From positions 151,327-215,326 of the forward strand of contig NW_001799024.1 in assembly GCF_000165425.1 (NCBI RefSeq): a stretch of 64,000 nt of DNA. The letters run 5' to 3'. Shown here piece by piece: positions 1 to 64,000 of this stretch (within the stretch, counting starts at the first letter, position 1; each line of letters begins with the position of its first letter). The position numbers were made by a program, and so were the translations under genes. The notes beneath the pieces were generated by a model that worked only from the letters and a program-made list of their open reading frames with translations, was not told where the DNA came from and made no database searches. This stretch comes from Paramecium tetraurelia. Taxonomy: Eukaryota; Ciliophora; Oligohymenophorea; Peniculida; Parameciidae.

Positions 1-160
1 TCTTGCCATTCCTGCTATATTTCATTTGCATGTTAATCTAAGCTATTTTTGCCTACCAATTTCCCTTTGATATGACGCAAGTACAATTGGACTGCGTAAA
101 AGTATTTTCTTGACTAAAATTATTATATATATATAATGTTTTCAGAAATAATACCTTCAT
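1..160 (-). CDS. Possible 5' end of a gene running off the left edge
   Basis: Read on the minus strand with TAA/TAG as glutamine, an ATG at 160 opens a frame that continues to the edge of the window, 53 codons without TGA. The peptide contains two closely spaced cysteines (NCTC) and is not recognised. An intron starting GTATT just after the second codon is possible. It would be transcribed divergently from the gene at 223, leaving about 60 bp between starts, which is normal for compact ciliate genomes. The piece is short, so the call is weak. Confidence 0.33.
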
Positions 161-222
161 TAATGGATTATTCCCAACATCTGGATCGTACCATAAAGGA
201 ATTGTAATAACAAATATTGTAA

Positions 223-2783
223 ATGGAAACTATAACCAATAAGACTAACTCACATAAAAGACCACTTGAGATGAAATATTTATCTCACAAATCTTCTGTT
301 CCATCTACTCTCCCTGACATTAACAATGATATTGATAAAATCCTATAAACAGCTGAACAATTTTTAACAGATCCCAATAAAACATAAATTGAACCTAAGA
401 AATAAGAAAAGCAAGATTTTGAATAACCAAAAAGGAAATTAGAATCATTCAAATAGCCAAGCAACAAAAAATAAATTCTCTCTCGTAAAGTAAGTCAGAA
501 AAAGTTATCACCTTCTAAATTGTCAATGCACAAACGATCTGGATCTTTATACAAATAAGAGGTGACACCAAAAGTTACTTAGGTTCAACCAAAGTTTGCT
601 ATGCAATAAAGGGAATCCACCAAATCATTCAAAGATCAAAGCCGATTAATCAAGCAATCACCAACTAAATCAATTCATGAGAAAAATTCAATCCTTATTG
701 AAGATTAAAGTAAAGCCAAACCGCCTATTCCTTCTGTTCAGCCAGTTCGAAAATAACCTTCATAGCCTTATTTATAATTGCAACCCATTCCTTAATAACA
801 GTAATAGCAACAGAATTTGAATTCCTCATACACACAAGCACAGACAAATAATAATAAGATGGAGAACAACTAACAACAATAATAAAATGCATTGAAGAAG
901 TTTGATTTCAATGGGTACAAAGAATTGAGCAGATTGAAACGAATGAAGGATGCCATTTTTGTTGAATATCAATAAAGCTACACATATTTTAGAGAAAAAG
1001 AATAAAAAGCGAGGGCTAGGTTTCTTACTAAATTCCATTAGCATATGAATGAGAGAAAGAAGTTGCTATAATAATCTGCTTACGGAGATAAGCAAACCTT
1101 CTTCCTTCCTTAGTGATCAAATCCATCCATAATTCTTTTCTTTTATAGAAGAACAATTGACCATCGGGTAACCAAAAACTCTTCTGATCCTTAAATATTG
1201 TGAATAAGTTCAAAAAACCATTGATTCTATTGAAGTAAGACTATTTTCTATATTCAGTTTGATGATGAACTACTAAAGAACCTTAAGAGAGCCAATAAAT
1301 AAAACATTTCCAAGATATCCTTAACAGAATTGGTCGAAGTCTTTAAATTATGGAGTCAAGTCTAAATCATTAGATAAAATTATCAACAACTCACACAATT
1401 TATTCAACCTATACCAGAATTAACTTATGACTTGATTTAGTGGATTTGTTTAAGACCTAAAGTTATCAAGAAGGACAAATAGCAAGTACAATTAAGCCAG
1501 AAGGTCATTCGTTATAATCAATTTGCCACATCTTAGGAGGAAGCTCTTGAAACCAACAAACTGATTATTAAAGAAGAGATCTTTCGATTTCTGTGGGATA
1601 TTATTCAAAAATTGGTATTCTCATAATCGCAACTTGAAACTTCAATGGCTTTATTCAAATCCATTCTCAAATTCCTCACTAAAAACAATTGTAGTGTATA
1701 TGTGTATAAGAATTCAGATTTATTTATATGACATTAATATAATAAATGCATAATTAATTACTAACTAATAGATGTAATTTCAAAACTGATCGCATTTCCA
1801 AAATCCTGTCAGCCTACACTGTGGAAAGTGAAAAGCATAATCAACAGAGTTTTCGAATGTTGAGCTAGAAAATCAAGAGTAAAGTATAAATCTCAGATAT
1901 AAAAAGATAGGAAATTAAATCAGCGATCATCAAACTCTCTACCCTAAACCAGATATCAAAGACTCTAAAATAGAAATCTCTAAATTTTTTAGTGACCATA
2001 AAAAAACTCAGATCTAAATCAATGTTAAAGATTTACTCATGCATAAAAGTTAAATGCAAAAATCACTATCCAAAAAATCCAGAGATTCCAATCAACGATA
2101 AAATGAAATCATCGAAAAATTGAATAAGACATAGAACGAAATCTATAAGAATTACATTGCCAAAAGAGATTCTAATGGATCAAAAACTTATAGAGACTCA
2201 AGTAATTTCAGCCTCTTTACTTAGGGGATTTGGATATCCGTATCAAGTTGAATGATAAAAGTACTCAATCCCAACAAGCCTTACTCTAAACACTCATCAA
2301 TAAGAGCAATGAAAAAAAGTCAGTTGAACCAAGGGATTCCCCAGATCTATGTTATACCCCATCACATAACATGCTTCAATCTACCTTCTAAAATAGCTTG
2401 CTTATACGATCAGGAAGCTAAGGCAATGTGGCCAGCACCTCGAAATTAAATAATAAAATACAAGATTCAAAACTTAAAAAAATAAAAAACTATCTTGAAT
2501 AAGCTAAAACCCATCGACCAATCGCAGATTATTATAAACTGAGTCAAGAAATTGATAAGGTCAAAAAAGGCAAATTAGTTTAAGTGGAAAGAAATAAACT
2601 TCTATCCCTCCTAAAAATAGCATATCGAGCTAAATCTAAAATAGATTAATTTAATGAATATCTGAAAAAATAAGAAAAAATTTCAACTTTAATTTAGAGT
2701 TTCTTAATAAATGAGTGTACCTATTTATTTTTATATTAGTATTAACTGAAAATAGCATTGAATCAATCTTATCTTTGGAATGA
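223..2783 (+). CDS. Hypothetical protein, 802 aa, seven exons
   Basis: Not recognised. The ATG at 223 opens a glutamine- and serine-rich, probably disordered N-terminal third. A charged, largely helical middle follows, then a lysine-rich coiled-coil-like C-terminus. Six short introns fit: 1062-1092, 1235-1257, 1691-1710 (only 20 nt), 1879-1910, 2202-2224 and 2717-2739. Their removal leaves exactly 803 codons including TGA, which is strong support for the model. The first intron starts GTTG rather than the usual GTA and is the least certain. No membrane segment or signal peptide is visible. The last exon ends in an acidic tail. Many codons are TAA or TAG, as expected under the ciliate code. 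Confidence 0.75.
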
Positions 2784-4731
2784 ATTTTCTATTTTTATTC
2801 ATTAATAATGACAATACTAGTTTATAACAATAAACTGATTGAATTATCTACTCTATGCATTCTAATAGTTATTTAGAATTTTTTTTTTCCAAAATTATGA
2901 TAAAGACAACTTTATTAAATATAAGTCAAATAATTTCTAGGGTGTAAAAAAATAATATTCTTAAACAAAAAAAATGTTTATCCACAAAAGCACTTAGAAA
3001 AGAAATAAAATAAAATAAGCATAAGGATTATATATTTGGTGTCAAAGTTTCAATATTATTATGACGAACATTGATATCAGTATATTATTATATAAAATAA
3101 AGGAATAAGGAATATCTTGAGATTGGTCATCAAATTAGATTCAAATATTCTTCTATCGTTTTTCCGATTATTATTATATTATACCCTTGATGGGAATATG
3201 AAAACAATGGCATAATTTCAGTGCCAGTTTGAATAATAGGTGAAGGTTATCAGATAAATTTCAAATTTTGGAAATTTTAATTTAGATTGTATAACTTTAT
3301 ATTCTATATGAATAGATATTTTATTATATTCAATAATATTCTTGATATAAATTTATCCACTATAGTATTAATGATGAATTCTTTGTATCGTCTTTCAAAA
3401 AATATTAAAATATTTGCTTATATATCTTAGATGATCGATCTATGCATTTCTAGTTCCATATTAAATAACTTAAAATACTCTTTATTACACATCAAACAAT
3501 TGATAGGATTGAGTCAATTGTGATAAAATATATCGAGATTTTTGCCAGAAAAAATGCTATTACTTATCTTATGTTGATATACTTTTTCTAGATCATTATG
3601 CCCTTGTGCATATATTTAAATAAAGAACAGACTAACCTTGAAGGATTTTCAATAAACTACTCTTATACAAAAATATCTAATTATTATTATTCAATGTATA
3701 CAATATAATTTTAAAAATCTTATTGTCATTTGAAATAATGGAGTTCTTTAAAAAATTTTACAATTTTATAAACTGTGGTAATGAGGGTCATAATATTTAA
3801 TTCAACTTAAAGTTTCCTTTTTCAAGAATGAAATTCGCCAAGTTAAATACTTTCTTCAAGTTTAATCTTGATCTTAACAATAAACATTGAATAGTCGTTA
3901 TCATCCTCAATTTCTTCCAGATAAATAATTTAACTTTTAGGTTTTTATTAAAATGCTATTATTTTGGTGTTTCAATTTAAATCTTTTGCTAAGTTTACTC
4001 AATTAGACGCTTATTTGATTAAGCCATTTAGATTTATACTCTATTTATGGATAAGCCTAATTATTTCGAAATATAATTTTTCATTTATGTTTTACAGAAT
4101 TTTCATTTATTAGGTTATTTATTTTTGTATTTGATTTTGATTTCCTATTAATTGAATTTAGTATTTCTTGTTGGATAGATGAAACCTAATGTTACATATT
4201 TTTTTTTATTATTATCTCCATTAGAATTTTTGTCTCTTTCATTCTTATGATTTCTTCTTCATTAAAATCTAAGATTTTAAGAAAAATTAAAGTTTCTTTT
4301 ACCAGAAAGATATATATAACTTTTAATGGTAAAATATAATTAACCTATGAAGAACTCTGCTCACAACTATAAATTCAAACTTATTTCGTCATCGAACACT
4401 CGCCTAAAGTTTTTAATTCAAAGTAGGACTCTACAAATTCATTAAGTCTGTTCAACATGCAGGTTGAAGCTCCTCCATTGTTTCATTTTTAAAGGGTATC
4501 AATTATCATATCTTCTTATTTGCTGATATATCTTCAAAAATAAATATAGAAGCATCAATTTGAAGAACAATTGAATTGTGATGAATGGCTGATTTTTAAT
4601 AATTAAAAATATACAATATAAAAGAATAATCATTTACACTATTTATATTCTTAAAAGAATTACGAAGACCAAGTTGATTTGAGTACAATTCTATGATTTT
4701 ATATAACATTAAAATATTTTATTATTTGTTT
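2784..4731. other. Long stretch without a convincing gene
   Basis: About 1.95 kb of very AT-rich sequence. Short open pieces occur near 4350-4530 on both strands, for example a minus-strand run reading MLNRLNEFVESYFELK. They cannot be joined into a gene, so they may be relics of a decayed gene. Nothing else is supported. Confidence 0.5.
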
Positions 4732-5622
4732 TCAAACAATCCTTCTCTAACTTATATAGCACTTCAAAGTTTAACCATTTTATATTTGATATTCCTGGAA
4801 AGAACATTCGTGTTGGCATAGCACTCCATTCGAATAAACTATTATTTCTCCTTGTTCGTTTCCAAGACTAATACGGATTTTATCAATTAAATCTAACAAC
4901 AAAGAATTAGGGTTATAACAGGCCTTAAATGATCTTGATGATTGTGGGAATTCTAAATCTACTGTGATTTCTGGATTCAATATATTTTTATTTGATAGAC
5001 CCTTTGGTTGAATTGCTGTAGTTTCTTGTATTTTCATTTCACTTTTGAACAAAGCTTAATCAATCTGGAAATGTAATTTTTCTTTTTCCTTTTAAGGGTA
5101 TTATATATCTGGAGATTAATCAAAGTTTTCTTCTAATTCTAAAATCTTACTTATTTTTTTGCTCTCTATCAGTATTTTTTCAACTGATTCAGTCAAGCAC
5201 TTCTTCAGGTCATTTAATAGATTGAGTAATTCTCTTAACTCTTTATCTTTATTCCTTAAGGAATCCTTTTGATCAAGTAGTTATAAATAGCAGCTGATTT
5301 AAGTGTTGCTTAAGTTTATAACCTCCATATCACTACAACCCGATAAATTGTTTTAAATACTATCTACTTATTCATACGTCTGTTTATTTTAGCTAATGGC
5401 TTTACTCATTTTGCTTTTATATTGTAAATCAATTTCATTTAGTGTTTCCAATAATTAAGTTTGTAAATTTTTCATTGTTAACAATTGTTTTAGAAGCTTT
5501 CCGACTTAAGTATTTAAATCATTTATGGAAATAACATCATCCTTATTTATTGAGTTTTCTTCAAGGAAGCATTTTAGGCACATTTTTAGTTTCTTATAAA
5601 GTTGAGGTTTCTTACAAATCAT
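4732..5622 (-). CDS. Zinc-finger/coiled-coil/ubiquitin-like protein, paralog A
   Basis: One open frame of 296 codons from ATG 5622 to TGA 4732. The N-terminus has a C-x2-C pair (MCLKC) like the zinc-binding start of the paralogs at 6553 and 9672. A leucine-rich coiled coil of about 150 residues follows. The last ~75 residues look like a ubiquitin fold, ending QIQNGQTLKCYI, which matches the last strand of ubiquitin-like domains. In paralogs B and C the protein starts further upstream with a C-x2-H pair. Here the matching DNA (about 5625-5670) is present but out of frame, so the N-terminus is either shortened or broken. It lies next to a CEP104 3' fragment, in the same order as in copies B and C. 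Function unknown; the domain calls are by eye. Confidence 0.6.
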
Positions 5623-5710
5623 AGTTATTAATTCTTACAGGAAAGTGATTAGTTAATCATTGGATACAATAAATTTTAGTTAATAATAAAAATGTATTAA
5701 AATGGATTTA

Positions 5711-5971
5711 TCATTTTTTGCTTAATTAGGAATTATTTATTTTATCTTGGTTTTTGTTTTAAGATATATTATTTATGGACTTATCAAGATCTTATTTTTA
5801 AATGTTGGCATTATCTTTTTGCATTTTTAGTAAAGCTGATTAATTTTCTTCTTATTCCTCTTCAGGTACAAGACTCAAACCTCTATCAACTTGTTTGCTT
5901 CCAGGAGCTTATTAATCTATTTCATCCAATCTTGCCATAATTTAATCTTTCAAACCAGGTTTAAGATTTCC
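5711..5971 (-). pseudogene. CEP104 3'-end fragment, copy A
   Basis: Near-identical to the last ~260 bp of the complete CEP104 gene (10785-11045), in the same orientation and with the same TGA. It starts abruptly at 5971, where it abuts the oppositely oriented copy B. No upstream exons are present, so it cannot encode CEP104. It sits just upstream of ubiquitin-like paralog A, as the real gene does for paralog C. Confidence 0.75.
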
Positions 5972-6477
5972 CTACTTTATTTGTTCCACCTGATAAATAG
6001 CCAACAAGGATTATATAGGCTAGATTAGAGATAGTATCAAATGTTCTTTAGGAGTTTGGATATGATTAGAGATAATTTAATCATCAAGATATTTTCTTCA
6101 TTTTAGCAACTCCTTGTTTATTTCATTAGGCGAATGAAATTAGACTTTTAAGTATTGAAGTTATAGCAGCTTTATATCAATTTGTTGGAGTAGAAATCAG
6201 AACTATGGTTGATGCTATTGAAAATCTTAAACCTGGTTTGAAAGATTAAATTATGGCAAGATTGGATGAAATAGATTAATAAGCTCCTGAAGCAAACAAG
6301 TTGATAGAGGTCTGAGTCTTGTACCTGAAGAGGAATAGGAAGAAAATTAATCAGCTTTACTAAAAAAGCAAAAAGATAATGCCAACATTTAAGAATAAGA
6401 TCTTGATAAGTCCATAAATAATATATCTTAAGACAAAAACTAAGATAAAATAAATGATTCCTAATTAAGCAAAAGAT
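5972..6477 (+). pseudogene. CEP104 3'-end fragment, copy B, inverted
   Basis: Near-identical to the reverse complement of 10785-11296, the last part of the TOG domain and the tail of CEP104. It begins at a junction with copy A and has no start or upstream exons. One G is missing near 6289 (CTCCTGAAGC against CTCCTGGAAGC in copies A and C), which shifts the frame. It runs straight on into ubiquitin-like paralog B, so the block was copied as one piece. Confidence 0.8.
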
Positions 6478-6552
6478 GATAAATCCATTTTAATACATTT
6501 TTATTATTAACTAAGATTATTATGACAATAATTAATGAGCAACTCATAGTAA

Positions 6553-7545
6553 ATGTTCTGTCAAGATCATAAAAACTAATAAATTACAGCAATTTGTAAA
6601 ATTCCTCGATCTAATGGTAAAACAAAAATGTGCCAAAGATGCCTTGTAAATGATCGCAGTATCAAAGAGGGAGATATTATCTTCATTAATGAATTTGAAA
6701 CTGAGATAGAAAGTTTGAGATCAGCTTTAGAAACAATACAAAATACACAATTATGATAATTGGAAATATTAAATGAGATACATTAATCATAAGATAGATT
6801 AAGGTAAGTCATCCTTCTTATGAGACAGAAAAAACATTCTTTAGATAATTTTGTACAAAGATCTTTAAGTTCTTTGTAAATAGAAAGCATTAACTTAAGT
6901 GACAATGAAGTAAGTGATTTTATGTAACTATTTAATCCAACAGGAATTGTTAAGAAGTATAAATCTAGAGTTATAAGAATCTCTCAATCCATTAAGAGAT
7001 TTAAGAACACGTTTAAACTAATAATGTGAAAGGATTCTATAAGACATCTAATCAATAAATCAGATTCTAAATGAAGAAGAATCAATCTTCTCAGAAAATT
7101 AATAAGAAAATTAACATCAGGAACATCAGAATCATGACCTTAATTCATATGTGTCTATGAGTATGTCTTAAGGTTTTATATTATTATAATAATAGGTTAT
7201 TAAAGCCGAATTAAAAGTTCATTACTGGAATCATACAAACAAGTCATTTAGAATTCATAATAATAACGCGAGGAGCTATGTTAAATTCTTCCTGAATAAT
7301 TAAGATGCTAATATAATTAAACTTTAACAATAATTTTAGTTTTCGATCATTTGGTAAACGCATATGAAATTGAAATTGATTCACAAGCGTCTATAGGAGA
7401 TTTAGCTCAAGAATTCAAAATTGTTCTTAATCATCAAAAAGAAATACTTTTTTCTTTTGAAGGCAATATTTTAGAAGAGGAATTTACGTTTCAATAACTA
7501 AATATTTAAAATGGTTATACCCTCTAAGCTTAACTAATTTATTGA
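6553..7545 (+). pseudogene. Zinc-finger/coiled-coil/ubiquitin-like protein, paralog B, disrupted
   Basis: Starts MFCQDHKNQQITAICK with C-x2-H, C and C-x2-C spacing suggesting a B-box-like zinc site. A coiled coil follows, then a C-terminal ubiquitin-like domain ending NIQNGYTLQAQLIY. Compared with paralog C the first ~650 bp are nearly identical, but this copy has an in-frame TGA at 6754-6756, where C has TAA (Gln), and an extra C near 6936. A 23-nt intron beginning GTTTTATATT is shared with C. Just after it the two copies suddenly diverge, though the ubiquitin-like ends are still related. With both lesions it cannot make the full protein, unless they are sequence errors. Confidence 0.7.
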
Positions 7546-8499
7546 AAATAAAACATAAATATTATAAACATAATTTTTTAATTGTATTATTGTCTTCTAA
7601 CAAAATTTTTTGAAATTGTTTGAAATCTATAAAATTATTATGTTTATAAAAAGTTAAGTATTTTTCTTGAAAATTTTGCTAGCCCAATTAGAAGACTTCT
7701 AATATGTTATAGATATAAAACTATGTAAAAGCATAATATCAAAATAAAGTATATTTGTCATATGTTCTTATATATAATAGTGTTGCCAATACTTTTCAGA
7801 ATATATTATATATAGCAACATTACCAAACTTAAATTTAATATATAATAAAATATTTTGTTATAATATTGTTGAATTATTTCATACTCTTTATTTTAGATA
7901 ACAGATTACAACCTGACTGTTTGAAATATATTATTGTTGAAAAGTTCTTTCTAACAGTAGAATAATCTCATTATGGTACATTATTATTTTTGGTAAATAA
8001 TTTCTAATTCATTTGAATTCTTTTCACAAGCTTTCCTATTGAAAGTTATGAATCCAATTAAATATTAATTTCTCTTTTTTACATAGTGGAATTTAAAAGT
8101 TATTTCAATTTGTGAATTTGTTAGATTCTGATTTATTAATCTCTTGGTTAAGGTTAAGCCGAATTTAAATAATTATATTTAACTTCCTAATTGATTTTAA
8201 ATATCTCCTTCACTGGCGTTTGAATAATCTTGTATTTCTAATTAGGAAGTTTCTGATAAGATCTAATACGATATGTTTAACTTATATCTATGTTTTCAAA
8301 ATGACCTAATATAATAATTAAATAAAACTTCTTATCATATTATCATCTAGGAATATAACAGGATTCTATTAAGTAAAATTTGATTCTTAGAATGATCCTA
8401 TCTCTTATTTGTACTAATTTGATTGAAATTCTAGGAAAGGTTAACTATTTTTTTATGGTGAAGATTAACTGTAGCTCGAATTATCCCTTATGATAATAT
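7546..8499. other. AT-rich stretch without a supported gene
   Basis: About 950 bp between the 3' end of paralog B and a decayed paralog on the other strand. No frame longer than a few dozen codons stands out under the ciliate code. Part of it may be the eroded 3' end of the copy at 8500-8760. Confidence 0.45.
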
Positions 8500-8760
8500 T
8501 CTTATTAATTTTCTTATTAAATGGATTTTTCTTCATTAAGAATCTGATCTATTGATTAGATGAATAGAGAAATTTTCACATCATGTTCTTAAATCTTTTA
8601 ATGGATCGAGAGATTTTATAACCATAGAATTATATTTCGTAACAATTCCTGTTGATTAAATAGTTCCATAAAATCACTACTTCATTGTCGCTAAAGCAAT
8701 GCTCTCTTATTAAAAAGATTTCTTTACATTAAGTTTAAGAGAGGAGAAAATATAAATAAT
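8500..8760 (-). pseudogene. Decayed fourth copy of the ubiquitin-like gene family (D)
   Basis: Clearly related by DNA to the coiled-coil part of paralog C (about 10140-10400), same orientation. Shared stretches include TAATGGATCGAGAGATTTTATA against TAATGGATTGAGAGATTTTTATA, and AACAATTCCTGTTGATTAAA. Many substitutions and indels break the frame. Start and zinc-binding part are absent. It precedes the plus-strand gene at 8797. Confidence 0.6.
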
Positions 8761-8796
8761 AGAAAGTGGACTAATAGTAAAGTTCCTATAATCTTT

Positions 8797-9710
8797 ATGA
8801 GAAACATGAAAACGATCTCAGAATTTACTAAATTGTCTCATAAACTCCAGCTCAAAATGAGCAATTAATTATTAATTAATATATTTCAGTTTATAGTGAG
8901 TGGAAAGCCTACATTAAGAAAAGATTAGTTATGAAGGATAATCTGAATACTCCTATATTTTTAAAGTAAATTTCATATAAAATTGGATTAAAAAATCATA
9001 TGATAAGTGCTAGTTATTTTTTCTAATCACTAAAATATTATCCTTAGAATTTTTGCAAAAATCTAAACTCCAAAGAGAAAATTTGTTAACTCTCAAAAAC
9101 ACACGAAAAGTTAGTTCCCTTTAAGACATTCTTAAAACAATTACCGCAAGGCAAAAGCCTGAAGTTTCTTTATTTTCTCAGTGATACCGAATCCTCAGCA
9201 TATGCTAATAATTCGAACGAAATTTCTTTTTCTATAATTAAGTCTTTAAAGAAACTCAAGAAGATAAATATTAAATACGGCTAGTGATATTAATAACTCT
9301 TAAGTAACACCAGTTTTTTGAAACAGGTTTCTTCCTCAATTATTAGAGACATATAAGATATCCAGAGCTCATTTTTTATTGGTATTTCTTTTAATCATAT
9401 AACAAATGGCTTCTATAATTTTATAAAGAACTTTAACGATTTAAGAATTTCAAATGAACTAATTATTCTTAATAGAATAAATTTTATAATTTTATAAGAT
9501 GTTATTTTTCACCCTCAATAATAAATAACTTAGATATTAATAATTTTCACAACAAATTATTATTAATATTGGCAAGAAATATTTCCAAGACTTCAACAAT
9601 TCCAAACAATTTTGTTAGAGGACAATAATACAATTAAAAAATTATGTTTTCAAAATATTTATGTTTTATTTTCAATATTTTAGCTAACCCTAGAGAGTAA
9701 AACCATTTGA
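8797..9710 (+). CDS. Hypothetical protein, 289 aa
   Basis: ATG at 8797, TGA at 9708-9710. Two short introns (8896-8918 and 9284-9304, both starting GTG) restore the frame to exactly 290 codons. The sequence is rich in Leu, Ile, Phe, Asn and Lys, with a hint of leucine-rich-repeat rhythm (SIIKSLKKLKKINIKYG). No membrane anchor or catalytic motif is seen. GTG introns are uncommon in Paramecium, so a shorter gene starting at the ATG near 8930 is possible. Its last ~39 bp overlap the 3' end of the convergent gene at 9672. Function unknown. Confidence 0.5.
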
Positions 9711-10711
9711 AATATTTAATTATTTCAAGGATTTTTCCTCATTTAAAATGTTATTTTTGTACAAAAATATTATTTCCTTTTGATGATTAAGAACAATTTT
9801 GAATTCCTGAGCTAATTCTCCTATGGTCAAATATGGATCAACTTCAACTTCAAAGATATTTGCCAAAATATCGAAATTTAAATTTATTAAGATGTTTTCA
9901 TTTAATTCTCTTCCTGATTACCTTTTTAAAATAATTTAGGATGATATTGAATTTACAAACATCTACGTATTAAAAAGAGATTCATTGATTTAATATTAAT
10001 AGTTTTAAATGATTTTTTAGAATGATTCCGCTACAGGACTTTCGGCTCGACTATTAGAGAAGTAATAACTTTCGGGATTAGCTATTATTATAATAATATA
10101 AAACCTAAAGACACATATGAATTAAGGTCATGATTCTGATGTTCCTGATGTTAATTTTCTTATTAATTTTCTGAGAAGATTGATTCTTCTTCATTTAGAA
10201 TCTGATTTATTGATTAGATGTCTTATAGAATTTTTTCACATTATTAGTTTAAACGTGTTCTTAAATCTTTTAATGGATTGAGAGATTTTTATAACTCTAG
10301 ATTTATACTTCTTAACAATTCCTGTTGATTAAATAGTTACATAAAATCACTTACTTCATTGTCACTTAAGTTAATGCTTTCTATTTACAAAGAACTTAAA
10401 GATCTTTGTATAAAATTATCTAAAGAATGTTTTTTCTGTCTCATAAGAAGGATGACTTACCTTAATCTATCTTATGATTAATGTATTTCATTTAATATTT
10501 CCAATTATTATAATTGTGTATTTTGTATTGTTTCTAAAGCTGATTTCAAACTTTCTATCTCAGTTTCAAATTCATTAATGAAGATAATATCTCCCTCTTT
10601 GATACTGCGATCATTTACAAGGCATTTTTGGCACATTTTTGTTTTACCATTAGATCGAGGAATTTTACAAATTGCTGTAATTTATTAGTTTTTATGATCT
10701 TGACAGAACAT
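9672..10711 (-). CDS. Zinc-finger/coiled-coil/ubiquitin-like protein, paralog C, intact
   Basis: ATG at 10711, one 23-nt intron at 10082-10104, TGA at 9672; exactly 339 codons including the stop. Domains in order: residues ~1-45 with C-x2-H...C...C-x2-C (FCQDHKN..., KMCQKC) like a B-box zinc finger; a long glutamine- and leucine-rich coiled coil to about residue 250; and a C-terminal ubiquitin-like domain of ~75 residues ending NISNGFTLQGQLKY. There is no diglycine end, so it would not be conjugated. This is the only undamaged member with a full N-terminus. It lies 73 bp downstream of CEP104 on the same strand. The layout resembles TRIM-like adaptors, but there is no RING, and the function is not known. 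Confidence 0.72.
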
Positions 10712-10784
10712 TTACTATGAGTTGCTCATTAATTATTGTTATAATAATTTTAGTTAATAATAAAAATGTATTAAAATGGATTTA

Positions 10785-13065
10785 TCATTTTTTGCTTAAT
10801 TAGGAATTATTTATTTTATCTTAGTTTTTGTTTTAAGATATATTATTTATGGACTTATCAAGATCTTATTTTTAAATGTTGGCATTATCTTTTTGCTTTT
10901 TTAGTAAAGCTGATTAATTTTCTTCCTATTCCTCTTCAGGTACAAGACTCAGACCTCTATCAACTTGTTTGCTTCCAGGAGCTTATTAATCTATTTCATC
11001 CAATCTTGCCATAATTTAATCTTTCAAACCAGGTTTAAGATTTTCAATAGCATCAACCATAGTTCTGATTTCTACTCCAACAAATTGATATAAAGCTGCT
11101 ATAACTTCAATACTTAAAAGTCTAATTTCATTCGCCTAATGAAATAAACAAGGAGTTGCTAAAATGAAGAAAATATCTTGATGATTAAATTATCTCTAAT
11201 CATATCCAAACTCCTAAAGAACATTTGATACTATCTCTAATCTAGCCTATATAATCCTTGTTGGCTATTTATCAGGTGGAACAAATAAAGTAGGGAAATT
11301 TGGATCCATGACCATTTTATCAAAGCAGCATTAAACCTATATTATCATAAACTTAATACAAGCATTCCAAGATTTGCAGCAGGATGTCTGTAGATACTTA
11401 AAAGGGTGTGTAAACTAATATCTCTGGCTCTGAAATTCAATTCACTTATTTTTTCTATAAGAATAGGAGTGAATTCTTTCAAGACTTTATTAATTATTGC
11501 AGGGGATACATCAGTTCCACAAACTGGAGGTGCCAACGCAGTTGATAATATTTTTAATCCGATAAAATATATTGATAATATTTTATCCTCCATACAGATT
11601 TTAGCAAATTCCATTGCAGCAAGAAATAATTTCTTAGTTTTACCATTTTTATATTTATCTGGAAGTGGCATTTCTAAGAAATTCAATACTGCTTAAGCAC
11701 AAGCTTCTCTAATTCTCCAACTATCACTATGAATACCTGTCCAAGCTTTTGCCCCAAATACTGTCAAATATCCCAATTGATGTAATCTTCTTAATATTTC
11801 CAAAGGAATATCAACCATCTTCTCTCCGGCTTATGCGAGTAAAGGATTAAGATATAATTCTAAATCAACATCTCCTTCATTAAAGGCAAAAGGATTATTG
11901 AAATTCAAGAGTGGTTCATCATCTTCTTTTTTTTCTTTCTTCTTCTTCTTTTTAATGTTTCTATCATCTCCTCCTTTTTCCCACCATGGTGTTTTATCAA
12001 TTTTGTTATCAATACTTTTACCCAATTAATTTTATTCATCTTATATCATTCTTCTTCTATTTTATTCCTCTAATTCTCTTTATCTTCTTAAAGCATCAGC
12101 GTTCATTTATTCTTGCATTTCCAAATATTCCAAATGTCTCATATATTCTGCTGTTGTAGGTCTCTATAAATTAATCATTTTCTCATATCTACTAGTCTCA
12201 TATAACGCATCAAAAGTGTCCCTTTTGGCCTCTAATCTTTTTAATCTATTTCTCAATTCCATTGCTCTAAGATAATCCTCCTTTGCAACACAAAAACTTA
12301 ACTCCCTTTTTAATTTCCAAATTTCCTTTCCTATTTCAAAAATTAACTTCATGTCTCTTTTCAATTCCTTAAGGAATTCAAAATCCTCAACTCTTCTTGC
12401 TGAATCTCTCTTTAATTTCAAATCATTTAATGTCTCTCTAGATTCATCATCGATTGGAGCATATTAATAATTTCTGTCATCATCTTCAAACCAGTTGATC
12501 ATATCTACAGGTATACCCAAATCAATCAACATCTTATCTACTTTAGCTATCATTCTATACCAATATTGTCTTTCGCACCGTAGACCTCCTCGCTCTAATC
12601 AACAATGTTATAACTCCTTGCAATTCCCCATATTTTTAACAGTGAAATTGAAACTTATCCATAAGGGTTTTAAGGAGCTCTTTTAGGATGTTCAATTATT
12701 TTTATCTTCAAGTAATTCCCGATTCCAGTTAATTTCACTTAAAGAGGTTTAACGTAAACATTCTCGCATTGCCCAGCCCTTCTATATTCAGCATCATTCC
12801 ATCCACCATTTAATCCATCCCCTATATAAATGTTCATTTTTGGAATCCCTTTATCAGTTTTACTAGCTATCAATAAATGATCGACTTAAATTCTGGTATG
12901 AAATCTCAGGATTATCTCAACTGGATAGTCTGCAGTTCTGCTACATTCCCAACTTCTTTGTTATCCATATTATTAAGTTGACAGAAAGTCTGCAGGAGTA
13001 TTGAAATCCTCGCTAGAACAAGCTACCACGTGAAATGGAACCCAAGTAAAATCGATTCTATTCAT
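10785..13065 (-). CDS. CEP104: CEP104-like cilium tip protein, 745 aa
   Basis: ATG at 13065, introns 12595-12614 (20 nt) and 11337-11359 (23 nt), TGA at 10785; exactly 746 codons including the stop. The N-terminal ~170 residues (MNRIDFTWVPFHVVACSSED onward) fit the jelly-roll domain of CEP104. Paired coiled coils with many Arg/Lys/Glu follow (EDYLRAMELRNRLKRLEAKR), then a TOG/HEAT domain (for example ISELNFRARDISLHTLLSIYR). CEP104 binds tubulin and sits at the distal tips of cilia. Human CEP104 continues into zinc fingers and an end-binding motif. This protein stops soon after the TOG domain with a Gln/Asn/Lys-rich tail, so those parts appear absent. The ~500 bp 3' end is duplicated twice at 5.7-6.5 kb. 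The assignment rests on domain order and recognisable sequence and is fairly firm. Confidence 0.85.
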
Positions 13066-13472
13066 TTTAATAAGAGTATATTAATTATTAAGTAAATAAA
13101 CAAATTCTAATTCAAAAACTCCTCACAAGGCTAAATCAACATCTGGTTATATAAAATCTTCTTTGATAAATATATTACTAACCATGCGTATTAATTTATT
13201 TTACCAATATTTCCTTATCTATATAAATTAAATCAATAAATAATAACATTATATAATATAATCCTATTCTAAATCATTTTTCTTGTGCATATAATTTTGA
13301 TATAACAATTAAAAATTTAGGCAAATGAAGATTATTATACAAATTTGTTTAAATTCATAATAGGTTAAACTAATTTATTAGAATTTAAATATAAACAATT
13401 ACACTTTATATATATCTAATATTTATAATATACTAAATTCAATTATTATTAACTTAAAACATCTTTCTGCCT
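13066..13472. other. Intergenic, no gene seen
   Basis: About 400 bp of AT-rich DNA upstream of CEP104 and downstream of the minus-strand gene at 13473. It probably holds the CEP104 promoter. No motif can be assigned. Confidence 0.5.
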
Positions 13473-14345
13473 TCATATTTATAAATTTATCAAACATTTC
13501 TTCTAAAAAGCTATGCAGTACAAAAATGCATCAAATGTACATAAGGTTCCTTTACTTGCTTAAATATTTGATGCTATTAATCTATAAATAACATAGTAAC
13601 TATAATTGCTTGATATTTCAAATAAACTGTCTCCAATTTTGTTAGTAAGACCAATAGCCAGATTGAACACATAATTAGATGCATTTATATTATCGAGTTA
13701 ACTAATAAACTGGACGATTTTAGTCAATAGCAGAGTGTTAAGAAATTTAGGTTAGATTTGAAGGGTATAAAAATAAAACTAATAATATGAATAAATAAGC
13801 AACACTTCTATAATATTTGTCACAATAGTAAAGGCTTGGAGTGTCTTGAATAATTAAAATACTTACTTCAGTATTCTAAATGCATTAGCAATTTCTACAT
13901 TAACATTCATCTTAAATGCAGTGAGTTTGAATGGATTATATTTATCATTTTAAACTCCTATTGATATTGAAGAAATAATTCTAAATAGCCATCTAATTGA
14001 AATATTATTAAGAATGTATATATTGTTAAAATTGTATTATAATTTGGTATTGAATTTATAAAATATTGATAGAATACCAATTACGAATCAAATTAATAAT
14101 TATTTATTGATTAGTATTACTAAATATTTATAGAAGGTTGATTCATCTTTGAAGAGTAAAGTAAGATTAAGTCTGTGTTGAATGTGCATCAAATATAATG
14201 CTCGCATTTTAGTCAATATCTCTTTTTATAATTTGCAAAATCTCAGCTATCAATTTTGTTATGATCTATACTTCTTAATTATAATTAACACTTTTTGTTT
14301 AATTAAGATATAAATTTACGTCAACACTATAATATAGAAAAAAAA
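13473..14345 (-). CDS. Hypothetical protein, 5' end not found
   Basis: Two clearly protein-like minus-strand stretches. The downstream one (about 14010 to TGA at 13473) reads for ~170 codons, including KFLNTLLLTKIVQFISQLDN and a hydrophobic, cysteine-containing end (LCTFDAFLYCIAFQKK). The upstream one (about 14345-14150) reads NQEVQIITKLIAEILQIIKR. A break near 14050-14150 must hold an intron or a lesion; I could not place it. No ATG in frame was found at the left end. The gene may be truncated, may have further small exons, or may be decaying. Family not recognised. Confidence 0.45.
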
Positions 14346-14565
14346 AATATACGTAGGGTTTTGGTCTTTTTATTTAAACTTAATTTTTTTATCATATTTG
14401 TTAAATTTTTATGAAACATTCTTGATTCTTAATCTACTTGAGGAAATATTATTAAAAAATAGATAAAATCATTTATTGATTTTAAATAAATAGATAAATA
14501 TTAAACCTAAAAATATCTAAATTTCAAAAATTGATTAACTCATTAAATTAATTAAAAATATAAAT

Positions 14566-16341
14566 TCAAGACTTTGATTTTTAATCAGCCATTTCTTACT
14601 CTTTAACATCAAAACTTTCATTATATGGAGCAGTTGAATCGACAATCTTTTTCTTCCAAGCCAAAAAGGATAGTTTGTGGCCCCATTTTTTGAAGCAGAC
14701 ATACATAAAAATAATGAGCCATACAATAATTACAAATAGAACATAAATTGCAATAGTGTAATATGCATATGCGTAATAGTTCCCTGCAATCTAAGAAATA
14801 TTATTATATTTACCTCAGTAGTTGTAAATGTGAATGAATGGGTAATATTACAGAGTGTAAATTATTATTGCCAAACATTAGGTGTTTCTTCCTTTCCTTT
14901 ACAGTTGGTTGAATTCAATAAGACAATATACTGATTGACTTCAGCATCCTCAAATTTGCATTCTACAATAGGATGATTCATTTTTATTGTCATAAATTTG
15001 AACTCATATCTTGCAATACCTACTAACAAACGAATGTTCAGAGTATTTTGTTCCTCATATGAATATTCTTTAAGTTTAAACAAATCTGGATCCTAGAAGG
15101 ATGTGTGAGATAGGAGCTTTTCATCCAGAAAACCTAATAATGGATTTAAAGAAATACCTGAATAAATGGAGTGTTGAACAATTTTGTGTCCATCATCTCC
15201 GATTAAAACTGCATAGTACTCGAATACGTTGACATCATTTATAGTCATTTCATCTATGTAGTAATTGTTGAAAAAGTAATCAGCATTTTAAAAATCAACA
15301 AAGACTTCAACTGCGAAGTCTTGATTATTGACAGTTTTGGCAACAATAAAGAAAGTGCTTTCAAAATGATCAAAACTCTTAGTTTTAGAAATAGTTATAG
15401 TAAAAAGATGATCGACCTATCCATTTTCCAGATTATAGATTTTATAAAATCGAAGTCCTGTTTCTTTGTCTAGAACGTACAATCGATCATCTCCATTGGA
15501 ATCAACATCAATAACTTATCCCTGGGGTATTTTCAATTGAATAGTTGTAATGGTGGACACAAATACGAGTTGATTATTTGAAATCTTATAGACGTCCAAC
15601 CCATCGTGACCACATGCAACATAAATCAATTTGTGTTTGACATTATAATGAACATTAAAAATGAAATCCTTCTATTTGACTTCTGACTCTAATCTGAATT
15701 AAGAGAGTGCTAATTGAGTGTCAGTATTGAAACTTGCTCCACCATTAGAAGTGATAATATAGATTCTGTTTTCACCCATGTCATCGATAAGGAATGGATG
15801 ATTAAATTCACCCTCTGGATCATACTTCAATAAAGAAGCAAATGATTATTATTAGCTATCCAAACTGATCCCATAATATCCTCTTTCTAGATTTATGGAG
15901 AATATTTTAAAGTCATTTCTGACTACATAAATTCTAGAAGAACTTTCAGAGGTAGCAAGATCCGTGAAATAAACATCTCTTGTAACTCCTGTCTTGTCTA
16001 GCCATAATTTTAATTAGTAAGAGATTTCTAAATTTTATTGAATGGCAAAACAACCATACTCACCTATAATATCCTCTTCTACTTTTTCAAAATCATCTAG
16101 ATTGAAACTTTGACTTCCAATTTATCCATTGACTCGTTTATGCAAATCAACAGCGAAGACTCCAGGGTATCTAATAAAAATGAATCAATAATAAGTAATA
16201 CGCTCCATATTGTATAGACAACTTTTCTTGAGCCTAACGAGTGTAATTACCTGGTTCGATAGTTTCATTGATATATCTGGGGGAAGGTTACTTGATTTAT
16301 TTGGCTTAGATGCTAAGAATAAGGAATATACACAATAACAT
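14566..16341 (-). CDS. Signal-peptide, single-helix membrane protein with large lumenal domain
   Basis: ATG at 16341 gives MLLCIFLILSIQAKQ, a good signal peptide. A large beta-rich lumenal or extracellular region of about 480 residues follows, with repeats such as DGDDRLYVLDKETGLRFYKI and KLIYVACGHDGLDVYKISN that suggest a beta-propeller. A membrane helix near the C-terminus (AIYVLFVIIVWLIIFMYVCF) precedes a short basic cytoplasmic tail with WKKK. Introns of 31 nt (after IQYGA) and 23 nt (before the helix) bring the frame to exactly 574 codons with the stop. A type I protein of the secretory route or surface is implied; the family is not recognised. The start lies only 18 bp from the upstream kinase stop. 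Confidence 0.72.
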
Positions 16342-16359
16342 GTATAAAATAATAATTAA

Positions 16360-17632
16360 TCAATGTTTTTTATTTTAATAAAATTTGGTTATCTTTTGGA
16401 CATTAGGTAGTTCACTAATGGATTCTTCATCCTCTTCTTTAATTTACTCACATGGCAATATCTTTTTGAGATTGGTGCTAATCTAATCAGTAGTTTGTCC
16501 CTTCAATTGTTTACGAACAGTTGAGAATTCACTCGCCAATTCACTTTATCCATCATTAATGTCTTCAAAAGGTTTAATTTTACAATCAACTACACACCAA
16601 TCAAAACAGTAAGGTCCTAATTTAATAAAGTCTTACTAGTTTTGCTGAATCCCTCTTTGCAGATCTCTTTCATTTTGGAATAATTTGGTTGCTCATCGAA
16701 TCTCAACCCTTTGGAATGATCATAGATTTTCTTAAGAATGGGAGGAATGTTTATTTCTAACTAACCTGAAGCGAATTTCTGTTTGGCCTCTAGGATCTTC
16801 AAAAACTTCTCTTGTCTGGTTTGACAATTGAAATTCTGCCAAGGCAATTGACCATTATAAAGATACAGCAGGACATAACACATGGCTTCTAAATCATCTC
16901 TTCTACTTTATTCGGCACCCAAATGGGAGTTAATACTGGTGTATCTGGCTGTGCCAACCATGCCTTTATTGTCTGCCTGTTAAATGTGAATGCCTTGATT
17001 ATTGTATTTAAAAACCTTAGGCATCAACAAAGGGTTTGGCTAGTCCAAAATCAATCAAATAAACTGTATGATGATCACCAAAACTACCTACCAAGAAATT
17101 TTCAGGTTTGATATCTCTATGCACGTACTTCCTTTCGTGAACAGCCTCAATTACTGAAATTAGACAATATGCCATTCTAATTATGCAGGTTTCAGAGAAC
17201 TTCTCGTGAATTTATTTCTTTCTTAGTTCTTCGAGATTGCCTAAAATAATATTAACATCCATACCAGAACCATAATAGGGCATTATGATTAATTTGTAAT
17301 CTTACTGTTAAATTAATTGATAAGGCTGGGGGACTTGAGGGATTCCCTTCAACTATTAGAATGTGTTGTATTCCTTAACTAACAAGGATTGTTGATTTTA
17401 TTGTCTCGTATCTTTGAACTCCACTTTGCATGCATGTAAAGTGCGAGTCAAAGTATTGTAAATCTTGTAAATTTCTCCGAAACTTCCTTGGCCTGCCTTT
17501 TCCACCAATTAATACTCAATTGGCAATTCAATCAAAGGACTCACCACCTTTTTCACTGGATACTCGCTCTAGAATCTTACTCTTGGTAAAGCTGACTACA
17601 TATATTATTTATATAATTAATAATGTAATCAT
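16360..17632 (-). CDS. CK1-family protein kinase
   Basis: Kinase landmarks in order: glycine loop GQGSFGEIYK, catalytic loop HRDIKPENFLVG, DFGLAKP, and the CK1-specific GTARYTSINSHLG followed by EQSRRDDLEAMCYVLLYL in place of the APE motif. A C-terminal extension of ~90 acidic/basic residues follows FDWC. A 20-nt intron at 16617-16636 restores the frame before PYCFDWC. One extra base near 17022 breaks the frame just after DFGLAKPFVD, where CK1 proteins have D-P-K; a sequence error is likely. The N-terminus is unclear: the ATG at 17632 overlaps the start of the divergent E2 gene by 10 bp, and an intron must lie between it and the kinase domain. CK1 enzymes phosphorylate serine/threonine at primed or acidic sites. 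Confidence 0.78.
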
Positions 17633-18299
17633 ATAACCCAGCAGTCTCTCATAAAAGAAAAGAAAGAGACATTGCTAAACTCATGATGTCTAACTATCAT
17701 GTGGAACAATGTCCTCAAAACCCATATAATTTTAAAGTCAATATCAATGGGTAAAACTCCATCATTATAAAGTCCATCTGATTCTCTCTATGCCGGAGGA
17801 GTCTACACAATCAACGTTCTTCTCCCTGAACAATACCCCTACAAATCACCCAGCATTGGTTTCCTCACTAAAATATTCCACCCCAACATTGATGAAGCGT
17901 ATTGATAACTCTATACTTCTAGTTCTGGATCTGTCTGTCTTGATGTCATCAATCAAGCATGGTCACCCATGTACGATCTCATGAATGTTTTTGAAGTCTT
18001 CCTCCCTTAATTACTTAACTACCCCAATCCTAGTGATCCTCTGAATCCAGATGCAGCCAGTCTTCTCATTAGAGATAAACCTAGGTATTTCCCTATCATC
18101 TACATCTAGATATGAGAAGAAAGTCAAAGATATGGTTCTTAAATATGCCACCAAGCACAATCAGGAAGTTTAAAATATAGAAATTATAAAAGAATCAAAA
18201 TAGGATGATGAAGATAACGTCTCCCTCATCTCCTTAGACAATGTGTCACAACTATCAGAACACTCCTATGGACATGCTGAAATTCAAAGTTTGTTTTGA
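17623..18299 (+). CDS. Ubiquitin-conjugating enzyme E2, UBE2H type
   Basis: Starts [20 protein letters not shown], matching the basic first helix of E2 enzymes. It contains [20 protein letters not shown], then [19 protein letters not shown] with the active-site cysteine, and [16 protein letters not shown]. These are the hallmarks of the UBE2H/Ubc8 group, as is the acidic C-terminal tail of ~45 residues. Two introns of 24 and 25 nt flank the exon with the active site. After their removal the length is one base too long, and the frame breaks at the GGG near 17729-17731, just after NFKVNIN; removing one G restores the reading. An assembly error is more likely than a dead gene, because all other conserved residues are intact. 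Confidence 0.82.
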
Positions 18300-18386
18300 A
18301 TTCTAACCATTATAAATATATTATTATTCATTTCTTAATCCATAATCTCTCTATTGATTTTACAAATTCTCAAGCAATTTATCAAA

Positions 18387-18617
18387 ATGCAAGAGGTTCT
18401 TTCTGCATCAAAGTAATAATCGCATTCTTTTGACTAATTAGTTTATATATGCAGTATTTGTTATCCATCTTATAAATTCATCTTAGAATAGACTACCTTA
18501 AATATCAATAGTTTAATTGATCAATTTATGAGTAACTCAAATTTAACAAATATCAAAGGGTCAATCTGTTATGGCATTTATGAAATTCTATTTCTACCTT
18601 AAATTTTAACATCATGA
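18387..18617 (+). CDS. Possible small protein, 76 aa
   Basis: An ATG-to-TGA frame of 77 codons in the 820-bp space between the E2 and the MAK-type kinase. It reads without interruption, contains C-x2-C (CSICYPSYKF) and uses TAA for several glutamines. No relative is recognised. It could be a real small gene or a relic. The remainder of 18300-19118 shows nothing else. Confidence 0.3.
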
Positions 18618-19118
18618 TATTGTTTAGAATGATACTGAAGTATGTGATGATCATTAAGGATAAAGTATAAACTGAAATATGAATCTCTATAATAGTTTAT
18701 TTTTGATAATTATGAAATTTAACTAAAATAGTTTTTTAATTATTAAGAATATTTTTATAATATTTTTGTGTTGGAATTCAAAGCAACTTAATTTTACTTT
18801 AGTGTTAATCAACAATATCATTTTTTATATTCTAGGCATATTTATCAAAGAATATATTTTAATATAGTATTATATATTCAAATATATCCATTTTAAATAT
18901 CTTTAAACATATTTTAATTAGTTTGGAATTTAGTAAATAATAATAGAAAATCTAAATTTTTTCGTATAAATTCTCTAAAAATTTTTGTTTACTATGCATA
19001 TCCATCACTATTTCATTTAAGAATGTCGACAAAACTACATGTGGGTAATATTTAAAAATATACTCTGAAAATAAAATTTAATGGATTGATTATAAAATTG
19101 ATATAAAGTCATTTATAA

Positions 19119-20389
19119 ATGTATAAAACAATTTAGAAATTAGGAGATGGAGTTTTTGGGAGTGTAACAAAGGCTCTTGATGAACGAACCTAAGAGTTTG
19201 TAGCCATAAAGTCTTATAGGGATAATAAAGTTAAAGATGAAAGTAAAATAAAAGAGATCCAAATATTAAAAAAGTTAAACCACCCCAACATTATTAAATT
19301 GAGAAATGTGATAAAATAAAACAAAACATTAGCGATAGTGCTTGATTTTTCTGAGAGAAACTTATTGCAATACTATAAATCGGTCAAGGAGAAAAATAGA
19401 ACCCTATGCGAATAGCAAATTTAAAGCATTGTTTATCAAATAGCAAGTGCTTTAAACTATTTACACACATAGGGCTATTTACACAGGTAACAGAATAGTT
19501 ATTGATTGAATAGAGACTTGAAACCTGAAAACATCATGATACAGGATAATGGAGTGGTGAAATTAATAGATTTCGGGCAAGTCACTTATCAAAATGAATA
19601 GCATACTGATTATGTCTCAACAAGGTGGTATAGAGTATTATATAAAAATGATTATTTAAGTCTCCAGAATAAATTAAGCAATAATCCTACAATCAGGAGA
19701 TCGACATATGGTCATTCGGCTGCATTATTGCAGAACTCTACTTACTTACTCCATTACTACCTGGGACGACTGAAATTGACCAGTTGTATTAAATCTAGAA
19801 TTTGAACCTGAATCAATATTCCAATATCATTCCACCTCATCCTTTGAGACTGATAAAGAGTATGTTGCAGGAGGACCCACATCAAAGAGTGACTGCGATA
19901 GAGATTTTGTAGAATAATTGGTTGTCACATCCATTTAAGTTCTTACCTAAAGAATTGGATGTATAGGATGACTCAAAGTATTTGATCAGTCCTGCTTAAA
20001 CACCAGTGAAAGTGCAGAAATACTTTGAGAAATAGGAGAACAATTAAAATGTATTGAATCATCATTCTGCTGGGATGTTCAACTTTGTACAACCGATGTA
20101 AAACAATAGCAATGTGGATGAGGATTTAGATTGTGGGTACATTCCTTCTTATGTCACATCGCTCTAGGGAACTTAGAAAAAGCGAGTGATACCTCAACAA
20201 GCCTAATTGGCTAATGAATAGTAGACCCAAGAGGCTCGAATGGAATTGGAACCGCAGTTGTTGTATGTGAAGACCACGATAAATTAGCAATAACAAAATA
20301 GATTGAATAAAAACTTCTTTTCGAAACCGTATTAATATGTTTAATTGTAGAGTGCTAAACACACAAAGGAAAAACAATAATTAGACTGA
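19119..20389 (+). CDS. MAK/RCK-like protein kinase, 405 aa
   Basis: ATG at 19119, introns of 27 nt (inside the catalytic-loop HRD codons) and 26 nt (after TRWYR), TGA at 20387-20389; exactly 406 codons. Motifs: [38 protein letters not shown], and the T-x-Y activation segment [14 protein letters not shown], which is typical of the MAK/ICK/MOK (RCK) and CDKL groups. Kinase domain ~1-270, followed by a glutamine-rich C-terminal region. The glutamine in DFGQ is unusual but the Asp, Phe and Gly are present. Kinases of this group control cilium length and intraflagellar transport in other organisms; that role is inferred here. TxY suggests activation by dual phosphorylation. Confidence 0.83.
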
Positions 20390-20420
20390 AATATATTGAA
20401 AATATTAAGGATTTAGTAAA

Positions 20421-21489
20421 TCATGATTTTATAGCCAAATGCTTTTTAAGTATAACTACGATGTCATCAGTAATCAGAGCTTCTTTACTAAATTTCAATG
20501 GTTTAGTGAATTCAACTGGCCAGAAGGAACTGCAAGCCTTATCTGATTCCAGGAGTCCACATTTCTTATAGGCCTTGGCTACTAATTCTGAGCAAAAGTA
20601 AGTGTCATTTTTCTTGGAAGGACTTTAACTCTTTTATCTGAATAGTTTGCTCAATGTCACTTCATATTTCTTCCCATGAACTTGTTACAAAAATTCAATC
20701 ATTTTTTTTTCGATTTCAGCTCTATTGACATTCATCAATTTACGAATGGCCAACCTTAAATATAAATTTGGTATTACTTTTCATATAAATCATTGACTTC
20801 TATGAATTATGACCATTCTAAAAATGTCACTCCAGTGTCAGCATTGGCATCAAAAATGAATAGATATTTGTTAGCCATTTTGATAGCAATGGCAACATGA
20901 TCATATTTTGTATTTGTGAATATTCTCTACAATTTGGCCCCTGTATTATTGGTTTCAAAAAGTAAAAGATCCCCTGATTCAACAATCCTCAAAAAGCTCT
21001 CTTCAGAAATCACTTCGACTCCCAAATACCTAGGCACTTCTTGCAATTGTAGTCTATTTTTGGGGTAGTTTCTATGTTTGTCAAACACAACGTTCAAACT
21101 GTTGACCCACATCTTGGCTTCGACAACATCCTTTGCTTAATATAGGATGGTTTATTTGAGATGAGTGAATGTGATCTTGATCAACTGTCTCTCCTATTCA
21201 ACTACGAACTCGAATTCCTTCAATGACAACACTCTTATGAATTGTTGTTTTTATTCGTCATTGTACTCCTTGATCGATTGCCTCGTCAACTGGACATACA
21301 CTCTTTTACTCTAATATAGCCATCCCTCTTTCACTGTTTGATTACCATCCAAATAGATCTCAAAATCGTCGGCGTTGTTCCTCTCTATACATCGAATCTA
21401 GGGATAATTTTGATAAATCTACAGGGGAAGTTAAAATTATGCTTTATTGGGATTTCTGCGATTTTCGTTTCAATCTCTCGGGAGAACAT
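20421..21489 (-). CDS. PH domain fused to a permuted papain-like (YiiX/C92) domain
   Basis: After a short N-terminus, residues ~50-150 (EGWLYQSKRVYVQLTRQ to EAKMWVNSLNVVF) have the pattern of a PH domain with the conserved C-terminal tryptophan. The second half has the marks of YiiX-like permuted NlpC/P60 papain folds: SGDLLLFETNNTGAKLQR, DHVAIAIKM with the catalytic histidine first, and later YFCSELVAKAYKKCG with the likely nucleophilic cysteine. A 23-nt intron near 20760-20780 is well supported. The frame also breaks near 21400-21440; a 38-nt intron ending before RNNADDFEIY, or one missing C in CCCC, would fix it. Probably a membrane-associated hydrolase acting on lipid or amide bonds; substrate unknown. 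Confidence 0.72.
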
Positions 21490-21620
21490 TCTGATCTAAA
21501 ATAGCAATCAATCAATGGGTTTTGCTGATTTTAAACTGAGATGGATCTTAATCGTTACTCTAACATCTATTTCTATTTATATATATATGTTTAAAATATT
21601 AAATCACAAAATATAATTAT

Positions 21621-22559
21621 TCACCACTCTTTCTTCTTCTCCTTGTATTAATCGATCTTCTTTTACATTCCTTAGTAAAATTCAGATTACAAGTTTTCTC
21701 CCTGGATAGCCGTTTCAATATAGTATTACTACAAGTGAATAATGCTCTATTAAAATATGTCAATCAAATACCTGGATTAGTTGCTCTCTGCACATTTCCC
21801 CTTCTTGAATAAGAGCTTGTAAGTCCTAATTTGATGTTGTCTTCTCATCAAACTTATCATAATTGCAATTGAATTCTAAAGTCTTACTATCAATATCTGC
21901 TAACTATTGAAGATGCTTATATATTTTGTGTGACTGTTCGATTTACTATTATTATAAACTAATTTCCATACTTAAACTGTTTGAATATTGTGTTGTAATA
22001 CTTTATTTGCCGATGCATCTGTCTAATTTAGGGCATTAAAGGTTTCCTATTGTTATTTTAATTGATCATATTTTGGTTAGAGAATCGATCTCAATTTTTG
22101 GATAAATTGAGGATGGAAGATTTGATCTCTTTCCCACCTCTTTATCATTGTGTAAGCACTCTCCAAATCCTTAATGTCATCCACAATACAAAAATCTCCC
22201 AATAGTTTTTTGAGTTTTCCACCAAATGCTTTGAGAAAGGGATTGTCTTACCTCTTTTTTTAGCTCTCATCTAAAATAATTTGATGGATTAAAAATAAAA
22301 ATATTCGTTTCTTATCTTTTCTTGTTTAAGTGAATTCATTTTCAATCATAGAAGCAATTTATTAAGCACTCTCAGGATAAAATGAACAATAATTAGCAGT
22401 CTCTTTGAGTAAAGAATTAACATACTTATAATTTAATCTTTAGCTTCTGTCAATTACTAGAGTAAACATTCTAATTAGTTCAAGTCCATTAGATAATTTA
22501 TTTATTTTATAATAACTAAATTTTAAGTATGAAAGAAACTCATCACTCCTAATGTTTGT
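21621..22559 (-). CDS. CID-domain protein, Pcf11/Rtt103-like
   Basis: The N-terminal ~140 residues match a CTD-interaction domain: FLSYLKFSYYKINKLSNGLE, INSLLKETANYCSFYPESAQQ-like helices, a KDKKRIFLFLIHQIILDESQ helix and AYTMIKRWERDQIFHPQ, as in Pcf11, Rtt103 and SCAF proteins. These bind the phosphorylated tail of RNA polymerase II and act in 3'-end formation and termination. A glutamine-rich coiled-coil C-terminus follows. Introns of 26 and 25 nt leave 296 codons from the first open position to TGA at 21621. No ATG lies in frame at the beginning, so the start may sit in an unseen small exon. The upstream gene's TGA is at 22543, inside this frame, so the two are packed tightly or overlap. 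Confidence 0.62.
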
Positions 22560-23960
22560 TCAGAGTTTCCAAAGCACTTTTAATATGCTTCTACAATGAA
22601 TCAATCTAGGTCTTCTGCAATGCAAACGCTACATAAAATTAGTCTATTCTTACTTCTAGCAAAATTCTTCACTACTTATTATAAATCATCATTTTTCCTA
22701 ACTCCCAGTCTTCCTATCTTATTTTTTGATATGCGAACATCTAAAAATAATATTGGTTCGTCATTTTCCTCTCTCTCAGACAACTTGAATTCTTTGATTT
22801 CCTTGTTATTATTAACCTTCTCCAGTTGAGATTACTTAATTTCAAAATACTTCTCTTTGTATTCTTTCTCATTTTACGCTTTCTACATTCTTTTGATTGT
22901 ATTTTCAAACCCAGGAATCTGATCCATCTTCTAATCACTTTTCATTAGCGTGCCCTTTATTTCAGGCTTAAAGGTGCATTCCTTATCCAAAACATCTCTA
23001 TTGACAACCTATTATTATTGTTTGGTTTGCAAGGCTTTGGAATCATTGAATAATCTTTGGAACACTTGATCTCCTCCTGCTTTCTTGACATTCTTTTAGA
23101 AGGATAACATCTCGTCGTTCTCCTATTTCAATTTGAGAAGTTAACCATGACGAGCCTTCTCTTGTAGTTGTTTGGAGTGATTGTAAAGCATTTCACTCCT
23201 TTAAATGCCTTTGGAAGACACAGAACTTTTGGTAGGAGTGTATGATTTGTAAGCCTAAAGTTTGGAGAAACTATCAAAGGGTTTCTCTTTGATTTTGGAC
23301 TCTCTCAAGATGAATGCAGGATGGGGATTGTTGAGAATTTACGACCGAAGCATTTTGATAACCTTCTCGAATTAAGGCAACCTATTTTCAAATAGTAATC
23401 GATCCAAATGTGCCAATGATCTATAGTTGATCACCTTTTCTAAGTCCTAAGCTACTTGATCATCGAATTTCTCAACACATGAAAAGATTTAACCTAAGAT
23501 CTTGGCCATGCGATCGTAGGGAATTACTTACTATTGGAACCAAGTTTCTTCAGTCTTAGATTAAAATTGGATAGGACTTACATATGCCAACATCAAACAG
23601 AAATTCCAAAACTTGGAATCCACAAATATGTATAGTTAATTCATCATCTGAGTGAGATCTTATTCCGAATAGGGTTTGACATCTACAAAGGAAGAGAAAG
23701 TCTCTTTATCCACAATGATGTCGTATTCTATTTATTCTGGAAATTGTATAATTTGATTATACCTTTGATAAGAATGAAAGAGTGCTAAATTTAAACATTT
23801 ACAATCATACATTATTCTCATTTCTCTTTCTATCTGAGAATTACGGAGTATCTGGTCTTTCGGTTATCTCTTTCAGGTATTATTTCTTGCCACTTTCGAA
23901 ATCATTTATGAGGTTGATTTTCTTTTTTATAAGCTATTCATAATTGCTATTCTGTTACAT
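22543..23960 (-). CDS. Hypothetical protein, 446 aa
   Basis: ATG at 23960, three introns (26, 26 and 25 nt), TGA at 22543; exactly 447 codons, so the structure is well supported. No signal peptide or membrane helix. Charged and Gln/Lys-rich throughout, with a helical C-terminal half. Near the end is PILFLDVRISKNKIGRLGV followed by a helix (DDLQQVVKNFARTFALQK). This strand-plus-helix module resembles short C-terminal modules seen in other ciliate pro-teins, but I cannot name it. The start lies 10-46 bp from the start of the divergent SAXO-like gene, so both may share a promoter. Confidence 0.72.
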
Positions 23961-23970
23961 ATTAATAATT

Positions 23971-25211
23971 ATGATTATGGATGATAAAATCTAAAGAATT
24001 TTACAAATGAATGACTTCTAACGTTCCTCCGACATTCGTAAAATCTCTCAATCCCAAGTGACAGAAAACACGAATAAGACTTATTCTATCACAGTTACTA
24101 ATCAATCCAAACCCAAAAGGAGGAAGGTTGTCAAATTAAAGAATCATTTACTCTAGTCACATGTAAGTCCAGATATTTAAAAACTATATTATTAAACCAA
24201 AAAGAATGAAGACTCCACTCAACATAATCAAACCGAATAAACAAAATCCATCAATTTACCCTCAATCTCTGATCAATCAAATAAAGGCAATCTGAATGAA
24301 TTTATCGCTCTTGTTCTGGAAGTGTTCCCTCCTGATCATCAACTATGGATGGATCTATAAATTAAGGATTAACAATTAGAAGAAGTTATTGCTCAAAATT
24401 AAAATTATTTCTCTGATCTACTAAGTAATTATACTCACTTATTTCTAGTGCTCTATATCCAAGAGATGGAAATTCGCTAACTCAAGGATAAAAAACTAGG
24501 ATACAAAGGAAAATACACTACCTAATACAGTGAAGATTTCAGTGATAAAATAAATAAAGACAACACATCAATTAATCGATGGATTTATGATCGAATCAAA
24601 TAATCAAACACATTTCTATAAAACATTAGTACTTACAATGTAAAAACTATAGAATTATATACAGCAACATTACATTCCAAAACGTTACGATAAGATTGGC
24701 AATTTCAAACCGGACCATAAACCTAACTTAAATGAAATATCTTGTCTCTCCTCTTATGCTGTCAATTATAGAGACTGGAAGAAATAATATCATGGTCTCA
24801 TTGGTCCCATTAATTCCTCTAGCGAGAAGAAACTACCATTTGTAGCTGAAACCAATTACACTCGAAATTTCGTCACACAAAAATATGAAAAACAAGATCC
24901 TATCATCCCTAAATAATTGTACCATATATCTCAATATCAATAGAGGTCCATTCCCAAATCAACCAAAAACTCTGATTCGAGATACTACACACAAATCCTA
25001 GTTTTGTTTACCCTAATAAGATAATTCATCCACTTAGAATTTGGTTTATAGTCAAAGAACCAATCATATCAAAAGTTTTGATGGGTATTAACCACACTAC
25101 AATAAATAATCTACAATTTCCAATCAGGGTGAGGACTTTGCTGATCGTTTCTATCACTCTTCGATTGTTTAAAAATTAATGAAAAAAAGTTAGAAATAAT
25201 AAAATAATTGA
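23971..25211 (+). CDS. SAXO-like microtubule-associated protein
   Basis: Three in-frame starts (23971, 23977, 24007); the last leaves more room from the divergent neighbour. The basic N-terminus leads to a long region with repeated aromatic motifs (SSYAVNYRDWKKQYHGL, ETNYTRNFVTQKYEKQD, SFDGYQPHYNK). These resemble the Mn repeats of SAXO/FAM154 proteins, which bind and stabilise axonemal microtubules. One 25-nt intron near 24645 is needed to keep the frame. The frame after RYYTQ (about 25000) is uncertain: the protein may end at 25081, or at 25211 if one base is missing. This is the only complete copy; 5'-truncated copies lie at 41272 and 56866. The family call is by motif and is moderate. Confidence 0.6.
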
Positions 25212-25239
25212 TATAATTCAAAGTATATGTTATGATATG

Positions 25240-25933
25240 TCACTATTATTAAAGCAATTTATAGTGGAGAAGATCTTTTTATATTTACATTAGTTAATTT
25301 AATGAATTTTCATTTCTAGAATAGTAACTGTTTAAACGATCCAATTCTTATTCAAAATTAGTCATTTTTGGTCTAATCTTATAAGGATAGTATAATGCAA
25401 CTCGTTCCCACTCCTCCTCTTCAAGACGAGCACAATTTGATTGATTAAATTTAAATGTGGAGATATTCATTAGTATTTTGTGTTCTATTTCAGGATTAAT
25501 CTTTTTTAGTTCTTATTAGATTTATTTAAGGTCCATTTGCATCTATTTTGAGGATGGTAAACTATTGTTTCTTTCACTTTATTGTTTAAAATATTAAATA
25601 CATCGATTTTGTTTATTGAACTGCACTTAATTGTTATTTTCTTCTTGTCTGATTAAGTTCCCCCAACATTCGTTTCGCTTTTTCACTCTTCAAAGAATCC
25701 AATTTATACAATTTTACAAGTGTTTTCTCATAGTTTACTTAATTCTTCTCCAAATACGCTCGAATTTTATTGTCCACTTTATCAAACAATTAATTATCAT
25801 ATGTAAGATCCTTGATTTTGTGACTGATGCTTCTCTTTTCCCTATTACTCAATCTATTCCCTTTTTAAGGAGATATTGTATTCTCAACAACATCAATTGT
25901 ATTGGATGAGTTAATCGGAGTCACACTCTTCAT
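25240..25933 (-). CDS. Small coiled-coil protein, 222 aa
   Basis: ATG at 25933, one 25-nt intron after TKS (GTATTTAATA...), TGA at 25240; exactly 223 codons. Lys-, Glu- and Gln-rich helical protein (RAYLEKNQVNYEKTLVKLYK, LEEEEWERVALYYPYKIRP). No targeting signal or known domain is recognised. It is convergent with the SAXO gene, with about 29 bp between the stops. Damaged copies sit at the same place in units 2 and 3. Function unknown. Confidence 0.7.
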
Positions 25934-27732
25934 TATAAAAAATTAATATATTTTTTGTATTTAAGAAATAAACAATATTTAAACTGAAACCATACAAGAG
26001 AATTTATTATTAAATTGATATGTATTTATTTTCAATTTAGATTTACAAGATTTGTTAAGAAAAACAAAAGGGTGTCTTAATCAACATGTATAATTTAAAA
26101 TAAAAATTATCATATATTTTTATATTGTTTTATTTTATAATTATTCGTCAATTCTCTATTCAACTTAATCGAAACAATATGCATAATAAATAGTATAAAT
26201 AGTAGATATCATATAATGAATATGGCGTTAATCAGAATGAGAGGAGTTTGAATAATTAATAATAATTGATTAAGTGATAAGAATTAAATTATGCTGTTCT
26301 CTACTTAAAGGTAAAAGTCCTAAATATTGATTTCAGGAACTTAAATGATGTATAAAACTAATATTTTGAAAATTTTCTACATTAATTATAAGTTTTTTCA
26401 AGGATTAATATCTTTAATTTTAGACATTCCTACCTTAAAAAACTCGATTTAGAACTGTTTTATGATGTTTGTTTTTGGTTAAATTAGAAAAAGAAATATC
26501 TGAAGTTGGATTATAAAACATTTTTCAAAAACCCCATTAAGAATAAATTTGTATATAATTAATTTAAAATAACATTAATAAAATTGAATTTAAAATATAT
26601 ACATAATAGATTTGATACTTTAAATAAATATTTAAAATATTATACAATTATAATATTGCAATTAGTATTATTAGGGATTAGCTCTCTACAATAGTTGTTG
26701 TTATCAACATCCTAATATTCCAACATGCACATTTTGATATTTAAATTTTTAACAAGTAACTTAAATTAAGTATTCATTAATTAAGTATCAATTTAGCTTT
26801 AATTAAGATCATTGATTAGAGATTATTTAAAAAGCAATAAGATGGAATCTTTATATTAAACAATAAAATTTAAGTTAATCAGAAAAAGTATGGTTTTTAT
26901 TATTAGATAAGATTTATTGCAAAAATTATTAGAAGTTTTGATGTAAAAAATTCCCTATATTTCCATATATATGAGGTCTTTTACAAATGTTGTTTGTGAT
27001 GAATGCCTCATATAAATTATTTTGTATATAGTACCTAATATATATGGAAACTCTTGAATTATGATGGGAAATTAATTAAAAGTCATAAAAATATATGGAG
27101 AACATAATAATTCTTAAAGTTTAGAAATGATAACAGAAATCAATTAAAAGTTCAATTTTAATAATTATTATAATAAATATATATATCAAACAATTAATAA
27201 TTAATAATTAATAATTATAAATTAATTATTAATAACTAATTGAATTGTCCATCCTCAATTTAAACAACCAGATAATCGGTGTTTTAACGATGACAAAGTA
27301 ACATGGATACACCAGATTTAGACGACATCAGTTTTATTTAAGATCAAATGATGAAAGATGATATATTAATTATTATAATATATATTTATACTAACTTTAA
27401 GAATTAAAGATTTTCTTATAAATTGTTGTTCCAAATTTATCTTAATTATGCGCTAGCGAATAAATGACTATCATGACTTTAATTAGCTAATAAGTCAACT
27501 AGTTTCCGCTCACAAGCATTTCTAATACTGGAATTTTAAAGGAAATTAAGCGACTCCTTGAAATTAGTGGTTTAATGAACTACGAAATACTACATTCAAA
27601 CCAACATAGTATGATCGAGAAAATAATAAATATATTCTGATAAATTTAGACTAAACAACAATCTTAATGAAATATTAGGATTTAAATAGATAAGGAATTT
27701 TGAATTCTTAAAATCATATTTATAAATAAGAA
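25934..27732. promoter_or_regulatory. Conserved 1.8-kb spacer upstream of giant gene 1
   Basis: No reading frame is supported. The spacer is extremely AT-rich and unusually long for this compact genome. Recognisable matches occur in the matching spacers of units 2 and 3, for example GTTATCAACATCCTAATATT near 26700, 43327 and 58346, and TTCTTAAAGTTTAGAAAT near the 3' end. It lies between two divergent starts and so must contain the promoters of both the coiled-coil gene and the giant gene. A regulatory role beyond that is inference. Confidence 0.4.
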
Positions 27733-30700
27733 ATGATTCTTTCTTTGAATTTTGTATCGATCATCTTGGGAGTATTTGGGTGGAGAGACTACTATAATTA
27801 GTACTCTAATATTTATGGATTTTAAATTGAAAAATGCCCAGATTTGCATGTACAAAAGGCTAGTCTGCATCCATACTAATGTGTCTGTAATTCTAAAAGA
27901 GTAAATTTAGCTTATGCTGTGATTTGTAAGGGTGTGGAGGAGATACAAGTAAAAATTGAATTGAATGGAACTCAACATTAATGTCATCCCAGATTCCAAC
28001 CATGGGGAGCTGGGACTCCAACAATGGATAATACTACAGTTCATTGTGGATTTGATGGAGGTGATCAGTTAGTGATGGAGATGTTAGCAGATGGAAAGTA
28101 TAAATATTATTGTACATGTATGTATCGGTTAGTATTAGATTAGCATTGACAGATGAAAAAAATAAAAGATGTTTGATAACTGCCTATTAATATAGCATTT
28201 ATAGTTGCCAATTTTGCAAGCCTCCTTACTTTGGACTAGATTGTAAAAATGTTCTCCGGTATTTTGATTAACGTTATACAAATCCACTCCGATGTAGAAA
28301 TTATATTTATTTAAGCATGCTCCTAAAATTGTCTGGAATGTGATGAAGGAAGTTAAAGTTGTACTAAGTGTATTCCTGGAACAGATAACATAAATTCTAA
28401 CGATAAAGCATGCTAACTAGGTATATCATAGTTTAAACCTTTATAGATTGTCTAGGATTTACAAGTTGCTCTATAGTTTCTAATACATTTCAAAATAGTA
28501 GTATTTGCTTGCCCAGCACTGTTCTCAGAATTGACCGTTGTGTTTGTATATTTTAAATAATAGTTTTATAGCATGCCCAACTGGATGTTTAGCTTGCACT
28601 TTAGATTTTCAGGACCTGTTTAAATAGAAGTGTGATTCTTGTGATTCTAATTATATTCGACAATTAGTGAGCAGTAATGCTCCTAATATGTACTCTTGCT
28701 ATCGATTATTTAATTGTCCTAGTGTAAGATAATAATTGATAGGTCAAACAATATCATCTAGTGGAGAGTATGCTTATAATATACGATGTACATTATGTGA
28801 TCCAGGATTTGTTTATGATCTTACTACCTAAATATGCCAATGTAAATTTTAATTAAAATATAACTTTAGGGAGTCAATTTAAGAAACCAGGCTGTTTCTT
28901 TTTGGATCCTTAAGGAAATAACTGTGTATCCTGTTATCCATGGTTTAGTTTACAATCCGATGGCTCATGCAAACTAATAAGTTGCAATCCGAACTGTTAT
29001 ACATGTTTGGATACAAATCCAGATATTTGTACTACTTGTGATGGCTTTAATAATAAAGTGCTTTCTAATGGTATTTGCATATGTGATTCAAACTATGGTC
29101 TTAAAATTGATGAGTGTGTAAAGTGTACTGAGGGTTATTGTTAAGAGTGTGAAATAGGTAATTTTTTCTCATGTACCTCATGTGCGCCTGAAACAAATAG
29201 AATATTAGTTGATCAATAATGTATTTGCAAACCTGGGTCTTGTGAACCTGCAGATGGAAGTGTGACATGTATTTGTAAACATTCTGAAATATAAATTAAG
29301 TATGCGATAAGTCATGTGTAAATTGTTCAGGTCCAACAAGTAATGATTGTACTTTATGTCCTGACGAAATAACTACAAATAGAATTCAGATTGGTAATTC
29401 TTGTCCTTGTAAACCAGGTTATGCTGATTATGAAGTCAAAGATGCAATATGTGGAAGTATTTGTAGTTATATATTAAGAATGCCATCCAAGATGCAAACA
29501 ATGTTTCTAAGCAGCTGATGAAACTTCAAATTAATATTGTCTAACTTGCATTCCTGGACAAAATAGGGTTGTTTCTGATAATCTGAATTGTGATTGCAAA
29601 GAAAACTATGGTGATTTTGATGGCACTTTAGATATTTGTCTAAGTACTTTATAATTTATATTTAGTCTGTGATTATACCTGTGGAGTATGTAATGATTTT
29701 GGTCCTATGAATTGTACCTCTTGTTTAGAAAGCTCACATAGATATTTAACAGCATTAGGAGAATGTTTATGTAAAACATCATATTTTGATGATCAAACAT
29801 AAAACACAGAGTGTTAAAGTAGAATAGATACTAATCCTAGAATGTCATTATTCATGTTTAAGATGTGCCAATAGCATTGAAGACAATTCATGTTTAGAAT
29901 GTCCTCCTACTAGAAATCCTAGTGATCCATTAGCCACTTAGTTTTAATGTATTTGTGAATCTTCAAACTTCTTTGACGATGGATTATTACCAACCTGTCT
30001 ATAATGTGATACCTCTTGTCTAACCTGTTATGGTCCTCTTTCATCTAACTGTCTATCTTGTGATTCAACATATAGAGAATTTGATTTATCCTCTTGTCTA
30101 TGTCCACCAGGATATTATGATGTTGGATAATTGGAATGTGCTAGTAATTCTATATTAAATATTATCAGAATGTCACTATTCTTGTTATTAATGCTTTGAT
30201 AATACAGCTGAAGGTTGTATAAATTGTTCAATTGATTTTCATCTTAGAGTATTAAGAGGAAATACTTGTAAATGTATTGATGGATATTATGATGAACCAG
30301 GAACATCTAAATGCAAAAGTAATTACTAAAATTATTTTTATAATAGAATGCTCATATAAATGTGAAACCTGTGAAGAGTAAGCTGAAAAATGTTTGAGTT
30401 GTCCTTTAAATTCATTACGTACTTTTGATTCCACTACAGGTTGTCTTTGTCCAGAAGAGTATTATGATTAACAAAATGTCATAATTTGTTAAAGTAACAT
30501 AAAAATAAATTAAAGAATGTCATTTCAAATGCAAAAATTGTAGTGCCTAAACGGAAAGTTCATGTCTTTCATGCGATCCATTGTCATATAGAGAAATTAA
30601 ACTTTAATAATGTAAATGCTAACCACATTATTTTGAAATGGAAGTTTAGGAATGTGCAAGTAATTATTATGCTCAATTATAGTTTGTAGTGCTCTTTGTT

Positions 30701-33700
30701 ATGAATGCGTTGATAGACTTGATAATTGTACTTCATGCTATGATGATAGATATCTAATTGGAAATAAATGTTAATGTGCTTCTAAGTTTTAAGGGGCTTC
30801 GATAAGTACATTTGAATTTAATGGTTTGGTTAAATGCTAAAGTATATCTTCATATAACTGTAAGAGTGCCATTATTCTTGTGCAACATGTGGAGGAAAAG
30901 AAGAAATGGATTGTATATTATGCATAGACACGGATCATAGGTATTAAGTAGGCAATACTTGTGTTTGCAAAGAAGGATATTATGATGCAGGATTGCCTGT
31001 CTGTTAAAGTATTTATCATTTGTTTATCAATAGAATGCAGTTACAAATGTAAAGGATGCTCAAGATAGTCTGAATATTGTACTTCTTGTTAAGATAACAG
31101 TTTAAGATAGTTAGTTTCAGATTTCAAAACATGCAAATGCAATTAAAGATATTATGATGATGGTTAAAGTGAAGTTTGTTAATGTATGTATTTTCAATAT
31201 GATTAATTAGAATGCCATTACTCATGCCTTAGATGTAATGACATCGACACAAAATGTGAATTATGCTCATTTGAATCAAATAGAATTTACAATGATTAAC
31301 TATTTTCTTGTGATTGTGATGTAGGTTATTATAATACTGGAGTTGAAATCTGTTAAAAATGTCACTATTCCTGTTTAAGTTGTAATTCTGGAGATTCATC
31401 ATCATGTATTTAATGTGTTGATTCTAACATTTCAAATAGAGTATTTTATAATAACACTTGTAAATGTTTATTTGGATATTTTGATGATGGCTAATCAATT
31501 AAATGTTAAAAATGTGATGTTTAATGTTTAAGTTGTATTAATTAATCTTATTAATGTTTATCATGTCCACAAACAAGGAAATTAGAAACTAATTGTAAAT
31601 GTTAATAAGGATATTATGATATTGGATTACAACTATGTTAAAAATGTAACTCAATTTGTTCTGCATGTGAATTTACATCTAATAATTGCACATAATGTGA
31701 TTCTGATTAATTTAGACAACTTAATGAAATTACTAAAACTTGTGATTGTTAAATTGGTTATCTTGAACTTAATGGAATTTGTTAATAATGTGATCAAAGT
31801 TGTAAAATATGTTAGTAATAATTGAATCATTGTACATCTTGTGTATAATTTAGAAAATTAAATAATAATAATTGCATTTGTATTGATGGTATGTTTGAAT
31901 CAATTTAAGATAAATAATGTAAATTATGTCATAAAACATGTTTAACATGTGCTTATTCAGATTAATATTGTTTAACTTGTTCAGTTGATAATTTTAGAAT
32001 ATTTAAATCTGGAAATACTTGTGAATGTATATAAGGATACTATGAAAATTAAATAACTTATGCATGTGAATAATGTTCAAAATCTTGTTTAACTTGTTCA
32101 TAATAATATAATAATTGTTTAACATGTGATACAACTCTTAATTTATCTTTAATCAATAATCAATGTTTATGTTCGTAATCCTATTATTTTGACACTTTAA
32201 CTAATTCATGTTAATGTAATAATATTATATAAATATAGAATGTAATATCACCTGTTTAGATTGTTAAAATCAGAATGAATGTGCATCATGTAAATTAACA
32301 ACCAGACATTTAGATTAAGATTAAAAGAAATGCATATGTAATGATGGTTATTATGAAACAAACTAAGCAAATTGTTAATGTATTATAAATTATCTACTTT
32401 TAGAATGTCATTTATCATGTGAGACTTGTATTAATATCGATACTAATTGCTTAAGTTGTATAAGTATATCGAATAGAATATTAACTAATAATTAATGTTT
32501 GTGTATATAAGGATATTATGATGCAGGAATTGAAATATGTTAAAAATGTAATGGTAAATGTAAGACGTGTTAATCCTCTGCTTCAACTTGTTTATCTTGT
32601 TATCAAATTGAACAAAATAGATATTAATCAACAGATAAATGTTTATGTAAATCTGGATATTTTGAATCTAATACTGATATCTGTTAAAGTAATCTTAATT
32701 AATTAATAATTTAAAATGCTCAAACGAATGTCTAACATGTTAAGGTTCGCCTGATTATTGTACAAGTTGTGATACCAATTCAAAAAGAATAGATTAATCA
32801 TTTATTCACAAATGTCCATGTATAATTGGATTTTATCAAGATCAAAATTATATTTGTTAAAGTAAATATCCATATATTATTTAAAGAATGCCATTATAAA
32901 TGTTAAACTTGTATAAATATAAGTGATTAATGTTTTAAGTTGTAAATTTGAATTAAATTCAAACAGAAAGTCTTTGTCTGATTAATGTAATTGTAAAGAA
33001 GGTTATTATGATGATGGAACTTAATTATAATGCTAAAAATGCAATTTTAAATGTAAAAGTTGTATAAATGATTCAAATAACTGCTAAATTTGTTCAAATT
33101 CAATACGAAGTAATCCTCCAATGTGTAATTGTATTGATGGATATTATGAAGATTTATAATTGACTTGCTAAAGTATCTATTATCTTATAATAAGTGTGTG
33201 CTTATTAATGTAAGAAATGTGTTACTTAACCATAAAATTGTTTGACTTGTAAACCAGAAAGATCTGGAACTGATTGTAAATGTAGTGATGGATATTATGA
33301 AAATGGATCCATATTTTGCGATTGTAATAATTCTTAACAATTTGATATAGAATGTGCATTTCAATGTGCTACTTGTAGTAATTCATCATCGAATTGCAAC
33401 AAATGTAAAGGTAATAGAATTTAAGAGCCTTAATGCATTTGTCAACCAGGCTATTTTGATGATCAATTAAACGAAGATTGTTAATTATGTGATAGTTCCT
33501 GTTTGGAATGTAATAAAATTGGATGTCTATCCTGTAATGCCAATAGAATAATAAATGATGATATGGATTGCGTGCCTCCACCGAATTCAATTTGGTATAA
33601 TAATACTCCTTGGTGTTCAAGTAAGTGAATTTCAATATTTTTAGCTTGTTAAGTTGCAGTTATTAAAGTATATTTATCAGATGATATCAGTAAAATAATT

Positions 33701-36700
33701 ATTCATTTTGATTTCCTTTTAAATTCAAAAGCATTTAATTCATAATTTGAATTAAATAAATGTTTGTAATTATTTGAATTAGAATCTGTCTAAAGTCTTG
33801 GGTTAAATTGTTAATGCTTTCTTGATCCAGATGATAATCATCAATTATTAATATCTTTAGGAGAAAACTCAAAAATAAATGTAGGTGATGAATTAATATT
33901 TCTAAGTAATTCTTTATCTCATGTTAATTGTGAAACTACATTAAACAAAGTTTATTTTTCCAACATTATAATTGCCATTAAACCCATTGGCTCCATAAAT
34001 TGAGTATATTGTACCTTTACATAAATTAAATCCTTATACAGAAAACTCAATTTATTTGAAATCAATAAAAAACCATGGATTAAGAAAATTAATTAATATA
34101 AACTGGACTTTTTAGGCAGAAACAAGCCAAATTACAGAAGCCTTGAATGATTTCATTACATAAATCAATTTTCTTTAGGAATTAAATTTACTTATACCCA
34201 AACTTACATTACCTAGTGATGAAATTCTCAAATTTAAGATCTAATATGAAAATTTCATTAATATTCATTCATAATCAGAATTTACAATATAAACTCATTC
34301 AGGATGCCTTCCATATATTGAAATAACTGCAAAACCTTAATATTTCGTATATGAGACGATTACTATAAGTTTATCTGCTAACACTTTATATTAATCAAAT
34401 TAAAGTGATAGTTCTAAATATTTAATTGAAATTAGTGAAATTGATAGATATCCTAAAAAGTCATCGTCTTCACAATTAAATAAATCCATGTAATCTAATC
34501 CTTTTGAAAAAATTTAAGCAAGCATTCTAAAATATACATTAAGTCCTAATACAACTTATACGTTCTAAGTTAATGCAACAAATTTAAATACAAATAAGGC
34601 TCAATAATAAAATTTGAGTATTTAAATCCCATATGCTGGATTAATATGCAAATTTAATAACAAAGAAATCTAGAGTATTAGAAAGGATCTCAATTTATAG
34701 ATATAATGTAGAGATTTAGACACAATATATGATTGGAATACTGATCCAGATTTGTATGTCCAAGTAGCCTGTAAGGATTTAACTTTAAATAGCACTTGCA
34801 TAAATTAATTAAAATAATTAATTAATGTCAATGTTACAGATACATTTTAGTTTATTAAGAAGAATTCAATTTCTTCCTTAACTGTGTAGGAATGGTCAGT
34901 CATAGTAACCAAATTTGACTAAATTTACAAATTTACATAAATTATCGTTTTTCTTGAGGATGATTTCCCTGTTTTAGATTTAGATTTCAATTAGGGTTAT
35001 TTAATGAGATAGGTTAATAATTATGAATAGCTGAATTTTACATTTCTAATCCCATTCAATGAAAAATCTTAGTTATTAGATCTATCAATTGCACTTATAT
35101 ATAACTATCAGATAATAGCAATACTGTAACCTAAATATTTTTCTCATTAATTTAAGTTATTTAATAGTCTAGAAGAGTTAAAATTGGGGAATAACATTAA
35201 TCTTAAATTTACAGCATAATATACAAACAATATCATGCCTAGTCTAAATACCATAAAACTGACTATTAATTAACCTCCTATCTGTTCAAAATTAACTATT
35301 ACTCGTTCTAATGATTAAGCACTTTCAAATATGATGGTTACAACTACTTGTTAATACTCAGATGATTCTCCTTATAAGTACGAACTTAGAGTATTTTTGA
35401 GAGAATAAGATTTAACAGATTTTTTGAAAGGTTCATCTGATAATTCCTTAATTCTTTATCCTTATTAGTCTTAAATTCAATTTTAGATTTAAATTCCTAC
35501 TTCAGTAGATTCTTCAACAATTGGACTTCTATTATAAGTGCTTGATTAAGGAGGATCAATAACTCCTATTTATGAGTAAATTACTTCAACCCCTGCAAAA
35601 ATTAATTGTTCCTAAATATAATTTACAAATTTGAAATTGCAAAGCAAGATTTCCTTGTTATTTGAAGCGATGAATTAAAAATGTAATGAGTTACATAATT
35701 AAATTTATCTTGATTTACTTTACTAATAAATTTTGCCAGATTAGAACGATAACATCCTAAAATTTTAAGCTATAAAATTATATAGGTAGTTTTTAATATA
35801 GTTTGGATAGACTAAACCTAAGAATCGATTATTATTTGAATCAAATTAAAAAGGATGCTATGATAAAAATTCAGGTCGTTTCTTTATTACATAAAATGAG
35901 GATGAATCTAATTCAAATTCAACAACAAAGATAGAAGAGTTACAAGATAATGTTAAGAAATTAGATTCATCATTTAAATATTTTAGAGGAATGAAAAAGC
36001 AAAGTGAAGAGGGGCTCAATCAAAATAATTACGTTTGGAATCAAGAACTTTTCTAATAACTATAAAACTTCTAAGGAGGTTTAATTAATCTATTACTTTG
36101 TTGATGAATTGTATTCTAACTTTTTATCAGCCAATACGACAAATGCAACAATTTACTCAAGCATTGTGGAATTGTTAAAGTATAAAAGCTCTATAACAGA
36201 TGAAATATAGAATAATATTGTTGTTAATGACTAACCATTATATATTGAGGGTAAAGATATGATTTTTTAATTAAAAAAAAGAACAAAAAAGATGTTCAAT
36301 TAATAATTTAATATTGAACCAGCAATTGAAGACTACATAATAGATTTTATTCAATATGAATCTACACATCTTTCAATAAATCCATTAATATTCAGTCCAG
36401 ACTAAGATAAAATGCTTTAATAACATTTTAACGACAAAACTATGCAAATATTGTCAGATAATTATTACTTAATAAAATTATTCAATGTTATTAAAAACAG
36501 ATATATAACTTATGAAAATATTTCATCTTACTTTGGCACTAAATTTGGAACATATGAGATCTGTTCTAATTAATCATAAAAAATTAAAGAATATGAGATA
36601 TTGTGTATTTCAAGAACAGTCTCTGGAGGATTCCATAAATGTAATTTAAATAAAGTAGAAAACAATGAAACTATTGAATTAACTTGTGAATGCAAGAGTT

Positions 36701-37232
36701 TGGGGGAAATATTATTAATTTCTTCTACAAATTTTAGTTTTGTAGATGTAATTAATAAAAGCACAGAAGAAGCTGGTTTTGATATAACATCATTCTAAGA
36801 TGATTTCTTTATTTTAATCATTTGTACAAGTTTTTTGACTATAATACTTTTTGGAATTTATATTTTTTAATTAATCAGGGACTTTAGACATAATTCAGAT
36901 GATATAAATTTATCACAAGCTTGTAGCGTGAAGGTAGATGTAAATAAAATGATGTACAAAGGAAGTTTTACACTTTTCAAAAAAAAATTCAAAGTATACC
37001 TTAATTTAATTATTAGGATATCCATCAAGTCATCTCGCTTGCTTATTATAGAGACTGTTAAATTAAATTCAGTTATAGAATTTTAGAAGTCACATCCTAA
37101 AATAACTTATTGTTAACATTTAACATTGTAGAGCTTTATTTCTAAAGTCTTAACTTACCCCTGATATTTGCTTTTATGATTGCTAACCCTGTTATTGTTT
37201 TTATTCTGAGAATTATTTATAAAATTATTGAG
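27733..37232 (+). CDS. Giant cysteine-rich receptor-like protein 1 (REJ/GPS, polycystin-1-like), 3' end in gap
   Basis: ATG at 27733 gives a signal peptide (MILSLNFVSIILGVFG). A conserved N-terminal domain follows (GTQHQCHPRFQPWGAGTP), then about 1,700 residues of furin-like modules with the pattern C-x2-S/K-C-x2-C ... C-x2-C ... C-x-C-x2-GYYD. I can place about twenty introns of 20-28 nt, mostly phase 1 and at module borders. After 33640 comes a ~950-residue region with REJ-like features (LSPNTTYTFQVNATN, LLQVLDQGGSITPIYEQ), then a GPS-like motif at about 36550-36730 (ILCISRTVSGGFHKC ... ELTCECKSLG). A membrane helix (FFILIICTSFLTIILFGIYI) and part of a second segment precede the N gap at 37233. 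Extra bases near 32930 and 33950 shift the frame relative to unit 2. Order and motifs recall polycystin-1/REJ receptors; no PLAT domain is seen. Confidence 0.72.
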
Positions 37233-37382
37233 NNNNNNNNNNNNNNNNNNNNNNNNNNNNNNNNNNNNNNNNNNNNNNNNNNNNNNNNNNNNNNNNNNNN
37301 NNNNNNNNNNNNNNNNNNNNNNNNNNNNNNNNNNNNNNNNNNNNNNNNNNNNNNNNNNNNNNNNNNNNNNNNNNNNNNNNNN
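37233..37382. other. Assembly gap (150 N)
   Basis: Run of undetermined bases in the last exons of giant gene 1. Comparison with unit 2 shows that about 380 bp of coding sequence, from ETIYRFRNIP to the TGA, should follow here. The true gap is therefore larger than 150 bp. Confidence 0.99.
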
Positions 37383-37510
37383 TTTGTTTTTCATAATTTT
37401 CATTTTGCAAATATACTGCATAGATTAAGACAATAGAATAAATTTACTATCATAACATGAAATCAATTAATAATAATATGAAATGTGTAAAAGGAAATAT
37501 TTTAAATTAG

Positions 37511-40500
37511 ATGATAATTAATATATCATATCTTTCTATTAATGCATAACTTGGGGACTGTATATCTATTGGTAATAGAAAATTAAAGAGTTAGAAAATG
37601 AAGAGTTAGCAAAACCTATCTAAATATCATATTTAGAGAATGTTTAGATTTGTTAATATAGGCTTTATTTGATTAGTGAGTTTGGGTACTATTTATTTTG
37701 GATTAGCAAAATGAACGAAGTTTAGTTTTCAATGTATTTTGAGTATCCTGGATATTTTAGAAATCTTCTACTTTCATCAAATTGCCAAAGCAATTATAAT
37801 GTTCAATATAATTAATCGATTAATTCTACAATAATTTTTCAAAATACCCAATAATATATAATTTAATTTTAAGGTACAGATATATAAATTGAATAGATGG
37901 AGAACATAGTTATTGCAAAAACTCAAAACCAACTTACAGTTATTTACAATTAGGAGTACTAATAAGTAATTTAACTAAATACTTTGCACATAACTATTGA
38001 TAATAATTATAATTTAATATATTGGCTTGATGAAATTACTAAAGAACTAATTTTTTATAAAATTTCATATCCGAAAAACATAATTTAACCGTCTAAACAG
38101 TATATTTTCTAATTTAATAGTGTTTAAGTTTAAAACCAGAAAAAAATTTGCTACAAACTTAAATACATAATAGAGCACCAATACAACAAAAACTAGACTT
38201 TAGATTTCAATTATTAATGTTAAAATGAATCCTCAACAGTCTACAGTAAAGAAGGTTTGCAATTACCTCATAAATATGAGATAAAACTTGATTAAAATTT
38301 AGAATTTAGACTTAACATTTTAGATCAATACTCCTTTTAATCCATTTGTCCAAAACACTATAATTTCAATCCTAATGATACTATTTTACTATATTTTGAA
38401 ACGAACACTAACATATCTTTTTCAATGATTCAAACTAAAGATTACATCTATTTCCAAAATTGCCATAATTCAAATAAAAGCAGAGTTGATATCTAAAATT
38501 GTTAGGTATTTTATTTTTAAAGTTATATACTCCTACATAATCAAAAAAAATAAGAACTATAACTTTTTGGATTTCAGGATATATTAATTAGAAAATTTAG
38601 GATATAGATTCAAATCACTGATATTGTTTAATATTAATAAATCTTTTTAATATTTACCTCAGATAGTAAAGATCCTAAAATAATTGATTTATCAAAACGT
38701 TATCAAATTATATTGAACAAATAAACCAATAAAATCTTGAATGCATTACATTAAATTTATTTCTAAGACAAACAATAAAATTAGAATTTGACAACTAATC
38801 ATTTTTTTATTAATTTTGAAAACTAAAAATTGTTTCAGTATAATCAATATTTGATAATTTTAATTCATAAAAATGTTCAAATGATTAGGTTAGAAAACAT
38901 ATAAATAATTTTCTTAAAGTAACTACTAAACTTATAGTATTATTTATTGGGAGTACATTTAATCAATAATTCAATAAATGATTATCATTTTGATAGTTAA
39001 TAGGTATCTGTATTGTCTTCCTTTAAATTAGACCATTATGAATTGATTAAACCTTTAAAGTACTAGATCAATAAAAAATATTTGGCCTTGGCCAGTTTGA
39101 GTGAAAATAAAACTTATGTGTTAATATTTGAGATTAGAATAACAAAACCTCTTCTGTTGGTAAAAGTTATTCAAATAAGTAGAATCGAATTCTTTTTCTT
39201 AGGATATTAATTGTTCTATTATAATTTTGAAGATGAAATTAATATATATAATTTGCTATATTTTGAAGTTTAATTATAGGATTCCACTGAACATAATGAA
39301 ATCGCTGTAAAAACTAACATAACTTTTTAAATTATATCAGAAATGAAGAGTGAACCTACAATTTATTTAGGATTCACATTAAAGTTTTACAATGAATGCT
39401 ACCGATTATTTTAAAAAAGTAATCATTCTTCAATAAATTCTACATAAAACCATATAATACCTTCTAAATATTTTTATGGCTCTATAGACCTATTAAAAAT
39501 AGAGGTCAGCAATGAAACTAATATTCTTGAGCCTTTAAGATTTATTGAGTGGATTGATATCAGTAGACTCCGATATGAAGGTAGAATCAAGAAAATTGAT
39601 ATTGGTCCCATTCTGTTTATTAACTAGAGCTTTAATGAAACTTATAGCATATATATAGTATTAGCTGATAATGACTTAGGTCAAACTTTTATAATTAATC
39701 CAACAGATTAATTATTTGTGAAGATATTACCAATTAATAACCAGTATATATTATTTTTTTTTGATTAAGTTAACTTCATATAGGGAGCCATGTATTTGAT
39801 AGATGAAGATACATAAAATTTAATAAAAGAACCTATATAAGAGCTAAATATAACTTTGAATCAATCATATAGTCATTATCTTATTTTCAAAACTGGTGAT
39901 CTAATTGTATTTAAATCTAAATCTCAATTATTACTCTATATGATCCTGAATTCTAGCATAAAGTTTATTGAGAATGATTTATATATTCTAGATATTCTTA
40001 AAGTATAAGGGAACAATCAATTTTATATATCTTTTTCATAATTAAGAGATAGACAAGCTTATTATTTCCATGTTCTCTCTATTAATTAATTCAATTTAGT
40101 TTCTATTGGTACTGCAATCCTATAACTGTAAACTATTTTTATTGAATTATAAGCCTACGTTCAAATTCTTTTATATGAACACATAGATGAAAAAAGTTAA
40201 ATTAGTATATTAGACTGTGAAATTATTGATTAGGAATTTAGAATTTAGGTATTTCAGATATTTAATAAAATTTAAATAATAAGTCAAATTTGCATTAAGA
40301 TTGAAAATTATTCAATTTCTTTTAAAGTACTCAATATACTTAGGCATGAATTGGGAGATAAAATGAAATTATAATTTTATAATAAAAATCACCTTATTCT
40401 ACAATCACTCTCAAATTCATACTACTTTTATGATTTAAAAGAGCCTCTAAATTTTATTGATTATTTTGGAAGTATTATTTAGAATAATGATTTATATTAT

Positions 40501-40842
40501 CCTTTTAATACTACTCATTTATATGTATTCTAAAGAAACACTAGTTAAATATATTTGGCAGAATTAGGTTACAAAATTGATACATAGAGTCATCTTTTTG
40601 AAAATTAAATATTTACTTTGGTTGCTGAGAATTAGTTATCTTAAGCTCGATGTAGGATAACCATTAATGAAAATAGTCATTAAGAAGAGGATAACAATTT
40701 TTTAATAAAATTGGTTATTGTATTAGTGCTTATTTTAATTTTTTATTTTCTTTTGAGAAGGATACAATTAAAGCGTAAATAGTTAAACAATTAAAGGCAT
40801 CATCATCAAACTTTTGCAAAAATTTCAAACGTTGAAGAATGA
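37511..40842 (+). CDS. Large type I membrane protein, 1,100 aa
   Basis: With one 29-nt intron (37560-37588) the frame is exactly 1,101 codons, with dozens of TAA/TAG glutamines and no TGA before 40840-40842. The start ATG 37511 gives a short hydrophobic leader (MIINISYLSINAQ); an in-frame ATG at 37457 is an alternative. A large lumenal or extracellular region of ~1,030 residues is rich in Ile, Asn, Tyr and Phe and has many N-x-S/T sites. One membrane helix (IKLVIVLVLILIFYFLL) and a short basic His-rich tail follow. Family not recognised. It follows the giant receptor gene in unit 1. Only a decayed 3' remnant remains in unit 2 (55865-56440). Confidence 0.75.
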
Positions 40843-41271
40843 TTTATAAATTATAATTATATATATTAAATAAATACAAAATTTCTTATTAATCCGTAAT
40901 GGGGTATAGTTTATTAATTTTGTTAATTCTTAAATTAAAATAAACTTACATTTTTTGTTTAATTTATTATTTAGTTCTACGGACAAGGTTTACAAAACAA
41001 ATACTAGGGAATGTTTCATAGTGTATAAATAATCGTTGAGGTCATCATTAGTAAATTTTTCATACTTCCATTCAATGAAGTTTTCTAATTTGGCCAACCT
41101 ATGCTTTGTTGGAGAGTTGGTTTTTTATAAAATAATTTATAGATGAAGCAAATAATAAAAAAATAAGAATTTAATTTATCAGTCAGATGATATCAGTATT
41201 GCCCATGAATGATCATTTCATTATGTATTTTCTAGCAAATCATCAAGTCTTTTTCCAATTATTACAATTAA
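40843..41271. other. Intergenic end of unit 1
   Basis: No gene. The last ~80 bp (TTTTCTAGCAAATCATCAAG near 41230) recur before unit 3 (near 56826). The repeat junction therefore includes this flank. Confidence 0.5.
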
Positions 41272-42060
41272 TCAAACCGAATAAACAAAATCAATTAATT
41301 TAAACTAAATTTCTGATCAATCGAATGAATGATTTTATCGCTCTTGTTCTGGAAGTGTTCCCTCCTGATCATCAACTATGGATGGATCTATAAATTAAGG
41401 ATTAACAATTAGAAGAAGTTATTGCTCAAAATTAAAATTATTTCTCTGATCTACTAAGTAATTATACTCACTTATTTCTAGTGCTCTATATCCAAGAGAT
41501 GGAAATTCGCTAACTCAAGGATAAAAAACTAGGATACAAAGGAAAATACACTACCTAATACAGTGAAGATTTCAGTGATAAAATAAATAAAGACAACACA
41601 TCAATTAATCGATGGATTTATGATCGAATCAAATAATCAAACACATTTCTATAAAACATTAGTACTTACAATGTAAAAACTATAGAATTATATACAGCAA
41701 CATTACATTCCAAAACGTTACGATAAGATTGGCAATTTCAAACCAGACCATAAACCTAACTTAAATGAAATATCTTGTCTCTCCTCTTATGCTGTCAATT
41801 ATAGAGACTGGAAGAAATAATATCATGGTCTCATTGGTCCCATTAATTCCTCTAGCGAGAAGAAACTACCATTTGTAGCTGAAACCAATTACACTCGAAA
41901 TTTCGTCACACAAAAATATGAAAAACAAGATCCTATCATCCCTAAATAATTGTACCATATATATCAATATCAATAGAGGTCCATTCCCAAATCAACCAAA
42001 AACTCTGATTCGAGATACTACACACAAATCTTAGTTATAGTCAAAGAAACAATCCCATTA
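41272..42060 (+). pseudogene. 5'-truncated SAXO copy in unit 2
   Basis: Matches 24224-25020 of the intact SAXO gene, almost base for base after 41333, including its short intron. The first ~85 codons are missing. Changes at the left end (GAATGAATGATTTTATC against GAATGAATTTATC) introduce a shift, and the 3' end is deleted. It has no start and is probably non-functional. Confidence 0.75.
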
Positions 42061-42124
42061 AAAGCTTAAATGGGTCTTAAATTTTGATACAATATTAGCC
42101 AATTATGGTCTAATTATTAGGGTA

Positions 42125-42545
42125 GTCTTTTAGTTCTTATTAGATTTATTTAAGGTCCATTTGCATCTATTTTGAGGATTGCAAACTATTATTTCATTCA
42201 CTTTATTGTTTAAAATAGTAAATAAATCGATTTTTTTTATCAAACTGCATTTAATTGTTATTCTTCTAATCTGATTAAGTTCAGCAAAAATTTGTTTTGC
42301 TTTTTCACTCTTTCTTTAAAGAATCAATTTTACAATTTTTTTCTCATATTTTACTTACTTCTTCTCCAAATACGCTCGAAATTTATTGTCCACTTAACAA
42401 TTAATTATCATATGTAAGTTCCTTGATTTTCTGACTGAAGCTTCTCTATTCCTTATTCCTTAATCTATTCCCTTTTTGAGGAGATATTGTTCTCTCAACA
42501 ACATCGATTGTATTTGATGAGTTAATCGGAGTTACACTCTTCATT
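42125..42545 (-). pseudogene. Damaged coiled-coil gene copy in unit 2
   Basis: Matches the gene at 25240-25933 from its ATG (42545) onward, but several small deletions break the frame (for example in the stretch matching LFDKVDNK). The C-terminal half is missing. It also has an extra AAAG-type repeat near 42315. Confidence 0.65.
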
Positions 42546-44274
42546 ATAAAAAATTAATATATTTTTTATATTAAGAAAGTTATAATGTTTAAACTGAAAC
42601 CAACAAGAGAATTTATTATAACAATGTTATTTATTTAATTCAATATCTATTTACAACACTTGTTAAGAAAAAAAAGGGTGTCTTTATCAAAATGTATAAT
42701 TTAAAAGTAAAAATTATCATATAAATTTATTTTGTTTTATTTTTTAATTATTTTTCGATTCTCTGTTCAACTTTCTCTAAACAATATGCATAATAAATAG
42801 TAGATATAAATTATGGTATGTCAATAATCAGAATGAAGAGGGGTTAGCAGGTTTAATAAATTATTATATTGCATTATTAAGAATTATATTTTTGATGTTC
42901 TTTACTCCATGTTAAAGGTGCTAAATATTTATTTCAGGAACTTTGATGAATTATGAGAAGTAAGGTTTCTAAAATTTATATATTAATTAGGAGGGTTTTT
43001 CAATGGATTTAATCTCTTTAACTTCAGACATTCCTGCCTTAAAAAAACTAAATGAAGGTCTTTTCAATGAAGTTTATTTTTCATTAAATTAGACAAAAAG
43101 AAAAATAGAAAAGTAAGATGTTGGATTATAAAACATTTTTTTCAAAAGACCCCATTAAGAATCCATTCATTTATAATTAATTTAAAAATAACACTAATAA
43201 AATTGAATTAAAAAAAAATATTTGTATTATAGATTTGACACTTTAAATAAATATTTAAATTATAATACAATTATTGGATTTCAATAAGTATTATTAGTGA
43301 TTAGCAGCTTATAGTAGTTGTAGTTATCAACATCTTAATATTCTAACAAGTATTTTTTGATAGTTAAATCTTTAATAAGTAATTAAAATTAAGCAACCAT
43401 TAAATAAGTATCAATTTAGCTCTAATAAAAATCATTCACTATGAGATTACTTACAAAGCAAGAGGAGTGAAGCCGTTTATTCAAAAAAAAAATGTTAGGG
43501 AATCAGAAAAGCATTGTTTTCTTTAATATATAAGATTCATTGCAAAAAATTAAAAGAAGTGAGGGAGTAAAAAAATTACATTTATTTTATATATATATAT
43601 ATAAAGAAAGTCTTCATTAGAGATAAGGATTGAATTAAAATCCATAAATATATAAAGAGAACATAATAATTCTTAAAGTTTAGAAATAATAAATAGAAAT
43701 CAATTAAAAGCTCAATATAATAATCTATAATAATAGTAATTATTACGATTATATATGAATATATATGAATATATATCAAACATTTAATTAAATTCTCTAT
43801 CTTAGATTAAAAAAAACTGATAATTGGTGTCTTAATATTGATTAAGTAACAAGGATACAACAGATTCTGTCCACATCAATTTATTAAGATCAGATGATGA
43901 TATATTAATTATTAGAATATTTATTTTGTACTAACTTCTAGAATTTATGATGTCTTATAAATTTTGTACAAATTTACCTTAATTTATGAGCTAACGAATA
44001 AATGATGACCATAGTTTGAATAAGTTAAATATTCAAATAGTTTTCCATGCACAAGCAATTCTAATTCTCAAATTTTAAGGATATTAAGCAACTGTTCTAA
44101 AATAGGAGGATAAATGAACTATTAAATACTGTATTCAAACTAATAAATTATGATCGAGAAAATAATTTAAATAATTATAATCTGAAAACTCAAGACTAAA
44201 CAACACTATTAGTTTATTCGGATTTAAATAGATAAGGAAAGTTTGAATTTTAAAATCATATTAATAAATAAGAA
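42546..44274. promoter_or_regulatory. Spacer upstream of giant gene 2
   Basis: Counterpart of 25934-27732, with the same landmarks in the same order but many small differences. No gene is seen. It should hold the promoter of giant gene 2. Confidence 0.4.
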
Positions 44275-47200
44275 ATGATTGTTGCTTTTTATTTTGTATC
44301 GATTATCATGAAAGTCTTTGGATGGAGAGAGTATTATCGGGAGTACTTTAATATTTATGGATATTAAACATCTGAAAAATGCCCAGATTTGCATATACAA
44401 AAGATTGGTCTGCATCCACACTAATGCGTCTGTAATTTAAAGGGAGTAATTTTAGCTTATGCTTTGATTTGTAAGGATGTGACAGACGTTATTATAAAAA
44501 CGGAATTGAATGGAACTCAACATTTATGCCATCCCAAATTCCAACCATGGGGAGCTGGGACTACAACAAGGGATAATACCACACTTCATTGTGGGTTTGC
44601 TGATGGTGATTAGTTAGTGATGGAAATGCTATCAGATGGAAATTATAAATATTATTGCAAATGTATGTATGAGGTAATAGTTTAGAATTGACGGATGAAA
44701 AAAGTAAACGATGCTTGATTACTGCCCTTCAATATGGCATTTATAGTTGCCAATTTTGCAAGCCTCCTTACTATGGACTTGAGTGTAAAAAAGTTATTTG
44801 GAGTTTTGATTAACGGTTTTCAAATCCACCCCGATGTATAAATCATTTTTATTTAAGAATGCTTAGGAAATTGTTTGGAATGCGATGACACTACAATGAC
44901 AAGTTGTAGTAAATGTATTCCTGGAAGAGATAACCAAAATCCTAGCGATAAAACGTGCTCAATAGGTATATCATAGTTTAGACTTTATAGATTGTATAGG
45001 ATTTACAAGTTGCTCTATAGTTTCTAATACATATGTGTATAGTAATGTTTGCATGCCTGGAACTGTGCTTAGATAGGACCGTTGTGCTTGTACATTTTCA
45101 ATAATAGTTTATAGCATGTCCAGATGGTTGTTTAACTTGTACTTAGGATACAATGTACATGATGAAGAGAACTTGTGATGTCTGTGATTCTAATTATTTA
45201 AGATAATTATATAGTAGCAATGAACCTAATATGTACTTTTGCTATCGAATAAATAATTGTGATAGCACAAGATAATAATTGATTAGTTAAACAACATTAC
45301 CTACTGGAGAATATGTTTATAATATACGATGTTTATTATGCGATCCAGGATATATTTATGTTGTTTCTACTGGATAATGCCAACGTAAAATTTATTGAAA
45401 ATAATTCTTTAGCAAGCTATAGTGTGAAATAAGGTTGTTTCTTTTTGGATAACTAAGGAATTAACTGCGTAGCGTGTTATCCATGGTATAGTTTACAATA
45501 GGATGGCACATGCAAGCAAATGGCCTGCAATTAAGACTGCTTTACATGTTTAGATACAAATCCAGATTTTTGTAACACTTGTGATGGTTATAATAATAAA
45601 ATACCTGATATAAATGGTATTTGCTAATGTAAGCCAAATTATGGTCTTAAAATTGATGAATGTGTAATGTGTTCTGAGGGTTATTGTTAAGAATGCGAAG
45701 TAGGAAATTTTTTTTCATGTACCTCATGTGCACCTGAAACAAATAGAATATTAGTTGATGAAAAATGCATTTGCAAACCTGGTTCATGTGAACCTGCAGA
45801 TGGAAGTTTGACATGTATTGGTAAACATACTGAATAATAATTAAGTTTGCGATTAGTCATGTGTTATCTGTTCTGGTCCAACAATTAATGATTGTACTTT
45901 ATGCCCAGATGAAATTACTTCAAATAGAATTCAGGTTGGTAATTCATGCCCTTGTAAATAGAGGACCTACATCGAATCTAAATCAAAGATGCTAAATGCG
46001 GAAGTATTTGTAGTTATATATTAAGAATGCCATCCAAGATGCAAATAATGTTTCTAAGCAGCTGACGAAACCTCAAATTAATATTGTCTAACTTGCATAC
46101 CTGGATAATACAGAGTACTTTCAGAGAATCTGAATTGTGATTGCAAAGAAAACTATAGTGATTTTGATGGCACTTCAGACATTTGTTTAAGTATTTTTTA
46201 ATTTATATTTAGTTTGTGATTATACTTGTGGAGTATGTAATGATTTCGGTCCCACACATTGTACCTCATGTTTAGAAAGCTCACATAGATATTTAACAGC
46301 ATTAGGAGAATGTTTATGTAAAACATCATACTTTGATGATCAAAAATTCAATATAGAGTGTTAATGTAATAAGAAATATTAATCCTAGAATGTCATTATT
46401 CATGTTTAAGATGTGCCAATAGCATTGAAGACAATGCATGTTTAGAATGTCCTCCTACTAGAAAGCCTAGTGATCCATTAGCCACTTAGTTTTAATGTAT
46501 TTGTGAATCTTCAAACTTCTTTGACGATGGATTATTACCAACCTGTCTATAATGTGATACCTCTTGTCTAACCTGTTATGGTCCTCTTTCATCTAACTGT
46601 CTAACTTGTGACCCAACTTATAGAGAATTTGATTTATCATCTTGTCTATGTCCCCCAGGATATTTTGATGTTGGATAATTGGAATGTGCTAGTAATTCTA
46701 TATTAAATATTATCAGAATGTCACTATTCTTGTTATTAATGCTTTGATAATACAGCTGAAGGTTGTATAAATTGTTCAATTGATTTTCATCTTAGAGTGT
46801 TAAAAGGAAATACTTGTAAATGTATTGATGGATATTATGATGAACCAGGAACATCTAAATGCAAAAGTAATTACTAAAATTATTTTTATAATAGAATGCT
46901 CATATAAATGTGAAACCTGTGAAGAGTAAGCTGAAAAATGTTTGAGTTGTCCTTTAAATTCATTACGTACTTTTGATTCCACTACAGGTTGTCTTTGTCC
47001 AGGAGAGTATTACGATTAACAAAATGTCGTAACTTGTTAAAGTAAAATAAAAATAAATTAGAGAATGTCATTTCAAATGCAAAAATTGTAGTGCCTAAAC
47101 TGAAAGCTCATGCCTCTCATGCGATCCATTGTCATATAGAGAAATTAAACTTTAATAATGTAAATGCTAACCACATTATTTTGAAATGGAAGTTTAGGAA

Positions 47201-50200
47201 TGTGCAAGTAATTATTATGCTCAATTATAGTTTGTAGTGCTCTTTGTTATGAATGCGTTGATAGACTTGATAATTGTACTTCATGCTATGATGATAGATA
47301 TCTAATTGGAAATAAATGTTAATGTGCTTCTAAGTTTTAAGGGGCTTCGATAAGTACATTTGAATTTAATGGTATGGTTAAAATGCTAAAGTAAATCTTC
47401 ATATAATTGTAAGAGTGCCATTATTCTTGTGCAACATGTGGAGGAAAAGAAGAAATAGATTGCATTTCTTGTATTGACACTGATAATAGGTATTAAGTAG
47501 GCAATACTTGTGTTTGCAAAGAAGGATATTATGATGCAGGATTGCCTGTCTGTTAAAGTATTTATCATTTGTTTATCAATAGAATGCAGTTACAAATGTA
47601 AAGGATGCTCAAAATAGTCTGAATATTGTACTTCTTGTTAAGATAACAGTTTAAGATAGTTAGTTTCAGATTTCAAAACATGCAAATGCAATTAAAGATA
47701 TTATGATGATGGTTAAAGTGAAGTTTGTTAATGTATGTATTTTCAATATGATTAATTAGAATGCCATTACTCATGCCTTCGATGTAATGACATCGACACA
47801 AAATGTGAATTATGCTCATTTGAATCAAATAGAATTTACAATGATTAACTATTTTCTTGTGATTGTGATGTAGGTTATTATAATACTGGAGTTGAAATCT
47901 GTTAAAAATGTCACTATTCCTGTTTAAATTGTAATTCTGGAGATTCATCATCATGTATTTAATGTGTTGATTCTAACATTTCAAATAGAGTATTTTATAA
48001 TAACACTTGTAAATGTTTATTTGGATATTTTGATGATGGCTAATCAATTAAATGTTAAAAATGTGATGTTTAATGTTTAAGTTGTATTAATTAATCTTAT
48101 TAATGTTTATCATGTCCACAAACAAGGAAATTAGAAACTAATTGTAAATGTTAACAAGGATATTATGATATTGGATTACAACTATGTTAAAAATGTAACT
48201 CAATTTGTTCTGCATGTGAATTTACATCTAATAATTGCACATAATGTGATTCTGATTAATTTAGACAACTAAATGAAATTACTTAAAACTTGTGATTGTT
48301 AAATTGGTTATCTTGAACTTAATGGAATTTGTTTATAATGTGATCAAAGTTGTAAAATTTGTTAGTAATAATTGAATCATTGTACATCTTGTGTTTAATT
48401 TAGAAAATAAAATAATAATAATGGCATTTGTATTGATGGTATGTTTGAATCAATTTAAGATAAATAATGTAAATTATGTCATAAAACATGTTTAACATGT
48501 GCTTATTCAGATTAATATTGTTTAACTTGTTCAGTTGATAATTTTAGAATATTTAAATCTGGAAATACTTGTGAATGTATATAAGGATACTATGAAAATT
48601 AAATAACTTATGCATGTGAATAATGTTCAAAATCTTGTTTAACTTGTTCATAATAATAGAATAATTGTTTAACATGTGATACAACTCTTAATTTATCTTT
48701 AATCAAATAATCAATGTTTATGTTCATAATCCTATTATTTTAATTCTTTAACTAATTCATGTTAATGTAATACTATTATATTTATATAGAATGTAATATC
48801 ACTTGTTTAGATTGTTAAATTCAGAATGAATGTACATCATGTAAATTAACAACCAGACATTTAGATTAAGATTAAAAGAAATGCATATGTAATGATGGTT
48901 ATTATGAAACAAACTAAGCAAATTGTTAATGTATTATAAATTATCTACTTTTAGAATGTCATTTATCATGTGAGACTTGTATTAATATCGATACTAATTG
49001 CTTAAGTTGTATAAGTATATCGAATAGAATATTAACTAATAATTAATGTTTGTGTATATAAGGATATTATGATGCAGGAATTGAAATATGTTAAAAATGT
49101 AATGGTAAATGTAAAACGTGTTAATCCTCTGCTTCAACTTGTTTATCTTGTTATCAAGTTGAACAAAATAGATACTAATCAATAGATAAATGTTTATGTA
49201 AATCTGGATATTTTGAATCAAATACTGATATCTGTTAAAGTAATCTTAATTAATTAATAATTTAGAATGCTCAAACGAATGTCTAACATGTTAAGGTTCG
49301 CCTGATTATTGTACAAGTTGTGATACCAATTCAAAAAGAATAGATTAATCATTTATTCACAAATGTCCATGTATAATTGGATTTTATCAAGATCAAAATT
49401 ATATTTGTTAAAGTAAATATCCATATATTATTTAAAGAATGCCATTATAAATGTTAAACTTGTATAAATATAAGTGATTAATGTTTAAGTTGTAAATTTG
49501 AATTAAATTCAAACAGAAAGTCTTTGTCTGATTAATGTAATTGTAAAGAAGGTTATTATGATGATGGAACTTAATTATAATGCTAAAAATGCAATTTTAA
49601 ATGTAAAAGTTGTATAAATGATTCAAATAACTGCTAAATTTGTTCAAATTCAATACGAAGTAATCCTCCAATGTGTAATTGTATTGATGGATATTATGAA
49701 GATTTATAATTGACATGTTAAAGTATTTATTATCTTAAAATAAGTGTGTGCATATTAATGTAATACATGTGCTACTTAACCATAAAATTGTTTGACTTGT
49801 AAACCAGGAAGATCTGGAAATGATTGTAAATGTAGTGATGGATATTTTGAAAATGGATCCATATTATGCGATTGTATTAATTATTAACAATCTTATATAG
49901 AATGTGCATTTCAATGTGTTACTTGTAGTAATTCATCATCGAATTGCAACAAATGTAAAGGTAATAGAATTTAAGAACCTTAATGCATATGTCAACCAGG
50001 CTATTTTGATGATCAATTAAATGAAGATTGTTAATTATGTGATAGTTCCTGTTTGGAATGTAATAAAATTGGATGTCTATCCTGTAATGCCAATAGAATA
50101 ATAAATGATGATATGGATTGCATGCCTCCACCAAATTCAATTTGGTATGATAATACTCCTTGGTGTTCAAGTAAGTGAATTTAAATATTTTTAGCTTGTT

Positions 50201-53200
50201 AGGTTGCAGTTATTAAAGTATATTTATCAGATGATCTCAGTAAAATAATTATTCATTTTGATTTCCTTTTAAATTCAAAATAATTTAATTCATAATTTGA
50301 ATTAAATAAATGTTTGTAATTATTTGAATTAGAATCTGTCTAAAGTTTTGGGTTAAATTGTTAATGCTTTCTTGATCCAGATGATAATCATCAATTATTA
50401 ATATCTTTAGGAGAAAACTCAAAAATAAATGTAGGTGATGAATTACTATTTCTAAGTAATTCTTTATCTCATGTTAATTGTGAAACTACTTTAAATAAGT
50501 TTATTTTTCCAAAATTATAATTGCCATTAAACCCATTGGCTCCATAAATTGAGTATAATGTACCTTTATATAAATTGAATCCTTATACAGAAAACTCAGT
50601 TTATTTGAAATCAATAAAAAACTATGGATTTAGAAAATTAACTAATATCAACTGGACTGTTTAAGCAGAAACAAGCCAAATTACAGTATCCTTGAGCGAT
50701 TTCATTACATAAATCAATTTACTTTAGGAATAAAATTTACTTATACCCAAACTTACATTACCTGGTGATGAAATTCTCAAATTTAAGATCTAATATGAAA
50801 ATTTCATTAATATTCATTCATAATCAGAATTTACAATATAAACTCATTCAGGAAGCCTTCCATATATTGAAATAACTGCAAAACCTTAATATTTCGTATA
50901 TGAGACGATTACTATAAGTTTATCTGCTAACACTTTATATTAATCAAATTAAAGTGATAGTTCTAAATATTTAATTGAAATTAGTGAAATTGATAGATAT
51001 CCTAAAAAGTCATCGTCTTCACAATTAAATAAATCCATGTAATCTAATCCTTTTGAAAAAATTTAAGCTAGCATTCTAAAATATACATTAAGTCCTAATA
51101 CAACTTATACGTTCTAAGTTAATGCAACAAATTTAAATACAAATAAGGCTCAATAATAAAATTTGAGTATCTAAATCCCATATGCTGGATTAATATGCAA
51201 ATTTAATAACAAAGAAATCTAGAGTATTAGAAAGGATCTCAATTTATAGATATAATGCAGAGATTTAGACACAATATATGATTGGAATACTGATCCAGAT
51301 TTGTATGTCCAAGTAGCCTGTAAGGATTTAACTTTAAATAGCACTTGCATAAATTAATTAAAATAATTAATTAATGTCAATGTTACAGATACATTTTAAT
51401 TTATTAAGAAGAATTCAATTTCTTCCTTAACTGTGTAGGAATGGTCAGTCATAGTAACCAAATTTGACTAAATTTACAAATTTACATAAATTATCGTTTT
51501 TCTTGAGGATGATTTCCCTGTTTTAGATTTAGATTTCAATTAGGGTTATTTAATGAGACAAGTTAATAATTATGAATAGCTGAATTTTACATTTCTAATC
51601 CCATTCAATTAAAAATCTTAGTTATTAGATCTATCAATTGCACTTATATATAACTATCAGATAATAGCAATACTGTAACCTAAATATCTTTCTCATTAAT
51701 TTAAGTTATTTAATAGTCTAGAAGAGTTAAAATTGGGGAATAACATTAATCTTAAATTTACAGCATAATATACAAACAATATCATGCCTAGTCTAAATAC
51801 CATAAAACTGACTATTAATTAACCTCCTATCTGTTCAAAATTAACTATTACTCGTTCTAATGATTAAGCACTTTCAAATATGATGGTTACTACTTCTTGT
51901 TAATACTCAGATGATTCTCCTTATAAAGTACGAACTTAGAGTATTTTTGAGAGAATAAGATTTAACAGATTTTTTGAAAGGTTCATCTGATAATTCCTTA
52001 ATTCTTTATCCTTATTAGTCATAAACTCAATTTTAGATTTAAATTTCTTCTTCAGTGGATTCTTCAAAAATTGGACTTTTATTATAAGTGCTTGATTAAG
52101 GAGGATCAATAACTCCTATTTATGAGTTAATTACTTCAACCCCTGCAAAAATTAATTGTTCCTAAATATAATTTACAAATTTGAAATTGCAAAACAAGAT
52201 TTCTTTGTTATTTGAAGCAATGAATTAAAAATGTAATGAGTTACATAATTAAATTTATCTTGATTTGCTTTACTAATAAATTTTGCCAGATTAAAACGAT
52301 AACATCCTAAAATTTTAAGCTATAAAATTATATAGGTAGTTTTTAATATAGTTTGGATAGACCAAACCTAAGAATCGATTATTATTTGAATCAAATTAAA
52401 AAGGATGTTATGATAAAAATTCAAGTCGTTTCTTTATTACATAAAATCAGGATGATCCTAATTCTAATTCAACAACGAAGATAGAAGAGTTACAAGATAA
52501 TGTTAAGAAATTAGATTCATCATTTAAATATTTTAGTGGAATGAAAAAGTAAAGTGAAGAGGGGCTCAATCAAAATAATTATGTTTGGAATCAAGAACTT
52601 TTCTAATAACTATAAAACTTTTAAGGAGGTTTAACCAATCTATTATACTTTGTTGATGAATTGTATTCTAACTTTTTATCAGCCAATACAACAAATACAA
52701 CAATTTACTCAAGCATTGTTGAATTGTTAAAGTATAAAAGTTCTATTACAGATGAAATATAGAATAATATTGTTGTTAATGACTAACCATTATATATTGA
52801 GGGTAAAGATATGATTTCTTAATTAAAAAAAAGAACAAAAAAGATGTTCAATTAATAATTTAATATTGAACCAGCAATTGAAGACTACATAATAGATCTT
52901 ATTCAATATGAATCTACAAATCTTTCAATAAATCCATTAATATTCAGTCCAGACTAAGATAAAATGCTTTAATAACATTTTAACGACAAAACTATGCAAA
53001 TATTGTCAGATAATTATTACTTAATAAAATTATTCAATGTTATTAAAAACAGATATATAACTTATGAAAATATTTCATCTTACTTTGGCACTAAATTTGG
53101 AACATATGAGATCTGTTCTAATTAATCATAAAAAATTAAAGAATATGAGATATTGTGTATTTCAAGAACAGTCTCTGGAGGATTCCATAAATGTAATTTA

Positions 53201-54140
53201 AATAAAGTAGAAAACAATGAAACTATTGAATTAACTTGTGAATGCAAGAGTTTGGGGGAAATATTTTTAATTTCTTCTACAAATTTTAGTTTTGTAGATG
53301 TATTTAATAATAGCACAGAAGAAGCTGGTTTTGATATCACTTCATTCTAAGATGATTTCTTTATTTTAATTATTTGTACAAGCTCCTTGACTATGATACT
53401 ATTCGGAATTTATATTTTTTAATTAATCAGGGACTTGAGAGATAATTCAGATGATGAAATATTATAAGAAGTTTGTAGTGTGTAGGTAGATATAAATAAA
53501 ATGATGTACAAAGGAAGTTCTACACTTTTCAAATAAAAATTCAAAGTATATTTTAAATTTAATTATTAGGATATTCATCAAGTCATCTCACTTGCTAATT
53601 ATAAAGATTAATAAATTAAATTCAGTTATAGAATTTTGGAAGTCATATCCTAAATTAATTTATTGTTAACTTTTAATATTGTAGAGTTTTACTTCTAAAG
53701 TCTTAACATACCCCTGATATTTGCTTTTATGATCGTTAACCCTATTATTGTTTTTATTCTGAGAATAATCTATAAAATTATTGAAACAATATACAGATTC
53801 AGAAATATTCCTGCAATTATTAGTTCGTTCATTCTAATCATATTATTGATATTGCCGAATATTGTCCTCTTTATTATTCACAAAACCAGGTAATTATCCA
53901 TTATATTTTAGATTGGAGGCTTAATCAGAAATATATATAATGGTTATTATCTTCTTAGTGAATATTGTAATTTAATAAACTGTGATTGAAGCGATTTCAA
54001 TATTCGGAAGAATTTCAATTTATAGATTAATAGCCTCGAGCCTCAAATAAATGGAACTTAACCCATTATTTCATTTGATGCATTTTTTTGTTATGCACAG
54101 CAGTCTAGAAGATATTTTCGACGAGTTCCTAAAAATTTGA
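44275..54140 (+). CDS. Giant cysteine-rich receptor-like protein 2, full length with frame breaks
   Basis: The only copy whose 3' end is visible. Signal peptide MIVAFYFVSIIMKVFGWR, then the same N-terminal domain, furin-like modules, REJ-like region and GPS-like motif (~53100-53280) as copy 1. The C-terminal part after 53700 has hydrophobic segments (FAFMIVNPIIVFILRIIY; SSFILIILLILPNIVLFII; IMVIIFLVNIVIQQTV) and ends SSLEDIFDEFLKI at TGA 54138-54140. It is therefore a multi-pass protein. Single-base differences from the other copies shift the frame near 45970, 47382, 48288, 48708 and 51926. These are mostly in A or T runs and could be assembly errors or true decay. N-terminally it is closer to copy 3 than to copy 1. 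Confidence 0.68.
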
Positions 54141-54636
54141 AATGATATTTTGAATTAAATAAAGATTAAAATTTTATAATTATTTTTAAAATTTCATAAT
54201 GTATTCTAAATAAATAGTATTAAATTATCTAATTTATAAAATTCAATAATTGTTTACATAAGACATAAATATATGTCTAGAGTTAAAACCTATTTAATTA
54301 AGTTTCATTGTAACTCTGATTTATTATATTATTTATTCTCAATTGCATTCAAATTTTAACTCTATAATCCAAGATTTTAGTCATTTTGATAAAAGTCATC
54401 ACAAGAACAATATAATTGATAGAAACGATAGTAAATTTATAATAATTACAAAGAATTAAAGAATCACTTAGTATTGAAAGCAAAATTATTATTAACTAAA
54501 CAAAGAGAATTTGAAATATATTCATCCTTTCAGTAAATGGAAGGATTAAGATAATTGAATAGTATATATATGTTAAATGAAGTTGCTGGTTTTACATATC
54601 TAGTTGAAATAAATAATTGATAATGTATTTGATATA
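54141..54636. other. Spacer after giant gene 2
   Basis: About 500 bp of AT-rich DNA between two convergent stops. No gene or motif is seen. Confidence 0.5.
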
Positions 54637-55644
54637 TCAGGTTTTTCCGAAAATAATCATTAAAATTTCGAGTATTCTCAAAAACAAGATAACAATATCA
54701 ACGTATAATAACATGGCTGCAATAATATAATCATCAATTGTTAAATAATTAGACTAAGTTTGAATTATAATATTACATGATTGCCAATAATAAGTTAAGT
54801 ATCAAAGATGATATAGCCTCCATATATGATGATGCATAGGGTACATATGAATAAATGGAACCAAATATTGCGAACGAATAAGCCAATAATGCACATAATC
54901 AAAACACTCATACTTAAAACAAAGCAGAAATGTCCTTGAATAATAAATGAAGTAATCAACCTGCAGCTGAATAATCTGTTTTTGTACGCCATGCATATAT
55001 TGTGAGCATAATAGTAATTGCCACTGTGATTGATGCAGCAATAATGACTAATTGAACTATATAATATTTGAATTCAGAATTTACCTCCATTTGATAATAA
55101 TTCAAAGCAAATGATGCAAGGTGCAGCCACAACAGTACTAAAGCATAGAGTAAAAATAGTAAGTAATATGTAATTGAGAGGCACCTATAAGATATTATAT
55201 ATTTCATACTTTTCTCGCCACTTTTCTGCAACAAAAGATAGCAACTTCAATGACTAAGGCAATTACAAAGCAAAATATAGTTAATGGTGTGTATTGAATT
55301 GTTGATGTATTGATGATGGCATTTCTCACATTTTGGAAATAATAAGATGCCAAAATTAACAGAAACGTGATTGAAAGTTAAAAACTCATAATGGCATAAA
55401 CTTTCACAATGAATCCAGCTCTAATATCGGAATCTGCAGAGCTTACTAAACCTGAACATTCAGAATCATTTACTGCCATAGGATTATTAAATGCAGCATG
55501 ATTAACATTTCCAATTTGATAGGCAAGTTGTTATGGCTATTTACTATTTTAATTAAAAGGATCTTATTAATTAGGAGTTTATTAATTGTATTGAAGTTAT
55601 TGATTTGGATCATCAGAGTAATACCTATTATTGTTGTTATTCAT
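54637..55644 (-). CDS. TMBIM/Lifeguard (Bax inhibitor-1 family) membrane protein, 301 aa
   Basis: ATG at 55644, four introns (25, 28, 26 and 23 nt), TGA at 54637; exactly 302 codons. A glutamine/asparagine-rich cytoplasmic N-terminus (MNNNNNRYYSDDPNQQLQY) leads to IRAGFIVKVYAIMSFQLSIT, the typical first helix of Lifeguard proteins. Six or seven hydrophobic helices follow. The family signature GGYIIFDTQLIIGNH and the C-terminal helix IDDYIIAAMLLYVDIVILFL are present. Members sit in ER or Golgi membranes and affect calcium leak and stress survival in other eukaryotes. It is found only in unit 2, where it takes the place of most of the type I membrane gene of unit 1. Confidence 0.85.
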
Positions 55645-55690
55645 GTAATTTATTAATATAATAATGATATAAATAACATAACATACGAAT

Positions 55691-55834
55691 TCAATTGATT
55701 TATTTCTATTGTAAATGATGAATTGCATCATTGATCATATTACTCATTTTTCTATTCTAAAGTGTTACTTTACCTAATTATCCAAGTTGTCTTTCCATTT
55801 TATCAACATTCTTATCCTTATCTTCATTACTCAT
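55691..55834 (-). CDS. Possible small protein, 47 aa
   Basis: ATG at 55834 to TGA at 55691, reading MSNEDKDKNVDKMERQLGQL and on as a charged helix. It lies just upstream of the TMBIM start on the same strand, so it may be a separate small gene, an upstream open frame, or an exon I cannot connect. Weak. Confidence 0.3.
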
Positions 55835-55864
55835 AGAATAATATTTAATTCATAATCTCATTTA

Positions 55865-56440
55865 ATACTTAATATCCTCATGAATTCCAGCATAAAGTTT
55901 AAGGGAATACTCAATTTACATATCCTTTTCAAAATTAAGAGATAGACAAGATTATTAATTCTATTTTCTTTCTATTAATTAATTTAATTTAGTTTATATC
56001 GGAGCAGCAATCCTGTAACTGTAAACTATTTTTATTGAATTGTAAGCCTGCATTCAAATTCTTTTTATTAATGATTCTATAAATGAAAATTTAAATTAGT
56101 TTAATAGACTGTGAAAATATTTATTAGGATTTTAGAATTCATACATTTCAAATATTTAACAAATTAAAATTATTCATTGACTTTTAAAGTACACCAAATA
56201 TTTAAGCATGGATTGAGAAATCATATGAAATTATAAATTTATAATAAAATATCCCTTGTTCTAAAATTACACTAAATTCATTCTAATTAATTATAACAAT
56301 TATTGACATTAGCTTTCAATAAGAGGATAAAAAAACTTTAATTAAGTTGTTTATTTTCTTATGAAAAGTGAGTAAATAGTAAATCAAATTTTGATGTCAT
56401 TAAAATTTTTGCTAACATTTCAAAAATTTATGGATGAGTT
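55865..56440 (+). pseudogene. 3' remnant of the type I membrane protein gene
   Basis: Related to 39945-40840 of unit 1 (for example GAATTCCAGCATAAAGTTTA, TTAAGAGATAGACAAG, AACTGTAAACTATTTTTATT). Deletions and frame breaks occur throughout, including loss of the membrane helix. No upstream part exists. It shows that unit 2 once carried the gene. Confidence 0.75.
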
Positions 56441-56865
56441 ATAAATATATAAGTGTATTATAAGATATTAAAAAAATAAATACAGATATTTATTATAAAA
56501 ACTAATCCTATGGGAATGGATGCTATATAAATAATGAAGAATTCATCATTAGTAAGTTCCAACAAAGTTTCTATTTGGCCAACATTCATTAATAGTTTTT
56601 TGCAACCAAATGCTACAATTATTATACTGATATTTGTTGCTTTAATTCAAGAGTTTGAATAAATCTAGGTCAGATTTGGCTACTATAATAGTTTAATTCC
56701 GTAATAGGGCTTTGTGTTTTTTTTTAAATATTTTCTTGTTGAAGCAAAAAATAAAAAATGAAAATTTAAATTGTTAGCCAGATTATATCAGTATTACCGA
56801 TGTATAATCAATTTGACTTTGCGTTTTCTAGTAAATCAACAAGTCTTTTTCGAATTAGTATATAA

Positions 56866-57310
56866 AATGTAAAACTTACAAACTAAATACAGCAAAATTA
56901 CATTCCAAAGCTTTGCGATAAGATTGGCAATTTTAAACCAGACCATAAACCTATCTTAAATCAAATATCTTGTCTTTACTCTAATGCTGTCAATTATAGA
57001 GACTGCAAGAAATAATATCACGGTCTCATTGGTCCCATTAATGTTTATATCGACAAGAAATTGCCACCTGTAGCTAAAACTAGTTACACTCAAAATTTTA
57101 TCACAAAAAAATATGAAAAACAAGATCCTATCATCCAAAAATAATTGTACTCCATATCTCACTATCTCTAGAGATCCATTCCAGAATCCTCAAAAACCTT
57201 GATTCGAGATACTACACAAAATTCTATTTTGGTTACCCGAAAAGATAATACATCCACTAAACATTTAGTTTATAGAAAAAGAAACAATCCCATCAACGCT
57301 TTAAATGGGT
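56866..57310 (+). pseudogene. SAXO fragment in unit 3
   Basis: Matches the intact gene from about 24635 onward (after the intron region), with a number of substitutions; the 5' two thirds are missing. The piece keeps an open frame through YYTKFYFGYPKRQYIHQ, which suggests the original C-terminal reading of the family, but there is no start. Confidence 0.65.
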
Positions 57311-57429
57311 CTTAAATTCTTATTCAAAATTAGTAATTTTTAGTCTATCTTATAAGTGTAGTATTCTAAATTTATTGAATTGTTAAATAAATCATCTATA
57401 TAAGGCAACTCTTTCCCAAACTTCATCCT

Positions 57430-57790
57430 CAAGAGCACAATTTGATTAATTAAATTTAAATGTGGAGATATTCATTAGTATTTTATGTTCTATTTCAGAA
57501 TTAATCTTATTAGTTCTTATCAGATTTATTTAAGGTCCATTTGCATCTATTTTGAGGATGGCAAACTATTGTTTTCACTTTTTTGTTTAAAATGTTACAT
57601 GCATCAATTTTGTTTATTGCACTGCATTAATTGTTATTTTCTTCTTGTCGAAATAAGTTCTCCCAATATTCGTTTCGCTTTTTCACTCTTCAAAGAATCC
57701 AATTATACAATTTACAAGTGTTTTCTCATAGTTTACTAAATTTAACTCCAAATAAACTCGAATTTTATTGTCCATTTTATCGATTCTCTA
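57430..57790 (-). pseudogene. Coiled-coil gene fragment in unit 3
   Basis: Matches the middle and C-terminal coding parts of 25240-25933. The first ~60 codons, including the start, are deleted (the match breaks off at TATCGATTCTCTATTC). No open frame of useful length remains. Confidence 0.6.
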
Positions 57791-59291
57791 TTCAACTTAA
57801 TCGAAACAATATGTATAATAAATTATATATATTAAATTATGGTAAGTCAATAATCAGAATGATGAGGAGTTAGTCGGATTAATAAATTAATAATAATTTT
57901 TTAAGTCATAAAAATTATATCTGATGCCCTTTGCTTAGAGGTGGGGTCCTTAGTATTGATTTCAGGAATTTAAATGAAGTATGAGAAGTAAGGTTTTTAA
58001 ATTTTATACATTAATTAGAAGGATGTTTCATTGGATTTAATAAGTTTAACTTTAACTTTAGACATTCCTACCTTAAAAAAACTAATTGTAGGTCTGTCTT
58101 ATGAAGTTTATTTTTGATTAAATTAGAAAAAAAAGTATTAAATGAAGGTGGATTCTCAATCATTTTTCGAAACCCAAATTAAGAAATATTTTGGTTTATA
58201 ATTAATTTTAAAATAGCACTAATAAAATTAAATTTTAAAAAAATATTTGAATAAATTTGGCACTTTAAATAATTATTAAAATATAACACAATTATTGTAT
58301 TGGAATTAGTATTTTTAATAATTAGCTGCCTATAGTAGTTGTTGTTATCAACATCCTAATAAACCCACAAGTAAAATTGTTAATTAAATTTTTAGCAGAT
58401 AATTTAATTTGAACAGTCATATATTATGTATCAATTTAGCTCTAATGAAGATCATTCACTTTGAGATAATAGATGAAGCAATAAAATGTAATCTTTATTT
58501 TCAAAAATAAAATTATAGCAAATCAGAGAAAGCACCTGTTTTATTAATATATAAGATTAAATGCAATAAACTAATGAGGTTTTTGAAGTAAAGAACATAC
58601 AGGTATTTTTCTCAATATGATGAAATGGCTCATAAAAAATTATTTTATATATCAACTCAAATATATAAAGAATTTCTAATTATAGATAGAGAAATTAACA
58701 ATTCTTAAAGTTAGAAATAATAAGCAGAAATCAATTAAAAGTTCAATTATAAAATAGCCCATAATAATAATTATTATAATATATATAAATAATTAATAAT
58801 AAATTGAATAGTCCATCCTCGATTTAGGCAATCTGATACTTTGTGACTTAATTTAGATAAAGTAATAAGGATACACTAATTGCAGACATCAGCAGTTTAT
58901 TAAAGATCAAATGATGATATATTAATTTTAGAATATATATTTAATACTACCTTTTAGTACTTCTGATTTTTTATATACTGTTGTAGATTTATCTTAATTT
59001 ATACATCTCTAGTGAATAAATGATAATCATTGTTTGAATTAGTTAATATGTTATCTAGTTTCCATTCACAAGCATCTCCTCCTTGAATTTCAAGGATATT
59101 AAGCGACTACTTTAAAATAGTGGATTAACGAACTACGAAATGCTTATTCAAACTAATAAACTAAGATCAAGTAAATAATTTAAATAATTATAATCTTAAA
59201 CTCAAGACTAAACACCGCTTTTAGTTTAATATTAAGATTTAATAGATAAGGAAAGTTTGTTGAATTTTTAAATCATATTAATAAAAAAGAA
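57791..59291. promoter_or_regulatory. Spacer upstream of giant gene 3
   Basis: Counterpart of the unit 1 and 2 spacers, about 1.5 kb, same landmarks, no gene. It should hold the promoter of giant gene 3. Confidence 0.4.
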
Positions 59292-62200
59292 ATGATTGTT
59301 GGTTTGTATTTTGTATCGATCATCGTGGGAGTCTTTGGGTGGAGAGAGTACTATCGGGAGTACCCTAATATTTATGGTTATTATACTTAAAAATGCCCAG
59401 AATTGCATGCATAAAAGGTTGGTATGCATCCACACTAATGCGTCTGTAATTTAAAGGGAGTAATTTTAGCTTATGCTTTGATTTGTAAGGGTGTGACAGA
59501 GATAATTATAAAAACGGAATTGAATGGGACTCAACATTTATGCCATCCCAAATTCCAACCATGGGGAGCTGGAACTCCAACAAGGGACAATACCACACTT
59601 CATTGTGGGTTCGATGGAGGTGATCAGTTAGTGATGGAAATGCTAGCAGATGGAAATTATCAATATTATTGCAAATGTAAATATCGGTTAGTATTAGATT
59701 AGCATTGACAGATGATAAAAATATACGATGCTTGATAACTGCTTCCCAATATGGCATTTATAGTTGCCAATTTTGCAAGCCTCCTTACTATGGACTAGAT
59801 TGTAAAAAAGTTCTCTGGTATTTTGATTACCGTTTTACAAATCCACCCCGATGTATAAATCAAATTTATTTAAGAATGCTTAGGAAATTGTTAGGAGTGT
59901 GAAGATAGTGTAAGTTGTTACAAATGTCTTCCTGGCAAAGCTAACGCAAATAACGATAAAATGTGCTCATTAGGTAGATCATAGTTTAAACTATTATTAT
60001 AGATTGTGCAGGATTTACAAATTGCTTTATAGCTTCTAATACATATTAATTTAGTAATGTTTGCACTCCGGGAACTGTACTTAGATAGGACCGTTGCGTT
60101 TGTATATTTTAAATAATAGTTTATAGAATGTCCTGATGGTTGTTTAACTTGTACTTAAGATTAATAGAACATGAATAAAAGGTCTTGTGATGTCTGTGAC
60201 TCTAATTATTTTAGATTATTATATAGTAGAAATGAACCTGACATGTACTATTGCTATCGAGCAAATAATTGTGATACTTCAAGATAATCATTGATTAGTC
60301 AAACAGTATTAAATACTGGAGAATATGTTTATAATATACGATGTTATTTATGCGATCCAGGACTTATTTATGTTGTTTCTAGTGAATAATGCCAAGGTAG
60401 AATTAATGAATATATTTCTTTAGCAATCTCTACAGTGAAATAAGGCTGTTTCTTTTTTGGTACTAATTAAGGAACTAATTGCGTAGCATGTTCACCATGG
60501 TATAGTTTACAATCGGATGGCACATGCAAACCAATGGCCTGCAATTAAGAATGCTTTACATGTTTAGATACAAATCCAGATTTTTGTACTACTTGTGATG
60601 GTTTTAATCATAAAATACCTGATAATAATGGTATTTGCATTTGTAAGCCAAATTATGGTCTTAAAGCTGATGAGTGTGTAAAGTGTTCTGAGGGTTATTG
60701 TTAAGAATGTGAAGTAGGAAATTTTTTTTTATGTACCTCATGTGCACCTGAGAAATATAGAATCTTAATTGATCAATAATGCGTTTGCCAACCTGGGTTT
60801 TGTTAACCTGCAGATGGAAGTGCGACGTGTATTTGTAAGCATTCTGAATAATAATTAAGTATGCGATAAGTCATGTGTAAATTGTTCTGGTCCAACAATT
60901 AATGATTGTACTTTATGTCCTGACGAAATGACTACAAATAGAATTCAGATTGGTAATTCGTGTCCTTGTAAAAAAGGTTACGCTGAATATGAAGTCAAAG
61001 ATGCTAAATGTGGAAGTATTTGTAGTTATATATTAAGAATGCCATCCAAGATGCAAATCATGTCTCTAAGCAGCTGACGAAACCTCAAATTAATATTGTC
61101 TAACTTGCATACCTGGATAAAATCGAATTCTTTCAGAGAATCTCAATTGTGATTGCAAAGACAACTATTCCGATTTTGATGGCACTTTAGATATATGCAT
61201 AAGTATTTTTATAATTATATTTAGTCTGTGATTATACCTGTGGAGTATGTAATGATTTTGGTCCTACACATTGTACCTCATGTTTAGAAAGCTCACATAG
61301 ATATTTAACAGGTTTAGGAGAATGTTTATGTAAAACATCATACTTTGATGATCAAATATAAAACACAGAGTGTTAAAGTATAATAGATATTAATCCTAGA
61401 ATGCCATTATTCATGTTTAAGATGCGCAAATAGCATAGAATAAAATACATGTGTAGAATGTCCTCCAACTAGAATGCCTAGTGATCCATTAGCCACTTAG
61501 TTCTAATGTATTTGTGAATTTTCAAACTTCTTTGACGATGGATTATTACCAACCTGTCTATAATGTGATGCCTCTTGTCTAACCTGCAATGGTCCTCTTT
61601 CATCTAACTGTCTATCTTGTGATTCAACATATAGAGAATTTTATTTATCATCTTGTCTATGTCCACCAGGATAATTTGATGTTGGATAATTGGAATGTGC
61701 AAGTAATTCTATTTTAAACATTATCAGAATGTCACTATTCTTGTTTTTAATGCTTTGATAATACAGCTGAAGGTTGCATAAATTGTTCAATTGATTTTCA
61801 TCTTAGAGTGTTAAAAGGAAATACTTGTAAATGTATTGATGGATATTATGATGAACCAGGATCATCTAAATGCAAAAGTAATTATTAACATTATTTTTAT
61901 AATAGAATGCTCATATAAATGTGAAACCTGTGAAGAGTAAGCTGAAAAATGTTTGAGTTGTCCTTTAAATTAATTACGTACTTTTGATTCCACTACAGGT
62001 TGTCTTTGTCCAGGAGAGTATTATGATTAACAAAATGTCATAATTTGTTAAAGTAATATAAAAATAAATTAAAGAATGTCATTTCAAATGCAAAAATTGT
62101 AGTGCCTAAACTGAAAGCTCATGCCTCTCATGCGATCCATTGTCATATAGAGAAATTAAACTTTAATAATGTAAATGCTAACCACATTATTTTGAAATGG

Positions 62201-64000
62201 AAGTTTAGGAATGTGCAAGTAATTATTATGCTCAATTATAGTTTTGTAGTGCTCTTTGTTATGAATGCGTTGATAGACTTGATAATTGTACTTCATGCTA
62301 TGATGATAGATATCTAATTGGAAATAAATGTTAATGTGCTTCTAAGTTTTAAGGGGCTTCGATAAGTACATTTGAGTTTAATGGTATGGTTAAATGCTAA
62401 AGTAAATCTTCATATAACTGTAAGAGTGCCATTATTCTTGTGCAACATGTGGAGGAAAAGAAGAAATAGATTGCATTTCTTGTATTGACACTGATAATAG
62501 GTATTAAGTAGGCAATACTTGTGTTTGCAAAGAAGGATATTATGATGCAGGATTGCCTGTCTGTTAAAGTATTTATCATTTTTTTATCAATAGAATGCAG
62601 TTACAAATGTAAAGGATGCTCAAAATAATCTGAATATTGTACTTCTTGTTAAGATAATAGTTTAAGGTAGTTAGTTTCAGATTTTAAAACATGCAAATGC
62701 AATTAAAGATATTATGATGATGGATAAAATGAAGTTTGTTAATGTATATATTTCTATGTTTATAATTAGAATGCCATTACTCATGCCTTAGATGTAATGA
62801 CATCGACACAAAATGTGAATTATGCTCATTTGAATCAAATAGAATTTACAATGATTAACTATTTTCTTGTGATTGTGATGTTGGTTACTATAATACTGGA
62901 GTTGAAATCTGTTAAAAATGTCACTATTCCTGTTTAAATTGTAATTCTGGATATTCAAGTTCATGTATTTAATGTGTTGATTCTAACATTTCAAATAGAG
63001 TATTTTATAATAACACTTGTAAATGTTTATTTGGATATTTTGATGATGGCTAATCAATTAAATGTTAAAAATGTGATGTTTAATGTTTAAGTTGTATTAA
63101 TCAATCTTATTAATGTTTATCATGTCCACAAACAAGGAAATTAGAAACTAATTGTAAATGTTAACAAGGATATTATGATATTGGATTACAACTATGTTAA
63201 AAATGTAATTCAATTTGTTCTGCATGTGAATTTACATCTAATAATTGCACATAATGTGATTCTGATTAATTTAGAGAACTTAATGAAATTACTAAAACTT
63301 GTGATTGTTAAATTGGTTATCTTGAACTTAATGGAATTTGTTAATAATGTGATCAAAGTTGTAAAATATGTTAGTAATAATTGAATCATTGTACATCTTG
63401 TGTATAATTTAGAAAATTAAATAATAATAATTGCATTTGTATTGATGGTATGTTTGAATCAATTTAAGATAAATAATGTAAGTTATGTCATAAAACATGT
63501 TTAACATGTGCTTATTCAGATTAATATTGTTTAACTTGTTCCGTTGATAATTTTAGAATATTTAAATCTGGAAATACTTGTGAATGTATATAAGGATACT
63601 ATGAAAATTAAATAACTTATGCATGTGAATAATGTTCAAAATCTTGTTTAACTTGTTCATAATAATATAATAATTGTTTAACATGTGATACAACTCTTAA
63701 TTTATCTTTAATCAATAATCAATGTTTATGTTCATAATCCTATTATTTTAATTCTTTAACTAATTCATGTTAATGTAATACTATTATATTTATATAGAAT
63801 GTAATATCACTTGTTTAGATTGTTAAATTCAGAATGAATGTACATCATGTAAATTAACAACCAGACATTTAGATTAAGATTAAAAGAAATGCATATGTAA
63901 TGATGGTTATTATGAAACAAACTAAGCAAATTGTTAATGTATTATACATTATCTACTTTTAGAATGTCATTTATCATGTGAGACTTGTATTAATATCGAT
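59292..64000 (+). CDS. Giant cysteine-rich receptor-like protein 3, 5' part
   Basis: Signal peptide MIVGLYFVSIIVGVFGWR, the N-terminal domain (GTQHLCHPKFQPWGAGTP; CQFCKPPYYGLDC) and furin-like modules with introns at the same places as in copies 1 and 2. It runs off the window inside the module region. N-terminally it is closest to copy 2 (LKGVILAYALICK in both, against SKRVNLAYAVICK in copy 1). One extra T after the intron near 62245 shifts the frame relative to the other copies. REJ, GPS and membrane parts would lie beyond the edge. Confidence 0.7.

What the first reader, a model, noticed from the sequence alone, without database searches (positions are those of the whole stretch)
24224..64000. 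Three tandem ~16-17 kb units, each built around a giant receptor-like gene
The same order (SAXO piece, coiled-coil gene, spacer, giant gene, type I membrane gene or its remnant) repeats three times. The repeat starts inside the SAXO gene, so the array grew from one breakpoint and left broken flanking genes in copies 2 and 3. It points to selection or unequal exchange amplifying a large surface-type gene.
Basis: seen in the sequence. Interest (0 to 1): 0.75.

Follow-up and report, generated by a model that had tools for sequence, protein, structure and literature searches.

The report
Homogenised array of giant Paramecium receptors
A single-celled Paramecium carries three tandem copies, and nearby an inverted fourth, of a huge surface-receptor-like gene whose middle has been kept nearly identical between copies while the outer tips have drifted apart, probably through repeated copying of DNA from one gene to another.

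Summary
The repeat is real: three direct copies start at 24,225, 41,269 and 56,854. The genome is most likely Paramecium tetraurelia (inferred), read with the ciliate code. The window ends at its contig's last base. Contig C207 begins inside the same third unit (0 substitutions, 5 gap bases in 2,367 columns; other window copies 94-95.5%), so unit 3 is completed there; C207 also carries a fourth, inverted unit about 16 kb further on. Each unit encodes a giant (~3,000 aa) protein: diverged N-terminal head, ~25 cysteine-rich repeats, long ectodomain, several C-terminal hydrophobic helices.

The copies are not recent clones. Spacers of units 1-3 are 72-78% identical and head dS is 0.20-0.59, yet a ~5.5-kb core is 93.4-99.6% identical in all six pairs (where sequence exists), with dS 0.016-0.093 and introns 95-98% identical. 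Informative sites in the core fall into blocks (19 runs, 47 expected). Gene conversion fits; selection alone does not; some read mis-assignment cannot be excluded. The unit does begin inside a gene kept only as pieces in units 2-4, but its 'SAXO' name is unconfirmed. Function is unproven; a contact or ligand receptor is most likely.

The parts
   Evidence: gene model, start codon, homology to C70 residues 1-361 in three pieces; no Pfam match
25246..25951 (-). coiled-coil-like gene next to it, about 230 aa by its C70 relative
   Evidence: tblastn with the C70 protein, 88% and 69% over two pieces; no Pfam match for the C70 relative
24225..41266 (+). unit 1
   Evidence: self-BLAST, unit-start comparison
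27733..37232 (+). giant gene of unit 1, cut by the N gap
   Evidence: gene model, 31 predicted exons; one-base indels at 32,933 and 33,947 relative to the other units
31045..36536 (+). homogenised core of the giant gene in unit 1 (unit 2 about 47,594-53,088; unit 3 from about 62,605)
   Evidence: identity profile, dS and introns, site blocks
37233..37382 (.). 150-N assembly gap
37384..40842 (+). type I membrane gene of unit 1, 1,152 codons open, 5' end lost in the gap
   Evidence: open frame and relative in unit 4 at 69-70%, own-genome search
41120..41264 (+). sequence X at the junction of units 1 and 2
   Evidence: 80% to 56,716-56,860, and matches beside both ends of unit 4
41269..56862 (+). 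unit 2
41283..42037 (+). 'SAXO' piece of unit 2, lacking about the first 101 codons
42128..42562 (-). coiled-coil gene remnant of unit 2
   Evidence: 40% to the C70 protein
44308..54140 (+). giant gene of unit 2 (start codon uncertain)
   Evidence: gene model; last coding match ends at 54,137 (C71:205463)
54379..55835 (.). segment shared with unit 3 only
   Evidence: 96% to C207:7943-9230; no long open frame
55917..56266 (+). type I gene remnant of unit 2, in three frames
   Evidence: tblastn
56716..56860 (+). sequence X at the junction of units 2 and 3
56854..64000 (+). unit 3, cut by the contig end; continues on C207 from base 2,367
56893..57225 (+). 'SAXO' piece of unit 3
   Evidence: 50% to the C70 protein over residues 224-326
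57314..57790 (-). coiled-coil gene remnant of unit 3
   Evidence: 42% to the C70 protein
59424..64000 (+). giant gene of unit 3, 5' part (a start at 59,292 is also predicted); ends near C207:7513
   Evidence: gene models

Best explanation
SHOWN: a Paramecium (most likely P. tetraurelia) macronuclear locus holds three head-to-tail units and one inverted unit of a giant receptor-like gene. SHOWN, with the mechanism inferred: units 2 and 4 share a junction joining sequence X to the interior of a flanking gene, best read as unequal exchange at one breakpoint beside unit 1, loss of parts of the carried-along genes, and an inverted copy. SHOWN: the core of the giant gene is nearly identical in the four copies, at silent sites and introns too, while its 5' part, the spacers and the membrane end have diverged. 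INFERRED: recurrent gene conversion between copies, the inverted one included, keeps the stalk and most of the ectodomain uniform while the N-terminal head diverges. INFERRED, weakly: the protein is a surface contact or ligand receptor, with a variable head on a long cysteine-rich stalk anchored by several membrane helices.
For: Direct repeats; contig overlap with no substitution; inverted unit and X. Identity by 500-column blocks: spacers of units 1-3 71.8-77.9%, core 93.4-99.6% in all six pairs where sequence exists. dS 0.201-0.593 in the first 1.1 kb against 0.016-0.093 in the core; introns 74.0-86.9% against 95.1-98.2%. Blocks of two-against-two sites: 79 sites, 19 runs, shuffles mean 47.0, minimum 34 of 5,000. 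Longest identical tract between two copies within 30-37 kb is 381 b. Three P. pentaurelia proteins repeat the contrast at protein level: heads 60-66%, cysteine core 90-92%.
Against: Contigs end and N gaps lie in or at the core, so mis-assigned reads could add to the mosaic. P. sonneborni copies show no comparable homogenisation (heads 31-52%, cysteine core 61-79%). All tetraurelia copies form one clade in all six region trees, so the array is lineage-specific and no old outside date for the duplications is at hand. One-base indels occur in the core of every copy. No expression or localisation data; no known receptor domain beyond a sub-threshold fibronectin III match.
Confidence: 0.7

Rival explanations
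1. Recent tandem duplication with the core held alike by purifying selection and a fast-evolving head, without gene conversion.
For: The head has the higher dN/dS (0.49-0.64 in the first 1.1 kb against mostly 0.2-0.5 in the core), so the core is more constrained in part.
Against: Silent sites and introns follow the same step as coding sites; selection on the protein does not hold introns at 95-98%. Site patterns in the core change partner along the gene.
Confidence: 0.08
2. The homogenised core is largely an assembly effect: reads or consensus from one copy were placed in others.
For: Contigs C71 and C207 both end inside the core, N gaps lie in or at it, and one-base indels cluster there.
Against: Copies still differ by up to 6.6% per 500-column block in the core and share no identical tract above 381 b there; P. 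pentaurelia proteins show the same contrast.
Confidence: 0.12
3. The copies are decaying: one or more of the four giant genes is a pseudogene and the locus is a graveyard rather than a working array.
For: One-base indels with downstream in-frame stops in units 1, 2 and 4 relative to unit 3's model, and two in unit 3 itself; broken flanking genes in units 2 and 3 and a broken type I gene in unit 2.
Against: In the first nine exons of the head all indels but one are multiples of three; dN/dS below 1 in each pairwise region; indel errors are demonstrable in the contig overlap.
Confidence: 0.2

Closest known systems
Tetrahymena thermophila mating-type proteins MTA and MTB, and partner MRC1 (PMC10901506, PMC3608545: passages seen)
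   Same: Cysteine-rich GFR/furin-type repeats with several C-terminal membrane helices (five there; mostly four, sometimes five, by hydropathy here) and an N-terminal extracellular part that varies between copies; in the Tetrahymena germline array the membrane exons are 99.4-99.6% and the specific parts 42-43% identical.
   Different: Here the homogenised part is the stalk and ectodomain, and the membrane end is less homogenised.
Paramecium surface antigen genes, including the transmembrane cysteine-repeat group (PMC9788069: passages seen)
   Same: Large cysteine-rich surface-type proteins of Paramecium with species-specific, mostly intrachromosomal duplicates; the paper mentions transmembrane cysteine-repeat proteins of unknown function.
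   Different: Classical antigens are GPI-anchored, about 2,200 aa; these are about 3,000 aa, with many introns and several C-terminal helices, and no surface-antigen Pfam match was returned. Whether they fall in that paper's transmembrane group was not tested.
'EGF-like domain-containing' giant proteins of P. pentaurelia, primaurelia, sonneborni, octaurelia and tetraurelia (P0006-P0020, P0025-P0028)
   Same: Direct homologues: P0007-P0019 are 52-67% identical over the aligned part, P0020 33%; P0006 is unit 3's own partial record (86% to the unit 2 query).
   Different: Unnamed in the public records, no function given; P0006 is partial at a contig edge and P0024 (1,033 aa) is another piece on a contig of the same length.
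Gene conversion between whole-genome duplicates in Paramecium (review PMC11334263: passages seen)
   Same: The same process in the same genus.
   Different: Here it would act between tandem and inverted copies at one locus, with bounded tracts inside one gene.

Membership tests
MTA/MTB/mtA-type ciliate mating-type proteins | cysteine-rich GFR or furin-type repeats in the extracellular part | tested here: inconclusive
MTA/MTB/mtA-type ciliate mating-type proteins | five C-terminal transmembrane helices | tested here: inconclusive
   hydropathy only: five in P0009 and P0022, four in most other models with a full end, six in P0020; fewer in P0008 and in models with short ends (P0016-P0018, P0023, P0024)
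MTA/MTB/mtA-type ciliate mating-type proteins | sequence homology to MTA, MTB or mtA | not testable with these tools
   no such sequence was at hand; no hit bore such a name; papers holding it were not held
MTA/MTB/mtA-type ciliate mating-type proteins | required for mating recognition | not tested
   needs experiment
Paramecium GPI-anchored surface antigens | GPI-anchored C-terminus without a multi-helix membrane domain | tested here: not met
   several C-terminal hydrophobic helices in family members with a full end
Paramecium GPI-anchored surface antigens | surface-antigen repeat domain (Pfam; name recalled) | tested here: not met
   not among Pfam matches at E up to 1 for P0007 and P0020 or for the unit 2 pieces
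Polycystin-1 or adhesion-receptor (GAIN/GPS) proteins | GPS, REJ or PLAT domain near the first membrane helix | tested here: not met
   no such Pfam match at E up to 1 or 5 (6 members)
SAXO microtubule-binding proteins (label of the gene at 23,977-25,211) | match to a SAXO family model | tested here: inconclusive
   no Pfam match for the window gene at E up to 1 or its C70 relative at E up to 0.1; motifs recognised by eye only

The most novel reading that the evidence does not exclude
The array is a recognition cassette with the logic of the Tetrahymena mating-type array: related receptors whose heads are held apart as different specificities while conversion, also with an inverted donor, keeps one common stalk, acting in cell-cell (mating or species) recognition in Paramecium.
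Probability: 0.08. Interest if true: 0.85.

Novelty: new variant of a known kind. Interest (0 to 1): 0.42.

Why it matters
It is a sharply bounded case of apparent gene conversion inside a giant gene, visible at silent sites and introns and reaching an inverted copy, in a genus for which a review states that almost nothing is known of the rate and patterning of crossing-over and conversion within chromosomes (PMC11334263, passage). If the heads are recognition domains, the copies are a natural set of variants for finding what these receptors bind. It also shows that contigs C71 and C207 overlap and that public models of these genes are incomplete.
Full report
WHAT WAS CHECKED. Self-BLAST of the window gives long direct repeats: 24,225-25,003 vs 41,269-42,036 (97.2%), 27,017-37,231 vs 43,582-53,784 (92.6%), and 57.8-64.0 kb against both earlier copies (86.3% and 88.3%). 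The reversed, non-complemented window gives no hit at that threshold. The three units are real.

WHERE IT IS. No frame of 150 codons is open under the standard code, but many are when TAA and TAG are read as Gln. A small gene finder trained on stretches of the same genome, window included, predicted 271 introns, mostly 22-28 nt, with length 27 rare (4) and 24 (28) less common than 23 (49) or 25 (47); a shortage of 3n introns is recalled for Paramecium. The best database hit, P0006, is named 'unnamed protein product, partial (macronuclear) [Paramecium tetraurelia]' on a contig of 362,286 bases, the length of contig C207 here. The species is inferred from this.

THE ARRAY IS LONGER THAN THE WINDOW. 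The window ends at the last base of contig C71 (215,326). C207 begins inside a giant gene; its first 2,366 bases match window 61,638-64,000 with 0 substitutions and 5 gap bases in 2,367 columns, while the copies in units 2 and 1 match at 94.2% and 95.5% over longer stretches. The contigs thus overlap in unit 3, whose giant gene ends near C207:7513 and whose similarity to unit 2 ends at C207:9230. A fourth unit, inverted, lies at about C207:41.26-24.92 kb, flanked by a 134-bp direct repeat, X, at 88.8%. X also stands directly before units 2 and 3.

HOW THE UNIT AROSE. In units 2 and 4 the junction of X with the gene labelled 'SAXO' falls at the same place; in unit 3 about 400 bp of the gene are missing. 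Contig C70 carries a related neighbourhood: 'SAXO' gene, WD40-repeat gene, coiled-coil gene, and a GTPase gene with an AARP2CN domain (E 4.1e-13), and no blastn match to the giant gene in the 18 kb read. In unit 1 the 'SAXO' gene (from 23,977) and the coiled-coil gene look whole by homology. Unit 2 keeps the 'SAXO' gene from about residue 102, 97% identical to unit 1; unit 3 keeps residues 224-326; their coiled-coil remnants are 40-42% identical to the C70 protein. The type I gene is open for 1,152 codons in unit 1, 69-70% identical and split between two frames in unit 4 (dN/dS 0.58 between them), reduced to 55,917-56,266 in three frames in unit 2, and not found in unit 3. This supports growth from one breakpoint with damaged passengers. 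Unequal exchange is the simplest mechanism; it is inferred.

NOT A SIMPLE RECENT AMPLIFICATION. The four units were aligned (unit 3 joined across the overlap) and read in 500-column blocks. Spacers of units 1-3 are 71.8-77.9% identical; that of unit 4 does not align. Between 27.6 and 29.1 kb (unit 1 coordinates) the gene is 70-91% identical. From about 31.0 to 36.5 kb all six pairs are 93.4-99.6% (unit 4 lacks part of it because of its own N gap). In the last 0.7 kb before the gap identity is 84-98%. The 'SAXO' pieces of units 1 and 2 (97-98%) are a second patch of high identity. Silent-site divergence follows: dS 0.201-0.593 in the first 1.1 kb, 0.016-0.093 in the core, 0.071-0.275 in the last 0.5 kb; introns are 74.0-86.9% against 95.1-98.2% identical. 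Selection on the protein does not do this to introns and silent sites. In the core, 79 two-against-two sites fall into 19 runs, against a mean of 47.0 and a minimum of 34 in 5,000 shuffles: units 1+2 against 3+4 predominate from 31 to 34.5 kb, 1+4 against 2+3 at 34.6-35.0 kb, 1+3 against 2+4 from 35.3 kb. This is what conversion tracts leave; mis-assigned reads could do the same.

CAUTION. Contigs end in the core, the N gaps lie in or at it, and one-base indels are seen in every copy there; in the first nine exons of the head all indels but one are multiples of three. As the contig overlap differs only by indels, at least some are sequence errors. I call no copy a pseudogene, nor all four intact.

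THE PROTEIN. About 3,000 aa: signal-like start, a head with conserved cysteines (35 invariant columns in 8 relatives), some 25 cysteine-rich repeats, a roughly 1,000-aa ectodomain with a weak fibronectin III match (E 0.0013, below the curated cut-off), then several hydrophobic helices: four in most relatives with a full end, five in P0009 and P0022, six in P0020. Pfam finds nothing else convincing. Against 14 relatives from other Paramecium species the head is 31-53% identical (13 comparable, some over short stretches) and the cysteine core 51-72%. The tetraurelia copies form one clade in all six region trees (unit 4 too short in the last), so the array is lineage-specific. Three P. pentaurelia proteins, two on contigs of equal length, repeat the head/core contrast (60-66% vs 90-92%); P. 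sonneborni copies do not show it so clearly (31-52% vs 61-79%). In this genome a juxtamembrane query had 23 matches, 8 in the four units and 15 elsewhere; of the latter, those on C186 and C225 are 44% identical and the other 13 are 26-37%.

LITERATURE. Six searches listed no paper that by title or abstract treats this array; only listings and passages were seen, and most subscription papers are missing. Tetrahymena MTA, MTB and MRC1 combine five TM helices with a GFR domain, and P. tetraurelia mtA is called MTA/B-like (PMC10901506, passages). The Tetrahymena germline array has membrane exons at 99.4-99.6% and specific parts at 42-43% identity (PMC3608545, passages). A survey of Paramecium surface antigens mentions transmembrane cysteine-repeat proteins of unknown function and species-specific duplicates (PMC9788069, passages). 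The resemblance to mating-type proteins is one of layout only.

VERDICT. Observation confirmed and extended; interpretation partly right. The most informative new fact is the bounded near-identical core shared by direct and inverted copies.

Noticed in passing
window 5966-7156 and 10109-11299: An inverted repeat with arms of about 1.19 kb, 98-100% complementary in its pieces, about 2.95 kb apart, plus a further inverted pair 5672-5901 / 6289-6518.
   Followed up: partly
G000:C71:133941-136148 (+) and 138448-136277 (-): Two more distant members of the giant family (26-27% identical in the juxtamembrane part) lie tail to tail, about 13-17 kb upstream of the window.
   Followed up: no
window 25211-25246; G000:C70, between about 26.6 and 29.1 kb: On the related locus C70 a WD40-repeat gene lies between the 'SAXO' and coiled-coil genes; in the window the two are about 35 bp apart, so it is missing there.
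   Followed up: partly
window 24301-24712 vs unit 2: The 'SAXO' piece of unit 2 shares a 411-base identical tract with unit 1, the longest between any two units, although the spacer next to it is only about 75% identical.
   Followed up: no
window 54379-55835: A 1.4-kb segment shared only by units 2 and 3, with no long open frame; origin unknown.
   Followed up: partly
G000:C6:281893-284888 and C218:233732-237133: Relatives of the type I membrane gene (24-33% identical) elsewhere in the genome, on other contigs than the giant genes.
   Followed up: no
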